From NCBI RefSeq assembly GCF_003260195.1, contig NZ_QEIH01000001.1, forward strand, positions 1 to 64,000: DNA of 64,000 nt, written 5' to 3'. The first letter of the stretch is position 1, and every line of letters starts with the position of its first letter. This document shows, piece by piece, positions 1 to 64,000 of this stretch. Under the pieces are notes generated by a model that was given only the letters and a program-made list of their open reading frames with translations, made no database searches and was not told the DNA's origin. This DNA is from Lutibacter citreus (GTDB lineage: Bacteria; Bacteroidota; Bacteroidia; Flavobacteriales; Flavobacteriaceae). Both the position numbers and the translations under genes were made by a program.

Positions 1-299
1 CTGAAATTGCAAGAGCTGAAGAATTAGGTTGTGAAATAGTTAAATTATTCCCTGGCGATATTTACGGACCTCAATTTGTAAAAGGAATTAAAGGACCTCA
101 ACCTTGGACAAGTGTAATGCCTACTGGAGGTGTTTCTCCAACAAGAGAAAATTTATCAGGTTGGTTTAACGCAGGTGTTACCTGTGTTGGTATGGGTTCT
201 CAACTTATTTCAAAAGAAATTATAGCGAATAAAGATTATTCTAAATTAGAACAGGATGTGAAAAATGCAATCGCATTAGTTAAAGAAGTTAGAAAATAA
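1..299 (+). CDS. KDPG/KHG aldolase family, C-terminal part (5' truncated by window edge)
   Basis: The reading frame is open from base 3 to the TAA at 297-299, and the start lies before the window. The product contains EIVKLFPGD, where the Lys fits the Schiff-base lysine of class I 2-keto-3-deoxy-6-phosphogluconate aldolases, and PTGGVSPTREN, the phosphate-binding glycine loop near the C terminus. The family cleaves KDPG to pyruvate and glyceraldehyde-3-phosphate in the cytoplasm. The next gene, an alginate lyase, starts 25 bases later on the same strand, so the two are probably co-transcribed. That makes this the aldolase of the alginate branch. It differs clearly from the second aldolase in the window (62340-63011), for example KLFPGDIYGPQ here versus KYFPAESSGGM there. 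Family is certain; pathway assignment is by context. Confidence 0.9.
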   Translation, partial: EIARAEELGCEIVKLFPGDIYGPQFVKGIKGPQPWTSVMPTGGVSPTRENLSGWFNAGVTCVGMGSQLISKEIIANKDYSKLEQDVKNAIALVKEVRK

Positions 300-324
300 T
301 TAATCTGAAAAATTTATAAATACC

Positions 325-2643
325 ATGGCAATGTATAAAAATCTACTAATAGCTATAGCTGTTTTATTATTAATCTCTTGTAACGAGGTAGCGATAAATA
401 TGATTAGAGTTGAAAATATTAAAGAATTAAATTCAGCAATTAAGGAAGCTAGGCCGGGAGATGAAATTGTGCTAGCCAATGGTGTTTGGAAAGATGTAGA
501 AATTAAGTTTGTAGGACAAGGAACCGAGCAACAACCAATTACTATAAAAGCAGAAACAGCTGGTAAAGTTTTTATTGAAGGTGTTTCAAATTTAGAGTTT
601 GAAGGTCAATATTTAGTGGTAAGTGGATTGTATTTTAGAAATGGTCATTCACCAACTAAAAATGTAATTGCTTTTAGAACTGATGAAGAAAAAGTAGCTA
701 ATAATTGTAGAGTTACTGATTGTGTTATTTTAGATTTTAACCAATTACAACGAGATAATGATGATTTATGGGTTCAGTTTTATGGAAAGCACAACCAATT
801 AGATCATTGCTATATTGCAGGTAAAACAAATGGAGGGCCAACGGTTAGAGTTGATTTAAAAGGGAATCAAAGTATTAGAAATTATCATCAAATAGTTAAT
901 AATCACTTTGGACCAAGACCTAGAAAAGGTGGTGCACGAGGAGAAACTATTCAATTAGGAAGTAGTTTTACGTCTATGTCTCCAAGTAATACAACTATAG
1001 CAAATAATTTATTTGAAGCTTGTAATGGTGAGGTTGAAGTGATTTCAAGCAAAACGAATTTTAATGAAATTCGTAACAATGTATTTTATAAGAGCGAAGG
1101 TTCTGTAGTTACTAGACACGGAAATTACGTTACAATAGATGGTAATTATTTTATTGGTGATGGTGAAAATGCAAATTACGGGGGAATAAGAATAGTAAAC
1201 ACTGGCCACTGGATAATAAACAATTATTTTTATAATTTAATTGGTGAAAATTTTAGAAGCCCTTTAGCTATTATGAATGGAATTCCTAAATCTCCATTAA
1301 ATAGATACAACCAAGTAACTGATGTTGTTGTTGCTTATAATACGTATGTAAATTGTAAATCGCCTTGGCAATTTGGAGTAGGAACAAATATAGCTCAGAA
1401 AGATGTGCTTCCGTTGTCTGAAATTCGATCAGCAAGACCATTAAGAACAGTTGTTGCTAATAATATAATTTATAATAAAGTTGGAGATCCAAGTCCAATT
1501 ATTGAGCACGATAAAGCAGATGGTGTAAAGTTTGAAAGTAATATTATAAACAATCAAGGAGTAAGTTTTAAAGATGAAAACCGTATTGAACCAAGTACTT
1601 TTGAATTAACAAAAATATCAGAAAATATATTTATTCCTAAAGATATTTCAAGTGATATAAAACCTTATAGCGGTTTTGGATTTGAAACTATTACAAAAGA
1701 TCTTTTTGGTAATTCTAGAGCCAATTCAAAGAGTATTGGAGCTTCTATTGAAAGACCAACTAAAGACCCTTTAATTTTAGATAAGAAAAAATATGGAGCT
1801 AGTTGGTATTCAAATGAAATAGCTTCTAATGATCCTGAAATTATTAATGTTTCAGCTTCAGAAGGAGAATTAGCAACTAAAATAGCAGCTTCAAACCCAG
1901 GAGATATTATTGAATTAAATTCTGGAGAATACAGTATTTCAAAATCTATAATTATTAATAAAACAATTACCATACAATCAAAAGAAGGAGAAAAAGCTGA
2001 GATTATTTTCTTAGGAGAGGATAATACACCTTTATTTGAATTGAATCCTTACGGTATTTTAACTCTAAAGAATGTTGCACTTTCAGGAAACGGAACACAA
2101 CAAGCTTTTGCGAGTTTAAAAGAAAATATGTCTAATCATTTTGGATTAGCTGTTTCTGGATGTGAGATCAGTAATTTTAACTATGTGTTAAAAGCTTATA
2201 AACAAACTTTTGCTGAAGAAATTACGTTTACTAATAGTTCAATTTCAGATTGTGAAAACGGCATTGAACTTTCAGAAGAAACTAATGACAGAGGAGATTA
2301 CAATACAGAATTTTTAACCATTGATAATTGCCAATTTAATAACGTAGAAAGTAATGTGGTAGATTATTATAGAGGTGGTTATGATGAATCTACTATTGGT
2401 GGTAATTTACTGGTAAGTAACAGTACATTTGAAAAATGTGGAGCAAAAGAAGCCAATGGTATTTTACTAAATACAAGAGGAATTGTAAATGTTGCTATAG
2501 ATAATAACACATTTAAAAATAATAAAGTGAAGCTTGTTGCTTTATTGTGGGGAGCTAAAAATAATTCACACTCAAATAATAAGATTGAAAATTCAGGTAA
2601 AATTTTAGTAGAAGAAAACTTAAAAATGAAATTAATGTATTAA
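325..2643 (+). CDS. PL6 family alginate lyase, lipoprotein
   Basis: A 772-residue protein beginning MAMYKNLL with lipobox LISC at Cys19, so it is predicted to be lipid-anchored. An in-frame Met3 is an alternative start. Residues 28-500 form a right-handed beta-helix of the chondroitinase B/PL6 type. Lys243 (EVEVISSK) and Arg264 (VVTRHG) sit 21 residues apart, as do catalytic Lys250 and Arg271 of Pedobacter chondroitinase B, and Glu238 fits a calcium ligand. Residues from about 515 form a second beta-helix half, as in long two-domain PL6 enzymes. PL6 enzymes cleave alginate by beta-elimination. The gene lies 25 bp after the aldolase end and its stop codon is inside a terminator hairpin. Alginate is favoured over chondroitin because of the PL17 gene nearby. 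Confidence 0.93.
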   Translation: MAMYKNLLIAIAVLLLISCNEVAINMIRVENIKELNSAIKEARPGDEIVLANGVWKDVEIKFVGQGTEQQPITIKAETAGKVFIEGVSNLEFEGQYLVVSGLYFRNGHSPTKNVIAFRTDEEKVANNCRVTDCVILDFNQLQRDNDDLWVQFYGKHNQLDHCYIAGKTNGGPTVRVDLKGNQSIRNYHQIVNNHFGPRPRKGGARGETIQLGSSFTSMSPSNTTIANNLFEACNGEVEVISSKTNFNEIRNNVFYKSEGSVVTRHGNYVTIDGNYFIGDGENANYGGIRIVNTGHWIINNYFYNLIGENFRSPLAIMNGIPKSPLNRYNQVTDVVVAYNTYVNCKSPWQFGVGTNIAQKDVLPLSEIRSARPLRTVVANNIIYNKVGDPSPIIEHDKADGVKFESNIINNQGVSFKDENRIEPSTFELTKISENIFIPKDISSDIKPYSGFGFETITKDLFGNSRANSKSIGASIERPTKDPLILDKKKYGASWYSNEIASNDPEIINVSASEGELATKIAASNPGDIIELNSGEYSISKSIIINKTITIQSKEGEKAEIIFLGEDNTPLFELNPYGILTLKNVALSGNGTQQAFASLKENMSNHFGLAVSGCEISNFNYVLKAYKQTFAEEITFTNSSISDCENGIELSEETNDRGDYNTEFLTIDNCQFNNVESNVVDYYRGGYDESTIGGNLLVSNSTFEKCGAKEANGILLNTRGIVNVAIDNNTFKNNKVKLVALLWGAKNNSHSNNKIENSGKILVEENLKMKLMY

Positions 2644-2667
2644 TTCATAGAAATTAATACTTTTTTT
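2637..2667 (+). terminator. Intrinsic terminator overlapping the PL6 stop codon
   Basis: GTATTAATT (2637-2645) and AATTAATAC (2652-2660) form a perfect 9-bp stem with a 6-base loop, followed by seven Ts (2661-2667). The TAA stop (2641-2643) lies in the left arm. Confidence 0.75.
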
Positions 2668-2745
2668 ATTGTTCAATTAAAAAGGTAATGGTGCCAAAAA
2701 AAGAAGGTGTTTTTAGATAAATATTAATTAATTCAACGTCCCAGG

Positions 2746-2773
2746 TTTGGGTGATTGTAGTTAAATAATTTTG
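2746..2773 (+). promoter_or_regulatory. Candidate Bacteroidota promoter for the dehydrogenase gene
   Basis: TAATTTTG at 2766-2773 fits the TAnnTTTG -7 box, and TTTG at 2746-2749 lies 16 bases upstream, slightly tighter than the usual -33/-7 spacing. It falls after the PL6 terminator and 58 bases before the ATG at 2832. Confidence 0.45.
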
Positions 2774-2831
2774 TGAATGCTAACAGGTGCTTATCCTTGT
2801 ATTAATAATTATAATTTTAAATATTTTAAAT

Positions 2832-3713
2832 ATGAAAAAACCCACTATCGGATTTATAGGACTTGGCCTTATGGGAGGTAATATGGTTGAAAATCTTCAA
2901 AAGAGAGGTTTCGAGCTAACAGTAATGGATCTTAATAAGGACGAAGTTGCAAAAGTTATCGCTCGTGGTAATGCTACTGAAGCTTCTTCTCCAAAAGAAT
3001 TAGCTGAAAAGAGCGATATTGTAATGTTCTGTCTTACTACTTCTGCTGTTGTTGAAAAGATTGTTTATGGTGAAGAAGGTATCTTAGCAGGTATTAAAGA
3101 AGGTGCTGTTTTGATTGATTTCGGAACTTCTATTCCTGCTTCAACTATAAAAATAGGTAAAGACCTTGCTAAAAAAGGTGCGGGAATGATTGATGCTCCA
3201 CTGGGGCGTACACCTGCTCATGCAAAAGACGGACTGCTTAATATTATGGCAGCTGGAGATAAAGAAACTTTCGAGAAGGTTAAACCAGTTCTTGACGAAC
3301 AAGGTGAAAACGTATTCTATTTAGGAGCTGCAGGAGCTGGTCATACGACTAAGTTAATCAATAACTTTATGGGGATGACTACTGTTGTTGCGATGTCACA
3401 GGCTTTCGCTGCAGCGAAATTAGCAGGTGTAGATAGTCAGCAATTATTTGATATAATGTCTTCTGGCCCTTCGAATTCTCCGTTTATGAAATTCTGTAAG
3501 CATTATGCTGTAGATAACGTAAGTGATTTAGGTTTCTCTATTGCCAATGCTAATAAAGATTTAGGATATTTTGTGCAAATGATGAATGATCTTGGAACTA
3601 CTTCTCTGATTGCAGAAGCTACTTCTTCTAATCTTCAGGCTGCAGTTGCTGCTGATATGGGTAGTGGAAATGTTCCAGAAATTTTAGATTATTTCTTGAA
3701 TTTGAAGAAATAG
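2832..3713 (+). CDS. Beta-hydroxyacid dehydrogenase family (HIBADH-like), candidate DEH reductase
   Basis: The ATG at 2832 is chosen over the upstream in-frame GTG at 2787 because it places the dinucleotide-binding motif GFIGLGLMGGNM at the N terminus, giving 293 residues, normal for the family. The product has an N-terminal Rossmann domain and the family's conserved catalytic lysine, Lys174, in GAGHTTKLINNFMG. The all-helical C-terminal domain follows. Members reduce or oxidise short beta-hydroxy acids with NAD(P). Placement between PL6 and PL17 lyases suggests reduction of the unsaturated monomer product DEH to KDG, which the aldolase branch then uses after phosphorylation. That role is inferred. 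Leucine codons here are often CTT or CTG, unlike the TTA-dominated neighbours. Confidence 0.85.
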   Translation: MKKPTIGFIGLGLMGGNMVENLQKRGFELTVMDLNKDEVAKVIARGNATEASSPKELAEKSDIVMFCLTTSAVVEKIVYGEEGILAGIKEGAVLIDFGTSIPASTIKIGKDLAKKGAGMIDAPLGRTPAHAKDGLLNIMAAGDKETFEKVKPVLDEQGENVFYLGAAGAGHTTKLINNFMGMTTVVAMSQAFAAAKLAGVDSQQLFDIMSSGPSNSPFMKFCKHYAVDNVSDLGFSIANANKDLGYFVQMMNDLGTTSLIAEATSSNLQAAVAADMGSGNVPEILDYFLNLKK

Positions 3714-3720
3714 TTGAGGT

Positions 3721-3740
3721 ATTAATTCATAGAAATTAAT
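3721..3740. repeat. Second copy of the PL6 hairpin core
   Basis: ATTAATTCATAGAAATTAAT repeats the core of the hairpin at 2638-2659. Here it forms only a 7-bp stem with no T tract, just after the dehydrogenase stop codon. Confidence 0.6.
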
Positions 3741-3816
3741 AAAATATTGATAGTAGAAATCAGTTGTACATTTTGACTTACAAAATGTTAGTTCAAGTGA
3801 TTTTTGATAAAATATG

Positions 3817-3861
3817 GTATCGAGAACTTTTGTTTTTCAATAAAAGAGCTATTCTCGGTAC
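3817..3861 (+). other. Stem-loop in the leader of the PL17 gene
   Basis: GTATCGAGAA (3817-3826) pairs with TTCTCGGTAC (3852-3861) with one G-U pair, and CTTTT (3827-3831) can pair with AAAAG (3842-3846). It ends 69 bases before the PL17 start and is followed by TATTTTAAA rather than a clean T tract. It could be a weak terminator for the dehydrogenase or a leader structure for PL17. Confidence 0.4.
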
Positions 3862-3930
3862 TATTTTAAACTTAAAAGGATTGAAATTCACTCGAATTGA
3901 CGAAATATTGGATTAATAAAAATTACAAAT

Positions 3931-6147
3931 ATGAAGTGTAAAGTTTTAATAGTTAGTTTATTGTTAATCCGTTTTATTGGTTATTCTCAAAATATACCTG
4001 TAAATAAGATTATTGAAAACTCAAAACTTTCAAATTACTTAACTGATGAAGTTAAAACACAACTAAGCCAAAAAGGCTCAATTTCTGAAGCTGATTTAGC
4101 AAATTACTTGCGTGAAAAATTTTCTGAACGTTATTTTTTCAATTGGAAAAATTTTGATGAACGTTTTAATGAATACAAAAATGTTTATTCTAATAATGAA
4201 GCCAGTCATACCGAAAGAGCTTTAGATCACATTTCAAAATACAACGCAGATACCAAGTGGATTTTACCTTTTAACTATTTAAATGGGGAGCCAGTAAATG
4301 CTTATGCACTTAGGCATTTGGCGCGTCAGCATAAGATGGTAGATATTGCTTATTATTACTATTATCAAAATAAAAATCCAAAATACATTTCATATTTCAC
4401 CAATCAATTACAATCTTTAAATAATGCCTTGCATAAAGGAGCATATGAAAAAATTGAAGATGGTAATGGTGTTTACGAAGCTTTTAGATCGGGTTATAGA
4501 GTATTAAATTGGTTGCAAATTCATAATATGTTTTTAGGTGAAGCTACCTATTCTAATACGGATCAATTAAAAACTATTGCTACGTTGTTGCAACATGCAG
4601 CTTATTTGTTTGAAAGAAATCAAGTTTTTAATGCAGGGAATCATCAAACAAGAGGTTTATCGGCGTTGGCAATGATTTCAATTTTGTTAAGAGATTTTGA
4701 AGGAACAGATATTTGGTATAAACACTCCATGAAATTACTTGAAGAGCATTTATCAAAAGAAATTAATGATGATGGATTTCAATTTGAGCGTTCCATACAT
4801 TATCATATGAGTGATATTGGTAATTATTATTATGTATATCAATTAGCAAAAACAAGTAATATTGAAGTTGGTGAATTTTGGGAAGAACAGTTAAAATCAC
4901 TTTTTACAACTTTAACAAAAATTGCATATCCAGATAAATCTGCGCCAGTATTACAAGATGATACAGATAATCCTTGGGCTGAAAAAAATGATATTTCAGG
5001 AGCTTTAACATTAGGTTATTTATTATTTGAGGAACCAACTATGGGGTATTTTGCCAACAACCACGTGGAATCTAAAATGTATTGGTTTTTGAATGAAAAA
5101 CAGCTTAAATCATTAAATTCAATTAAAAAAGAACAGCCAATTATTGAGTCACTTTCTTTTCCTACTACAGGGTATTATATTATGCGTAATGGATGGGGAA
5201 ACTCAGATAATATGATGGTAATTTCTGCAGGATTAGATGCGGATAAACCAGATCATCAACACGGAGATATGTTAGGGATTCAGGCTATGGCAAATGGTAA
5301 AGTAATATTACCAAATTACCAAGTGCGATATTCTTTAAAAGATTATGGTTTCTTTAAAAATTCAATGGTAAAAAATGTTGCATTGGTTGATGACGAACTA
5401 CAAGGTAAAAAATATACTTCAAATCAAGGAGGAAGTGGTTTTGGAAAGTTTAAAGAATTACCAAATCCAAAAGTTATTTCTTGGAAAACAAATCCTAATT
5501 TAGATGCTTTTGTTGGAAGTCACGATGGATTTGAAAACATTGGAGTAAAATATTCTCGTCAGGTAATTAATATAAAAAACGATTTTTGGATTGTAAAAGA
5601 TAATTTTAAATCTGAAAAAGCACATACTTACAAACAAGTTTGGCAAGGTCATTATTCTTATGAAAATTCCCCAAATTTATTAAGAGCATCTTTCGATGAT
5701 GCTTCAGGATGTGATATTCTTCAATTAAAAAAAATAGATACAGTTACAAGTAATGGTTCAAGAGGAAAACAATGGTCTGTTGCTTCTAAAAAATCTGATA
5801 AAAATTTTAGTTTTATAACTGTTGTTTTTCCGTACAAAGGTTATAATAATAAAATTGATGAAACAATTGAAGTTTCCAATATAGGGGCTTGGGAATTAAA
5901 TGATTGGGAAACATTTAAATCAGATGCTAGTGCCATTGTTTCTAATAAAAATATATTTATTTTGTTTGAAACTTCTGAAATTGAGAATGATAAAATTTCA
6001 ATTCAGTTAAATGAAAAATCAGATGTAATCATTTTTCAAGGGGAGAAAACTTTATTGCAAAACATTAGTGATAAAGTAATTAATGTTAGCTCTAAATCTT
6101 GGAAAGGAGAAAAGAAACTAAACTCTGGAGATTCGTTAGAAATATGA
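3931..6147 (+). CDS. PL17 oligoalginate lyase (heparinase II/III-like)
   Basis: A 738-residue protein with a signal peptide ending near GYSQ (residues 1-20). It has an N-terminal alpha/alpha-toroid of alginate-lyase type (about 30-370) and a C-terminal heparinase II/III-like beta-sandwich (about 400-720). Asn237-His238 in AGNHQTRG and Tyr291 in SIHYHMSD match the Asn-His and Tyr catalytic set known in exo-acting PL17 enzymes. DHQHGDMLGIQAMANGK (around 435-452) is the typical C-domain histidine motif. PL17 enzymes release unsaturated monouronate from alginate oligomers, completing the work of the PL6 lyase. No lipobox is present, so it is probably periplasmic or exported. Heparin activity is unlikely given the alginate context. 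Confidence 0.93.
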   Translation: MKCKVLIVSLLLIRFIGYSQNIPVNKIIENSKLSNYLTDEVKTQLSQKGSISEADLANYLREKFSERYFFNWKNFDERFNEYKNVYSNNEASHTERALDHISKYNADTKWILPFNYLNGEPVNAYALRHLARQHKMVDIAYYYYYQNKNPKYISYFTNQLQSLNNALHKGAYEKIEDGNGVYEAFRSGYRVLNWLQIHNMFLGEATYSNTDQLKTIATLLQHAAYLFERNQVFNAGNHQTRGLSALAMISILLRDFEGTDIWYKHSMKLLEEHLSKEINDDGFQFERSIHYHMSDIGNYYYVYQLAKTSNIEVGEFWEEQLKSLFTTLTKIAYPDKSAPVLQDDTDNPWAEKNDISGALTLGYLLFEEPTMGYFANNHVESKMYWFLNEKQLKSLNSIKKEQPIIESLSFPTTGYYIMRNGWGNSDNMMVISAGLDADKPDHQHGDMLGIQAMANGKVILPNYQVRYSLKDYGFFKNSMVKNVALVDDELQGKKYTSNQGGSGFGKFKELPNPKVISWKTNPNLDAFVGSHDGFENIGVKYSRQVINIKNDFWIVKDNFKSEKAHTYKQVWQGHYSYENSPNLLRASFDDASGCDILQLKKIDTVTSNGSRGKQWSVASKKSDKNFSFITVVFPYKGYNNKIDETIEVSNIGAWELNDWETFKSDASAIVSNKNIFILFETSEIENDKISIQLNEKSDVIIFQGEKTLLQNISDKVINVSSKSWKGEKKLNSGDSLEI

Positions 6148-6263
6148 TTCAAAATGGAGGAAATTACTTATTTATTAAATGAGTTCAATTGCTAAATTGA
6201 ACATGAAATAAAGGCTGGTTATTTTTATAATTAGTCAACTACGAGTATGGATATAAACAGAAT

Positions 6264-6297
6264 ACGCATTTTCTTTTAAAGGGGGTGCGTTTTTTTA
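6264..6297 (+). terminator. Intrinsic terminator after PL17
   Basis: ACGCA (6264-6268) pairs with TGCGT (6286-6290), extended by weak G-U pairs, followed by a T run to 6296. The rest of the 330-base gap 6148-6477 is AT-rich with no gene seen and presumably holds the kinase promoter. Confidence 0.6.
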
Positions 6298-6477
6298 ATT
6301 CTATTTTGAATTGTTATTTATAATATATTGATTTAATAAAAAATTCATAAAATTTTAATTGTCAGTGTTTTGATTAGCTATTTAACAAAAAAGGTTTTAG
6401 TATTAAATATAATGTAAATAGTTTTAGAATTAGATTAAGTTGTTTATGTTTGAATAAAAAAAACGAATTTAATTGCT

Positions 6478-9147
6478 ATGTATAAAGAAAATTTGTATTT
6501 AAAATCTATAGGAATATTTTTAATAGGAGTTGTTTTAACTACTATTATAGTTTATTATGTTAAAAAAGAGAATGATAAGCAAACTATACATGAATTTGAA
6601 ATAAGCGCTAATGATGTTAAAGATAAAATTGAAAACAGACTTAGTTCTTATATTCAGTTTTCAAGAGCTAGTTCAGCATTTTTTATGTCTTCTGATTCCA
6701 TTAGTAGAAAAGATTGGAAATATTTTGTTGAAAAAAGTAGAATTTCTGAAAGTTTAAAAGGCTTTCAAGGAATTGCATATGCAGTTCTTGTTTCAAAAAA
6801 AGAGTTAGCTAAACATACAAAACGTTTTAGGGAAGAGCTGAATAATGACTATGTTGTTTTTCCTTATGAAGAAAATGAAATATATACTCCAATAGTATAT
6901 ATAGAGCCGTTAATAGATAGGAATTTAAAGGCAGTAGGTTTTAACGTATCTTCAAATCCATTTATGCGAAAAGCGTTAGAAGATTCTAGAGATATTAATA
7001 AGGTAATTTTAACTGAAAAAGTAACGCTTGTTCAAGAAGGAACAAATACAACTCAGGCGGGTGTTGTTATGTATTCTCCAATTTATAGAAAGGGTTTGGC
7101 AATAAACACTGTTAAAGAAAGAAAAATCGCAATAAATGGTTGGGCAGCTATTTCTTTAAGAATTAATGATTTTATGGATGGGGTTGTTGGTGATTTTAAT
7201 TTAAAGAATCAAAATAAAATTAATTTGCAAATATATGATGGTGAGATTGTTTCAAAGAGCTCTCAATTATTTAATAGTAAAACAAATTTAAATAAAAACA
7301 ATTCTCTTTTAGATTTAAATACTTTGTTATTGCCAATTGAAATGAATGGTAAGGTATGGACTTTACAATTTAATCAATCTAAAGTGTCTTTTATAGATAC
7401 GGTTGCATTTATTGTTCTTGTAAGTGGGCTTGTATTTAGTTTATTATTTAGCCTTTTAATGTTTTCGTTGTTTAATACAATTTCTATTGCAAAAAAAATG
7501 GCTAAAGAACTAACAATTGATGTTTTAGATAAAAATAAAGAGTTAATAACAACAAATGAGCTTTTAAAAGAAAGTTATAAAGAGTTAAATAGCGCTAAAG
7601 AAAAAGCAGAGGAAAGTGAAAAAAGGCTAAAACTAATAGCTAATAACTTAGTAAATGGAATGATTTATCAAGTAGAATGCATTGATACTGATAAAAGAAG
7701 GTTTACCTATGTAAACGATGCTGTTTTTAAATTTTATGGTTGCACAGTAGAAGAGGCTAAGGAAAATGCAAATTTATTATATGATAAAGTACATAGGGAT
7801 GATATTGAATTTTTAATTGAGAAAGAAAAAGAATCATTGCAGAAAATGTCTGTTTTTAAAGCCGAAGTAAGAGTAATTAATCCTGACGGAAGTTTTAGAT
7901 GGGCCAGTTATGTTTCTCAACCAAGAATGATTGATGGGGTTGTTTTCTGGGATGGAATTGAAATTGATATTACAGAACGGAAAAAAGTAGAGCAAGAATT
8001 ACGTATTGCCAAGGAAAATGCAGAAGAAAGTAACCATTTAAAAACGGAGTTTCTTAATAATATGTCTCATGAGATTAGAACTCCGATGAATGGCATATTA
8101 GGATTTTCAAATTTTTTAAATGATTCAGGTTTAACTCTAGAGAAAAGAAAGAATTTTATTAAAATAATACAAAACAGTGGAGAGCAATTACTTCAAATTA
8201 TTGATGATATAATTGAAATTTCTAGACTTGGAACTAAGCAAATTAAAGTAATAGAATGTGAGGTTAATCTAAATGATTTAATGTTGGAGTTATTTTCAAT
8301 TTTTGATATAAAAGCAAAAGAAAATAAAACTCCTTTATATCTTAAAAATGAATTGTCTGATAGACAAAGTATTATTTTAACAGATAAAACTAAACTTTTT
8401 AAAGTTATTAGTAATTTATTGGAAAATGCTCTAAAATTTACAAGTAAGGGATCAATTAATTTTGGTTATCGATTAAATAATGGAGAATTAGAAATTTATA
8501 TTGAAGATACTGGAGTAGGAGTAGAAAAAGAAAAGCATGAATTAATTTTTGAACGATTTGCACAGGCAGAAAAAGGTTTATCAAAAAAAGTTGGTGGGTT
8601 AGGACTTGGATTGTCAATTGTAAAAGAAAATGTTGAACTTTTAGGCGGTAAAATAAGAGTTGAGTCTAGAAAAGGGAAGGGAGCAAAATTTTTAGTCACA
8701 ATTCCTTATAAAGTTGTTTTTAAAAATGCTGAATTATCTACAATAGAAAAAGGGGATCAAAACAATCAAACTATTTTAATTGCAGAAGATGAAGAGGTAA
8801 ATTATTTATATTTAGAAACTTTAATAAAAGACGTTTTAAAGTTAGATTGCGAAATACTTCATGCAAAAAATGGGCAAGAAGCTGTTGAGTATTGTAAAGC
8901 AAATGAAAATATTGAATTAGTATTAATGGATTTAAAGATGCCGGTTCTTTCTGGATATGAAGCTGTAGAAAAAATCAGGAAGTTTCTTCCAAATTTACCA
9001 ATAATTGCTCAAACTGCTTATTCAACAATAGAAGATAAAGAAAAAGCAATTTTAATGGGATTTAACGACTTTTTATCAAAGCCAATAAATTTTGATCAAT
9101 TTGAAATGTTGATAAAAGAATATTTAAACTTGGCAATTAATGAATAG
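6478..9147 (+). CDS. CHASE-PAS hybrid histidine kinase with C-terminal receiver
   Basis: An 889-residue inner-membrane sensor. Domain order: TM1 (about 10-27), periplasmic CHASE domain (about 60-270), TM2 (about 303-333), coiled coil (340-385), PAS (about 385-505, ending in WDGIEIDITERKKVEQEL), HisKA with MSHEIRTPMNG (phosphorylated His531), HATPase_c with N, G1 and G2 boxes (about 630-745, DTGVG and GLGLGLSIVK), and a receiver with phospho-acceptor Asp818 in LVLMDLKMP. No DNA-binding domain is present, so it is not a classical HTCS PUL regulator and must pass phosphate to a separate response regulator not seen here. CHASE domains bind small extracellular ligands. It lies between the alginate and galactan modules and could serve either or neither. 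Confidence 0.93.
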   Translation: MYKENLYLKSIGIFLIGVVLTTIIVYYVKKENDKQTIHEFEISANDVKDKIENRLSSYIQFSRASSAFFMSSDSISRKDWKYFVEKSRISESLKGFQGIAYAVLVSKKELAKHTKRFREELNNDYVVFPYEENEIYTPIVYIEPLIDRNLKAVGFNVSSNPFMRKALEDSRDINKVILTEKVTLVQEGTNTTQAGVVMYSPIYRKGLAINTVKERKIAINGWAAISLRINDFMDGVVGDFNLKNQNKINLQIYDGEIVSKSSQLFNSKTNLNKNNSLLDLNTLLLPIEMNGKVWTLQFNQSKVSFIDTVAFIVLVSGLVFSLLFSLLMFSLFNTISIAKKMAKELTIDVLDKNKELITTNELLKESYKELNSAKEKAEESEKRLKLIANNLVNGMIYQVECIDTDKRRFTYVNDAVFKFYGCTVEEAKENANLLYDKVHRDDIEFLIEKEKESLQKMSVFKAEVRVINPDGSFRWASYVSQPRMIDGVVFWDGIEIDITERKKVEQELRIAKENAEESNHLKTEFLNNMSHEIRTPMNGILGFSNFLNDSGLTLEKRKNFIKIIQNSGEQLLQIIDDIIEISRLGTKQIKVIECEVNLNDLMLELFSIFDIKAKENKTPLYLKNELSDRQSIILTDKTKLFKVISNLLENALKFTSKGSINFGYRLNNGELEIYIEDTGVGVEKEKHELIFERFAQAEKGLSKKVGGLGLGLSIVKENVELLGGKIRVESRKGKGAKFLVTIPYKVVFKNAELSTIEKGDQNNQTILIAEDEEVNYLYLETLIKDVLKLDCEILHAKNGQEAVEYCKANENIELVLMDLKMPVLSGYEAVEKIRKFLPNLPIIAQTAYSTIEDKEKAILMGFNDFLSKPINFDQFEMLIKEYLNLAINE

Positions 9148-9196
9148 TTATATTTAAAACTATTCATCATAATTTCACCAATTAAATTTGTAATGA

Positions 9197-9226
9197 AAAA
9201 AACCTCCATTTTAAAGGAGGTTTTTT
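9197..9226. terminator. Bidirectional terminator between kinase and sulfatase
   Basis: AAAAAACCTCC (9197-9207) and GGAGGTTTTTT (9216-9226) form an 11-bp stem with an 8-base loop. It lies between two convergent genes and can serve both. Confidence 0.85.
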
Positions 9227-9248
9227 AGTTGAGTTTAAGTAATAAATG

Positions 9249-10724
9249 TTAATTGAGTTTAAATGTTTGGTTAAACTTAGGCATGTTATCTTTTTTCCAT
9301 TCTACACCTGTTTTTTTATCGTGCCACCATCTTGGCTGTATATTTGTTTTACTCCAGTTTTCAGCATCATTAACAAGGTTCTTTAAAATATCGGGGTGTT
9401 GTTTACTTAAATCTGATGTTTCACTAATATCTTGTTCAATATTAAAAAGTTTCCATTTTTGTTGGTAAATTTTTAAAGCTTTCCATTGGTTTTTTCTAAC
9501 TGCAACATCAGTAAATCCATTTCTATGGCGCATTACAAAAATATCATCATTAATATGAGCGTTTTTACCAGCTAAAAAATCATCCCAAATATTTTTACCA
9601 TCAAGTATTTTACCTTCTGGAATTTTAGCACCAGCCAATCTTGCAAAAGTTGGATAAAAATCAATTGCCATAATTGGATGATTAAACGTTTTTCCAGATG
9701 GAACTATATTAGGCCAATGAAAGAACATAGGAACTCTAAATCCGCCTTCATAAGTGCTCCCTTTCCCTTCTTTAAGTGGTGAATTGGTAGCACCAGCTGA
9801 AGTTTTACCACCATTATCGCTTAAAAAAACAATTAGTGTATTGTTGTATTTTCCAGTAGCTTTTAAAGTTTCAACTATTTTACCAACACCTCTATCCATA
9901 GCATATACCATACCTGCGTAGGTGCGTCTTTTTTCGTCTTTTATACTTTGAAAATGTTTCATGTCATCTTCTTTAGCTTCAAGGGGTGTATGTGGAGCAT
10001 TGTAAGATAAATACAAAAAGAATGGATCTTTCTTTTTGGCAGCCTCAGTAATAAATCGTGACCCTTCTCTAGTTAAAGCGTCAGTGATGTATTCTGTTTC
10101 TATAACTTCTTTACCGTTATGTTCTAGAGGAAGAAAATATTCAAATATAACTTGTTTGCCATTTTTCTTTTGAGCTTCATATTTAGCTCTGTATTCTTTA
10201 GGGAAATAGCTATGTCCACCACCTAAAAAACCGTAAAAATCATCAAAACCTCTATTGTTTGGGTGGTATTTTTCAACAGCTCCTAAGTGCCATTTACCCA
10301 TAACTCCTGTTTGATAGCCTGCATTATGCAAAACCTTACTAATAAAAGTTTCATTTAAAGAAATACCTTCGCCAATTGTTTCACTATTTGGAGGAAGATT
10401 AAATTGAGCCCCAATTTTGTGAGCATATCTTCCCGTCATTAAACTAGTTCTGCTTGGGCCACAAAAAGGGTGAGATACATAGGCTGAAGTGAAAATAGTT
10501 CCCTTTTGGGCTAAGGCATCTAAATTTGGTGTTATAATATCTTTTGAGCCATTAAAGCCAACATCTGAATATCCCAAATCATCAGCTAAAATTATTATAA
10601 TATTAGGTTTTTCTGGAGTTGATTTTACAGTTGTTTTTGTAGCGTTAGGTTTTACGGAATTACATCCAATAAAAACAAATAAAAAGAAGTAAACTGCTAA
10701 TTTAAAAATGTTAAATGATTTCAT
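9249..10724 (-). CDS. S1 family sulfatase, lipoprotein
   Basis: A 491-residue formylglycine-dependent sulfatase with lipobox FIGC at Cys21. It has the metal-binding Asp pair in IIILADDLGYSD (48-49), the C-x-P-S-R maturation motif at Cys88 (FCGPSRTSLMTGR), and GKWHLG and LSDNGG downstream, all standard for the S1 sulfatase fold. The cysteine must be converted to formylglycine by an anaerobic or FGE-type enzyme not found in this window. Its closest relative here is the sulfatase at 38714-40192, which has the same length and the same GFNGSKDIITPN and GGGHxYFP segments. It is separated from the upstream small gene by a terminator, so it is probably its own unit. The target position on the galactan cannot be read from sequence alone. 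Confidence 0.93.
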   Translation of the reverse strand: MKSFNIFKLAVYFFLFVFIGCNSVKPNATKTTVKSTPEKPNIIIILADDLGYSDVGFNGSKDIITPNLDALAQKGTIFTSAYVSHPFCGPSRTSLMTGRYAHKIGAQFNLPPNSETIGEGISLNETFISKVLHNAGYQTGVMGKWHLGAVEKYHPNNRGFDDFYGFLGGGHSYFPKEYRAKYEAQKKNGKQVIFEYFLPLEHNGKEVIETEYITDALTREGSRFITEAAKKKDPFFLYLSYNAPHTPLEAKEDDMKHFQSIKDEKRRTYAGMVYAMDRGVGKIVETLKATGKYNNTLIVFLSDNGGKTSAGATNSPLKEGKGSTYEGGFRVPMFFHWPNIVPSGKTFNHPIMAIDFYPTFARLAGAKIPEGKILDGKNIWDDFLAGKNAHINDDIFVMRHRNGFTDVAVRKNQWKALKIYQQKWKLFNIEQDISETSDLSKQHPDILKNLVNDAENWSKTNIQPRWWHDKKTGVEWKKDNMPKFNQTFKLN

Positions 10725-10779
10725 GATTTTTTATAAAAAGGGAAATACTATAAATAGAATATGTTTAAAGGTTTTAGTG

Positions 10780-10813
10780 AAAAAAAGAAGATCTAATTTA
10801 GACCTTCTTTTTT
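10780..10813 (-). terminator. Terminator of the VOC-GH16 operon
   Basis: AAAAAAGAAG (10781-10790) pairs with CTTCTTTTTT (10804-10813), with inner TCTAA/TTAGA pairing. On the - strand it follows the small secreted-protein gene. Confidence 0.7.
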
Positions 10814-10822
10814 AAAGTTTGG

Positions 10823-11179
10823 TTATTTGAGGTTTTTTAATTCTTCTCGCATTTTATTCATAAAAGGAACAAGTTCTTTATAAGGTTTTCCTGTAAGTTT
10901 TATTAATTTGTTATGAAATGTAGTACTAATTTCTTTAGATTGTGCTTTTTTTTCGTCTTTAGTAATCTCATTTGCTTTGGCTTTTTTTTGTAATGAAAAG
11001 TAATCTAAAACCATAGCTGTTCTAAAACTAGTTAAGTCTTTTGTTTGAGCATCATCTAAATTAAATTCAGTTTTAGTTGCATTTACAAAATGGTTAATTT
11101 GTTTTTGTTGCCATTTATTTTGACCAAATGTTACAGTTACTGTAACTAATAATACTAATGTTAAAATAATTCGTTTCAT
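10823..11179 (-). CDS. Small secreted helical protein of unknown function
   Basis: 118 residues with a clear signal peptide (MKRIILTLVLLVTVTVTFGQ, cleavage near residue 20). The mature part is short, highly charged and predicted helical, rich in Lys, Glu and Gln, with no cysteine and no catalytic motif I recognise. It resembles in size and composition small periplasmic helical proteins, but I cannot assign a family. It starts 13 bases after the GH16 gene and shares its operon, followed by a terminator, so it was probably retained with galactan degradation. Possible roles are chaperone or accessory protein; neither is demonstrated. Confidence 0.75.
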   Translation of the reverse strand: MKRIILTLVLLVTVTVTFGQNKWQQKQINHFVNATKTEFNLDDAQTKDLTSFRTAMVLDYFSLQKKAKANEITKDEKKAQSKEISTTFHNKLIKLTGKPYKELVPFMNKMREELKNLK

Positions 11180-11192
11180 AATTTAATTTGTT

Positions 11193-12218
11193 TTAATTTT
11201 TTTGTTTTTGCCAAACTCTCATGTATTCAATTTCAAAGTCTACAACTCCATCTTTCTTTTTACCTTCTGGGCTGTTTAATTCTAAATCATCCAAACTGTC
11301 TGGAACTCCATGCCAAGGAAATGTTTCTTGATCTAACCAAATATGTATTGGTCCATCCATTACCCAACCATTTGGTAAATTTTTATTTTTAGCAAAAGCA
11401 TTTACCTGTTCTTTTGTTGCCTGTGTAAATAATTTTCCATCTACATAAAGTTTCATGCCGTTTTCATTCCATTCAATTCCATACACATGAAAATCATCGG
11501 CAACTCTAAAACCATAATCTAAATGTTCCGTATAAACAGTTTCTCCTTTTCCTTCTTTGCTCCAATCATGAATAGACCACCAAAGTTCACGGTCTTTACC
11601 ATTTTTTTCTTTAATAGGCATTCTATGATCTCCAAATTGCTCAAAAATATCTAGTTCAGTTTGGCTTCCAGTAGCCCAAAATGCACTTGTGATTTCGGCA
11701 TCTGCAGCTTTACTTTTTATTTCCATATAGCCATATTTAAATTCTCTACGGCCAACAAAACAAGCGGTTGTAAGGTTTTTAAATTTTTCTACTTTTTTAT
11801 CAGGCCCCCAAGTTTGCTTATTATCATCACTAAATGGGAATTCTGGTTCCCAACGTGTTTCTAAAATAAGTTTTCCATTTTCCAATCTGTAATTACGACC
11901 TGAAAATTGAGAAGGAGCTCGTCCTTTCCATACTTTTTTGTTGGGATGATCAGGATCTTTATAAACAGGTTTTCCATTTTCAAATTTACCTACAATATAC
12001 CATTTGTCTTCATCAATAGACGTTGCATCAAATTCATCACTAACCTCTTTGTTTAAAACCCAATTTCCAGTATTATTCTTATCAGAAAATGGTAGAATCT
12101 CATTAGAATTACTAGTGTTTTGTTCAATAGCTTTGCTTTTTTGAGCATTGCATGCTAACAATGTAAATAGTAGAGAAGACCCAAAAATTAAAACAGCGCT
12201 ATTTTTTATTTTAAACAT
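11193..12218 (-). CDS. GH16 endo-galactanase, lipoprotein (copy 1)
   Basis: 341 residues with lipobox LLAC at Cys23. The single GH16 jelly-roll domain (about 45-338) carries ELDIFEQFG, giving the beta-bulge ExDxxE catalytic set Glu188, Asp190 and Glu193. Other shared motifs are WKGRAPSQFSG, KSKAADAEITSAFWATG and IWLDQETFPWHG, which also occur in the GH16 proteins at 33733 and 47425. GH16 retaining enzymes cut internal beta-1,4 bonds of algal galactans and glucans. These motifs suggest the agarase/porphyranase/furcellaranase branch rather than classical kappa-carrageenase (EIDVVE), and the surrounding enzymes point to a 3,6-anhydro-D-galactose substrate. The subfamily is not certain. It lies 1 base after the VOC gene. 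Confidence 0.92.
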   Translation of the reverse strand: MFKIKNSAVLIFGSSLLFTLLACNAQKSKAIEQNTSNSNEILPFSDKNNTGNWVLNKEVSDEFDATSIDEDKWYIVGKFENGKPVYKDPDHPNKKVWKGRAPSQFSGRNYRLENGKLILETRWEPEFPFSDDNKQTWGPDKKVEKFKNLTTACFVGRREFKYGYMEIKSKAADAEITSAFWATGSQTELDIFEQFGDHRMPIKEKNGKDRELWWSIHDWSKEGKGETVYTEHLDYGFRVADDFHVYGIEWNENGMKLYVDGKLFTQATKEQVNAFAKNKNLPNGWVMDGPIHIWLDQETFPWHGVPDSLDDLELNSPEGKKKDGVVDFEIEYMRVWQKQKN

Positions 12219-12219
12219 A

Positions 12220-12543
12220 TTATGATTCTTTAATTTCTAAAAATTCAACTGGAGATCCATTATGCTCAATATAAACAACACGCACCCCAATGGCAGGAGA
12301 GAAGATTGCTCCCAAAACATTTCGCCCTTCTATTGCATCTTCTATGCTATCTACAAAATAAGATACATGAGGCATAGTTTTTACCATTTCAGAGACATCG
12401 CTATCATTATCAAATTTTACATACTCAACGCTGTATTCATCTTTAGCAAAATCAGTATAATGGAATTTTCCAGGTTCGCAAAAACCATCCCAATTTTTAT
12501 CCTCAGTTGTTGGTATTCCTATATGACTAAATTTATAATTCAT
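12220..12543 (-). CDS. VOC (glyoxalase/dioxygenase fold) superfamily protein
   Basis: 107 residues with no signal peptide, so cytoplasmic. It shows the paired beta-alpha-beta-beta-beta arrangement of the vicinal oxygen chelate fold: KFSHIGIPT at the N terminus (His7), TMPHVSYFVDS in the middle (His59), and SPVEFLEIKE at the end (Glu103 region). These are plausible metal ligands. It is the first gene of a three-gene operon with GH16 and a small secreted protein, and a GGTAA-type operator sits about 85 bases upstream. VOC proteins include isomerases, lyases and dioxygenases. A role in handling an unstable sugar aldehyde such as anhydrogalactose is possible but speculative. Confidence 0.82.
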   Translation of the reverse strand: MNYKFSHIGIPTTEDKNWDGFCEPGKFHYTDFAKDEYSVEYVKFDNDSDVSEMVKTMPHVSYFVDSIEDAIEGRNVLGAIFSPAIGVRVVYIEHNGSPVEFLEIKES

Positions 12544-12620
12544 AATATATTTTGTTAAAGTTAAAATTCTTATTAAACAATTGTTTTACAAAAGAAGTTG
12601 GTTTTTTATAAATCATATTG

Positions 12621-12654
12621 TTGAAAATTACCTCCTTATAGTTGTATTTTATCT
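12621..12654 (-). promoter_or_regulatory. GGTAA-type operator upstream of the VOC-GH16 operon
   Basis: On the - strand this reads AGATAAAATAC, then AGGAGGTAATTTTCAAC and CAATAT. It aligns almost base for base with the element at 52694-52721. TTTTG lies about 35 bases nearer the gene (12589-12593) as a possible -7 remnant. Confidence 0.5.
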
Positions 12655-13305
12655 TACTATTGAAATAATCATTTATTTTGGATTGAAAAAAAATAAATAA
12701 TTGGAAAATGAGTTTTAATTGCTTGTTAATGAATTATTTATTTATACGGTTTTTAAGTGATAAAACAATTATAAAGTACATTAAACTTATGTAGAAAGAT
12801 GTTTCTGATTGTATAGATAAAAATGTTTACTGGGTACCTTAAATAACCCTTATAAATTAGCTAACCTTTCCAATAATTCAAAGTCTTCAAGTATTGAAAA
12901 ATTAACTAGAAAACATATTTAAGAATTAACATTTAAGTAGAATTTTTTAAAGGACTTTCATTAATAAAAAGTTTGGAAAAACATACGTAAATCTTAAAAA
13001 ATCTAAAAAATAGGGAGGTAAAATCGGATTAATTAGGGGTAAATTTTATAAATATTTTAACGAAAATATATGCTCTATTTGCATATAAGAATTATCTGTA
13101 ACTGAAAATTAGTAATTTATTTCTAATGTAAACAATAAGGAATATATTTTTAAAAACGTATTAACATTCAGTTATATAGGATTTTAAGAGTTTAATTGAG
13201 CTGTGTTAACAAAAAGGTGGATTCTTAAAAAACTTAAGAGTTTAAAAAATGAATACTTAACTCAATTTTAAAAAAGATTAAAAAAAATAAACTAAAGTTA
13301 ATCGG
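12655..13305. other. Long AT-rich intergenic region before susC
   Basis: No gene is seen. It contains a GGTAA operator pair (13017 and 13038), a TATTTG box (13076-13081) and a leader of about 220 bases. The leader carries a 12-bp direct repeat TTAAGAGTTTAA at 13184-13195 and 13234-13245, and a near-inverted pair TTTAATTGAG (13191-13200) and CTCAATTTTA (13261-13270). Confidence 0.6.
13013..13081 (+). promoter_or_regulatory. Candidate operator and promoter of susC
   Basis: GGTAA at 13017 and GGTAAA at 13038 are direct repeats 21 bp apart, with GGATTAATTA between them. TATTTG (13076-13081), a degenerate -7 box, lies 33 bases after the inner repeat. The layout resembles the element before the aldolase at 63011, which also has 21-bp spacing. 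Confidence 0.5.
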
Positions 13306-16300
13306 ATGAAAATTAAAAAATCATTATTATTTAGAAGAGTAAAAGCAAATTATTTGCTATTTACCTTATTTGCATTACTGTGTAGTTTTAATATACAAGC
13401 GCAAAAAATTACTGTAAAAGGTGTTGTTTCTGATAGCAGTGGTCCAATGCCGGGTGTTACTGTTTTGGTACAAGGCACTTCAAATGGAACAACAACTAAT
13501 TTTGATGGGGAGTACACAATTAATGCTAAAATTGGGGAAGTTCTTCAATTTAGCTTTCTTGGTATGATAAGTCAATCATTAAAAATAAAATCTGAAACAT
13601 TAAATGTTATTTTAACATCTGATATTTCAGCCTTAGAAGAAGTTGTAGTGATTGGATATGGAACTGTTAAAAAGAAAGAGTTAACAGGTGCCGTTACACA
13701 GGTGAAAGCTGAGGATTTAGAAAAGATTATTTCAGCAGATTTGGGAGATGTTTTACAAGGGCAAGCAGCTGGTGTAAATGTTATTAGTTCATCAGATCCA
13801 GGAGGTGCTTCAGAAATTTTAATTAGAGGTATTACAACCTTGGGAGATAACACACCTTTGTATGTGGTTGATGGAATTATTCAAGAAAGCGACCCTAGAA
13901 TCGCGCCAAGTGATATTCAAACTATTGATATTTTAAAGGATGCTGCTTCAACGGCTATTTATGGTTCTCGTGGTGCAACTGGTGTAATTTTAATTACAAC
14001 TAAACAAGGTAAAGAAGGATCTTTACAAATTAGAACAAATGCTAGTTTTGCAATTCAGCACAGAAATGCTGCAAACCCTTTAATGAATTCTTTAGAGCAA
14101 TCTTATTTTAATATTGTTACACAACGTAATGTGGTTGGTGCTTATGATGATGATGTTGTTTTAAGAATGGCAAATTCAAAATATAGTTTTCAGAATGAAA
14201 CAGATTTGAATGACATTGTATTTAGAAATGATGTTCCTACTCAAAATTACAACACTAACATTTCTGGAGGAACAAAAGATATTACTTACAATGTATCTAT
14301 GGGGCTTTTTGATCAAGAAGGTTTAATGGTTAATTCTGGTTTTCAGCGTTTTAGTACACGTGCTAATACTGTTTACAAAAAGAATAAGTTAAGAATACAG
14401 ACAAGTACAGGTATTACAATTGAAAAAAGAGATATTCCTCAAAATAGTTTAATTGTTCAGTCTATAAAATATTTTCCAACTCAAAATACAATTGATTTAG
14501 ACGATTCTGGTGATTTAGAAACATTAGGAGGTGATGACTCTAACAGATTAGGTTGGGTTTTAAATAGTTTAAAAACTACTGATAATTCTAAAACAGTAAG
14601 AACAAATACTTCTGTTAAAATAGATTACGAATTGATAGAAGGTTTAAGACTTTCGGCAAATGGAGGTATTACAACAATGAATTCTACGCGTAAAAGGTTT
14701 GTTCCTTATCAATTAATAACAAATCTTCAAAACGGTACTACAAGTAATCCTTCAGATAGCTCTATAAGAATGACTTCTGATGATAGAACTTCTTATAGTT
14801 TAGATGTTGGTGCAACGTACCAAAAAGAAATTGGAGATCATAAAATAACAGCAGCGGCATATATAACTTCAGAACAATATGAGTATGAAGGTTACTATGC
14901 AGAAAGAGCTGGAGTTATTGACCCAGATATTCAAGTTTTAAACGCAGGGACACTTGAAATGGATGTGGGTTCAAGTACTGGTTATACTGATAAGTTAATT
15001 GGTACAATTGGAAGACTTCAATATGATTATAAAGGAAAATACTTATTAAGTTCAAGTATTCGTAGAGACGGATCATCAAAATTTGCACCAGGTAATAAAT
15101 GGGGGGTTTTTCCATCTGTAGCTGTTGCATGGAATGTTTCAGATGAAAACTTTTGGAGTTCTTTAAAAAGTACAGTGAATAATTTTAAAGTAAGAGCTTC
15201 TCAGGGTTCAGTAGGAAATCAAAGAATACAATCTTACCAGTTTTCAGCAGGGATAGAACAAAATGTTGATTATGTTCTTACAAATGCTAATGGGGAAGAA
15301 ATACTTGGTGGTGGAGCAACACAAACTAGTTTTGCCAATGAATTATTAAAATGGGAAACTACAACTCAAACTAATATTGGTGTTGATTTAGGGTTGTTTA
15401 AAAATAAATTAACCATATCTGCAGAATACTATACTACGGATAAGGAAGATATGTTATTCCCAGTAATTTTATCACCTTCTGCAGGTGGGGGTTCTAATGC
15501 TCAAGTTGTTTTAAATATAGGGAATATGACTAATAAAGGAGCTGAAATTTCTGTTGGTTATAGAGGAAAAGCAGGAAAGGTAAATTACAGAATGAATGGT
15601 ACTTTTTCAACTAACAAAAATGAAATCACAAATATTAACGGACAAAGTGATTTCTTATTTACAAATGATTATGGTTTAATAAGTGGAGCAAAAGATCAGT
15701 CTCAAGTTACCGCATTGGCTTTAGGTCATGAAGCAGGAGCATTTTATTTGTTAACTACCAATGGAATTATTGATACGGAAGCAAAACTACTTGATTATCA
15801 AAAATTAGTGCCTAGTGCAAGAATGGGTGATGTTATATTTAACAATACCAATGGTGATGATAAAATTGATAATAACGATAGAGTTTATAGTGGTAGCGGA
15901 TTACCTGATTTTGAAATTGGATATAACTTTAATGCAAATTACAAAGGTTTTGATTTTGCAATGAACTGGTATGGTGCTTTTGGTCAAGAAATTATGAACG
16001 GAGCAAAAGCAACAGCATATGCTTATGGAAGACATAAAGATTTAATTTACCAATGGTCACCTCAAAATACAGAAACAACAATTCCTGCTTATAGAGGAGA
16101 TCTAAAAAAACACCCTAACTTTATAGGTTATAGTGATTTATGGTTGGAAGATGGTTCTTATGTTCGATTAAAATCTGTAACTGTAGGTTATAGTTTATCA
16201 AAAAAAGCATTGGAAAAATTAGGGTTTTCAAAGCTTAGATTTTATGTAAGTGCACAAAATCCTTTTACAATAACAGACTATTCTGGGTACAATCCAGAAG

Positions 16301-16389
16301 TAGGTGGTGGTATTACAGCAAGAGGACTTGATAAAGGTGTAGGGCCTGCTTCATCTCAATACTTGCTTGGGTTAAACTTTAACTTTTAA
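13306..16389 (+). CDS. susC: SusC/RagA family TonB-dependent outer-membrane transporter
   Basis: 1027 residues with a signal peptide ending near NIQAQ (about 33). A carboxypeptidase-regulatory-like domain follows (ITVKGVVSDSSGPMPGV, about 35-110), then the TonB box and plug start (EEVVVIGYGTVKKKELTGAV, about 116-136), the plug (to about 250), and a 22-strand beta-barrel ending in the aromatic QYLLGLNFNF. It imports oligosaccharides across the outer membrane using TonB energy, in complex with SusD encoded 12 bases downstream. It is the only SusC in the window, so it probably serves the whole galactan locus. A long leader separates it from its putative promoter, leaving room for post-transcriptional control. 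Confidence 0.97.
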   Translation: MKIKKSLLFRRVKANYLLFTLFALLCSFNIQAQKITVKGVVSDSSGPMPGVTVLVQGTSNGTTTNFDGEYTINAKIGEVLQFSFLGMISQSLKIKSETLNVILTSDISALEEVVVIGYGTVKKKELTGAVTQVKAEDLEKIISADLGDVLQGQAAGVNVISSSDPGGASEILIRGITTLGDNTPLYVVDGIIQESDPRIAPSDIQTIDILKDAASTAIYGSRGATGVILITTKQGKEGSLQIRTNASFAIQHRNAANPLMNSLEQSYFNIVTQRNVVGAYDDDVVLRMANSKYSFQNETDLNDIVFRNDVPTQNYNTNISGGTKDITYNVSMGLFDQEGLMVNSGFQRFSTRANTVYKKNKLRIQTSTGITIEKRDIPQNSLIVQSIKYFPTQNTIDLDDSGDLETLGGDDSNRLGWVLNSLKTTDNSKTVRTNTSVKIDYELIEGLRLSANGGITTMNSTRKRFVPYQLITNLQNGTTSNPSDSSIRMTSDDRTSYSLDVGATYQKEIGDHKITAAAYITSEQYEYEGYYAERAGVIDPDIQVLNAGTLEMDVGSSTGYTDKLIGTIGRLQYDYKGKYLLSSSIRRDGSSKFAPGNKWGVFPSVAVAWNVSDENFWSSLKSTVNNFKVRASQGSVGNQRIQSYQFSAGIEQNVDYVLTNANGEEILGGGATQTSFANELLKWETTTQTNIGVDLGLFKNKLTISAEYYTTDKEDMLFPVILSPSAGGGSNAQVVLNIGNMTNKGAEISVGYRGKAGKVNYRMNGTFSTNKNEITNINGQSDFLFTNDYGLISGAKDQSQVTALALGHEAGAFYLLTTNGIIDTEAKLLDYQKLVPSARMGDVIFNNTNGDDKIDNNDRVYSGSGLPDFEIGYNFNANYKGFDFAMNWYGAFGQEIMNGAKATAYAYGRHKDLIYQWSPQNTETTIPAYRGDLKKHPNFIGYSDLWLEDGSYVRLKSVTVGYSLSKKALEKLGFSKLRFYVSAQNPFTITDYSGYNPEVGGGITARGLDKGVGPASSQYLLGLNFNF

Positions 16390-16401
16390 TAAAACATAAT
16401 T

Positions 16402-18147
16402 ATGAAACATATAATATTTAAATATATACTATTAATTTTTGCAGTGAGTTTCTTAAGCTCTTGCGGTGATGAGTATTTGGATGAAAAAAATCCAAATGAA
16501 ATAGCTAAAGATAATTATTGGAGAAATTTATCTGAAACTGAAAAAGGATTAAATTCAGCATATCATACTTTAAATGTGCCAGCTTTGGTAAGTATAATTG
16601 AAGAGGCTCAAAGATCTGATATGGCATGGCCAGCGTATGCACGTCCTGTTCCAGGAACAATTAGCGAATTTTATAACCAAACGTATTCTAATAGTACTCC
16701 TGCAATTGCTAGTAAATGGGAAACTAACTATTTAGGTATTTTTAGAGCAAATCAGGTTATTGAAGGGTTAAATACTATAAAAGGAACAGTAGATGATGTT
16801 GAGTGGACTTCCCAAATGGCGCAAGCTCGTTTTTTAAGAGGTTTATTTCACTGGTATTTATATTCAACATTTAATAATGGTAGTATAATTATTCGTGATT
16901 ATGCACCAGTTACAAATGAAGATTTTAATAAAGGATTGTCTCCAGCTTCTGAGGTATTAGCATTCCTTAGAGAAGATTTAGAATATGCCTATGCAAATTT
17001 ATATGCTAAAGGTGAATACCCAAATGCATATGATGTAAATAGGGTTACTTCAGGTGCAGCAGCAACTGTTTTAGGTACTACGTATTTAATGGAGTTAAAT
17101 TATTCAAAAGCAATGGAATATTTTACAGATGTATTAAACAGTGGTGATTATGCATTGGAATATGATATGGCTAAATTATTTACAACTGCAGGTGAGTTTA
17201 ATCAAGAATCTATTCTTGAAATAAGTTATAATAATACGTTAAAACCAGAAGCAAACCTTTGGAATGGTGAAACTGTTACTAACAGGTTAAATCAGTTAAC
17301 AACAGGAACTGTAGGAGCTAATGCACCAACTTGGTTGGCATATAAATATAAAACAGAGCCAATGGATATTTTAGATGATAGAAATTATTATGTAAATGAA
17401 GATGGTGTTAGATTGCTTAGAAATGTACCATTAAGATGTTCAGCTATGATGGCTGTAATTGAAGATGGTCAAACGCCATATTATTTAACAAAATCAGTTT
17501 CTGAATATTCAAAATTTGGGGCAAATAACTGGGGTATTGGCTGGCATAAGAAATTCTCAAATCATGATATTGTAGAAAATGAAAATGATTTACCATACGG
17601 AACAACACAATCTGGTAAAAATGTAACTTTAAATAGATTGGCTGAAGTAATGTTAATGCAAGCTGAATGTTTAATTAAAACAGGTGATGGAGAAGGAGCT
17701 ATGCTACTTATGAATGAAATAAGAAAAAGATGGGGATTAGAGTTAATTGGTGAATCTGGATCAGATGTATCACATTCATATGACGAAAATACTTATTCTT
17801 TAGATGAATTAATGGAACATTTAATGTATGTTGAAAAACCTCTAGAAATGTCTTTAGAAGGTCATGCAATACGTTTTTTAGATTTAAAAAGATGGGGGAT
17901 AATTAAAGAGAATTTTAAAAAATTATCTGAACAAACATATTATGCAACTACGTATTTTTACACAAATTCAGAAGGAAAAGCAGCGAGTAAATGGAACTCT
18001 TCTGTAGTAAAAGAATTACCTACAACTGGGGTGCCTCAGGTTATTGATTTTGAATACGATATTCCTTATTCAAATTATAATGAAGCCTTACATAGTACTT
18101 TTCCAATCCCATTAACAGAGATTAATGCAAATACAAATATTAACTAA
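16402..18147 (+). CDS. susD: SusD/RagB family glycan-binding lipoprotein
   Basis: 581 residues with lipobox LSSC near residue 20. The acidic CGDEYLDE just after the Cys resembles the Bacteroidota surface-export signal. The N-terminal SusD-like helical domain and C-terminal RagB domain are typical, with motifs such as ARFLRGLFHWYLYSTFN, RLAEVMLMQAECLIKTGD and FLDLKRWGI. It caps SusC on the cell surface and binds incoming oligosaccharides. It starts 12 bases after susC and is followed 13 bases later by a third lipoprotein gene. Confidence 0.97.
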   Translation: MKHIIFKYILLIFAVSFLSSCGDEYLDEKNPNEIAKDNYWRNLSETEKGLNSAYHTLNVPALVSIIEEAQRSDMAWPAYARPVPGTISEFYNQTYSNSTPAIASKWETNYLGIFRANQVIEGLNTIKGTVDDVEWTSQMAQARFLRGLFHWYLYSTFNNGSIIIRDYAPVTNEDFNKGLSPASEVLAFLREDLEYAYANLYAKGEYPNAYDVNRVTSGAAATVLGTTYLMELNYSKAMEYFTDVLNSGDYALEYDMAKLFTTAGEFNQESILEISYNNTLKPEANLWNGETVTNRLNQLTTGTVGANAPTWLAYKYKTEPMDILDDRNYYVNEDGVRLLRNVPLRCSAMMAVIEDGQTPYYLTKSVSEYSKFGANNWGIGWHKKFSNHDIVENENDLPYGTTQSGKNVTLNRLAEVMLMQAECLIKTGDGEGAMLLMNEIRKRWGLELIGESGSDVSHSYDENTYSLDELMEHLMYVEKPLEMSLEGHAIRFLDLKRWGIIKENFKKLSEQTYYATTYFYTNSEGKAASKWNSSVVKELPTTGVPQVIDFEYDIPYSNYNEALHSTFPIPLTEINANTNIN

Positions 18148-18160
18148 AAAAAGATACAGA

Positions 18161-19855
18161 ATGAAAAATATAGGAATAGTATCAATACTTTTCGGTTTAC
18201 TTTTTTTAGTAGGCTGTGACGATGATGAATACGCAGATTATTCGGCACCTGATCAATTATCAGATGTGTCTTGGTATATGAGTGTTGACCCTTACTCTCA
18301 AGATAAATATAGTATATCTTCAAATACATTTATTTCATTTTTAGATTTATCTCAAGGAGCAGTGAGTCATGAATGGATTATTGAAGAAGGAAACTCATTT
18401 TTAAAAGAAGGTTTTAATAAGAATGATTCTTTAGAGTTATTTACTGATGAAGCTGCCGGTTTAATAATTGATAAAGGTAAAGCACATGTTTTATTTAGAA
18501 ATAGTGGATTTAATAAAGTTAGATTGGTAAATAAATTTACAGAAAAAGTAAGTTATAATTCAGAAGAAAGTCCTCTAGAAGCTTTTCAAGAAGGTGATCT
18601 TTGGGTAATTGACACTATATTTACTTTTGATGTATATGGAAAATTAATGCCTTCTTTTAAAATAATGCAGGGAGATACAGAAATTATAAATATAACCAAA
18701 GATGATTTACCATCGATTGATGATGCAGCATCTTGGCCAACTGTTGAGGTTGAAGCAGGGTCATTTTTAACGTATGTAGATTTAACAACTGAAGATAGAC
18801 CTAGCGGAAGGTCTTGGTCTGTGGCTGATGGAGCTCCTGTAACTTCAGGGTTGGAGTCTGCAGATATAAAATTTTTCAAATTAGGAACATATCCAGCAGG
18901 GGAAATTAAATCTGTACGTTCGGGTAATTTACCAAGCGCAAATACAATAAAAATTATACCATTAAATGTAAGGGTAATTCCATCATCTCAACCCTTTGAG
19001 ATAAGTGGAATTATTAAAGAAAGTATTGATGAAAAAATATCATTTCAAGTTTCAGGTGAACTACAACCATTTACTGGTGAAGAAGGTAATTTCACTGTAA
19101 ATGTTAAAAATGAAACTACTGGATTTGATCAAAACATTGCTGTACAAACAGCAGGAGTTAGAAATGATGATGCTACTTATTTAGAATTGAAATTAGCAGC
19201 ACCAATTTATAATTCTGATGTTATAACAGTTTCTTACAGTGGTGGAAGTATTAAATCAACAGATACAAGAGATTTATTAGACTTTGCTAATAAACAAGTG
19301 GTAATGTATTCTGCAGGTAATATTTTAGCTCCAAATAGTTGGTCTGGTTTTGAAGTAGCAGATGCTAACATTAAAAAAGCTTATGCTGGTCCTGGAAGTT
19401 CATTTTGGGTAGGTGCAAATGGTACTGATGCAGATCCTTTCTGGGCAAGAACTATTGAAAAAGCAAATACAGGCGATGCTAGTATGAGATTTTCAGTTGA
19501 TGGAATTGATAAAACTTATCAAATTCATACTTATGGATTGGGTACAATTGATAAAATTCCAGCAGGAACTTATAAAGTATCTTTCATGGTTTATTTAGAA
19601 GAAGGAAACACCATGGGTGGTTTCTGGACTTGGGGTGGAGAAGTTATTCCATTAGCTTCAGAATTATGGAGCTTTGATGGATTACCAAGAGGTGAATGGG
19701 TAAAAATGGAGCACGTTATTACGACTGATGCTTTAGATGTAAAAAAGAAAGTTTCTATAGTTATTAATACAGGAGCAAATCCAAACGCTAGTTCTGGAAG
19801 ACAAACAATGTATTTAGATGATTTTTCTTTTGTAGAATTAGAAGCAAGACAATAA
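18161..19855 (+). CDS. SusCD-linked surface lipoprotein with C-terminal carbohydrate-binding-like domain
   Basis: Start ATG 18161 (MKNIGIVSILF) is preferred over upstream in-frame codons because it gives a proper lipoprotein signal with lipobox LVGC. The following CDDDEYADY is a strong acidic surface-export-like sequence. The product has 564 residues. The N-terminal half looks like PKD or Ig-like beta domains (about 30-190 and 190-380). The last 170 residues (about 390-560: PNSWSGFEVADAN, TYKVSFMVYLEEGN, MYLDDFSFVEL) resemble a CBM4/22-like jelly roll. It takes the place of SusE/F glycan-binding proteins. The true fold needs structure prediction. Confidence 0.85.
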   Translation: MKNIGIVSILFGLLFLVGCDDDEYADYSAPDQLSDVSWYMSVDPYSQDKYSISSNTFISFLDLSQGAVSHEWIIEEGNSFLKEGFNKNDSLELFTDEAAGLIIDKGKAHVLFRNSGFNKVRLVNKFTEKVSYNSEESPLEAFQEGDLWVIDTIFTFDVYGKLMPSFKIMQGDTEIINITKDDLPSIDDAASWPTVEVEAGSFLTYVDLTTEDRPSGRSWSVADGAPVTSGLESADIKFFKLGTYPAGEIKSVRSGNLPSANTIKIIPLNVRVIPSSQPFEISGIIKESIDEKISFQVSGELQPFTGEEGNFTVNVKNETTGFDQNIAVQTAGVRNDDATYLELKLAAPIYNSDVITVSYSGGSIKSTDTRDLLDFANKQVVMYSAGNILAPNSWSGFEVADANIKKAYAGPGSSFWVGANGTDADPFWARTIEKANTGDASMRFSVDGIDKTYQIHTYGLGTIDKIPAGTYKVSFMVYLEEGNTMGGFWTWGGEVIPLASELWSFDGLPRGEWVKMEHVITTDALDVKKKVSIVINTGANPNASSGRQTMYLDDFSFVELEARQ

Positions 19856-19879
19856 TATATTATAATAATAATTTTAGAA

Positions 19880-19915
19880 GAAGCTGTTTAATTACTTTTT
19901 AAACAGCTTCTTTTT
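19880..19915 (+). terminator. Terminator of the susCD operon
   Basis: GAAGCTGTTTAA (19880-19891) and TTAAACAGCTTC (19899-19910) form a perfect 12-bp stem with a 7-base loop, followed by TTTTT. The rest of the 376-base gap to 20231 holds the operator at 20085-20110 and is otherwise plain AT-rich DNA. Confidence 0.9.
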
Positions 19916-20084
19916 AATATTACAACAATTCATCTTGTGTTATTTGTAATTGTAGTTTCAATTTCAAAATAGAAGTAGGATCTATTTGTTGTATTAATTT
20001 TATATTTGAGTGGAGTTGATAAAAAAAGTATAGAATACTATATAGTTGCTTATTTATATCAACTCATTTTTATCATTAATAATT

Positions 20085-20110
20085 GGTAATATTATCAATT
20101 CTGAGGTAAT
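20085..20110 (+). promoter_or_regulatory. GGTAAT direct repeat upstream of the catabolic operon
   Basis: GGTAATAT occurs at 20085 and again at 20105, 20 bp apart, about 120 bases before the cycloisomerase start. It matches the repeated element seen before other PUL units, though no good -7 box follows at the expected distance. Confidence 0.4.
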
Positions 20111-20231
20111 ATTTGATTTGTTTAAGATAAATATTAAGATTAATTAATGTAGTGTATCTAGTAATTTTATCATCAGTAAATAATGTTTTGTTTACAAATG
20201 ATTTAGACTCAACTAACAAAAAGAATAAATT

Positions 20232-21389
20232 ATGACAATTGAAAAAATAGAAACCTTTATCTTAAAAGATACTTTATCAAAAAGTTTCTTCTTTTCGCAA
20301 TGGGAATATTCCGAAAGATGTATTTGTGTTGTAAAAGTAACCGCGTCAAACGGACAATATGGATGGGGAGAAGGTTATGGCCCAGCTACTGTTTTAGAAG
20401 CTGGAGTTAAATTATTAGCGCCTCACGTTGTAGGATTAAACCCTTTAGAGAATGAGGTTATTTGGAACCATATGTACCGAAAAACATTGGATTTTGCAAG
20501 AAGAGGTGTTCTTGCAGCATCCATAAGTGCTATTGATATTGCTATATGGGATTTAAAAGGTAAAATTTTAGGATTACCAGTTTCAACTTTGTTAGGTGGA
20601 GCATTAAGATCTGAAGTAAGACCTTATGCAACTGGTTTGTACTTTACAAATTATGAAAATCCGGAAGAAGGCTTGGTTGAAGAAGCTAAGTTGTATGTAA
20701 AACAAGGGTTTAAGTCTATGAAGATGAAAGTCGGATTAGGTATAAAAAAGGATGTTGAGATTGTAAAAAGTATACGTGAAGCTATTGGTCCAGATATTGG
20801 ATTAATGGTAGATTCTAATCACGCATATACTTTAAGAGAAGCTGTAGATTTAGCTAGAAAGATTGAAAAATATGATATCGGTTGGTTTGAAGAACCAATT
20901 TCACCAGAATTTTATGAGCAATCTAGAGAATTAAGAAGTAAAACAACAATTCCTATTTCAGGAGGTGAATGTGAATATTTTAGATTTGGATTTCAACAAT
21001 TAATCAAAAATAAATCTGTAGATATTATTCAGCCAGATATTTGTGCAAGTGGAGGTTTAACTGAAGCTAAAAGAATTTCAGCAATTGCAAGTGCCAATGG
21101 AGTGGATATTATTCCGCATACTTGGGGAACTTCAATAGGAATTCATGTGGCATTACATTTTATTTCTAATTTAGAATCAATTCCAGGAAGAATGTACACT
21201 CCAGAATTTTTAATGGAATATGATCAAACTGAAAATGGGTTAAGAGAAAAATTAACTTTTCCAAAAATTGAAATGAAAAATGGTATGATTGAAGTACCAA
21301 CCAGACCAGGTTTAGGAATAGATGTTGATGAAAATATTTTAAATGAATATGCTATTTCTAAAAATGTTATTGAAAGTTCATTAGTTTAA
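20232..21389 (+). CDS. Enolase-superfamily sugar-acid cycloisomerase, probable 3,6-anhydro-D-galactonate cycloisomerase
   Basis: 385 residues, cytoplasmic. It has the N-terminal capping domain and C-terminal TIM barrel of the mandelate racemase subgroup. The metal ligands are exactly spaced: Asp194 (MVDSNHAY), Glu220 (WFEEPIS) and Glu246 (SGGECEY). Lys164 and Lys166 form the KxK base pair (KMKVG), and Asp269 with His296 (PHTWGTSIG) form the opposite dyad. It is followed 16 bases later by an aldehyde dehydrogenase. Known bacterial anhydrogalactose pathways use such an enzyme to open 3,6-anhydrogalactonate to 2-keto-3-deoxygalactonate. The D-isomer (DauB-type) is inferred from the GH127/GH129-like genes. 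Other acid-sugar dehydratase activities remain possible. Confidence 0.88.
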   Translation: MTIEKIETFILKDTLSKSFFFSQWEYSERCICVVKVTASNGQYGWGEGYGPATVLEAGVKLLAPHVVGLNPLENEVIWNHMYRKTLDFARRGVLAASISAIDIAIWDLKGKILGLPVSTLLGGALRSEVRPYATGLYFTNYENPEEGLVEEAKLYVKQGFKSMKMKVGLGIKKDVEIVKSIREAIGPDIGLMVDSNHAYTLREAVDLARKIEKYDIGWFEEPISPEFYEQSRELRSKTTIPISGGECEYFRFGFQQLIKNKSVDIIQPDICASGGLTEAKRISAIASANGVDIIPHTWGTSIGIHVALHFISNLESIPGRMYTPEFLMEYDQTENGLREKLTFPKIEMKNGMIEVPTRPGLGIDVDENILNEYAISKNVIESSLV

Positions 21390-21405
21390 CTATAAAAAAT
21401 TAAAA

Positions 21406-22860
21406 ATGAAAACTCAAAATTTCGGATATAAAAAATTATATATAGGAGGTGAATTAATAGACTCTGTAAGTGGAGAAAGAGAAGATGTAATTTGTCCAGC
21501 AACGGGAGAATCAATTGCTCAAGTAGCTAAAGCAGGGAAAGAGGATGCCGAAAAAGCATTGATTGCTGCAGAAAAAGGATTTAAATATTGGTCTAAATTA
21601 TCTTTAGCTGAAAGAACTGAATGGATGACCAAATTGCGTACTGCTGTTTTAGAAAAAGAACACGATTTAAGAACTGCAATGGTTCATGAAATGGGTAAAA
21701 ACTATGAAGGTGCCTATGAAGATATTGAAGCTGTAATAAATGCTTTGGATTGGTATCCTAACGCAATGAAAAATTTACGTGAAGAGCAAATTCCTGATTA
21801 TGAGGGCACACATACTCATAAAATGATTTCCAAACCTGCAGGAGTTGCAGTAGCATATTTAGCTTGGAATTTTCCATTGTTAAACGTTGGGTTTAAACTT
21901 GGCCCTGCATTAGCTTCTGGTTGTTCAATAATTATTAAACCATCTGCATTATCTCCACTGTCAACTTATATGATTGGAGAAATTTTACACGATATAGATT
22001 TTCCTGCAGGAGTAGTTAATATTTTATCAGGCCCAAGTTCTACAGTTGCACATACTATGACAACAAGTAAAATTCCGGCTGTTTTAACAATGATTGGTTC
22101 TACAGCAACAGGAAAAAGAGTAATTGCAGATAGTACAACTTCAATTAAAAAATTAGGAATGGAATTGGGAGGAAATGCTCCTTTTATTATTTTTGAAGAT
22201 GCTGATTTTGAAAAAGCATTAGAGTTGGCTGTTGTTTTAAATTTTTGGAATTCAGGTCAAATTTGTGTTGCGGCTAATAGGGTTATGGTACACAAAAATA
22301 TCTATGATAAATTCGTGAAAGCTTTTGTTAAAAGAACTTCAGAATTGAAATTAGGTTTTGGGATTAAAGAAAATCCAGATGTATTTATGGGCCCTGTTGT
22401 TTCAAGAAGCGATAGAGATAGAATGTTTGATTTAGTTGAAGATGCCGTAAGCAAAGGAGCAACTTTAGAATATGGAGGGAAAATCCCTGAAGGTTTTCCA
22501 GAAAAAGGAAATTGGATAGAACCTACCGTTGTTTCTGGAATTACTAAAGATATGGATTTATTTAAAAAAGAAACTTTTGGACCTGTTGCAGGTATCATGA
22601 GTTTTGATACGGATGATGAAGCATTAGAAATGGCAAACAATACAGAGTATGGTTTGGCATCTTATATTTTTACTAATAATCATAAAAGAATTGAACGTTT
22701 TACCGAAGATTTAGAATTTGGTGAAATTCAAATAAACGGTGTAAAATATGCTATTTATTTACCTCACGGTGGAATTAAAAATAGTGGTATTGGACACGAT
22801 TGTTCTCATTTAGCATTAGATGATTACTTAGTGAAAAAAAGAATCTCAACTGCTATTTAA
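21406..22860 (+). CDS. Aldehyde dehydrogenase, probable 3,6-anhydro-D-galactose dehydrogenase
   Basis: 484 residues, the normal length for the ALDH superfamily. Catalytic Cys287 lies in NSGQICVAANRV and general base Glu253 in MELGGNAPF, 34 residues apart as in the family standard. FGPVAGIM and the C-terminal GIKNSGIGHD segment also match. It oxidises an aldehyde to an acid with NAD(P)+ in the cytoplasm. Directly downstream of the cycloisomerase, it fits the first step of anhydrogalactose catabolism (DauA-type), producing 3,6-anhydrogalactonate. Closest generic similarity is to succinate-semialdehyde or lactaldehyde dehydrogenases, so substrate identity is context-based. Confidence 0.88.
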   Translation: MKTQNFGYKKLYIGGELIDSVSGEREDVICPATGESIAQVAKAGKEDAEKALIAAEKGFKYWSKLSLAERTEWMTKLRTAVLEKEHDLRTAMVHEMGKNYEGAYEDIEAVINALDWYPNAMKNLREEQIPDYEGTHTHKMISKPAGVAVAYLAWNFPLLNVGFKLGPALASGCSIIIKPSALSPLSTYMIGEILHDIDFPAGVVNILSGPSSTVAHTMTTSKIPAVLTMIGSTATGKRVIADSTTSIKKLGMELGGNAPFIIFEDADFEKALELAVVLNFWNSGQICVAANRVMVHKNIYDKFVKAFVKRTSELKLGFGIKENPDVFMGPVVSRSDRDRMFDLVEDAVSKGATLEYGGKIPEGFPEKGNWIEPTVVSGITKDMDLFKKETFGPVAGIMSFDTDDEALEMANNTEYGLASYIFTNNHKRIERFTEDLEFGEIQINGVKYAIYLPHGGIKNSGIGHDCSHLALDDYLVKKRISTAI

Positions 22861-22989
22861 AGTATTGTCAATTTGCTGAAAGATATATTTGAACATTTAA
22901 AAATATAAGTATTCAATGTATTTCTAGGTTTAGAATGAATAGTTTTAATGAAATAACAAGTTAATTAAACAACTAATTTATAATATTAT

Positions 22990-24003
22990 ATGGAATCAAT
23001 GTTTTTCCCTTTTTTACTAGTAATTTTTGCAAGTATTTTTCAAGGATCTTTTGGTCTAGGAATGAAGTTTATGAGTCCCTTAAAATGGGAAGCCTGGTGG
23101 TTAGTTCATTCAATTTTTGCAATGATATTAATTCCAACAGCATGGGCTTATTTTGTAACTCCAGATTTATTTACTGTAGTTACTAGTGCCCCAACAGAAG
23201 ATATGTTAATGGCTATGGCATTTGGAGCGTTATGGGGAGTTGGAGGAATTATGTTTGGTAAAAGTGTTCCTTACATTGGTATTTCATTAACCTATGGAAT
23301 TGTAATGGGGGTTTGTGCAGCAGCAGGAGGTTTAATTCCTTTATTTACTGCAGATGATGTTGAATATCAAAAAATGTTACCTGCATTACCATATATTTTA
23401 GGAGGTGTTGCAATAATGGTTATTGGAGTAGCAATTACAGCTTATGCAGGTGTTCAAAAAGATAAAATTCAAAGTATTACTGAAGCTGGTGGAGAAAAAG
23501 TAAATTTAAAACTAGGATTAATTATCGCAATTTTAAGTGGGTTTTTATCTGCGTTTTTAGCAATTGGATTTGCTGAAGGAAGTGCTATAGGAGATTTAGC
23601 TCAAAACGCTGGAGCAATTGCTCGTAACAGTAGTTTAGCTATTTGGGTTGTTGTACTTTGGGGTGGATTTGCAATTAATGCTGGTTATGCCTTATTCTTA
23701 TTATTTAAAAACAATACTTGGAGTTCATTTTCAACACCAAATGCTGGTAAAGCTTACGCTTGGTCAATTGGAGCCGCTGTTCTTTGGTTTGGCGCTTTAG
23801 GGATTTACGGTCAAGGAGCAACCCTTATGGGAAGTCTTGGTGATGTAATAGCCTGGCCAATTATGCTTGGACTTTCTTTAATTGTAGGGAATATTTGGTC
23901 TTATATGAATAAAGAATGGGAAGGCGCAAAAAAACCTTTTTATACAATGTTACTAGGTGTATTTGTAATTATTGTAGCGGTTGTAGTAATGGGCTATTCT
24001 TAA
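22990..24003 (+). CDS. RhaT-like sugar:proton symporter (DMT superfamily)
   Basis: 337 residues with about ten predicted membrane segments (for example 5-22, 37-57, 73-93, 98-118, 130-152, 173-195, 214-238, 255-270, 282-300, 315-336) and very few soluble parts. The N-terminal SIFQGSFGLGMKFMSPLKWEAWW and GALWGVGGIMFGKSVPYIG resemble L-rhamnose/H+ symporter RhaT. It most likely imports a monosaccharide or small oligosaccharide from periplasm to cytoplasm. Placed right after the anhydrogalactose genes, the probable cargo is 3,6-anhydro-D-galactose or galactose. That is an inference. A gap of 129 bases separates it from the dehydrogenase; no terminator is seen there. Confidence 0.87.
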   Translation: MESMFFPFLLVIFASIFQGSFGLGMKFMSPLKWEAWWLVHSIFAMILIPTAWAYFVTPDLFTVVTSAPTEDMLMAMAFGALWGVGGIMFGKSVPYIGISLTYGIVMGVCAAAGGLIPLFTADDVEYQKMLPALPYILGGVAIMVIGVAITAYAGVQKDKIQSITEAGGEKVNLKLGLIIAILSGFLSAFLAIGFAEGSAIGDLAQNAGAIARNSSLAIWVVVLWGGFAINAGYALFLLFKNNTWSSFSTPNAGKAYAWSIGAAVLWFGALGIYGQGATLMGSLGDVIAWPIMLGLSLIVGNIWSYMNKEWEGAKKPFYTMLLGVFVIIVAVVVMGYS

Positions 24004-24075
24004 TAGAATTATAAAAATAAATAAATTTTAATTGTATATATCAATAAGCTGGTTAACTTTAGTTTATACAATAGG

Positions 24076-24110
24076 CTAATCCACAATATTGTATTGTGGA
24101 TTAGTTATTT
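24076..24110 (+). terminator. 13-bp hairpin between permease and sulfatase
   Basis: CTAATCCACAATA (24076-24088) and TATTGTGGATTAG (24092-24104) pair perfectly around a 3-base loop, followed by TTATTTT. It may terminate the permease transcript or partially attenuate the downstream sulfatase, whose ATG is only 24 bases further. Confidence 0.7.
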
Positions 24111-24127
24111 TAAAAATACATATAATC

Positions 24128-25510
24128 ATGGAAAACATAAAAAAACTAGTAGTATTCGCATTTGTTGTAGGTGTAATTCAATTAATAAATGCGCAAAAAC
24201 AACCCAATATTATTTTATTATTTTCCGATGATGCTGGTTATGCAGATTTCGGTTTTCAAGGTAGCAAAGTAATGATAACACCAAACCTTGATAAACTAGC
24301 TTCAGAAAGTGTGAAATTTACGCAGGGTTATGTTTCGGCTTCAGTTTGTGGACCTTCAAGAGCTGGTCTTATGACTGGCCGTTATCAGCAACATTTTGGA
24401 TTTGAAGAAAATAATGTACCTGGTTATATGAGTAAGGTTTCAGCATATGATGGTCCTAATATGGGAATCCCATTAAGCGAAACTACTATGGGTAATTACA
24501 TGAAAAATTTAGGATATCAAACCGCATTTTATGGTAAATGGCATCTTGGAGGTGCAGATAAATTTCACCCTACAAAAAGAGGTTTTGATGAGTTTTATGG
24601 ATTTAGAGGAGGAGCTCGTAGCTATTTTGCATATTTAAATACACCAGAGGAAGAACTGAATAAACTTGAAAGAGGTTTTGGGAATTTTAAAGAACATGAT
24701 GGTTATTTAACTGATAGGCTAGCGGAAGAAGCTATTGATTTTATGAAACGAAATAAGAAAAAACCATTTTTTATATTTCTTTCATTCAATGCGGTTCATA
24801 CTCCAATGGATGCAACAAAGGAAGATTTGGCAAAGTTTCCTGAGTTAACCGGTAAACGACAAGAAGTTGCAGCTATGACTTTAGGATTAGATAGAGCCTG
24901 TGGAAAGGTTTTGGAAGAATTGAAACGTCTTGGATTGGAAGATGATACTTTGGTTGTTTTTAGTAACGATAATGGAGGCCCAACAGATAAAAATGCATCT
25001 ATAAATTTACCTTTAAGTGGAACAAAATCTAATCATTTAGAAGGTGGAATTCGTGTTCCGTTTTTAATGAAATGGCCAGGGAGAATAAAAGAAAATACAA
25101 AGTATAATTATCCAATTAGCACCTTAGATTTATTGCCTACTTTTTATGAAGTTGGTGGAGGTAAAGCTTCAGATTTAAAAAATATTGATGGTGTAAATAT
25201 AATCCCTTTTGTACAAGGTATAAAAAAGGAGCGTCCTCATAAAGAGTTATTTTGGAGGTTAGGTGTAAGAGCTGCATTTAGAGACGGTGATTGGAAATTA
25301 ATCCGTTATTCTGATAGGCCTGCTGAACTATATAATATTGAAGATGATGTTTCTGAAAAACATAATTTAGCGGTGTATTATCCTGATAGAGTGAAGCAAA
25401 TGTTTAAAAAATTATATCTTTGGGAACTAACGTTAGAAAGACCAGCTTGGTTATTGCAAAAGAAGTTTGAAAAAGTAGATATTGACCGAATGGATAGATA
25501 TAGAAATTAA
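24128..25510 (+). CDS. S1 family sulfatase, secreted
   Basis: Start ATG 24128 gives [10 protein letters not shown] and a signal peptide ending NAQ (about 23). The upstream in-frame extension would lie inside the hairpin. It has 461 residues. [14 protein letters not shown] provides the metal Asp pair, Cys74 in [14 protein letters not shown] is the formylglycine site, and GKWHLGG and FSNDNGGP are conserved S1 motifs. No lipobox is present, so it is probably periplasmic. It is followed 13 bases later by an SGNH-like gene. The sulfate position removed cannot be deduced. Confidence 0.93.
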
Positions 25511-25523
25511 TTTATATTAAATT

Positions 25524-26426
25524 TTGAAAAAAATCATTTTTGTTTCAGTTTTTTTATGTTTCACCTTTTTTATAAAAGCTCAAGGAAAGGGAGGGGTTTA
25601 TAGTCGTTTGCAATATATAAGTTTTCTTAAAGACTGTTTAAAGGGAGAAAATGAAAACCCCCAGATTGCGAAAGAATTTAATCAACAGTCAAAATTATAT
25701 TGGAAAAAAAACAAGTTAGAATATAACCAGAATCCAACCAAATTCAAGAAGGAAATTTCTCTTTATTATAAAAATAAGGATAAATTTAAGAGAAATAATT
25801 CAAGAGATTTAAACAGGTATAAAAAAACATTAGAGAATTTTCAACGTTTTGATAATCGGAATACGCTTGCAAATAATCCTGTGCTTTTTATAGGTAGTTC
25901 TAGTATTGCTGGTTGGGAAACTTCAAAATCATTTCCTAATTTACCAGTAATTAATCGTGGAATTGGCGGTATAAGTCTTTCTGAAATTACTTATTATTAT
26001 AATGATATTGTAAAAAAATATGCACCAAAAATTTTAGTTATTTATTGTGATATTGATGTTGAAATTGGAAAATCGCCTGCTGTTGCTGTCAATGCTTTTA
26101 AAGTATTAGTTAATAAAGTTAAAATAGATTTTCCTAAAACTCAGGTTATAATTCTTCCTATGAAACCAACTTTAATTGATGATTTTATAGGGGAAGATAT
26201 CCGCAAGAATAAGAATGTCTCAAATGAAGACCTTACTGAATATTGTAAAGGTGAGAAGAATGTACATTTTGTTGATATTACTCCTCCTATGTTAAAGCCT
26301 AATGGTAGTTTGCTTTCAGAGATTTTCCTAGATGATGGTATGCATTTAAATAAATCAGGATATGATCTTTGGGACCCAATAGTTAGAGAGAAAATAAAGA
26401 GTCTTTTAATTTATAGACCTGAATAA
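25524..26426 (+). CDS. SGNH/GDSL-like secreted protein with altered active-site blocks
   Basis: Translation most likely starts at TTG 25524: an in-frame TAA lies two codons upstream, and this start gives a good signal peptide (MKKIIFVSVFLCFTFFIKAQ). It has 300 residues. After a charged helical region (about 40-110) comes an SGNH-like domain: block I FIGSSSIAGW (Ser126 as candidate nucleophile), block II NRGIGG, and block V DDGMHLNKSGY with the Asp-x-x-His pair. Block III, normally GxND, reads YCDIDVEIG, so the oxyanion Asn is missing. It could be a divergent esterase or a non-catalytic relative. It follows the sulfatase by 13 bases, suggesting action on the same glycan. Confidence 0.82.
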   Translation: MKKIIFVSVFLCFTFFIKAQGKGGVYSRLQYISFLKDCLKGENENPQIAKEFNQQSKLYWKKNKLEYNQNPTKFKKEISLYYKNKDKFKRNNSRDLNRYKKTLENFQRFDNRNTLANNPVLFIGSSSIAGWETSKSFPNLPVINRGIGGISLSEITYYYNDIVKKYAPKILVIYCDIDVEIGKSPAVAVNAFKVLVNKVKIDFPKTQVIILPMKPTLIDDFIGEDIRKNKNVSNEDLTEYCKGEKNVHFVDITPPMLKPNGSLLSEIFLDDGMHLNKSGYDLWDPIVREKIKSLLIYRPE

Positions 26427-26467
26427 CCAGAAGGAACTGAAAATTTTCTACAATCCCTTAATTTGTT

Positions 26468-26540
26468 GGGGTCGCTCAGTCTGCTGTGCTATGTTCACAA
26501 TGAAAGATTGTTATTCTGAGCGAAAGCAAAGAAATCCATA
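26468..26540. repeat. Degenerate intergenic REP-like element
   Basis: CGCTCAG (26473-26479) and CTGAGCG (26516-26522) form inverted arms, and TTATTCTGAGCGAAAGCAAA (26511-26530) resembles the CATTCTGAGCGAAGCGAAGAAT-type palindromic repeat common in Bacteroidota intergenic DNA. It sits in the 384-base gap 26427-26810, which otherwise shows no gene. Confidence 0.5.
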
Positions 26541-26810
26541 TGTTACTTAATGCAAGATTATTAAATTCCATTTCCTTTAAGAATAATGGAGTTTTTATAA
26601 CTAAATTGGTTTTATCAAAAAAATAGGCTTTCTAAAAAATTTAAATTTTCGTCTACTTGAACTTGTTTGCTTATTCTCTTCTTATTTTATAAAAAGAAAT
26701 TTGTAAGTTTTCAAGTTTAGCGTCTCATAATTATTGATTTTAAGTAATATGATATTGTGAATCAAGTTCATAATGAGGAGTTTCAATAGTTTTAAAACAA
26801 CTTAATTCTT

Positions 26811-28739
26811 TTAAGATTCGTAGCAACGAACTTCAAATAATTTAATGTTTTCAGCTCCGTAAGTTTCTTTCAATTTTAATCTTATTGCTGTAGTTTTTAT
26901 TTGCTCAAAATTGAATTTAATTAATCTAGTTTGGTTATTGTTAAGTTCACCAATATTTACCCATTCTCCTTTAACTCTAGCCTGAACTTCCATCGATTTT
27001 AGTAATTCCTTCGGAATAATACTCGTGTGTTTTTCATTTTCAGGACTTAGTTTATGCATAAAAATGGTTTTGTGTAGGTTTGTGTCACACTTTACTTCAA
27101 CCTTTGAAAGCAAAATAGGTTTTTTCCATTCTAATTGTAATTCGGCATTTAAACCATCGGCTTGCCAATGATTAATATTTCCATCAATATCTCTAGAAAT
27201 ACCATTTATTAAGTTTTTAGTATCTCCAGATTTAGTTGAGGAACCAAAAATTAAACTAGCTTGTTTTGCTAAATCATTTTTATCATTTGCAGGTCTAAAA
27301 GGTATGTAAGCGTCGTCTCTTAATAATTGCTCTTGAAGATCTTTAATGTAGTTTTTACCTAATTCTCTTGGGTTAATATTTTTTTGAACACATAAACTAG
27401 CCGCAGTTCCGGTTGCTTGCCCCATTAAAGCGCAAGTAGCCATAACTCTAGATGATGATAGTGCAATATGAGTTTGACTTATGTTTCTACCAGAAAACTG
27501 TAAGTTTGAAATGTTTTTTGAGTATAAACTTCTATATGGAATTTCATAAACCTTTTTAAAGTGATAATGGAAATAACTTCCTGGAACTTTTAAGTTTTCA
27601 ATTCCACCTTCGCCGTGTTCATCAATAGACCATCCACCATAAGCAACACCATCGTTAAAATGTTTATGCTCTGTTAAATCTTTTTCTGACAGGATGTAAT
27701 CTCCCATAAAACGTCTAGATTCTCTTCGACCAGGAATGGCTCCAACCCAATCCAGCGCTAAATTCTCCGAATCTGGAAACTTACCAGAGTTTTTAATATA
27801 ATCCCAAACGCCATACATATAACCCATTAATTTATGTCTGTTGGTTTCATATTCGGCAATTATATCGTTTTGGCTGCCAACTTCACACCACCAAATTCCA
27901 CCTACATAAGGTACAACTTTACGTTTGTAGGCATTGTCTCCATCGTATTTTAGTGTGTAAGAAGGTGCTGTAAAAGGCATTGGTTTACCCATATCTTTTG
28001 TTGAAAATAGAATGGTTGCACCCATTTGCCAACCATCTGCTACTTTTGGTGCGTATTGCTCATTAAATTCTGAAGAAGCTTCTCTTCCGGTTCTAAAAAT
28101 AGCGCCTGCAGAAGCCGCTAACATTCCATCTCCAGAACAATCAATAAATTGGGCTGCGTTTACTGTAAATTCTGTTTCAGTTGTAGCTTGCCAACAGCGT
28201 GCCGAAATAATTTTATCACCAACCATATTTGCTTCAATGGCTTGTGTGTTTAGCATTAAATCAAGATTTTCAACTTTATACACATAGTCGTATAAAACGT
28301 GGTCCCAAACAGGGAAGGATTGTTGCTGATTTTGAAATCTGTTTAACAATAACAATTCTTCAATTACACCAGTTTCTCTTTCTGGAAGGTTATTAGGCTT
28401 TAAATGCCCAACACCATTTACATGCACACGAACTTCACTGGAACTATTACCACCCAAAACTGAACGGTCTTGAACCAACACCGTTTTAGCTCCATTTCTT
28501 GCAGCAGAAACCGCAGCACAAATTCCTGCTAATCCAGCTCCTAAAACAGCCACATCATAAGAAACTGTTTTTTTTCTGTTTGGAATTTCTTTTTTCCCAG
28601 CTCCTTGGGCTTCCCATTGATCAACAATAATTTTTTTTATATCATCAGTTCTTTGAGCAAAAATACCTCCAGTAACTGGAATTAAACTTGCTGCAATTGC
28701 TCCTTTCGTTCCTTTTTTAAAAAAATCTCTCCGTTTCAT
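26811..28739 (-). CDS. Tat-exported FAD-dependent oxidoreductase with C-terminal discoidin-like domain
   Basis: 642 residues beginning MKRRDFFKKG, a twin-arginine signal with cleavage near FAQ (29), so it is exported folded with cofactor. The FAD-binding motif VLGAGLAGICAA (Gly67, Gly69, Gly72) and GGNSSSEVRVH are typical of the FAD_oxidored group of large FAD proteins. Residues from about 525 to 640 (LLSKVEVKCDTN, TTAIRLKLKETYG) look like an F5/8-type carbohydrate-binding beta-sandwich. It is last in an operon after two sulfatases (25 bases from the nearer). The substrate is unknown; oxidation of a sugar hydroxyl on the galactan is one possibility. Confidence 0.88.
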   Translation of the reverse strand: MKRRDFFKKGTKGAIAASLIPVTGGIFAQRTDDIKKIIVDQWEAQGAGKKEIPNRKKTVSYDVAVLGAGLAGICAAVSAARNGAKTVLVQDRSVLGGNSSSEVRVHVNGVGHLKPNNLPERETGVIEELLLLNRFQNQQQSFPVWDHVLYDYVYKVENLDLMLNTQAIEANMVGDKIISARCWQATTETEFTVNAAQFIDCSGDGMLAASAGAIFRTGREASSEFNEQYAPKVADGWQMGATILFSTKDMGKPMPFTAPSYTLKYDGDNAYKRKVVPYVGGIWWCEVGSQNDIIAEYETNRHKLMGYMYGVWDYIKNSGKFPDSENLALDWVGAIPGRRESRRFMGDYILSEKDLTEHKHFNDGVAYGGWSIDEHGEGGIENLKVPGSYFHYHFKKVYEIPYRSLYSKNISNLQFSGRNISQTHIALSSSRVMATCALMGQATGTAASLCVQKNINPRELGKNYIKDLQEQLLRDDAYIPFRPANDKNDLAKQASLIFGSSTKSGDTKNLINGISRDIDGNINHWQADGLNAELQLEWKKPILLSKVEVKCDTNLHKTIFMHKLSPENEKHTSIIPKELLKSMEVQARVKGEWVNIGELNNNQTRLIKFNFEQIKTTAIRLKLKETYGAENIKLFEVRCYES

Positions 28740-28764
28740 ATTAATGCTTTATTTTGGAATAGGT

Positions 28765-30339
28765 TTACTTTAATAATTTATCTAGTTGTTTTTCTAGTTT
28801 CTTTTTGCGCTTTTTGAATTGAGGTTTGTAAGCTAAATTTGTCCATTCATATTTGTCATTTGTGTGGTTGTATAATTCTTCTTTTCCATTAACATAGCGT
28901 ATGTATCTATAATTTTTTGAACGAACTGAATAACTTTGTTGATTTGGTTCATTACTTTTAGGATTCCCTCGTACTACGGTTAAAGCAACTTTTGGTCCTT
29001 TCCATTTTCCATTTTTAGGATTTGCTAAAAAAGGTTTCATACTAAAACCACTTAATAAGGCTCCATTATTATTTTTTAAATTACTCGCCTTAATATTACA
29101 TAAGTCTACAATTGTAGGATAAACATCTATTAATGAAACTGGATGATTTACTTTTTTTCCTGCATTATTTTTGAATTCAGGAGAGTGAACAAGCATTGGA
29201 ATACGGGTGGTTTCTTCCCATAAATTATTCTTATAAATAAAATCTTTCTCTCCATGATTATAACCATGGTCACTTACTAAAATAACAATGGTATTGTCAT
29301 TTAACTTGCTGTTTTTCAAAGCGGTCATTACTTTGCCTACTTGTTCGTCTGCAAAACTTACACAAGCTAAATATGCTTGAAGATATGTACGTAAACCATC
29401 ATCAAAATTTGTATATGAAGCTTTTAATTCTTCATAATGTTTTGCCCAAGGAGGTGTCCATCTGAAAGTTGATCTATAAAAAGTATCTTCAATGTCATTT
29501 TTCTTAATTTTTGGCAACTGTAAAGTTTCCAAAGGATACAAATCAAAATATTTTTGAGGAGCAACCAAAGGTGTGTGTGGACGTACAAAACCAACTGCTA
29601 AAAAGAAAGGTTTAGAGTTGTTATTTTCTATCTCTGAAATCTTATTAACTGCCCAATTTGCACTTATTTCATCGTTCAATAAATCACGATTTTCATCATT
29701 TACATAATTAAAAGGTTTTCTATTCTTAACATTGTACCAGCCTTTATATCCTTTTGTGTTTTTTGAAGCAGGTACATTTGGTATGTCGGCTAAAGAACTA
29801 TATAAACCATCATTTTTATTTTGGTAATATTCTTTTGGAACAGAAGGGTGTCTTGCGGCTTTTTTACCGTCAAAAGCATAAGGGCCAAAATCATTTTCAA
29901 TACCATATTCGTCCCATTCGCTTTTAATTCTATCATGCATTAATTTTCCAGTTCCAAAGGTTTGATAACCATTGTCACTCATATATTGCATTAGTGTTTT
30001 GCTGTTTTTTAAAACATCATTTTGGGACCATTTTGAAAACCAGAAATTTTTTGATTTATGAGGGTAAACACCGGTTAACATACTTGCTCTTGATGGTGCG
30101 CAAATAGGAGCGTTGGTGTGTGCATTGGTGAAAATAACACTTTCTAAAGCTAAAGCATCCATATTTGGAGTTTTAGCTTGTGGATGTCCGCCTAAAAAGC
30201 CGACATAATCATTTAAATCATCAAGCATTATAAGTAAAACATTCGGTTGTTTTTTACTTTGTGCTATTGTATTATTTGATGAAATAAAACATACTACAAC
30301 GGTAACAATTAATAGTTTTATTAGGTGGTTTTTTATCAT
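28765..30339 (-). CDS. S1 family sulfatase, iduronate-2-sulfatase-like
   Basis: 524 residues with a signal peptide ending TIAQ (about 27). LLIMLDDLNDYVGFLGGHP holds the metal Asp pair, Cys80 in APICAPSRASMLTG is the formylglycine site, and LVSDHGYNHGEK and GTGKLMHD are conserved. This type resembles the choline/iduronate sulfatase-like branch of S1. It is the second gene of the operon 31944 to 26811, starting 12 bases after the previous sulfatase. The alanine after the catalytic Cys (C-A-P-S-R) is the common marine variant. Position specificity is unknown. Confidence 0.93.
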   Translation of the reverse strand: MIKNHLIKLLIVTVVVCFISSNNTIAQSKKQPNVLLIMLDDLNDYVGFLGGHPQAKTPNMDALALESVIFTNAHTNAPICAPSRASMLTGVYPHKSKNFWFSKWSQNDVLKNSKTLMQYMSDNGYQTFGTGKLMHDRIKSEWDEYGIENDFGPYAFDGKKAARHPSVPKEYYQNKNDGLYSSLADIPNVPASKNTKGYKGWYNVKNRKPFNYVNDENRDLLNDEISANWAVNKISEIENNNSKPFFLAVGFVRPHTPLVAPQKYFDLYPLETLQLPKIKKNDIEDTFYRSTFRWTPPWAKHYEELKASYTNFDDGLRTYLQAYLACVSFADEQVGKVMTALKNSKLNDNTIVILVSDHGYNHGEKDFIYKNNLWEETTRIPMLVHSPEFKNNAGKKVNHPVSLIDVYPTIVDLCNIKASNLKNNNGALLSGFSMKPFLANPKNGKWKGPKVALTVVRGNPKSNEPNQQSYSVRSKNYRYIRYVNGKEELYNHTNDKYEWTNLAYKPQFKKRKKKLEKQLDKLLK

Positions 30340-30351
30340 TTTAACTTTATT

Positions 30352-31944
30352 TTATTTGTGTGCTTTTTTCCATTCTTTATTAAAAAGAGTTACTAATTTA
30401 TTAGTAATTTTTGGGCTTACATTTGCAATATTTTTAGTTTCTGTGGGGTCTTTTTTATGGTTGTACAATTCAATGTAAAGAGGTTTTTTCTTAAAGTCTC
30501 TGCGGTCTTTCCATAAAATAAGTCTGTAAGTTTTAGTCCGCATTGCATAACCCATTAAATAATTTTCAAACAAATCTCTATCCCATTTTTCTTTTTGCTG
30601 AAGCTTAATTTTACCTTCAACCTCTTTTAATAGAGGTCCAAAATAAGTTTCGCGCATTGCAGGTCTAATTGGGAAAGCTCCCCATTCTCTTAAAGCAGGT
30701 GAAGGAAACTGGCTAAATACGGCTTTCTTCCATTTTTTAGATGGTTTGTTAAGTAGCGGTTTAAAACTTTTTCCTTCCAAGTTTGTTGGAATATCTAAAC
30801 CAGATAGGTCGGCTAATGTTGGATAAATATCTACCAATTCAACTAAAGCATTTGTAATTTTTCCTCTGTTTTTTTCTAGCATATCAGGAGTGTAAATCAT
30901 CATAGGTACTCGTGTAGCAATTTCATAATTTGTTGCCTTTCCCCAAATACCCATTTCACCTAAATGCCAACCATGATCTCCCCAAAGAATAATAATGGTG
31001 TTATCTTTAATTCCAGCTTCTTCAATGGTATTTAAAACTTTACCAATTTGTGCATCTACATAACTTACACAAGCTAAATATGCATGTTTTAAAGTTGTTG
31101 AAAGTTCTTTATTGAATTTTCCACTTTTTGGAATTCCACTTCTAACTCTTAATTCAAATGAAGGGTGAATTCCCATTTCAGCACCTAAATCTGGAGCGTT
31201 TGTTTGAGTTGTTAATTTAATATCTTTTTCATTATATAAATCCCAATATTTTTTTGGAGCAACCCAATTTAAATGTGGTTTGTGAAAACCCAATCCTAAA
31301 AAGAATGGTTTGCCATCTTCCTTTACCAAATCTTTTATTGTTTGAATAGCCAAATCTGTATTCATTCCATCACTATAAGTATTGTCTGGAACGTCTGCAC
31401 ATTCATAGGCTGGTCCCATTGCTAAACCATATTTTGCAACTTTACCATATTTTGCAAACATTTTTTTTCGAGTTTCTGTTTTAATTTTATTGTTTTCAGG
31501 TAGTGCAAAACCAACTGGTTTTTTATCACTTTTAAGTTGAGGTCTTGACCAAGAAATTTCATCTTCATCTCCGTGATGAAATATTTTCCCATAATAAATA
31601 GATTGGTAACCATTTGAAACAAAATGTTGGGCAATTGTTTTTACATTAGGATTCTGGTCTCTAAAACGAATGTAATTATGAATTACACCACTAGTTGAAG
31701 GTCTAATTCCGGTCATTAAACTTGCACGTGATGGACCACAAATTGCCTGCTGACAATATGCTCTGTTAAATAATAAACCTTCACTAGCTAATTTATCCAT
31801 ATTTGGAGTGACTGCTATTTCAGATCCATAACAACCTAATTCAGGCCGTAAATCATCTATGGCAATAAATAAAATATTTGGTTTTTTTTGAGCTTCAACT
31901 GTGCCAATTATACTTAATAGAATTATAAATAAGAGTTTTTTCAT
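30352..31944 (-). CDS. S1 family sulfatase, S1_7-like (copy 1)
   Basis: 530 residues with a signal peptide ending VEAQ (18). FIAIDDLRPELGCYGSE carries the Asp pair and Cys69 in QQAICGPSRASLMTG is the formylglycine site. ILWGDHGWHLGEMGIWGKATN and YIELYNHKKDPTETKN match iduronate-2-sulfatase-like enzymes, the group that includes carrageenan-active S1_7 members. The protein closely resembles the sulfatase at 34739-36403 along its full length, an intra-locus duplication. It heads the operon with a second sulfatase and the FAD oxidoreductase, and a GGTAAA element lies 33 bases upstream. Confidence 0.93.
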   Translation of the reverse strand: MKKLLFIILLSIIGTVEAQKKPNILFIAIDDLRPELGCYGSEIAVTPNMDKLASEGLLFNRAYCQQAICGPSRASLMTGIRPSTSGVIHNYIRFRDQNPNVKTIAQHFVSNGYQSIYYGKIFHHGDEDEISWSRPQLKSDKKPVGFALPENNKIKTETRKKMFAKYGKVAKYGLAMGPAYECADVPDNTYSDGMNTDLAIQTIKDLVKEDGKPFFLGLGFHKPHLNWVAPKKYWDLYNEKDIKLTTQTNAPDLGAEMGIHPSFELRVRSGIPKSGKFNKELSTTLKHAYLACVSYVDAQIGKVLNTIEEAGIKDNTIIILWGDHGWHLGEMGIWGKATNYEIATRVPMMIYTPDMLEKNRGKITNALVELVDIYPTLADLSGLDIPTNLEGKSFKPLLNKPSKKWKKAVFSQFPSPALREWGAFPIRPAMRETYFGPLLKEVEGKIKLQQKEKWDRDLFENYLMGYAMRTKTYRLILWKDRRDFKKKPLYIELYNHKKDPTETKNIANVSPKITNKLVTLFNKEWKKAHK

Positions 31945-31973
31945 TATTGAAATCTTGTGTAATATGATTCATC

Positions 31974-31995
31974 TAATTTACCTAAAAATCAGGAT
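31974..31995 (-). promoter_or_regulatory. Single GGTAAATTA element upstream of the sulfatase operon
   Basis: On the - strand GATTTTTAGGTAAATTAGAT matches the half-site context GATTAAAAGGTAAATTAT before the aldolase at 63011. Only one GGTAAA is seen, and it lies unusually close to the start codon. Confidence 0.35.
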
Positions 31996-32081
31996 TTAGA
32001 GTTTTTTTAGTGCTTACAAAAACTTAACATTTGTATATTTTCTGTTATTATAATACTTAACCGTTGAAATAATTGTATTTT

Positions 32082-32089
32082 TATGTTTG
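32082..32089 (+). promoter_or_regulatory. Possible -7 box before the TPR-LuxR gene
   Basis: TATGTTTG fits TAnnTTTG and would start transcription just before the ATG at 32108. The nearest TTG upstream (32064) is spaced 15 bases, shorter than usual. Confidence 0.3.
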
Positions 32090-32107
32090 TTGATTAAAAA
32101 TTTAATA

Positions 32108-33724
32108 ATGAGATTGTTAAATATGTTGAGTGATTTGAAATATTCGGTATTGTTGGTTTTACTGATTAACATGTTATTTGTTGAGTGCTTACAAGCTCAA
32201 AATTTTAAATCATATAGTTATGAAGGATTAATAGATGGTGAAATTTCAATTGATTCTGTTGAGTTTAAATTAAACGAGCTTTATAAAACGGCTGAATTAA
32301 AAAGAGATACTACTAATATTATTAAAAGTTTAATTTCATTAAGTGCCTATTATAGAAAGCAACAAGATTTTAGTAAATCATTTAATAAAACGGGAGATGC
32401 ATTATTTCTTTCCGAAGAATTTGGAGATCCGTTATTAATTGCAAAAAGTTATGAGGAATTTGGTGTTTTAAATTACTTATTTAAGCAAGATAATGATTTA
32501 GGTGAGGCTTTTGGGAAGTCACATTCGTTATATAAAGAATTATATAAGAGTAAATCTATTTCAATAGAACAACTTTATAGGTCTTATTATAATATGGTTT
32601 TGTATTACCAGCGGATCATGGATTTGGAAAATTTAAAATCTTATATAGATAGTTGTAACACAATTACTAAAAATAAAGTATTGAAAAATGATTCTAGAAT
32701 TTTCTTAAAGGAGAAAGAATCATTTTATCAGCGATATAATGGAAATACAAAAATGGCTATAAGCTTATTAAAAGAAACGGCTTTAGAACTTGAAAATATT
32801 AAAGTTAAAAATGAAGAAACTGCAAATAAAAAAAGTTTTTTAATAATTGTTTATGCTGTGTTAGGCAATGTTTATAGATCTGAAAAGGATTTAAAAACAG
32901 CAAGAATGTATTACGAAAAATCGTTAAATATTAAAGATGTTAGTGGAGAACTTACTTTCTATAAGGCTTATATTTATGAGAAATATGCAAATTTGCTCAG
33001 TAAAATGGGAGATGATAAATTGGCGTATGAAAATTTGGCTAAAGCGAAAGAAATTAACGATACGTATTTAAATACAAGAACAGATAAGAATCGTGGTTTT
33101 ATAGTAGTAAATAATTTTTATAAAAATCAGTTAGTTAAAAAGAATAATGAGTTGGCTACAAATAGTTTAATGCTAGCAGAGAAAAAGCAAGAAGTATTAA
33201 GGTTTAGAATTTTATTTTTTATCACATTGTCCACTTTAATATTTGCTGGATTAATAATTTGGAATAGAATTAAGCACATTAAATATCAAAAAAAGCAGCA
33301 GAATTCAAGGGAGGTTTTGGATCATAAAAACAAAGAGCTAACGGCTAATATGTTGAAGCTAATTGAAAGAGATCAAATTATTAAAAAGCTGAAAGAGCAT
33401 ATTGAGGAAAAAGATTCGAGTAAATCAACTAAAACATTGTTGAAATCTATAGAACTTAATTCAGGGAATTTATGGGATGAATTTAATTATAGATTCACCT
33501 CTTTAAATGAAGATTTTTATATAAGATTAAAAGAGAAGGTAACTAATTTAAGTGCTGCAGATTTAAAAATTTGTGCACTTATAAAATTAAATTTCACAGG
33601 AAAAGAGATGGCTTACTTACTTGGAATATCAGTTGGGAGTATCCACGTTGCTCGGCATAGATTAAGACAAAAAATGAAGCTAGATCGTAATGTAAATCTA
33701 ACTTCATTTATAAATTCAATATAA
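32108..33724 (+). CDS. Membrane-anchored TPR-LuxR family regulator (copy 1)
   Basis: Start ATG 32108 is preferred over an upstream in-frame TTG. The product has 538 residues: signal peptide or signal anchor (about 1-31), TPR-like helical repeats (about 60-330), one membrane segment FRILFFITLSTLIFAGLII (about 365-385), a coiled coil (390-440), and a C-terminal LuxR-type helix-turn-helix (about 475-530) with LKICALIKLNFTGKEMAYLLGIS and GSIHVARHRLRQKM. The layout suggests sensing in the periplasm by TPRs and DNA binding in the cytoplasm. It sits divergently from the sulfatase operon at 31944 and convergently with GH16. Two paralogues follow at 53668 and 63190. Confidence 0.9.
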   Translation: MRLLNMLSDLKYSVLLVLLINMLFVECLQAQNFKSYSYEGLIDGEISIDSVEFKLNELYKTAELKRDTTNIIKSLISLSAYYRKQQDFSKSFNKTGDALFLSEEFGDPLLIAKSYEEFGVLNYLFKQDNDLGEAFGKSHSLYKELYKSKSISIEQLYRSYYNMVLYYQRIMDLENLKSYIDSCNTITKNKVLKNDSRIFLKEKESFYQRYNGNTKMAISLLKETALELENIKVKNEETANKKSFLIIVYAVLGNVYRSEKDLKTARMYYEKSLNIKDVSGELTFYKAYIYEKYANLLSKMGDDKLAYENLAKAKEINDTYLNTRTDKNRGFIVVNNFYKNQLVKKNNELATNSLMLAEKKQEVLRFRILFFITLSTLIFAGLIIWNRIKHIKYQKKQQNSREVLDHKNKELTANMLKLIERDQIIKKLKEHIEEKDSSKSTKTLLKSIELNSGNLWDEFNYRFTSLNEDFYIRLKEKVTNLSAADLKICALIKLNFTGKEMAYLLGISVGSIHVARHRLRQKMKLDRNVNLTSFINSI

Positions 33725-33743
33725 AAATATTTTTATTTTTTTT
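33721..33743. terminator. Palindromic convergent terminator
   Basis: ATAAAAATATTTTTAT (33721-33736) is a perfect palindrome overlapping both stop codons of the convergent regulator and GH16 genes and followed by a T run. Being all A-T with no loop, its strength is uncertain. Confidence 0.4.
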
Positions 33744-34734
33744 GCCAAACACGAACGTATTCAACTTCAAAATCAACAATTCCATCAGTATTTTTATCAA
33801 TAGGACTATTGGCTTCTAAATCTTCTAAACTATCTGGTATTCCGTGCCAAGGAAACGTTTCTTGGTCTAACCATAATTTAATTGGTTTAGTAACTACATA
33901 GTTTTCATTTGCTCCGTTTCCACCGCCATTGTTAGTATCATTATAAGTGTTTATTGTTTCTTTAGAAACATCTCTTAATAACTCACCATCAATATAAATT
34001 TTCACACCATTAGCACTCCAGTCAAATCCGTAGACATGAAAATCATCAGCAACTCTAAATCCTAAGTCTTGATGTTCAGTGTATGTAGGTTTTCCTCCAC
34101 CGGTTGAAGACCAATCGTGGATGGACCACCAAAGTTCTTTTTCTTTCTCTTTTTTAGAAGTTTGTTTGTGATTTCCAAACATTTCAAAAAAATCAAATTC
34201 TGTGTTGTTTCCTGTTGCCCAAAATGAACTAGTAACTTCTGCATCTGCAGCTTTTGATTTAATTTCTAAATAACCGTAAACAAATTCACTTTTTGTAATT
34301 ATGGCTGCTGTTGTTATATTTTCATAAGGGTCACCATTTTTACCCTGAGTTGGATTAAAATTATAATCAGGTTCCCAACGTGTTTCTAATTTCAGCATTC
34401 CATCTTCTAATCGTACATTTTCTGTTGAAAATTGTGATGGAGCTCTTCCTTTAAAATTAGATTGAAAAACACCATTTCTACCTTGAATTAACCATTTGTT
34501 TTCATCCAATGTATTGCCATCAAATTCATCGCTTATAGTTTCTAATAACTCCCAATTTTCTGAGTTTGTTTGATCTGAAAACGGATAATTTGCATTAGGT
34601 TCCGGGTTTGGATCAGGTGTTGGATCTGGCGTTACAATTGGGTCAGGATCAGGTATTGGATCTTCATCATTTGAATTACAAGAGTATACGAATGCTAAGG
34701 TTAATAAAAATATAAAAAATGTGTTTTTATTCAT
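33733..34734 (-). CDS. GH16 endo-galactanase, lipoprotein with Pro-Asp linker (copy 2)
   Basis: 333 residues with lipobox VYSC at Cys19 followed by NSNDEDP, an acidic surface-export-like start, then a Pro/Asp-rich linker (about 26-47). The GH16 domain (50-333) has TEFDFFEMFG with Glu169, Asp171 and Glu174 as the ExDxxE catalytic set, and shares FKGRAPSQFS, KSKAADAEVTSSFWATG and LWLDQETFPWHG with copy 1. The long flexible linker suggests a surface enzyme held off the membrane. It starts 4 bases after the sulfatase at 34739 and is clearly in that operon. Confidence 0.93.
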   Translation of the reverse strand: MNKNTFFIFLLTLAFVYSCNSNDEDPIPDPDPIVTPDPTPDPNPEPNANYPFSDQTNSENWELLETISDEFDGNTLDENKWLIQGRNGVFQSNFKGRAPSQFSTENVRLEDGMLKLETRWEPDYNFNPTQGKNGDPYENITTAAIITKSEFVYGYLEIKSKAADAEVTSSFWATGNNTEFDFFEMFGNHKQTSKKEKEKELWWSIHDWSSTGGGKPTYTEHQDLGFRVADDFHVYGFDWSANGVKIYIDGELLRDVSKETINTYNDTNNGGGNGANENYVVTKPIKLWLDQETFPWHGIPDSLEDLEANSPIDKNTDGIVDFEVEYVRVWQKK

Positions 34735-34738
34735 ATTG

Positions 34739-36403
34739 TTATTTTACTTGAGCTAAATTACCTTTCCATCCTTTGTTAAATTGAACTAGAAGCTCTTTAA
34801 CTAATTCTGGATTTTCGTCAGCAATGTTTACAGTTTCGTTTGGGTCGTTTTTATGATCATATAATTCAAAAAATACTGGCTCAGCTTTTGGATCTCTATA
34901 ATCTCTCCAAACCATAAATCTATATTGTTCAGTTCTCATAGTGTAACCCATTAAGTAATTTTCAAATAATTCTCTATCCCATTTTTCACCTTGTTGTTTG
35001 ATAATTTTACCTTCAACTTCTTCAATTAATGGTCCAAAATAAGTTTCACGCATTCCTTTAGAAAGTGGGTTTGCTGCCCATTCTCTTAAAGCAGGTGTTG
35101 GAAACTGTGTAAATGCTGCTTTTTTCCATTCTCTATTAGGCTTTTCTAATAAAGGTTTAAAACTTTGCCCTTCTATATGCTTTGGAAATTCAATACCTGC
35201 TAAATCACATAGAGTAGGGTACATATCTACTAATTCTACTAAAGCATTGGTTTTTTTACCTCTACTTCCTTTTGGCATATCAGGTGTCCAAATTATTAGT
35301 GGTACACGAGCAGAAATTTCATAATTAGTTGCTTTACCCCAAATTCCCATTTCACCTAGATGCCATCCGTGATCTGTCCATAGAATAATAATAGTATTAT
35401 CACGTACACCAGCTTCTTCAAGAGCATTAATCATTTTACCAATTTGTGCATCAACATAGCTTACACAAGCTAAATAACCATGCTTTAAAGTAATTGCTAA
35501 TGAATCTGGAATAGTTCCTTTTTTGGGAATGCCGTATCTAGCACGTAATTCAAATGAAGGATGTAATCCCATAGCTGCTCCGTTTTTTGGAGCCTCAGTT
35601 TGAGAGGTTAACTTAATATCTTCACGATTGTATAAATCCCAATATTTTTTTGGTGCAACAAAATTTAGGTGAGGTTTTTTCATTCCCATACCTAAAAAGA
35701 ATGGCTTGTCTGGATTTTTTTCAAGCATATCTTTTAAAGTTGCAATTGCTAATTCTGCATTGTAACCGTCTTCATAAAAAGTATCTGGAACATCTGCACT
35801 TTCATAAGCAGGTCCTTTTCCTAGACCGTTTCTTGGTGCATCTTTACCATACTTGGCAATCATTTCAGCAGTACTTTTTTTAGATAATTTCCTGTTTTCA
35901 GGTAAAGCATAGCCTCCATGACCTTTACTTTTTTTAATGGTCATTTTATCATAGGCAGGTTTTCTACTCCAAGATAATTCTCCATCTGCAAAACCAGGTT
36001 TATGGTAAATTTTTCCTGTATGAGTAGCCTCATAACCATTGTTTTTGAAATGTTGGGAAAGTGTTATTATATCTGGATTTACATCTCTAAAATAAGTGAA
36101 ATTTTCTATAACATTGATTGATTCAGGTCGAGCACCTGTCATAATACTAGCTCTTGAAGGGCTACAGATGGCTTGCTGACAATAAGCGTTATCAAATTGT
36201 AGGCCTTGACTTGCCAACTTATCAATATTCGGTGATAAAGCTAATTCTGAACCATAACAACCTAATTCTGGCCTTAAATCATCTATTGCTAGAAATAAAA
36301 TGTTAGGTTTTTTAGTTTTAGTTGGTTTATTATTATCCGCTGGTTTACAACTGAAAACAATTATTAAGAGGAGTACTGGTAAAAGATTTATAAGATTTTT
36401 CAT
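34739..36403 (-). CDS. S1 family sulfatase, S1_7-like lipoprotein (copy 2)
   Basis: 554 residues with lipobox VFSC at Cys19. FLAIDDLRPELGCYGSE and Cys80 in QQAICSPSRASIMTG are the metal and formylglycine motifs, and ILWTDHGWHLGEMGIWGKATN follows. It is a near full-length paralogue of the sulfatase at 30352-31944 but uses C-S-P-S-R and is lipid-anchored instead of simply secreted, so the pair may act at different sites (surface versus periplasm). It heads an operon with GH16 copy 2. A GGTAA pair lies 67-99 bases upstream. Confidence 0.94.
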   Translation of the reverse strand: MKNLINLLPVLLLIIVFSCKPADNNKPTKTKKPNILFLAIDDLRPELGCYGSELALSPNIDKLASQGLQFDNAYCQQAICSPSRASIMTGARPESINVIENFTYFRDVNPDIITLSQHFKNNGYEATHTGKIYHKPGFADGELSWSRKPAYDKMTIKKSKGHGGYALPENRKLSKKSTAEMIAKYGKDAPRNGLGKGPAYESADVPDTFYEDGYNAELAIATLKDMLEKNPDKPFFLGMGMKKPHLNFVAPKKYWDLYNREDIKLTSQTEAPKNGAAMGLHPSFELRARYGIPKKGTIPDSLAITLKHGYLACVSYVDAQIGKMINALEEAGVRDNTIIILWTDHGWHLGEMGIWGKATNYEISARVPLIIWTPDMPKGSRGKKTNALVELVDMYPTLCDLAGIEFPKHIEGQSFKPLLEKPNREWKKAAFTQFPTPALREWAANPLSKGMRETYFGPLIEEVEGKIIKQQGEKWDRELFENYLMGYTMRTEQYRFMVWRDYRDPKAEPVFFELYDHKNDPNETVNIADENPELVKELLVQFNKGWKGNLAQVK

Positions 36404-36470
36404 TATATCAATTTAATAAATATTTGATATTGGAAAATTATAAATACTTATCTTTTTTAACTTGCTATAT

Positions 36471-36498
36471 TTTACCTTTAAATATTACCTGTTTATCT
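36471..36498 (-). promoter_or_regulatory. GGTAA operator pair upstream of sulfatase-GH16 operon
   Basis: On the - strand CAGATAAACAGGTAATATTT is followed by AAAGGTAAAATATAGC. The two GGTAA units (+ strand TTACC at 36472 and 36485) are 13 bp apart, and AGATAAA precedes them as in the elements at 45295 and 52695. Confidence 0.5.
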
Positions 36499-36529
36499 GT
36501 TTTTCAATTTATAACAAATAGGCGTAAAA

Positions 36530-38536
36530 TTAGAATGTTATTTTTAGGGTGTGGGCGTAATGTCCTATTTTGTTTTTTGGAAAAATTATTTGTAATTCTT
36601 CATTGTTTTGTATCCATTTCATTGCTTTTTTGTAACCAATTAATTCAATGTTTTTGATAATTCCATTTTTCACATTTAAACTTTTAATAGTAACAGTTTT
36701 ATCATTTTTTGGCCAATCCATTACAAAAGCATAAACAGTAGATCCTTTTTTTACAAATCTAATATCTTGACTTGTATAGGGAGATTTTTTGTCATGTCTT
36801 CCAATTACACTTGAACCTTCACCAGCAACAATCCAAGGGCGTGTAGCATAAATGGCCTCTCTATTTATTTTAAACCATTTTCCAACGTTTTTTAAGATAG
36901 AAATTGTTTCGTCATCCAAAGTTCCATCAGCTCTAATAGGTACATTAAGTAACATGTTTCCATTTTTACTCACAATGTCAATTATTTTATCAACTACCAT
37001 TCCAGGTGTCATATATGTTGCTCCTTTTTTGTATCCCCAAGGTCCAATAGAATCGTCAGTCTGCCAAGGTTTTTCTTCAATTGTATTTGATTTAGAACGT
37101 TCTCTATCTTCAGATGCAATTTCAAGATTAAATAATCCGGACGGTCTGTTCTTATGAAACAATACACCTTCGGGCCTTGTATTATAATAATGTGCTAATA
37201 AATTTAAACCGGTTTGGTAGCTGTCATCTCCATTAAAAGGAATCGCACCATCAAAATACAAATGATCGGGTTCATAATCATCAATTAATTGTTTCAGGCG
37301 TTTAAACCAGGAAGTTCGCCATTCTCTTGAAGCTGTTTCTGGAGGATTTAACATTGTTGTTTGTCCGTCATTAGTTGGGTAAAGTCCCATTCCTTCTCCT
37401 TTTAAAGCGTCATAAGGAACACCCTTCATTGGTCCTTGTGTATCCGATCCGTTTGATGAATTCATCCAAAAATAACTTCGTGCCAGATGTGTGGTTACAC
37501 CAAAACGCAAACCTACTTTTGTTATGGCTTCTTTCCAAAGTCCAATTATGTCTTTTTCAGGCCCCATATTTACTGAATTCCATTTGTGGTATTTTGAATT
37601 CCATAAATCAAAATTATCATGATGAACTGCGCAAGGAGTAACATATTTAGCTCCTGATTCTTTAAAAAGAGCAACTAATTCATCTGGATTGAAGTTTTCA
37701 CCTTTCCACATTGGAATGAAATCTTTATATCCAAATTCTGAAGGGTGACCATAATTTTTAAGATGATATTTATAATCATCAGTTCCTTCCCAATACATAT
37801 ACCTTGCATACCAGGCATCTCTTTCCATAACTGAATAAACACCCCAATGCACATAAATTCCAAATTTCGCATCCTGAAACCATTTTGGACATTCATATTG
37901 TTTTAAAGACTCTAAAGTTCCAATAAATTTTGGTTTATCTGTAAAATAGTTTTTTACATAACGTGCACTTCTTTTATACCCTAATCCACGTTCGTGATTA
38001 TAAATATAATCGTTTTCAAAATCCATTAATCGTCTGTTTGCAATAGGTTTTACACCATTTCCAACAGACCACCAACTACCTTGTTCTTCAATATGTCTAT
38101 AAGTATTATCAATAAAACGATCACCTCCAGGTAAGGCTCCAAAGCCAATTTTATCAATGCCGTTTCCATTGTTTTTCCAACCGGTTTTACTTTTAAGAAA
38201 TTTACCTGCAGTTTCACTTCCTCCAACAGATTTTAATAAGGTATTCCATTCAGCATCTGTAGCCAAATGCCAACCTTTTGGAGCAGCTTTTAAAGCTGTA
38301 TTAAAGGAATATAAACGGCCATATTTTTCGCCATTTTCAAATTCCCCTTTATATGTTGAACTTCCTTTTATTTCATAATTAAAATTTTCTGCTAGCCAAG
38401 TATGTTCACCTACTTTAATGGTTTTATATATTTGCCCATCTCTGGTATCGGTGAAAGTGTTTTCTTGAGCAACTATATTGTTTTGAAAAATAGAAGTGAT
38501 ACAGATGATTAATAAAGCGTAACATATTTTCTTCAT
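36530..38536 (-). CDS. FISUMP-GH29 fusion (alpha-L-fucosidase-like)
   Basis: 668 residues with a signal peptide ending IVAQ (about 23). Residues 25-185 are a Fibrobacter-succinogenes major paralogous (FISUMP) domain: FTDTRDGQIYKTIKVGEHTW, LYSFNTALKAAPKGWHLATD and EQGSWWSV. Residues about 200-665 are a GH29 domain beginning YECPKWFQDAKFGIYVHWGVYSV, with nucleophile candidate Asp429 in DHLYFDGAIP. GH29 enzymes are retaining alpha-fucosidases, some with alpha-galactosidase-type side activity. Fucose is not a standard carrageenan component, so the enzyme may remove a branch or act on a different alpha-linked sugar. The FISUMP module's role is unknown; binding or anchoring is likely. Confidence 0.9.
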   Translation of the reverse strand: MKKICYALLIICITSIFQNNIVAQENTFTDTRDGQIYKTIKVGEHTWLAENFNYEIKGSSTYKGEFENGEKYGRLYSFNTALKAAPKGWHLATDAEWNTLLKSVGGSETAGKFLKSKTGWKNNGNGIDKIGFGALPGGDRFIDNTYRHIEEQGSWWSVGNGVKPIANRRLMDFENDYIYNHERGLGYKRSARYVKNYFTDKPKFIGTLESLKQYECPKWFQDAKFGIYVHWGVYSVMERDAWYARYMYWEGTDDYKYHLKNYGHPSEFGYKDFIPMWKGENFNPDELVALFKESGAKYVTPCAVHHDNFDLWNSKYHKWNSVNMGPEKDIIGLWKEAITKVGLRFGVTTHLARSYFWMNSSNGSDTQGPMKGVPYDALKGEGMGLYPTNDGQTTMLNPPETASREWRTSWFKRLKQLIDDYEPDHLYFDGAIPFNGDDSYQTGLNLLAHYYNTRPEGVLFHKNRPSGLFNLEIASEDRERSKSNTIEEKPWQTDDSIGPWGYKKGATYMTPGMVVDKIIDIVSKNGNMLLNVPIRADGTLDDETISILKNVGKWFKINREAIYATRPWIVAGEGSSVIGRHDKKSPYTSQDIRFVKKGSTVYAFVMDWPKNDKTVTIKSLNVKNGIIKNIELIGYKKAMKWIQNNEELQIIFPKNKIGHYAHTLKITF

Positions 38537-38713
38537 AATTAACGAATGAAATTCTTATTATTGGGCTGATCTAAAATATTTTTATAAACATTTAATCATG
38601 TCCATTTAAAATAGCGGTACCATTTAATTAAAGCCTTTTGGCATATGAAAGAACAGCAACTAAGGATATGAAAGATTTTATTTATTGGTATTAATATTAA
38701 GAATTAGTCGATT

Positions 38714-40192
38714 TTAATTTTTGGTAGGCTTCGAAATTAATTTTGAAACTTCAAAAGTTTCATTAAATTGAGGCATTCTACCATCGTTCCATAATTCCTC
38801 ATCTTTAGCTGAATAATACCATAAAGGTTCAATAAAATTTTCAGTCTTTTTTTTCATTTCCGAAACCATCTTATTTAACTTTTCAGGGTATTTTCCACTT
38901 AAGTTCTTCTTTTCTCCAATATCGTTAGTAATATTAACAAGCCTCCAAGGTTCATTACCCATTCGTGTAATTTTCCAATCGCCTTGTCTTGCTCCTACAT
39001 CTGCATATCCATGACGATATCGCATACAAAAAATCAGATCATCTTTATGAGGAGGATTATCTTTATCTAAATATGGAATAATATTTTTACCTGACAGTTT
39101 TTTGCCTTCAGGTATTTTCGCTTTTGCTATGTTCGCAAAGGTAGGGTATAGGTCCAGTGTAGAAACAGGGTGATCAAATTGTTGTCCTGATTTTATTTTG
39201 TTTGGCCAATGAAAAAACATTGGTGTTCTATAGCCACCTTCCCAGGCATCCCCTTTAGTTCCTTTTAAAGGATAATTACTTGCGCCGTGGTCAAAATTAC
39301 CTCCATTGTCACTAAAAAATACAATTAAGGTGTTTTCGAGTTGTTTTGTTTCTTTTAGTGCATTGACAATTTTACCAACACCTCTATCTACCGCATACAC
39401 CATAGCAGCATATGTTTTTCTATCTTTATCCTTTATACTACTGAATATTTTTTTATCTTCTTCCTTAGCTTCCAAAGGAACATGCGGAGCATTGTATGCT
39501 AAATACATAAAGAAAGGTTGCTTTTTTGCAGCTGCAATTTTAATATCATTTACAGCCTCTCTTGATAACGCATCTGTAATATATTCAGTTTCTTTAACTT
39601 CCTTATTATTATGTTCTAGAGGAAGAATATAGTCTCTAATCTCTTTTTTACCAGCCTGTAATTGTTGAAGGTAGGTTTTTCTGTATTGGTTAGGGAAATA
39701 GTTATGCCCACCGCCAAGAAATCCATAAAAATTGTCAAATCCTCTTTGATTAGGATGAAATTTAGGTGCTGCTCCTAGGTGCCATTTTCCAAGGGCGCTA
39801 GTATAATACCCTGCGTTTTGTAATACATTAGATATATAAGTTTCCTTTAATGGAACGCCCATATTATCTTCATTTTTTTCACTAGAATTACTGTGTAAAT
39901 TAAAAGGAGTTCCAAATTCATGAGGATAGCGACCAGTTATTAAACCTGCTCTACTAGGACCACAAAAAGAATGCGCGTTATAGGCCGAAGTAAAAATGAT
40001 CCCATTTTTAGCCAATTTGTCCATGTTTGGTGTAATGATATCTTTTGATCCATTAAAACCAACATCTGCATAACCAAGGTCATCACATAAAATAAGTAAA
40101 ATGTTTGGTTGCTCAGTTTGTGCCGTACAAGAAAGGGTTAAAAAAAGAATTGTTATGTAAAATATTGATTTGATTTTGTGTAATGTATACAT
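38714..40192 (-). CDS. S1 family sulfatase, lipoprotein (paralogue of 9249)
   Basis: 492 residues with lipobox TLSC at Cys22. ILLILCDDLGYADVGFNGSK has the Asp pair, Cys77 in [14 protein letters not shown] is the formylglycine site, and GKWHLGAAPKFHPNQRGFDNFYGF and FFSDNGGNFDHGASN are conserved. Length and motif order match the sulfatase at 9249-10724, so the two are duplicates that may differ in fine specificity. About 175 bases of AT-rich DNA separate it from the GH29 gene downstream with no clear terminator. Confidence 0.93.
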   Translation of the reverse strand: MYTLHKIKSIFYITILFLTLSCTAQTEQPNILLILCDDLGYADVGFNGSKDIITPNMDKLAKNGIIFTSAYNAHSFCGPSRAGLITGRYPHEFGTPFNLHSNSSEKNEDNMGVPLKETYISNVLQNAGYYTSALGKWHLGAAPKFHPNQRGFDNFYGFLGGGHNYFPNQYRKTYLQQLQAGKKEIRDYILPLEHNNKEVKETEYITDALSREAVNDIKIAAAKKQPFFMYLAYNAPHVPLEAKEEDKKIFSSIKDKDRKTYAAMVYAVDRGVGKIVNALKETKQLENTLIVFFSDNGGNFDHGASNYPLKGTKGDAWEGGYRTPMFFHWPNKIKSGQQFDHPVSTLDLYPTFANIAKAKIPEGKKLSGKNIIPYLDKDNPPHKDDLIFCMRYRHGYADVGARQGDWKITRMGNEPWRLVNITNDIGEKKNLSGKYPEKLNKMVSEMKKKTENFIEPLWYYSAKDEELWNDGRMPQFNETFEVSKLISKPTKN

Positions 40193-40370
40193 GTTTTTAA
40201 TCTTTAGTGATGTTTTCTAATTCTTATCTAAATGAAGAAAAGCTATTTGTATTAACATTTATAAAAGTACTAGAAGCAACGAGTTTTAACTAGCTTAATT
40301 TTATCTTTAATTATTACAAGGTTATCTATTTTATAAAAATTTAAACATATAATGGATTACTAAAAAGTAC

Positions 40371-40403
40371 AACACCCTTAACAGAATATTTGTTAAGGGC
40401 GTT
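40371..40403 (-). terminator. Terminator of the GH2 gene at 40434
   Basis: AACACCCTTAAC (40371-40382) pairs with GTTAAGGGCGTT (40392-40403), with one mismatch. On the - strand it lies 30 bases after the GH2 stop codon and is followed by a T-rich stretch. Confidence 0.7.
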
Positions 40404-40433
40404 GAAAATCAAATGATTATCTTGGTTTTAGTA

Positions 40434-42968
40434 TTATTCTATATTAATAGTAATTTCTTGTTCTTTAAAACCTTCAGCTTTTGCAATAACAGTAACTTTT
40501 CCTGCTTTTTTAGTAGATTGCAAAATCATTAAACACCTTCCTTGATCTGTAGGAACACTATTAGATTGAAAGTCGTTTAAATTCTCTGGAGCACCATTAT
40601 CTACTCCTAAAATTTTAGCATCACCATCTATTTCAAATTCAATTTTAGCGTTTTCCGTTTTTGTTGGTATACCATTTTCATCAACTAATTGAACTAAAAT
40701 ATGTGCTACATCATAGCCATCTGCTTTTAATGAGGTTTTATCACTTTTTACAATTAAGTTAACAGGTTTTGAAGCTGTTTTAAGTTCAGTAGATATTTCT
40801 TTACCTTCATATACTGCTTTAGCAGTTATAGTTCCTGCTTCATAAGGAATTGTCCAACGGAATAATCTATCTGGACTTTCAGTCATTTTACGTTTACCTA
40901 AAGGACGTTTATTTAAAAATAATTCAACTTCTGGGGCATTTGAACAAACTTCAACAACAACTTTTTCTCCAGTTTTATAATTCCAATGCATATTAGAATC
41001 TCTCCATTTATAGGCATTGCTATTTTCTGGTAATTGTTGTCCAGAAATTCCTTTAGCTTTAAAACCAGATTCGGCAATTGGTAAAGTTCCTATTGAAATA
41101 TGAGGTTCATCAACCCAAACACTTTTAAAATAGTTCCAACCTTGTAGCTTAAATCCAGCAAGATTTAAAAGATCTCCCCAACCACTTTTAGCTGGCCAAT
41201 CTCCATCGCGTTCACCCATATATGCAATACCTGTCCACATAAATTGGCTAAAAACACCTGGGTTTTCTTTTACTTGTTTTAAATCGTCCCAAGTACCAGG
41301 GTTTTCATTAATTGTAATGTGTTTGTCTGGAAAGTGCTTGTTTGCCCAAGCAATGTCTTTATTTCTATAACTAAACCCAGAAATGTCAACTGCATCTGCA
41401 TATCCACTAACCATACTAGTTTGAGGAACAACCATATTAGTAGTTACAACTCTTGATGGATCTAATTCTCTGGTCCATTTAGCTAATTTATGTGCCGTTT
41501 CTGTTAAAATATGTTCTCCTTTTTCGGCAGCGTCATAATTTGCTTTAATTTGTTCTGGAGTTAAAATTGGACCACTTCCCCAATATTTTCCTGATGCTTG
41601 TGGTTTATTTGGATCTTTCCAAAAACCAGTGTCATATCTGTAATGTAAATACGTCCATTCAATTTCGTTTCCAATACTCCATTGAAAAACACTTGGGTGA
41701 TTTCTATCACGTAACATTGTACGAGTTAAATCGCTTTTTGCCCACTTTTGAAAATGTTCTACATAGCCACGTGTAATATAATCGTCGTGTCTGTCGTGGT
41801 AATTTTGTCTTTTATCTTTTGCGTAATCCCATTCGTCAAAAAATTCATTTTGTACTAGGATTCCCATTTCATCACATAGATCTAAAAATTCTTTTGAGTA
41901 TGGGTTGTGAGCAGTTCTAATTGCATTTACACCAGCCTCTTTTAGTAATTTAAATCTTCTTTCCCAAACACCTTTTGGTACAGCAGCACCAACTAATCCA
42001 CCATCATGATGAATGCAAATTCCTTTTACTATTGTATTCTTTCCATTTAAAAAGAAACCTTTTTTTGCATCAAAGCGTAAACTTCTAATTCCAAACGGAG
42101 TAGTGTATTCATCAATAATTTTTCCATTTTGCATTATTGAAGTAACAGCTTTGTACATATTTGGATTTTCGGTATCCCAAAGTTTAGGGTTAGTAACTTT
42201 AAAAGTTTGTGTAAATTCATTAGTATCTTCTCCTGCTAAATTTAAATCATCACTTTTTTGAGCAACCTCATTTCCTTCATTATCTATAATCTTGGTTGAT
42301 AATGAAAAGTTGTTTTCTGATGATAATTCATTTTCAACTTTAGTTTGAAGTTTAATTGAAGCTTCGTTTTCAGATATCTTTGGAGTTGTTAAATAAGTTC
42401 CCCAAATAGGAATGTGAAGTTTATTAAGAGTTATAATTTTTACATTTCTATAAATTCCACTTCCAGTATACCATCTGCTATCTGCATAACGAGAATGATC
42501 TACGTGTACAGTTAAAATATTTTCTTTATCAGAATTTAAAATATCTGTTATATTGAATTGAACAGGAGAGTAACCATATGGATTTTCGCCTAATAATTGC
42601 CCGTTTAACCAAAAAGTAGCATTATTGTAAACTCCATCAAATAGAATAAAAGTGCTTTTTTCTGAACTTTTTGAAGGCGATTTAAAATGTTTTTGATACA
42701 CTCCAACTCCTCCTGGTAGATATCCAGTACATCCTTCTAAGTTTTCATCAAAAGAAGCTTCAACACTCCAATCATGCGGTAATCTTATATCTCTCCAATT
42801 ATTGTCTGCTAATGGCAATGTTGTTGGTAAAATTGTATCTTTTTGAAGTTGAAATTTCCAATTAAAGTTAAAATCAGATTCCCTTTGGAATGCAACTTGT
42901 TTTTCTGCTTCTTGTTGACAAGAAATTAAACTAATTGTGATTAAAAAAAAGGACAATAGTTTTTTCAT
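40434..42968 (-). CDS. GH2 beta-galactosidase-like lipoprotein
   Basis: 844 residues with lipobox LISC (about 17). Order: sugar-binding domain, Ig-like domain, GH2 TIM barrel (about 300-600), and C-terminal Ig-like/DUF4982-type domains (about 650-840). Acid/base Glu435 lies in WSIGNEIEWTY and nucleophile Glu555 in ITINENPGTWDD. GH2 enzymes remove terminal beta-linked galactose. In a galactan PUL this would act on desulfated ends after anhydrogalactose removal. A beta-glucuronidase or mannosidase role is less likely from context. It appears to be its own transcription unit. Confidence 0.92.
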   Translation of the reverse strand: MKKLLSFFLITISLISCQQEAEKQVAFQRESDFNFNWKFQLQKDTILPTTLPLADNNWRDIRLPHDWSVEASFDENLEGCTGYLPGGVGVYQKHFKSPSKSSEKSTFILFDGVYNNATFWLNGQLLGENPYGYSPVQFNITDILNSDKENILTVHVDHSRYADSRWYTGSGIYRNVKIITLNKLHIPIWGTYLTTPKISENEASIKLQTKVENELSSENNFSLSTKIIDNEGNEVAQKSDDLNLAGEDTNEFTQTFKVTNPKLWDTENPNMYKAVTSIMQNGKIIDEYTTPFGIRSLRFDAKKGFFLNGKNTIVKGICIHHDGGLVGAAVPKGVWERRFKLLKEAGVNAIRTAHNPYSKEFLDLCDEMGILVQNEFFDEWDYAKDKRQNYHDRHDDYITRGYVEHFQKWAKSDLTRTMLRDRNHPSVFQWSIGNEIEWTYLHYRYDTGFWKDPNKPQASGKYWGSGPILTPEQIKANYDAAEKGEHILTETAHKLAKWTRELDPSRVVTTNMVVPQTSMVSGYADAVDISGFSYRNKDIAWANKHFPDKHITINENPGTWDDLKQVKENPGVFSQFMWTGIAYMGERDGDWPAKSGWGDLLNLAGFKLQGWNYFKSVWVDEPHISIGTLPIAESGFKAKGISGQQLPENSNAYKWRDSNMHWNYKTGEKVVVEVCSNAPEVELFLNKRPLGKRKMTESPDRLFRWTIPYEAGTITAKAVYEGKEISTELKTASKPVNLIVKSDKTSLKADGYDVAHILVQLVDENGIPTKTENAKIEFEIDGDAKILGVDNGAPENLNDFQSNSVPTDQGRCLMILQSTKKAGKVTVIAKAEGFKEQEITINIE

Positions 42969-43144
42969 TATGAAATAGTTTTGGTTTAAATTATATCTTG
43001 TTTATCAATTTTAAAAATTCAAATTTAAGAGTTATTTGCTTTCTATAGGTTTTTTTATATCGATTAAAACTAGACAAGCTTAATTTTTGTATAATATATG
43101 TTCAAAAGCTTGCAATATTTGGATGATCCATATATTCTAAACAT

Positions 43145-43172
43145 AAAAAGCACTCCATAAGAAGTGCTTTTT
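43145..43172 (-). terminator. Terminator after first GH127
   Basis: AAAAAGCACT (43145-43154) and AGTGCTTTTT (43163-43172) form a perfect 10-bp stem with an 8-base loop, just after the GH127 stop codon on the - strand. Confidence 0.85.
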
Positions 43173-43192
43173 AATAGGTTGATAATTGTTGA

Positions 43193-45205
43193 TTATTCCA
43201 TTAATATTGGAATCCAAACACTCATTTCAGCTTGGCCTCTATTTGCCCAAGCAAAATAAGGTACAAATTGAGCTTTATAAGTATCCCATTTAAGATCAGA
43301 CATTTCTCTATACATTCCGTTCTTTTTATCTTTACGAATTTTAACATCTCCATTTATTGTTGAAATTCCACCTAAAAATTCAGGTTTGTAAGTAGCTGTT
43401 AATTTAGATTTTAATGGTAAGTAAATATCTAAAATATCAGTTCCTTTTGGTAAATCAGGAGATTCAACACAATAAACTACAGGTCCTCTTTTTATTGCAG
43501 CTTGATTTCTAACTTCTTCAATTAGCGGATGCCCTTCTAATAATTTCACATCCATAGGCATTTCTAAATTCAATACATCACCTTTTCTCCATTTACGGTT
43601 AATTGTAATATATGATCCTGCTTTTACTTCAACTTCGGTTGTTTTACCATTAACCATAATTTTTGAACCAACCGCCCAATCAGGAATTCTTAGTAAAATA
43701 TCAAAAGCATCTTTTTTACATTTTTCTATAGTAATATTTACACTTCCTTCCCAAGGGTATTGAGTTTCTTGTTTCAGTTGAACTTTTGACCCGTCTAAAA
43801 GCTTAGTTGTTAATTTATTTCCTCCATATAAATTTACAGCCACACCATTTTTAGACAAACTATAGGCCCATCCAGATACTTTTGCAATTGTACGGACTAA
43901 GTTAGGAGGACAACAAAAACAAGGGATATAAGGTTGACGAACGTCAAATTCAGTGTCATTTCCTGGGTCGTAACCGTTATGACTTACACGTAATGGATTT
44001 GCATAAAAGTAATCTTTTCCTTCAATGCTAATTCCAGAAAGAGCACTGTTAAATAAAACCAATTCCATAATGTCGGCATATTTTGCTTCCCCATGTAAAC
44101 CTAACATTCTGTAACTAAACATTGAGTTACAAACGTTGGCACAAGTTTCATTATAAGCACTTAAATTTGGCATCATATATTCATTAATAAAACCTTCGTG
44201 AATCATATCAACATGAGAAGATGAACCGTGGTGTGTTTGTCCACAAGCACCAGTTATATACATTTTTTTATCAACTACATTGTTCCAAAGTCTGTCTAAA
44301 GCATCAATTAATTCCTGTTCACCTGTTTCAGCAGCTACATCGGCAGCACCTGCGTAAAAATACAATGCTAATACTGCATGACCTTCAGCTGTTTTTGCTT
44401 TTCTTAGAGGAGTTCGTTCTTGAACCATATCGCCAATAAATTTGAAACTAGCAGTGGCATCAGGTACTACTTTTGATTTACCTCTCATATTGATGAAAAG
44501 TTCAGCTAATTCTAAATATTTTTTATCTTTTGTAGTTCTGTACAATTCAACCAGTCCCATTATTTGAGTTTGATTAAATCCAAATCTTTTTAAATGATCT
44601 GGTTGTGGCATAAACGTATCATATAGATTGTTTGCATGTTTTATAGCAATATCTAAAAAGTTAGTTTTACCTGTTAAACGATTATGAATACACGCACTTG
44701 TGTATAAATGACCGCTATTGTACATTTCGTGGTATTGTCTGTTTCCATAACGCTCTAATTCTGTTGTTTGAACTTGGGTTTGCAGATAACCATCCGGCGC
44801 TTGAGCTTTAGCGATAATTGCAATATACTCATCCATTTCATCTAAGATTTTTTGATCTTTGTTCTGAGCATAAATGTACATTGAAGCTTCCATCCATTTG
44901 TAGAAATCGCCATCATGCCATTTCATTCCATTATGTTCGCCTTCTTTTAAACCAGCAGCTATTTTGAAGTTATTTAGTGCATGTCCAACATCTCCAGTTA
45001 ACAATTCACCCATATATGGAACCATTGTTTTTTCAGCTACTTTAAATTTATCTGCCCAAAAACCATCAGTCCATTGGCAGTCACCCATATTTATACTTTT
45101 GAATTTTACATGAGGACTATCAGCATTGTTAATAATTCCATTTGTTTGAGCAAAAGATGCGCAAACAATGAATATGTTTAAAAATAATAGAGAGAAATTT
45201 TTCAT
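43193..45205 (-). CDS. GH127 family, probable alpha-3,6-anhydro-D-galactosidase (copy 1)
   Basis: 670 residues with a signal peptide ending SFAQ (20), so periplasmic. The alpha/alpha-toroid (about 60-460) is followed by beta-sandwich domains. Glu353 and Cys355 in YNETCAN, and Cys431-Cys432 in CFCCPPN, match the zinc-bound Glu-Cys-Cys-Cys site of GH127, where the first Cys of the CC pair is the nucleophile in bifidobacterial beta-arabinofuranosidase. In carrageenan degraders GH127 enzymes release 3,6-anhydro-D-galactose, which fits here. It is a separate transcription unit with its own operator and terminator. Confidence 0.9.
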   Translation of the reverse strand: MKNFSLLFLNIFIVCASFAQTNGIINNADSPHVKFKSINMGDCQWTDGFWADKFKVAEKTMVPYMGELLTGDVGHALNNFKIAAGLKEGEHNGMKWHDGDFYKWMEASMYIYAQNKDQKILDEMDEYIAIIAKAQAPDGYLQTQVQTTELERYGNRQYHEMYNSGHLYTSACIHNRLTGKTNFLDIAIKHANNLYDTFMPQPDHLKRFGFNQTQIMGLVELYRTTKDKKYLELAELFINMRGKSKVVPDATASFKFIGDMVQERTPLRKAKTAEGHAVLALYFYAGAADVAAETGEQELIDALDRLWNNVVDKKMYITGACGQTHHGSSSHVDMIHEGFINEYMMPNLSAYNETCANVCNSMFSYRMLGLHGEAKYADIMELVLFNSALSGISIEGKDYFYANPLRVSHNGYDPGNDTEFDVRQPYIPCFCCPPNLVRTIAKVSGWAYSLSKNGVAVNLYGGNKLTTKLLDGSKVQLKQETQYPWEGSVNITIEKCKKDAFDILLRIPDWAVGSKIMVNGKTTEVEVKAGSYITINRKWRKGDVLNLEMPMDVKLLEGHPLIEEVRNQAAIKRGPVVYCVESPDLPKGTDILDIYLPLKSKLTATYKPEFLGGISTINGDVKIRKDKKNGMYREMSDLKWDTYKAQFVPYFAWANRGQAEMSVWIPILME

Positions 45206-45254
45206 TAATTATATTTTGAATTGAGTTTAAGTTCTGTTTTATATTGAATTACAC

Positions 45255-45321
45255 CAAAGATAGTATTTATAATAGGGTAATTAATTAGCAAAATTTACCT
45301 TTTAATTACCTTATTTTATCT
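45255..45321 (-). promoter_or_regulatory. GGTAA operator and promoter of first GH127
   Basis: On the - strand AGATAAAATAAGGTAATTAA is followed by AAGGTAAATTTTGC. The two GGTAA units (+ strand TTACC at 45306 and 45295) are 11 bp apart. TATCTTTG (45262-45255) is a perfect TAnnTTTG box about 31 bases further, 49 bases before the ATG. Confidence 0.6.
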
Positions 45322-45342
45322 AAAAGTTGAATAAAAAACAAT

Positions 45343-45370
45343 AAACCGAAGCTTTACCTTCGGTTTTTTT
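45343..45370 (-). terminator. Terminator of the GH127-MFS-GH16-GH127 operon
   Basis: AAACCGAAG (45343-45351) and CTTCGGTTT (45358-45366) pair perfectly, with A/T runs on both sides, 22 bases after the GH127 stop codon on the - strand. Confidence 0.85.
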
Positions 45371-45392
45371 GAAATTGTAAATTTAAGTATGT

Positions 45393-47381
45393 TTATTCCC
45401 AAAGAACTGGCATAAAGACAGTCATTTCGGCCTGACCTCTGTTACTCCAAGCAAAATATGGAATAAGCCGTGTTTTATAGGATTTAAATTTAGGTTTTGT
45501 AACTGTTGGATACATTTCATCAGTTTTACCTTCTCTAATTAAAAGTTCAGTATTAATTACAGTTACACCTTCTAAAAAATCGTTTATGTGAAGGGCTTCA
45601 AGAGGTGAATTTCCTTTAAAATAGACATCTAAAATTGAAGTATTTTTTGGTAAATCTGGAGTTTCTATACAATATACAATGGGACCTCTTTTTACAGCTA
45701 TTTGATTTCTTACTTCTTCAATTCTATTATGACCTTCAATTAATGTTACTTCCATTGGCATATTTAAGGTAATAATATCTCCTGCTTTCCAAACTCTATT
45801 TATAGTTGCGAAATTTCCAGGATTCACTTCAGTTTCAGCAATTTCTCCATTTACTTTTAAAGTACTTCCAACAGCCCATTTTGGGATTCTTACTTTAATT
45901 TCAAAAGCTGAATTTTTACATTCATCAATGGTAATCTTCACCAAACCTTTCCAAGGGTAATCAGTATCTTGAGATAATTTTAATTTAGAACCATCTAACA
46001 TAGTTGTATCTAAATTATTTGCTCCAAATAAAACAACGGCAACTCCATTTTCGGATAAATTATAGGCCCATCCTGAGCTTTTACAAATTGTTCTTACTAA
46101 GTTTGGTGGGCAACAAAAACATTCTAAATATGGCTGTCTTACCGGGCTTTCTGTAACATCGTCATGAGCGTCATAATTTCGGGTGTCATTTACCATTCTT
46201 AAAGGGTTGGAATAAAAATAATCTTTCCCTTCCAAACTAATACCAGATAAACCACTGTTATACAATACTAGTTCTATAATATCTGCAAATCTAGATTCTG
46301 CATAAATACTCATCATTCTGCTACTAAACATGGCGTTACAAAGGTTGGCGCAGGTTTCATTATAAGCTGTCATATTTGGCATCATATACGCATCAATAAA
46401 ACCTTCTTCAATCATGTCTAGACTAGTTGAAGCACCATAATGTGCTTGGCCAACTGCTCCAGTAACATACATTTTTTTACCTGTTACATTTTCCCATAAT
46501 TTGTCTAGTGCATCAATTAAGGCTTTTTCTCCAGTTTCTGCATATACATCTGCTGCACCTGCATAATAATATAATGCTAAAACGGCATGACCAACAGCTT
46601 CTGTAGATTCACGTAATGGAGTGCGTTCTTGCACCATATCACCAATAGGGTAGCCTATTGTTGTATCGTCATGTTTTATTTCAAAAGTTCCTCTCCTGTT
46701 AATGAATTTTTCAGCTAAATTTAAATACTTTTTATCTCGTGTAGTTCTGTACAATTCTACCAATCCCATAATTTGAGTTTGATTAAAACCAAAGCGTTGA
46801 TAGTGTTTGGTATCTGGCATAAAGTAGGTGTACAATAAATCTGCTTGTTTAATTGCAATATCTAAGAAATTTCGTTGTCCTGTGATACGATAATGAACAG
46901 AGCCTGCGATAAATAAATGTCCGAAATTGTACATTTCATGATATTTTCTATTTTCAAATCTGTCTACACCTTTTGTAATTTGAATATGCGTATGAATATA
47001 ACCATCATCTTCTTGGGCTCTTCCAATTACGGCAATGTATTCATCTAACTCTTTTAATAAAGATTCGTTTTTAGTAAGGCCGTAAACATACATTTTGGCT
47101 TCCATAAATTTATAGAAATCACCATCATGCCAATAAAAACCTTTATGTTCACCTTCTTTCTCTCCTGCAGCAATTTTAAAATTGTTTAGCCCGTGACCTA
47201 TATCTCCACATAATAAATCTCCCATATAAGGAAGCATTTTATCTTCTGCAGTTTTTACTTTTTCAGACCAAAATCCGGAATTCCATTTACAATCCCCAAA
47301 ATTGATGCTTTTTAATTTCACAAACGGACTTTCGGAATTGTTTGTTATTGCCTTGTTATGTAAGTTTGAACTTTTGTTCAT
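45393..47381 (-). CDS. GH127 family without signal peptide (copy 2)
   Basis: 662 residues starting MNKSSNLHNKAITNN, with no hydrophobic leader, unlike both paralogues, so it is predicted cytoplasmic. No usable signal sequence lies in-frame upstream, where the DNA is a heptanucleotide repeat. Glu342, Cys344, Cys423 and Cys424 (YNETCAN and CFCCPPN) keep the zinc-thiolate site intact, so it should be active. It is the last gene of a four-gene operon containing an MFS importer, which suggests hydrolysis of imported oligosaccharides inside the cell. Release of 3,6-anhydro-D-galactose is inferred. Confidence 0.9.
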   Translation of the reverse strand: MNKSSNLHNKAITNNSESPFVKLKSINFGDCKWNSGFWSEKVKTAEDKMLPYMGDLLCGDIGHGLNNFKIAAGEKEGEHKGFYWHDGDFYKFMEAKMYVYGLTKNESLLKELDEYIAVIGRAQEDDGYIHTHIQITKGVDRFENRKYHEMYNFGHLFIAGSVHYRITGQRNFLDIAIKQADLLYTYFMPDTKHYQRFGFNQTQIMGLVELYRTTRDKKYLNLAEKFINRRGTFEIKHDDTTIGYPIGDMVQERTPLRESTEAVGHAVLALYYYAGAADVYAETGEKALIDALDKLWENVTGKKMYVTGAVGQAHYGASTSLDMIEEGFIDAYMMPNMTAYNETCANLCNAMFSSRMMSIYAESRFADIIELVLYNSGLSGISLEGKDYFYSNPLRMVNDTRNYDAHDDVTESPVRQPYLECFCCPPNLVRTICKSSGWAYNLSENGVAVVLFGANNLDTTMLDGSKLKLSQDTDYPWKGLVKITIDECKNSAFEIKVRIPKWAVGSTLKVNGEIAETEVNPGNFATINRVWKAGDIITLNMPMEVTLIEGHNRIEEVRNQIAVKRGPIVYCIETPDLPKNTSILDVYFKGNSPLEALHINDFLEGVTVINTELLIREGKTDEMYPTVTKPKFKSYKTRLIPYFAWSNRGQAEMTVFMPVLWE

Positions 47382-47403
47382 AATTTTTATGTATAGTGTG
47401 ATC

Positions 47404-47443
47404 TTACTCTTTACTCTTTACTCTTTACTCTTTACTCTTTACT
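47404..47443. repeat. Heptanucleotide tandem repeat TTACTCT
   Basis: About 5.7 copies of TTACTCT run without interruption. The stop codon of the GH16 gene (TTA at 47425-47427 on +) lies inside, and the repeat occupies most of the 43-base gap before the second GH127 gene. Slippage would alter the GH16 C terminus and gene spacing. Confidence 0.95.
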
Positions 47444-48918
47444 TTTTTTATAGCAATGTCGTCTATAAACAACTTAGGAGCTTTATCCTTTGGTAAATCT
47501 TCTTTTCTAATTTCAATTATAAGTTGATCGTTTTTGGCAGAGGTTGCAATTCTTGAAATGTTTGTTTCAACAGTTACCCATTGGCGGCGATCTAATTTTG
47601 ATAAATCTTTAAATTCTATCTCCAATTTAGGGTTTTGAAAAGAAACATGAATTTTATCTGCAATTCTACCTTGATCTAACCAAATTTTCATTGAAAAAGT
47701 ATAGTCGCCAGTTCCAATATTTATAGCGCCTTCAGGTGTTGAAATAGTAGCCTTTTCAACTTCAAATTTTTCGTTTTTTCCATATCCAGCAAATTGAAGA
47801 CTTTCTACACCACTTGCGTATTGTCCTTCTACAATTGAAAAATATTTTGAAGAAGCTTCATCTATCAACCAAAACTTTTGATAGTTGTTTGGGGTAGAAT
47901 CTTCAGGAACCATAGTTAAGGGTCTTGGGTTTTCTTCAAATAAAATAGGGCCTTCAAAACCATAAAAAGCACGGTCTTTTGCCAATAAATTATCCGAAGG
48001 CTTTTGCCAAACTCTTATATATTCAATTTCAAAATCTACTGGAAGTTCTTCTTTATGAGGAAGCCCTAACCAAAAGAATATTTCAGAATCTAACCAAATT
48101 TCCATAGGGTTGTTTAACACCCAATCCAACCCAACATCATTTTGTGAAAATTGATGTATCATTTTTCCATCAATAAATAATTTCAAAAAATCTTCGCCCC
48201 ATTCAGCTCCATACACGTGAAATTCATCTGCTGTTCTGTATGTTAAATCTTCTGTATGTTGAAAAACATTTGTAGGTCTAACAGCCGGTGGACTCCAATC
48301 GTGCGCCGTTGCTAAATAAGAATTTTCTTTAATGTTTCCTTCTTTTTTGGGATTTCCCATTAATTCATAAACATCTAGTTCTTGTTCATAACCAATAGCC
48401 CAAAAAGCACCTGTTATTGCAGCGTTTCCAACTTTAGATTTTACTTCCATGTAACCGTTTAAAAATCGTTTTTTAGAAATAACTCCAGCAGTTGTTACTG
48501 GCATAGGTTTTCCTTTATACTCACCATATTTAGAAGTTCCCATATTTCCATCGGTATATGTTTCTTTGAAGAAATTATAGTCAGGCTCCCAAGCTGTTCT
48601 TAATTTTAGTTTACTATCTTCTACACGAACATTGTGAGGAACAAATTGAGAAGGAGCTCTTCCTTTCCATATATAATATTGATTATTTAAACCTTCAACA
48701 AACCATTTTGTTGTATCAATTGAAGTTCCTTCAAATTCATCAGATATTTCTTCATTTAAAACCCAACCATCTTTGTTTTCAAGATCAGAAAAAGGGTAAA
48801 ACCTTGATGCAGGAATTGTTTTTTTAACAGCAGAATTAGTAGGTTTTTTTTGCTCGCAACTTATATTTATCAATGTAAATAAAGCTAATGAGAGTGCGTA
48901 AAATCTAATGTGCTTCAT
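47425..48918 (-). CDS. GH16 lipoprotein with C-terminal CBM-like domain (copy 3)
   Basis: 497 residues with lipobox NISC at Cys21. The GH16 domain (about 40-310) has QELDVYELMG with Glu180, Asp182 and Glu185, and WKGRAPSQF, but WLDSEIFFWLGLP replaces the LDQETFPWHG of the other copies, so subsite contacts probably differ. Residues about 325-495 form an extra jelly-roll-like domain (YGFEGPILFEENP, SLQFAGYGKNEK, LFIDDIAIKKVK) resembling a carbohydrate-binding module. The C terminus runs into the heptanucleotide repeat. It is third in the operon beginning at 52631. Confidence 0.92.
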   Translation of the reverse strand: MKHIRFYALSLALFTLINISCEQKKPTNSAVKKTIPASRFYPFSDLENKDGWVLNEEISDEFEGTSIDTTKWFVEGLNNQYYIWKGRAPSQFVPHNVRVEDSKLKLRTAWEPDYNFFKETYTDGNMGTSKYGEYKGKPMPVTTAGVISKKRFLNGYMEVKSKVGNAAITGAFWAIGYEQELDVYELMGNPKKEGNIKENSYLATAHDWSPPAVRPTNVFQHTEDLTYRTADEFHVYGAEWGEDFLKLFIDGKMIHQFSQNDVGLDWVLNNPMEIWLDSEIFFWLGLPHKEELPVDFEIEYIRVWQKPSDNLLAKDRAFYGFEGPILFEENPRPLTMVPEDSTPNNYQKFWLIDEASSKYFSIVEGQYASGVESLQFAGYGKNEKFEVEKATISTPEGAINIGTGDYTFSMKIWLDQGRIADKIHVSFQNPKLEIEFKDLSKLDRRQWVTVETNISRIATSAKNDQLIIEIRKEDLPKDKAPKLFIDDIAIKKVKSKE

Positions 48919-48928
48919 AATTAATGGT

Positions 48929-50497
48929 TTATTTTTTTTGCAGTTTTAATTGAATTTCTTCAATAGTCATTCCTTTTGTTTCTATTAAATATTTGTAAAG
49001 AATAACTAAACCAATTGCTACAGTTATAGCGTAAAAAAGCAACGTGTTGCTTATTCCAATAGTTTCTAGTTGTTTTGGGAAAAATATTTGGACCAATGAA
49101 CTTACTAAACTTGTAATTAAGGTGAAAAAAGGAATTGCAATACCTCTAATTGAAATTGGAAATATTTCAGAAAATAGAACCCACATAACCGGACCAACTG
49201 AAAAATGAAATGCAGCAATAAAACTAAGAATACCAATTAAAATTAAAATGGCATTAATATCAGCTGCTTTTTCTATTAAAACACTTGAGTAATTACGGGC
49301 GTCTACTTCACCTAAAGTTTCAGTAAGAGCTTCTTTAAATTCTATATCGCTTCCATAACTTTTATTTGCTATTGAATTTAATCTTTCAGCATTTGGAATA
49401 GTTGTTAATTCTGAAATGGAAGATGAAGAAATTGTATAACTAGCAGATTTAAATCCGTAAAAACAAATTCCAAGACTTAAAATAATCCAAACCATACCCC
49501 AAATTATAAGTGGTCTTCTTCCTAATTTATCAACTAATAATAAACCTAAAATGGTAAAAACTACACTGGTTAAACCAATATAAATAGATTGCATAAAAGC
49601 AGCGTCAGTACCACCTCCTAATTGTTCAAAAACAGTTGGAGCATAAAATAAAATGGCATTAATACCAGTTGATTGTTGTGCAATCGCAATGGTTATAGCT
49701 ATTATAAATGTTACACGCATTTTTTTACTAAAAACTTCTTTTAATTGAGATTGTATTGATCTGTTAGCTTCTCCACTGTCAAGACTTTTTTTCATGTCTG
49801 CAAGTTGGTGTGGAATCTCATTTTTAGGAATTAATTTTGAAAGTGTTCTTTCGGCTTCTTCGGGTTTACCATTGTATACTAACCAAGATGGGCTACGTGG
49901 AATAAAGAATAATAATATTAACCATAAAAATGCTGGTAAAATTTCAGAACCTAACATCCATCTCCAAGTGTTTTCTTTTAAACCTATACTATCTACCCAA
50001 GCAGCATCTGAATTTGTATATTGTATTATTAAATAGTTGATAAAATATGCTGCGGATAAACCTAGTACAATATTAATTTGAGTCATTGAAACCAGTTTTC
50101 CTCTCCATTTTGGAGGGGCTATTTCACCAATATACATAGAAGCAACAGAGATAGAACTAAATGCTAATCCTCCTAAAAAACGAGCAGCAACCAAGGTAAT
50201 GTAACTAGGTGCAAGTGCAGATGAAACAGCTGATACTAAATAAAAAGCAGCAATAATTTGTAAAGTTTTTCGTCTTCCTAATGCATTACACGCACTTCCT
50301 GCAAAAAATAAGGCCAGTAAAACTCCAATACTTGGCGCTCCAACTACAATACCTAATTGTATTGAATTTAATGAAAACTCTTCAGAAATAAATTTTACTG
50401 TTCCTGAAATTAAGGCTGCATCAAGACCGAAAACAAAACCTCCCATAGCTACAATTGTAGCAAAAGTAAATGCATTTTTTTTGTGTGAACTCATCAA
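48929..50497 (-). CDS. MFS sugar:proton symporter (XylE/GLUT-like)
   Basis: 522 residues with twelve predicted membrane helices. Sugar-porter signatures are present: GFVFGLDAALISGTV in helix 1, GRRKTL after helix 2, PRSPSWLVYNGKPEEAE after helix 6, QQSTGINAILFYAPTVF in helix 7, and DKLGRRPLI after helix 8. A long periplasmic loop (about 340-405) is inserted between helices 9 and 10, as in some Bacteroidota symporters. It moves a sugar from periplasm to cytoplasm with protons. In this operon, likely cargo is galactose, anhydrogalactose or a disaccharide for the cytoplasmic GH127. Confidence 0.93.
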   Translation of the reverse strand: MMSSHKKNAFTFATIVAMGGFVFGLDAALISGTVKFISEEFSLNSIQLGIVVGAPSIGVLLALFFAGSACNALGRRKTLQIIAAFYLVSAVSSALAPSYITLVAARFLGGLAFSSISVASMYIGEIAPPKWRGKLVSMTQINIVLGLSAAYFINYLIIQYTNSDAAWVDSIGLKENTWRWMLGSEILPAFLWLILLFFIPRSPSWLVYNGKPEEAERTLSKLIPKNEIPHQLADMKKSLDSGEANRSIQSQLKEVFSKKMRVTFIIAITIAIAQQSTGINAILFYAPTVFEQLGGGTDAAFMQSIYIGLTSVVFTILGLLLVDKLGRRPLIIWGMVWIILSLGICFYGFKSASYTISSSSISELTTIPNAERLNSIANKSYGSDIEFKEALTETLGEVDARNYSSVLIEKAADINAILILIGILSFIAAFHFSVGPVMWVLFSEIFPISIRGIAIPFFTLITSLVSSLVQIFFPKQLETIGISNTLLFYAITVAIGLVILYKYLIETKGMTIEEIQLKLQKK

Positions 50498-50540
50498 ATA
50501 ATAATTTAAATTAGGTTATTTTTTTGTTAAACTTAGCAAA

Positions 50541-52631
50541 TTAATTCCATATAATTGGAACGAAAACTGACATCTCTGAATGTCCTCTATTACTCCAGGA
50601 ATAGTAAGGGATGAATTGTGTTTCATAAGTATCAAAAATAGGTTTTTTAATTGTTTTATACATATGTTCTTCGTTGCTGTTTTTACGCAATAAAATGTCT
50701 GTTTCAATTGTTGAAACACCGCCTAAAAATCCTGATTTAAAGGTTGCTTTTAGTTTTGAGTTTGAATTAAGATAAACATCAACTATTTTAGTATCCTTTG
50801 GTAAATCTGGAGTTTCTATACAATAAACTATTGGTCCGCGTTTTACAGCAACCTGATTACGAACTTCTTCAATACGAGTATGTCCTTCAATAAATTTTAT
50901 TTCCATTGGCATTTCTAAAGAAATAATATCTCCTTTTTTCCATGAGCGGTTTATTGTTGCAAAAGTTCCTTCTTTTATAGTTGTGTCTGATTCTTTTCCA
51001 TTTACTAATACTTTTGAATTTACAGCCCAGCTAGGTATACGAAGGAGTATGTCAAATGCTTCATTTTTACATTTTTCAATAGTAATTTTAACAGATCCTT
51101 TCCAAGGATATTCTGTAACTTGAGATAATTGAATATCAGAACCATCAAGTAGGGTAGTTGTTAATTTATTTCCTCCATAAAGGTTTACTGAAATACCGTT
51201 TTTTGATTTGCTATATGCCCATCCTGAAAGTTTTGCAATTGTACGTACTAAGTTTGGAGGGCAACAAAAACAGTTTAAGTATGGTTGACGTACAGGGAAT
51301 TCGGTATTCATTTTAGAGTAATCTCGTGTGCCATCTATTACTCTTAAAGGGTTGGCGTAATAATAATCTTTACCTTCTAAACTTATTCCAGAAAGTCCGC
51401 TATTATAAACTACCAATTCCATAATATCAGCATATTTAGATTTTCCATGTAATCCTAACATTCTATAACTGAACATTGAATTACAAATATTAGCGCAAGT
51501 TTCATTATATGCGGTCATATTTGGCATCATATATTCATCAATAAAACCTTCTTCAATTTTGTCTCTTCTAGAAGATGCTCCATAATGTGTTTGTCCTAGA
51601 GCGCCTGTAACATACATTTTTTTCTGTGTTACATTTTTCCAAAGTCTATCTAATGCATCAATTAATTCTTTTTCACCAGTTTCTGCAGCGACGTCAGCAG
51701 CACCTGCATAATAGTACAATGCAAGAACAGCATGGCCAACAGCTTCGGTTTCTTTTCTTAGAGGAATTCTTTCTTGAACCATATCCCCAATAGGATATCC
51801 TTTAGTAGAAGCAGATTCAGCAACTTTATATTTTCCTCTATTATTTATAAATTTTTCAGCTAATTCAAGATATTTTTTATCTTTAGTAGTGCGGTACAAT
51901 TCAACCAATCCCATAATTTGTGTTTGGTTAAATCCAAAACGTCCCATTTCTTCATCTTCAGGTATAAAATTATTGTACAATAAATCGGCATGTTTTATGG
52001 CAAGATTCAAAAAATTGGTTTGTCCCGTTATTCTAAAATGAATACAAGCGCTCGTTAGTAAATGACCTGTATTATACATTTCATGGTATTTACGATTTTC
52101 GTAGCGACCAACTTTAGGATTTAATTGAATTTGAGTTTGTAGGTAGCCATCTTCTCTTTGAGCCTTGGCTAAAATTTGAATATATTCATCTAATTCGTCA
52201 AGTAATTTTTTGTCTTTTGTTTGGGCATATACATATGTTTTAGCTTCCATAAACTTGTAGAAATCACCATCATGCCAGCGCATTCCATTATGTTCTCCTT
52301 CTTTTAACCCAGCTGCAATTTTAAAGTTATTTAAAGCATGGCCAGTATCACCACACAAAACTTCACCCATATATGGAACCATATTTTCTGAAGCTATTTT
52401 AAATTTTTCAGCCCAAAAACCATCTGTCCAAGTACAATCTCCAATGTTTATGCTTTTTAATTGAACATAAGGACTATTTGTGTTATTAATAATACCACTA
52501 TTTTTATCAAAATTAGCAACTATTTTTTTTGAAGTTATGGCCGGTAATTTTTGAGAGGAAGTATCTTCGGTTTTTTTACACGAAATATTTATAAAAAGGA
52601 TACTAATTATTAATATGTTTATTATTTTCAT
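50541..52631 (-). CDS. GH127 family lipoprotein (copy 3)
   Basis: Start ATG 52631 (MKIINILIISILFINISC) is chosen because it gives a correct lipoprotein signal with Cys18; an in-frame ATG nine codons upstream only adds polar residues. It has 696 residues. YNETCANICNS and NCFCCPPNLVR preserve the zinc Glu/Cys ligands and nucleophile Cys. It closely resembles copies 1 and 2. It heads the operon GH127-MFS-GH16-GH127, with the operator 63-90 bases upstream. Probable alpha-3,6-anhydro-D-galactosidase anchored in a membrane; arabinofuranosidase activity is an alternative known for the family. Confidence 0.91.
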   Translation of the reverse strand: MKIINILIISILFINISCKKTEDTSSQKLPAITSKKIVANFDKNSGIINNTNSPYVQLKSINIGDCTWTDGFWAEKFKIASENMVPYMGEVLCGDTGHALNNFKIAAGLKEGEHNGMRWHDGDFYKFMEAKTYVYAQTKDKKLLDELDEYIQILAKAQREDGYLQTQIQLNPKVGRYENRKYHEMYNTGHLLTSACIHFRITGQTNFLNLAIKHADLLYNNFIPEDEEMGRFGFNQTQIMGLVELYRTTKDKKYLELAEKFINNRGKYKVAESASTKGYPIGDMVQERIPLRKETEAVGHAVLALYYYAGAADVAAETGEKELIDALDRLWKNVTQKKMYVTGALGQTHYGASSRRDKIEEGFIDEYMMPNMTAYNETCANICNSMFSYRMLGLHGKSKYADIMELVVYNSGLSGISLEGKDYYYANPLRVIDGTRDYSKMNTEFPVRQPYLNCFCCPPNLVRTIAKLSGWAYSKSKNGISVNLYGGNKLTTTLLDGSDIQLSQVTEYPWKGSVKITIEKCKNEAFDILLRIPSWAVNSKVLVNGKESDTTIKEGTFATINRSWKKGDIISLEMPMEIKFIEGHTRIEEVRNQVAVKRGPIVYCIETPDLPKDTKIVDVYLNSNSKLKATFKSGFLGGVSTIETDILLRKNSNEEHMYKTIKKPIFDTYETQFIPYYSWSNRGHSEMSVFVPIIWN

Positions 52632-52655
52632 TAGTTGTAAATTGTTATTATTTAA

Positions 52656-52721
52656 CAAAATAACTCTATTTTTTTTAAAGAATATTGGTGAAATTTACCC
52701 TCACTTAACCGTATTTTATCT
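52656..52721 (-). promoter_or_regulatory. GGTAA operator and promoter of the GH127-MFS operon
   Basis: On the - strand AGATAAAATACGGTTAAGTG is followed by AGGGTAAATTTCACCAATAT. The paired units are 11 bp apart. TATTTTG (52662-52656), a -7-like box one base short, lies 31 bases beyond the inner GGTAAA. Confidence 0.55.
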
Positions 52722-52766
52722 TTAAGTTATTTTAGTCTTAAAAACAACCAATTAAAAGCTGAATAA

Positions 52767-53624
52767 TTAGATAGTTTGTCTATAACCTTTTGGTGTACAA
52801 TTCATAATTTGTTTAAATTGTTTATTAAAATTGGTAATAGAGTTGTAGCCAACAATATAACAAACTTCAGAAACGGGTAAACTACCTTGAATTAATAACC
52901 GAGTAGCATTTCTAATACGGACTTCATTTAAAAATTGGGTAAATGATTTGTTTGTCATTTTTTTAAAAAATCTACAAAAAGAATTTGTTGTCATACAAGC
53001 AATTTCAGCAACATCATTTAGTCCAATATAACTAGCGTAATTATCAGAAATGTATTTTAAAACAACATCTATTCTATCCGAATTTTCTGAAGTGTATTGG
53101 CGCATGTCAGATGAAGATAATACTGTTTTGTCATCAGTAGTTGAAAGCCTGTTAAGAATGTCTAATAATTTAATGCTTTGTAATGCTGGGTTTAAATTTG
53201 AAAGTTCCATAATTTCATCGTGTAGACTTTTGCTAGTATCATTTCCAAAGCAGATTCCGTATTTTGACTCTTCAAGCATTTTATTAATCTCTGAAAATTC
53301 TGGATTGTCAAAGGTACCTTCACCAATAAAATTTTTATTGAATTTAGTTACAATGGTTTTTACACTAACAGAATCGTCTCCAGTGTAGTAATTAGCATCA
53401 TTTCTCCATAAATGAGGTAAATAAGGCCCAACAAGTACTAAATCTCCTGGTGAAAACTGAGAAACACTGTCTCCTACAAAACGGATTCCAGTACTTTTAG
53501 AAATGTATAAAAGTTCATATTGAGAATGGTAGTGCCATGCGGCATCTAAACAAGGTACTTCCTTTTTTAGAATATTTATTCTGGTGTTAGCAGAATGGTC
53601 TGTGTTTTTTAATACTAATTTCAT
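52767..53624 (-). CDS. AraC family transcriptional regulator
   Basis: 285 residues with an N-terminal cupin sensor (about 15-110, WHYHSQYELLY and FSPGDLVLVGPYLPHLW) and a C-terminal double helix-turn-helix (about 190-285: GLNDVAEIACMTTNSFCRFF and VSEVCYIVGYNSITNFNKQF ending CTPKGYRQ). AraC proteins bind direct repeats about one or two helical turns apart and often activate sugar genes when ligand is bound. The GGTAA repeats in this locus have that spacing, making this gene the best candidate to bind them. It follows the TPR-LuxR gene by 43 bases and precedes the GH127 operon. Confidence 0.93.
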   Translation of the reverse strand: MKLVLKNTDHSANTRINILKKEVPCLDAAWHYHSQYELLYISKSTGIRFVGDSVSQFSPGDLVLVGPYLPHLWRNDANYYTGDDSVSVKTIVTKFNKNFIGEGTFDNPEFSEINKMLEESKYGICFGNDTSKSLHDEIMELSNLNPALQSIKLLDILNRLSTTDDKTVLSSSDMRQYTSENSDRIDVVLKYISDNYASYIGLNDVAEIACMTTNSFCRFFKKMTNKSFTQFLNEVRIRNATRLLIQGSLPVSEVCYIVGYNSITNFNKQFKQIMNCTPKGYRQTI

Positions 53625-53667
53625 AATTCACACATTTAATTGTTATAACTTAAGCTGGTTAACTTTT

Positions 53668-55305
53668 TTATATATTAGAAATAAACTGTTTTAAGTTTAC
53701 CTCTCTTGTAATGTTTAATTTTTTTCTTAATCTACTTCTTGTTGTATGAACACTTTCAATAGACATATTTAATAGTTGTGCTATATCTTTACTTGAAAAA
53801 TTTAATTTAATTAAGGCGCACAATTTTTGATCGTTCATAGTTAAATTAGGGAAGTCGGATTCTAATTTTTTGTAAAAACTTTTATTTATAGAAACAAATC
53901 TTGCTTGAAATTCATTCCAGTTTTCATTTTTTCTGTTTGATATAGAGTTGATGATTTTTTTAGAAATGTCATGTATTTCTGAAACATTATTTTTTGAAAG
54001 TTTGTCTTTAATTTGTTCTAAGAGAACATCCTTTTCAATTAATTTTAATACAGAGGTTGCCAATTCTTTGTTTTTTAATTCAATAACTTCTTTGTCTTTC
54101 TGTTTTTCTAACTCTCTTTCTTTCCTCAATAGTTTTTTTTCTACTCTATGTTTGGTTCTTAAACTTCTAAAAGAAATTATTCCAAATAAAATTAAAAAAA
54201 TAACAATTCCCCAAAGTAATAGTTTTTCTAAAAACGCTACTTTTTCTTCATGTTCAAATTGTTTTAATTTTTGTTCTTGTAAAAACTTGGCTTGACCTTC
54301 TTTTTCTTTCCTAAATTCATCTTGAATTTCTAATAAGGGAGCATTATTAACACTTCTACTATCAAAAAAAATAGCATCTAAGTCTTTGGCTTTTTTTAAA
54401 GCACTGTACGCTTGTAAATATTTCTCTTTTGAAAAGTAGAGATTTGAAAGTGCTTGATAAATTAAAGGAACAAAATCTTTATGAGCATTTTTTAGTTTTG
54501 AAATTTCTATTGCTTTATTATAACAAAACTTACTTTTAATAAAATTTCCTTTATTCTGGTAACTATCTCCTAAATACTTATAAATTAATACTTGATAGCT
54601 ATATTGGCTTTCAATAAATTTAGGGATAAGTTTGTTAAATAATTCAATTGCAGCATCATCTTTACCTTTATGACTAAGAAGTACGGCTTCTTCAAATTTT
54701 AAAAAATTTTCTTTATTTTTTTCAATTCTAGGGTTAAAATAAAGCTTACAGCTATCTAAGTATTTCTCTCCTAATTCAAAATTATTTAATTCTCTATAAG
54801 TAGCTGTAAAGGCCAAATAATTATCAACTAATTTATTTGCATCAATTTTACCATTTTTAACTAATTTCTTTTTTATATCTAAAGATAGGTTTAAAAAATA
54901 TAAGGCTTTTTCTTTTCTGTGATAATAGCTATAATGCCGCCCAATTTCCCTATAAATTAAGGATTTAGTATTCTTTTCATTGGTTATGTCAGCTAAAATT
55001 AGAGCCGCCCATAATTTATCATAAGATTTTTTGTGGTTTCCTTGGTGACTATAAACACGTGCTAATTTATTTAAAATTCTAATTGCCTGTATTGTGTCTC
55101 CTTCATTAATAAAATTGTTAAAAGACAATTCTAAAGAGTTAATAGAATCTGAGATAATATTTTCTTGATCTTTTAATATGAAATCTTCTTGTTGGAATAT
55201 GTTTGTGTTTTGAAATGAAAAAACAACAGACCAATGTAGCAAAACAATTAGAAAAGTAATTGTTAAGGTAATTTTGTGCCAGTGTTTATTTATATTTTTA
55301 TTCAT
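53668..55305 (-). CDS. Membrane-anchored TPR-LuxR family regulator (copy 2)
   Basis: 545 residues: signal anchor (about 10-32), TPR-like repeats (about 60-330), membrane segment LLLWGIVIFLILFGIISF (about 362-380), coiled coil with KELATSVLKLIEKD (395-440), and a LuxR-type HTH (KLCALIKLNFSSKDIAQLLNMS, SIESVHTTRSRLRKKLN, about 485-535). Same architecture as copies 1 and 3. With no kinase or receiver domain, it is likely a one-component transmembrane regulator. It is followed by the AraC gene and probably co-transcribed with it. Confidence 0.91.
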   Translation of the reverse strand: MNKNINKHWHKITLTITFLIVLLHWSVVFSFQNTNIFQQEDFILKDQENIISDSINSLELSFNNFINEGDTIQAIRILNKLARVYSHQGNHKKSYDKLWAALILADITNEKNTKSLIYREIGRHYSYYHRKEKALYFLNLSLDIKKKLVKNGKIDANKLVDNYLAFTATYRELNNFELGEKYLDSCKLYFNPRIEKNKENFLKFEEAVLLSHKGKDDAAIELFNKLIPKFIESQYSYQVLIYKYLGDSYQNKGNFIKSKFCYNKAIEISKLKNAHKDFVPLIYQALSNLYFSKEKYLQAYSALKKAKDLDAIFFDSRSVNNAPLLEIQDEFRKEKEGQAKFLQEQKLKQFEHEEKVAFLEKLLLWGIVIFLILFGIISFRSLRTKHRVEKKLLRKERELEKQKDKEVIELKNKELATSVLKLIEKDVLLEQIKDKLSKNNVSEIHDISKKIINSISNRKNENWNEFQARFVSINKSFYKKLESDFPNLTMNDQKLCALIKLNFSSKDIAQLLNMSIESVHTTRSRLRKKLNITREVNLKQFISNI

Positions 55306-55504
55306 CTTAAAAATAAAAGCTCGTAAAGTATTGATTTTTATGCCTAAACTAATATATGGCAGAATACTTAATCAAGTGTAGTTTTAAGTGTTAAATATAT
55401 AAATGTTTAGTTTTTATTTAGTTTTTTTTGTTTTAGTTTTAATAAATATGGTAATATAGAACTGAAAATATTCATTTTTCACTTAAGGTGAGAGTTTAAT
55501 TTAT

Positions 55505-55597
55505 AAAAAAAGGCTGTCTGAAAAGCGAAATTTTAATCATTATCAATTTGTTTCATAATGACTAGTTTTAAGCCTTTTTAGACAGCCTCTTTTTTAT
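55505..55597. terminator. Large-loop terminator after the LacZ-type GH2
   Basis: GGCTGTCT (55512-55519) pairs with AGACAGCC (55580-55587), extended by AAAAG/CTTTT, flanked by A and T tracts on both sides. The loop of about 50 bases is long. The rest of the 314-base gap 55306-55619 is AT-rich and shows no gene. Confidence 0.65.
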
Positions 55598-55619
55598 TAG
55601 AGTTGTTATTTTAAAAGAT

Positions 55620-58895
<3,276 letters not shown>

Positions 58896-59054
58896 TTATA
58901 TAATAAAGCTATACAACAGAAATTGATTTTTTTTACATTTTAATTTATAATTTACCAAATTAGTACGTTTTTTTGTACCAAACAATAATGTTCAGTTTAT
59001 ATCTAGTTAAAAAAAAGAATCCATGGCTTTAATATAATTTTACTTCAACTATAA

Positions 59055-61148
59055 TTAGTTTACACTTATTTTAAACTTACCTTTTTTAATAGTTCCGTTT
59101 TTAAATTTAACTTGATATCCATAGCCTGGAATTGTAATTCCATCTAGTGTAGTTTGTTTTACAGGTCCTAAATTAACGATTACTTCTGTATTAGAAGCAA
59201 AGGTTGTTTTTTGAAGTTTAAAATCGAGTGATAAATATTCATGACTTACTAGTTCTTCAAAGAATGTTTCTCTATGAACCGGACTTACAGTTTCATTTGC
59301 CATTTTAATCATGTCTTTCATTCCTTCAAATTCATAAGGAGAAAAGAAAATTGTTGTACCTAATCCAAAAAGCATGTTTCTTAAAGATTTAACTCTAAAA
59401 TCTCCATTAGATGACATTTGATTGTCCGGATCTTGAATTTTACCATATACGGCAATAGCATCATGATAAACAAGGTTGAATAGTGGAGCTCTATGAGAAA
59501 TTTGGGCCATTGGAGTAGAATGACCATAAGTCATTCCTTCAAACATATCAAAATATGGAATCCATTGTTGTTGACCATGTTCTGTTCCGTTAACCAAATT
59601 TTTAGAGTCAATATATTCAGCAAGAGCTCTAATTCCTTTATCGTATTTTTTATCATATCTAGCAAATGAAATATCCGTTATATCTGCTTCTAATCCTAAT
59701 GCTTCAATTTCTTTATGTAAACTTTTTTTAATCAATCCAACTTGTAATGCTGGATCTACACGTGCCCATCTACTTCCAGCATTCACCAGTTTTTCTTTAT
59801 TATCTTTTTCAAAAAGGTTAATATTAAAGTCTGGATCATTTTCTAAAATTGGTGAGTAGGCGTGATATGATGAATATAAATATCCGTATTTTTTTGTTAA
59901 GTCAACAGCTTTTCGTAATTCTTTAACACCTCCTAATTCTTTACTAATAGGCCAGCAATTTGGTGCGAAATTAGAGAATGTACCCCAAGCATGGATAAAT
60001 GCATTATCAACCTTTAACTCATCATGAGTAATTTTAAGAATGTTTTGTAAATCTTTAAATGTAAAGGCCATATTTGGCATGTTTACATAATGAGGATAAC
60101 CACCATATAAACCCATGTATAATGCTCCTTGTAATTTAGATACATTAGGATTGTTTTTTGCTTTATCTTTTAATGAAACAAAATAACCTCTTTCAATAGC
60201 TTCTTTTCTGTAAGTTTTAGCCATATCTACATAGTTGCCACCTTTAATGAAATGATAGCTTATCCGCTTTTTTTCTTTTGAATTATTTAGTGGCCAAACT
60301 GGATCTAAAAATTCGATACGCTTATTAGGAGACATTTTTCCTTCAGCGTTATATAAGTATTGACCGTTGTTATTTATGTTGAAAAACATATTGGCATCAG
60401 TTGATTTGTCTAAAATCCCCATTACAGCAGATTTCTCATTGTAAGTTCCCCACCAAGGCATTGATAATCCACTTCCATTTGTGAAAAGAGGTAATTTACC
60501 AGTAGATTTATGTACATATGTAGCGTCATCCCACATACAGAAAGAACCTCCATTCATTGGGAAAATATATGAAGGACAAATTAAACCTTGTTTTTGAGGG
60601 ATAACAGCAGCTCCTTTATCAACATCGGTTTCTAGGCTGAATGCTCTTGCAGGATATCTTAATTCAACTAATTTATAATCTCCACCTTCATATGAAATTA
60701 TTTCAATATCTATTTTTGAATTGATATCTGTTAAACGGATTTCAGTTTTAATTGATACTCCTTCAGCAACAGTGTTATTTTTAAAAACTGGATTACTAAA
60801 GTTAATATTAACTGTTGAATCATCTTTCTTTGAAACTTCAATTGATTTACTATTTGAAATATTAATAGTTTGCTTTTTTCCTTTTGAATCAATAATTGTA
60901 AGTAATCCTGCAGCATTTTCCCAAGGGTCAGCTTTCCAAATTTGTCCAGATTCCTTTTCTGTAACTTGAAAAGATCCGCTTTTTCCATCAACTACAACTT
61001 TTATAGTAGAATTCTCTAAAATAGCTGATTCTGAACTTGAGTTTTGTTCAGTCTTTGTTTTATTTGATGTGCAACTTTGAATGAGCATCAAACAAAAAAT
61101 CACAAGTGTAAAACTTGTGATTTTTAGTATTCTTTTTGTACTTATCAT
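59055..61148 (-). CDS. GH129/DUF5696-like glycoside hydrolase, candidate alpha-3,6-anhydro-D-galactosidase
   Basis: 697 residues with lipobox IQSC at Cys26. An N-terminal beta-sandwich (about 45-290) precedes a TIM-barrel-like domain (about 320-600) with acidic clusters ADITDISFARYD, NGTEHGQQQW and YFDMFEGMTYGHS, followed by a small beta domain. The fold resembles GH129 (related to GH101). A GH129-like enzyme is known as an exo-3,6-anhydro-D-galactosidase in carrageenan degraders, and this gene follows the KDG-type kinase and KDPG-type aldolase genes, supporting that role. Catalytic Asp residues cannot be fixed without alignment. A terminator-like hairpin lies within codons 8-18. Confidence 0.75.
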   Translation of the reverse strand: MISTKRILKITSFTLVIFCLMLIQSCTSNKTKTEQNSSSESAILENSTIKVVVDGKSGSFQVTEKESGQIWKADPWENAAGLLTIIDSKGKKQTINISNSKSIEVSKKDDSTVNINFSNPVFKNNTVAEGVSIKTEIRLTDINSKIDIEIISYEGGDYKLVELRYPARAFSLETDVDKGAAVIPQKQGLICPSYIFPMNGGSFCMWDDATYVHKSTGKLPLFTNGSGLSMPWWGTYNEKSAVMGILDKSTDANMFFNINNNGQYLYNAEGKMSPNKRIEFLDPVWPLNNSKEKKRISYHFIKGGNYVDMAKTYRKEAIERGYFVSLKDKAKNNPNVSKLQGALYMGLYGGYPHYVNMPNMAFTFKDLQNILKITHDELKVDNAFIHAWGTFSNFAPNCWPISKELGGVKELRKAVDLTKKYGYLYSSYHAYSPILENDPDFNINLFEKDNKEKLVNAGSRWARVDPALQVGLIKKSLHKEIEALGLEADITDISFARYDKKYDKGIRALAEYIDSKNLVNGTEHGQQQWIPYFDMFEGMTYGHSTPMAQISHRAPLFNLVYHDAIAVYGKIQDPDNQMSSNGDFRVKSLRNMLFGLGTTIFFSPYEFEGMKDMIKMANETVSPVHRETFFEELVSHEYLSLDFKLQKTTFASNTEVIVNLGPVKQTTLDGITIPGYGYQVKFKNGTIKKGKFKISVN
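61095..61125 (-). other. Terminator-like hairpin inside the GH129-like signal peptide codons
   Basis: AAAAATCACAAGT (61113-61125 read on -) and ACTTGTGATTTTT (61095-61107 read on -) form a perfect 13-bp stem with a 5-base loop, ending in a T run. It lies 24-54 bases into the coding sequence and could attenuate transcription between the kinase and GH129-like genes. Confidence 0.6.
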
Positions 61149-61227
61149 ATTAAAAATTCAATAATTAATTATTTTCTAAATGAAGAAGTAACTAATTAGA
61201 AAAATTTTAGTACTCCTTTTTGTTTTT

Positions 61228-62316
61228 CTATCTTACAACTCTACCAGATCCAGAACCGCCCATAAGAGCCTCCACTTCAGCACGTGTTGAATAATTAAAA
61301 TCACCTTTTATAGAGTGTTTTAAGCAAGATGCAGCAACACCATATTTTACGGCAGTTGCAGAATCACTTAATTCTGGAGTGTTTAATGCGAAAATTAAAC
61401 CTCCGGCAAAAGAATCTCCTCCACCAACACGGTCTACAATATTTTTAATTTTGTATGATTCGTAGTTTCCTTCAGCATCTAATGGTGCAAATGAAGGTGT
61501 ATCTGTAGCCGCTTCGTAAAGCATTGCTCCCCAGTTGTTATGTGAAGCAGATAAGCTTTCGCGTAAAGTAATTGCTGCTTTACTAACGTTTGGAAATTGT
61601 GCAACAACTTGGCGCGCAACATCTGGATATCTAGAAGTATCTAATTTACCCGAATGTACATCAGTATCCCCAGCTCTAATTCCTAAAACATCATAACAAT
61701 CTTCTTCGTTTCCAATAACAACATCAATAAACGGTAAAATTTTACGCATTGTTTCTTGTGCTAATTCACGAGCGGATTTAGATGTATCCCATTTCCAAAG
61801 TTTTCCTCTAAAGTTTAAATCAATTGAAACTTTTGCTCCAGCTGCTTGTGCTTTTTGAGCCGCAACTAAAGTAGCTTCAGCGGCATTTTTAGATAATGCA
61901 GGTGTAATTCCGCTTAAATGTAGCCAACCAGCACCTTTAAAAATTTCAGTCCAATTATAAGCACTTGCAGGAGTAATAGCAATAGCAGAATCTTCTCTAT
62001 CGTAAATAACATTGCTTGGGCGTTGGTTTGCTCCAGTTTCTAAAAAATAAGTTCCTAAACGACCATTGTCTGTTCTTAAAACATATTGCGTGTCAATACC
62101 AACTGAACGAACAGCATCCATTGTAGCTTCAGCTAACGCATGTTTTGGTAATGCAGTTACGTAACGAGCTTTTCCTCCAAAATTACAAATAGATGCAGCA
62201 ACACTGGCTTCAGCACCAGCATAAGTCACTTCTAATTGACGCGCTTGGCGTAAACGTAAATTTCCAGGGGCCGCTAAACGTCCCATTATTTCTCCAAAAG
62301 TTACAATTGTTTTCAT
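61228..62316 (-). CDS. PfkB family sugar kinase, probable 2-keto-3-deoxy-D-galactonate/gluconate kinase
   Basis: 362 residues, cytoplasmic. N-terminal TFGEIMGRLAAPG, sugar-binding YAGAEASVAASICNFGG (about 31-47) and the PfkB signature DRVGGGDSFAGG with catalytic base Asp301 identify a ribokinase-fold kinase of the KDG kinase group. It phosphorylates 2-keto-3-deoxy sugar acids with ATP. Located between the aldolase (23 bases upstream gene) and the GH129-like gene, it fits the DauC step after the cycloisomerase at 20232. It could equally serve the alginate branch, which yields KDG. Confidence 0.9.
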   Translation of the reverse strand: MKTIVTFGEIMGRLAAPGNLRLRQARQLEVTYAGAEASVAASICNFGGKARYVTALPKHALAEATMDAVRSVGIDTQYVLRTDNGRLGTYFLETGANQRPSNVIYDREDSAIAITPASAYNWTEIFKGAGWLHLSGITPALSKNAAEATLVAAQKAQAAGAKVSIDLNFRGKLWKWDTSKSARELAQETMRKILPFIDVVIGNEEDCYDVLGIRAGDTDVHSGKLDTSRYPDVARQVVAQFPNVSKAAITLRESLSASHNNWGAMLYEAATDTPSFAPLDAEGNYESYKIKNIVDRVGGGDSFAGGLIFALNTPELSDSATAVKYGVAASCLKHSIKGDFNYSTRAEVEALMGGSGSGRVVR

Positions 62317-62339
62317 GTATATATTTTTTAATTTCTTTG

Positions 62340-63011
62340 TTATCCTCTAATTTCTTTAACTAAATCTGTTATTTCTTTTGCATTTTTTGTTATTTGATCC
62401 CAGTTTTCGGCAAGGATTAAATCACGTTTTGCAATCCAAGAGCCTCCAATTGCTGAAATTAAATTAGATTCTAAATAACTTTTTGCATTTGCCATATTTA
62501 CTCCACCTAATGGAATGTATTTAAGGCCTAAATATTGGTATGGAGCACCCATATTCACTAAATGATTCATTCCTCCTGAAGATTCTGCAGGGAAATATTT
62601 TATAACTCTACACCCTTGTTCAACTGCCATTTCAATATCTGTTGGAGTCATAACACCAGGTGAAAAAGATAAGCCTAATTTAATAGCTTCTGCAATAATT
62701 TTAGGGTTACAACCAGGAGATACTGCAAAATCTGCACCTACATCAGATACCGCTTTTACTTGATCAATAGTTAAAACAGTTCCAAATCCTAAACAAACTT
62801 GTGGTAATTCTTTTTTAATGGCTTTTGCAGCATCTAAAGCTGCTGGAGTTCTAAGGGTAAGTTCAATTGTATCTATACCTCCTTTTAAAAGAGCTTTTGC
62901 TACAGGAACTGCATGTTTTACATCGTCAATAATAAGCATAGCTATTATACCGGCTTTATCAACTTTGTTGATGATTTCAGGAGACATAGCCTTTTGTTCA
63001 ATTGGATACAT
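62340..63011 (-). CDS. KDPG/KDPGal aldolase
   Basis: 223 residues, full length for class I KDPG aldolases. Glu50 (IDTIELTLRT), phosphate-binding GFGTVL and SPG, Schiff-base Lys138 (CRVIKYFPAES) and C-terminal PLGGVN are all present. Met9 (MSPEIINKV) is an alternative start. It cleaves 2-keto-3-deoxy-6-phospho sugar acids to pyruvate and glyceraldehyde-3-phosphate, the DauD-type final step. First gene of an operon with the kinase and GH129-like gene. It differs in sequence from the partial aldolase at the left edge, consistent with separate galactonate and gluconate branches. Confidence 0.92.
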   Translation of the reverse strand: MYPIEQKAMSPEIINKVDKAGIIAMLIIDDVKHAVPVAKALLKGGIDTIELTLRTPAALDAAKAIKKELPQVCLGFGTVLTIDQVKAVSDVGADFAVSPGCNPKIIAEAIKLGLSFSPGVMTPTDIEMAVEQGCRVIKYFPAESSGGMNHLVNMGAPYQYLGLKYIPLGGVNMANAKSYLESNLISAIGGSWIAKRDLILAENWDQITKNAKEITDLVKEIRG

Positions 63012-63105
63012 ATGTTTTTTAGTTTTAAATTATTTTTCAGTTGAAAAGTTAAGATAATTATTCATTACAAAAAAAGCACATATAACCGATCTAAGATTCG
63101 TATAA

Positions 63106-63132
63106 TTTACCTTTTAATCGCATAAAATTACC
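63106..63132 (-). promoter_or_regulatory. GGTAA operator pair upstream of the aldolase operon
   Basis: On the - strand AGGGTAATTTTATGC is followed by GATTAAAAGGTAAATTAT. The two GGTAA units are 21 bp apart, the same spacing and inner GATTAA as before susC. TTTG (63071-63068) lies about 35 bases further. Confidence 0.5.
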
Positions 63133-63189
63133 CTAAAAACTAAGTTTAAAATTCTTTTCTTAGGTTTAAGGTAAATAAGAAGGCGGTAT

Positions 63190-64000
63190 TTAAAAGGTGT
63201 TAATATATTCTTCTAGATTGTCCTTTCTAGAGAGTTTTAGTTTTTTTCTCAATCTGTATCTTGAAGTGTGTACGCTTTCTATTGAGATTCCAAGTAAACT
63301 TGCCATATCTTTACTGGATAAATTTAATTTTACCAAAGCGCATATTTTTTGATCTGTTTGACTTAATTGAGGGAATTTATTTTTTAAATCGTTGTAAAAA
63401 CTTTGATTGATGTTTGTAAAACGAGCTTCAAATTCTTTCCAGTTGTTATTTGGTGTGTCTTGAATTGTTTTTAACATTCGTTTAATAACGGAAGTGTCCA
63501 TTGCTCCTTTCTGACCTTCAAGTTTTTTCTTTAAACTTTGAATAAATTCTTCTTTTTCAATTAGTCTTAAAGCAGATTCGGTTAGTTCTTTGTTTTTGAG
63601 TTCTAAAATTTCCTGCTGTTTTTGATTTCTAAGTTTTTGTTTTTCTGTTAAAATATTTTTTTCATTTTTATGTTTATTTCTTATGTGTTTAACCCATATA
63701 AAGCCAAATAAAAGTAGAAATATAATGGTTACAGATAAGATGGTTGTTTTTAGAAAAAAAACTTTTTCTTCATTTTCTAAATTTTGTATTTTTTGTTGAT
63801 TTATTAAAAGCGCCTGCTTGTCCTTTTCTAAGCGAAATTTGTCTTTTATTTCTAATAAATGTTTGTTGTTTTCACTTTGGCTTCCAAAAATTTCGTCATT
63901 TCTTAATTTTGCAAGTTTTAAATACTTGAAAGCCTCGTTTAAATTATTTTTTTTGAAATATAAATCAGATAAAGCTTCATACGTAATAATTTTGTAGTTT
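63190..64000 (-). CDS. Membrane-anchored TPR-LuxR family regulator (copy 3, 5' end outside window)
   Basis: The frame is open from the stop at 63190 to the window edge at 64000 with no stop codon (checked codon by codon); the start lies beyond. The visible 269 codons end with a LuxR-type HTH (KICALVKLNLSSKDMASLLGIS, SIESVHTSRYRLRKKLKLS). Before that come a coiled coil (KNKELTESALRLIEKEEF), a membrane segment (about 63690-63750) and the end of the TPR region. It is closest to copy 2 (53668). It lies just beyond the aldolase operon and may regulate it or a neighbouring locus to the right. Confidence 0.85.
   Translation of the reverse strand, partial: NYKIITYEALSDLYFKKNNLNEAFKYLKLAKLRNDEIFGSQSENNKHLLEIKDKFRLEKDKQALLINQQKIQNLENEEKVFFLKTTILSVTIIFLLLFGFIWVKHIRNKHKNEKNILTEKQKLRNQKQQEILELKNKELTESALRLIEKEEFIQSLKKKLEGQKGAMDTSVIKRMLKTIQDTPNNNWKEFEARFTNINQSFYNDLKNKFPQLSQTDQKICALVKLNLSSKDMASLLGISIESVHTSRYRLRKKLKLSRKDNLEEYINTF

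Follow-up and report, generated by a model that had tools for sequence, protein, structure and literature searches.

In Escherichia coli, AraC binds araI1-I2 through half-sites of ~17 bp that lie as direct repeats at 21 bp in araI, with the proximal one against a promoter element, and RhaS/RhaR operate by class-II activation. The element described here shares with araI the direct repeat at 21 bp, and with these systems the proposed half-sites of ~17 bp and the placement of the proximal one against a promoter element, but features a Bacteroidota -7 box where they present sigma-70 boxes. In the available text of the corresponding reports, RhaR of Bacteroides and the HTCS of Bacteroides thetaiotaomicron likewise use a 21-bp direct repeat, with a dimer proposed to sit on one DNA face, but they differ in motif and substrate, the HTCS are membrane sensor kinases, and that text makes no mention of a fixed phase to a -7 box (PMC3870299, PMC3878776). 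In the SusR-type regulon, according to the portion of the source available, direct repeats lie 67 or 77 bp apart, whereas the spacing here, among spacings counted up to 45 bp, is 21 bp. Carrageenan breakdown in marine Bacteroidota is described, in the accessible sections of PMC5698469, as a complex regulon whose genes are scattered; deletion of the Zobellia galactanivorans AraC regulator CgrA (ZGAL_3159) delays and reduces growth on carrageenan, and the units of ZGAL_3147, 3150, 3157 and 3158, together with distal ones, respond to anhydrogalactose. The operator architecture is already known; the present operator was not found in the open-licence literature searched, with none described in the available text of sources including PMC5698469, PMC5613140, PMC3878776, PMC3870299, PMC12125979 and PMC9723704.

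The window analyzed here, a 64,000-nucleotide stretch of the Lutibacter citreus genome, contains a carrageenan locus with homology to ZGAL_3145-3159 of Z. galactanivorans, with DagB, GH127, aldolase, kinase, dehydrogenase, enolase-superfamily and sulfatase genes of the carrageenan gene set surrounding the AraC gene. The original prediction of a single PUL regulon at this locus is favored by the evidence, with its substrate corrected from galactan to carrageenan.

Seven transcription units in the window, starting at 12543, 13306, 20232, 36403, 45205, 52631 and 63011, carry the element, and at all seven the half-site pair consists of direct GRTAAW repeats with a spacing of exactly 21 bp. A TAnnTTTG-like -7 box is located 36 bp past the second half-site at six units and 37 bp past it at 45205. 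The full pattern is exact in the putative operator-promoters of the 12543-9249 unit, encoding a 107-aa ORF, a GH16, a 118-aa ORF and a sulfatase (12589..12653, minus strand; distal G 12653, proximal G 12632, -7 box TTCTTTTG), of the SusC/SusD unit at 13306 (13017..13081, plus strand; distal G 13017, proximal G 13038, -7 box TCTATTTG), of the 52631 unit, encoding a GH127, an MFS permease, a GH16 and a second GH127 (52656..52720, minus strand; distal GATAAA 52720, proximal G 52699, box TTATTTTG), and of the 63011 unit, encoding a KDPG-type aldolase, a pfkB kinase and DagB (63068..63132, minus strand; distal G 63132, proximal G 63111, box GCTTTTTTTG). A single mismatch is present in those of the DauB-like 20232 and DauA-like 21406 genes (20105..20169, plus strand; pair 20105/20126, box TAATTTTA) and of sulfatase 36403 and GH16 34734 (36433..36497, minus strand; distal GATAAA 36497, proximal GGTAAA 36476), and in that of GH127 45205 (45255..45320, minus strand; distal GATAAA 45320, proximal GGTAAA 45299) the box TATCTTTG lies one base farther.

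These results refine the initial description of the element. The GGTAA/TTACC words named in it are present, except at 52706, where the letters read TTAACC and contain no exact TTACC, but the spacings of 11, 13 and 20 bp reported alongside 21 bp arise from extra GGTAA words, whereas 21 bp fits all seven sites; before 20232, the true pair is 20105/20126, not 20085/20105. Similarly, the word AGATAAAATA is found upstream of the pair as proposed, but since GATAAA occurs at -21 in the 21-bp pairs (before 12543, 36403, 45205 and 52631) it constitutes the distal half-site itself and not a separate box. The downstream TAnnTTTG-like box or TTTG was correctly recognized and can be placed more sharply, with TTTG 40 bp past the proximal G at 12543, 13306, 52631 and 63011 and 41 bp past it at 45205, and with TTTA before 20232 and TTTC before 36403 at the equivalent position.

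To score the window, a matrix was derived from 122 instances in the loci of other species, with the window excluded, and run on 26 window gene starts. The seven units score between 23.5 and 42.1 (34.9 at 12543, 39.8 at 13306, 34.0 at 20232, 23.5 at 36403, 28.4 at 45205, 39.4 at 52631 and 42.1 at 63011), sulfatase 40192 scores 17.4, and the remaining 18 of the 26 starts do not exceed 3.7. The maximum on the same 26 regions reversed is 3.9, the reversed whole window peaks at 10.9, and 40 Markov-simulated windows yield a mean maximum of 9.0. The weak candidate operator of 40192 (40262..40326, minus strand; pair 40326/40305, with TTTA where the -7 box would lie) hardly exceeds chance, because the best simulated window reaches 17.0. 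Nine units had been named as carrying the element, of which these seven are retained, and two are discarded on their matrix scores (-13.2 before 31944 and -6.8 before 58859/58886); the weak site before 40192 had been missed. As first noted, the starts of the lyase genes 325, 2787 and 3931 lack the element (scores of at most 3.7), and the AraC gene's own start presents no operator (-8.3). The sequences suggest that seven carrageenan gene groups are under a common operator, to which the 40192 group may perhaps be added as an eighth.

The distribution of the element was assessed on 58 loci around relatives of the window AraC protein, comprising 496 upstream regions. GRTAA pairs at 21 bp occur 148 times in these regions, against a mean of 2.15 for other spacings, and GGTAA/GGTAA at 21 bp is the most frequent of all 5-mer pairs (40/58 loci), with no instance in any of three shuffles, which served as the control since reversal only mirrors pairs. 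The phase of the -7 box is equally marked: TTTG is located at offset 40 in 67 of the 122 instances, with the next most frequent offsets reaching 7, and the strict TAnnTTTG at offset 36 in 16 and at offset 37 in 5 of the 122. A score of at least 17 is attained by 157 of the 496 regions and by none of the 496 reversed ones, with a matrix trained on these same loci, so that the reversed control and the window test constitute the independent checks on this count. Sites are present in 55 of the 58 loci, two of which (L032 and L033) carry theirs farther upstream, and precede SusC, DauB, sulfatase, GH16, GH127 and DauD genes in many genera. The loci with the element range from the Flavobacteriaceae to the Saprospiraceae, Ancylomarina, Algoriphagus, Dyadobacter and Flexithrix; the three without a site are L036, on an 8-kb contig, and L080 and L081, at 29% and 27% identity.

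The exact pattern was identified in 14 of 15 Flavobacteriaceae genomes harboring an AraC protein at least 61% identical (51 matches, against 1 in the reversed control), with 39 of the 51 matches within 52 kb of cgrA; the remaining genome has no exact match, though its AraC protein is 66% identical. These comparisons establish that the element exists, that it has a period of 21 bp and a fixed phase relative to the -7 box, and that it is statistically associated with cgrA across genomes. The exact pattern also occurs in 88 of the 382 genomes that lack a close AraC relative; because this exceeds the reversed control (28 of all 397 genomes, with 33 matches), related regulators probably use like sites.

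The gene whose relatives define the element-bearing loci (52767..53624, minus strand) encodes a CgrA-like AraC-family regulator and the proposed binder. The protein matches PF12833 (75.2 bits) and PF00165 (54.1 bits) above their cut-offs, its predicted structure shows seven helices at residues 181-284 that match the AraC, MarA and GadX domains, and its C-terminus is a double helix-turn-helix AraC domain of ~100 residues. At the N-terminus, Cupin_2 scores 21.9 bits, below its cut-off of 27.2; the model presents strands at residues 16-95 (mean pLDDT 82.1), and the RhaR regulatory domain is among its fold matches (target TM 0.65). Its 285 residues contain no match to a kinase or receiver that would identify a hybrid two-component (HTCS) regulator. 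Overall identity to the AraC protein encoded in the syntenic locus of Zobellia is 39%, with nearly identical recognition helices.

We consider it very likely, from these sequence comparisons, that the elements are class-II-type activator operators of the AraC regulator CgrA in a carrageenan regulon, and we infer its binding, activation, effector and polymerase contact as follows. A CgrA dimer would occupy two direct half-sites of ~17 bp on one DNA face, each composed of an A box (GRTAAAWT) followed by a weaker B box, their 21-bp spacing corresponding to two turns. On the assumption that TAnnTTTG occupies -12 to -5, the position mapped in Flavobacterium psychrophilum, the proximal half-site would extend from about -48 to -32. 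It would then overlie the position of the -33 promoter element, for which no conservation is seen at the window sites, so that CgrA is predicted to bring in primary-sigma polymerase from a class-II-like position. The signal is probably 3,6-anhydro-D-galactose or a product close to it, with the putative cupin-like domain as its presumed sensor.

A different regulator with an AraC domain, for example a hybrid two-component protein encoded elsewhere in the genome, is an unlikely reader of these sites: Bacteroides HTCS regulators also use direct repeats ~21 bp apart, in the available text of PMC3878776, and similar patterns exist in genomes without close CgrA relatives, but the sites cluster near cgrA and track it across genera, the AraC protein has a single match at E ≤ 1e-60 in the window's genome, and deletion of the Zobellia cgrA has a carrageenan phenotype (accessible text of PMC5698469). 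The original prediction favored the AraC protein as binder of an activator operator serving a single PUL regulon, a view that the 58-locus comparison reinforces, with the same 21-bp repeat preceding PUL genes. Its alternative, binding by a TPR-LuxR protein, is very improbable; the window does encode two, with HTH-like C-termini (53668-55305 and 63190-end), one of them 43 bp from cgrA, but TPR(-LuxR) homologues occur in 9 of the 58 loci (stretches of up to 10 kb on either side), 45 of the 49 loci lacking such a gene carry a site, and a 21-bp tandem of ~17-bp half-sites is, in the portions of the literature available, the described AraC-type pattern. Least credible is the reading of the repeats as relics of duplicated promoters, such as those of the three GH127 paralogues in the window, or as chance words with no regulator: the single word GGTAAATTNNRYNAA is indeed not enriched genome-wide (23 matches, against 32 in the reversed control, with 5 of the 23 inside the window, a partly circular count because the pattern was drawn from these same sites), but the unrelated families under the sites in many genera, and shuffles and simulated windows that fall short of the observed sites, already contradict this reading for the seven sites, leaving it standing for 31944 and 58859, and perhaps for 40192.

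Read as a CgrA operator, the element provides a sequence rule for the carrageenan regulon, through which CgrA's role, its effector and the promoter geometry become testable, and it would serve as a compact inducible promoter for Bacteroidota. The chances are about even that a single carrageenan operator code has remained readable across much of the Bacteroidota, even as the regulator diverged to 39% identity and the genes behind the operator were reshuffled, and that the regulon evolves through relocation or new formation of a 65-bp promoter cassette, with CgrA in place of the -33 element. Were this so, different SusCD pairs, sulfatases and even dauD-dauC-dagB would gain or lose the cassette, and scanning for it would reveal distal or unknown carrageenan genes, such as a lactonase-like gene elsewhere in the genome.

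The Zobellia regulon was compared on three genomes, with genes paired to ZGAL units by order, length and homology. In all three, sites precede the homologues of ZGAL_3147, 3150, 3157 and 3158, with further sites before a SusCD pair and an S1_7-like sulfatase, both distal, and the element thereby points to the homologues of the anhydrogalactose-responsive units and to the distal SusCD pair. A kappa-carrageenase homologue (L247, genome G001) presents a 21-bp GGTAAGAT repeat; according to the available text of PMC5698469, the monosaccharide does not induce cgkA, and a strict split by monosaccharide response is weakened because this repeat, of lower score (15.7), is present. A second candidate kappa-carrageenase, L252, proved to be an agarase A homologue without a site. 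In the accessible text, ZGAL_3153/3154 seemingly lie downstream of 3157, yet show no induction by the monosaccharide. The window and Z. galactanivorans share the catabolic gene set, an AraC gene in the locus and the operator plan before the homologues of induced units, but differ in gene grouping and in SusC, with the window protein 29% identical to that of Zobellia. No operator was found before dagB or dauD in the three Zobellia genomes, whereas the dauD-dauC-dagB unit of the window carries an exact one.

Seven accepted sites in the window, preceding the units at 12543, 13306, 20232, 36403, 45205, 52631 and 63011, share a common plan in which RGRTAAAWT is followed at +21 bp by GRTAAWWT and then by a TAnnTTTG-like box starting 36 bp past the second G. 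The original prediction had described GGTAA pairs spaced by 11, 13, 20 and 21 bp; the 11- and 13-bp pairs arise from additional GGTAA words within the 21-bp period, AGATAAAATA, there read as an element preceding the pair, is actually the distal half-site, and the correct pair before 20232 is 20105/20126. The half-site pair was first spotted by eye in the window, and the -7 phase and the matrix used below were derived from other species. The exact pattern GRTAAW-15-GRTAAW-30-TNNNTTTG has four matches in the 5.1-Mb genome, all inside the window; with at most one mismatch it occurs at 14 places genome-wide (6 in the window) versus 10 for the reversed pattern, and is thus not enriched outside the window at that looseness. 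At unit 52631, the proposed -7 box (52663-52656) runs across the listed TTG start (52658), and the originally predicted ATG at 52631 is the better fit.

A scan with the CgrA-like AraC protein of the window (52767-53624, minus strand; CgrA below) collected 58 loci (L024-L081), from which 496 upstream regions were taken. These regions contain 148 GRTAA pairs with 21-bp spacing, against a mean of 2.15 per other spacing from 6 to 45 and at most 6 at any spacing in the reversed-sequence control; the 33 found at 21 bp on the opposite strand are expected where neighbouring genes diverge. The commonest combination in a word-free count of 5-mer pairs was GGTAA/GGTAA at 21 (40/58 loci; 0 in three shuffles), with GGTAA/TTTGT at 40 ranking fourth (34 loci). 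Among 122 operator instances, originating from 51 of the 58 loci, 67 have TTTG at offset 40, against 7 for the next most frequent offsets; 16 carry the strict TAnnTTTG at 36 and 5 carry it at 37, its second A frequently being T.

A 67-column matrix built from these 122 instances was then applied to the window. The seven accepted sites score 23.5 to 42.1, followed by 17.4 at 40326, a weak candidate upstream of sulfatase 40192, and 15.4 at 35011, within a gene; the control maxima were 10.9 for the reversed window and 17.0 across 40 simulated windows. Eight of the 26 window gene starts score at least 17, and the other 18 at most 3.7. In the 496 upstream regions, which belong to the training loci, 157 score at least 17 (reversed, 0/496), including those of CgtA-type SusC (24/29), DauB (19/28) and GH127c (7/8) genes, and 55/58 loci have a site, counting L032 and L033 with sites farther upstream. 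The region upstream of cgrA itself reaches this score in 1/57 cases, indicating that cgrA is generally not autoregulated.

AraC matches in 397 Flavobacteriaceae genomes form two groups, with best copies 61-79% (excluding the window's own copy; 15 genomes when its genome is counted) and 35-42% identical. The exact operator pattern is present in 14/15 close-AraC genomes, with 51 matches (1 reversed), 39 of them within 52 kb of cgrA as counted from the AraC and pattern listings, and in 88/382 other genomes; reversed, it gives 33 matches in 28/397 genomes by the same listing. At least two exact matches occur in 13/15 close-AraC genomes versus 19/382 others (Fisher p 4e-14). Seven of these 19 (G001, G129, G184, G289, G334, G370 and G388) have a second-group AraC, and all seven except G370 a DagB homologue. 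Homologues of the TPR(-LuxR) proteins, originally proposed as alternative binders, were found in 9/58 loci. In many genomes that lack a close relative of CgrA (e.g. G392, G038, G162, G218 and G142), the matches read GATAATATAGTATNNNNNNTGGATAA then TAATTTTG, which probably represents another AraC-type regulon in Flavobacteriaceae. Genome G389, for which no AraC match is listed at E <= 1e-60, has three exact matches inside 2.4 kb (C1:464625-466972).

By gene content, the window (31% GC) is a predicted red-algal galactan locus, and by homology its gene set is that of the carrageenan locus ZGAL_3145-3159 (PMC5698469). It encodes glycosidases of families GH127 (three), GH16 (three), GH2 (two) and GH29 (one), six sulfatases, one SusC/SusD pair, permeases, the AraC and TPR proteins, and homologues of the anhydrogalactose pathway: an enolase-superfamily protein (20232), an aldehyde dehydrogenase (21406), a pfkB kinase (61228) and a KDPG-type aldolase (62340). 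DagB (59055-61148) scores 1036 bits against 5opq, a 3,6-anhydro-D-galactosidase of known structure. The "alginate genes" of the original prediction, at the left end, encode chondroitinase-B-like and heparinase-like lyases. Three ORFs in operator-preceded units (10823-11179, 12220-12543 and 18125-19855) have no Pfam match; the last, downstream of SusD, may encode a surface glycan-binding lipoprotein.

Over 258 residues, DagB of three Zobellia genomes (G001, G236 and G388) shares 99%, 92% and 93% identity with 5opq, which we take to be the Zobellia enzyme studied in the carrageenan locus paper. The locus of G001, whose gene order and gene lengths were compared, agrees with ZGAL_3145-3159. The Zobellia AraC protein is 39% identical to that of the window, with nearly identical recognition helices (MT-T/P-N-S/A-FCR-F/Y-FKK and TNFN-K/R-QFK). 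The matrix identified four promoter sites in each of the three loci, before the ZGAL_3147, 3150, 3157 and 3158 homologues; these twelve sites score 14.3 to 40.5, eight at 17 or above, with reversed maxima of 3.6 to 4.6. In all three genomes, sites also precede a distal cgsB2-like sulfatase (20.3-28.4) and a distal SusCD pair (30.7-35.2), the latter tentatively taken as cgtAB on the grounds that the SusC genes at 29 upstream regions of the AraC loci have its SusC as their best match. In the published data, monosaccharide log2 changes are 3.3, 7.1, 7.0 and 4.1 for ZGAL_3147, 3150, 3157 and 3158, 4.2-4.3 for cgtAB and 5.1 for cgsB2, those of 3151-3154 and cgrA are not significant, and cgkA is not induced (PMC5698469). 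The matrix scan of G001 found no site scoring >10 before dagB or cgrA. Two points count against a clean rule linking sites to induction: in G001 the kappa-carrageenase homologue carries a 21-bp repeat scoring 15.7 despite the lack of cgkA induction, and 3153/3154 are apparently downstream of 3157. The comparison covered the carrageenan locus and the distal genes named here. The operator-preceded SusC/SusD of the window (13306-18147) is only a distant relative of the pair that this operator precedes in Zobellia (29% identity for SusC), and transporters thus seem to have been exchanged beneath one operator. A like-built 21-bp element lies between divergent cupin-AraC and DHDPS-family genes in two further Zobellia stretches (L239, ~1277-1341; L240, ~1208-1272), seemingly another AraC regulon using the same plan with a different word.

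In F. psychrophilum, TAnnTTTG is placed at -12 to -5 (PMC9723704). On that scale, the proximal half-site would span about -48 to -32, and the distal half-site -69 to -53. The 122 instances contain no conserved TTTG at the -33 place. By analogy, this geometry fits that of a class-II AraC activator, as in AraC and RhaS. CgrA has a double-HTH domain and likely a cupin barrel; its residues W30, H31, H33, E37 and H71 are invariant across 24 sequences, possibly pointing to a site for a ligand or a metal. The proposed operator shares its 21-bp direct repeat with those of Bacteroides HTCS (PMC3878776) and AraC-type RhaR regulons (PMC3870299); the novelty therefore lies in the candidate operator and first regulon map of CgrA, neither of which was found in the main texts searched, and not in the repeat type. 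Elsewhere in the window's genome, a same-plan site scoring 28.3 (L143, C12:496409-496473) lies 91 bp upstream of an ORF that encodes the SMP-30/gluconolactonase domain PF08450 and adjoins an HxlR regulator gene; this ORF is possibly a distal regulon member, or the site a chance match.
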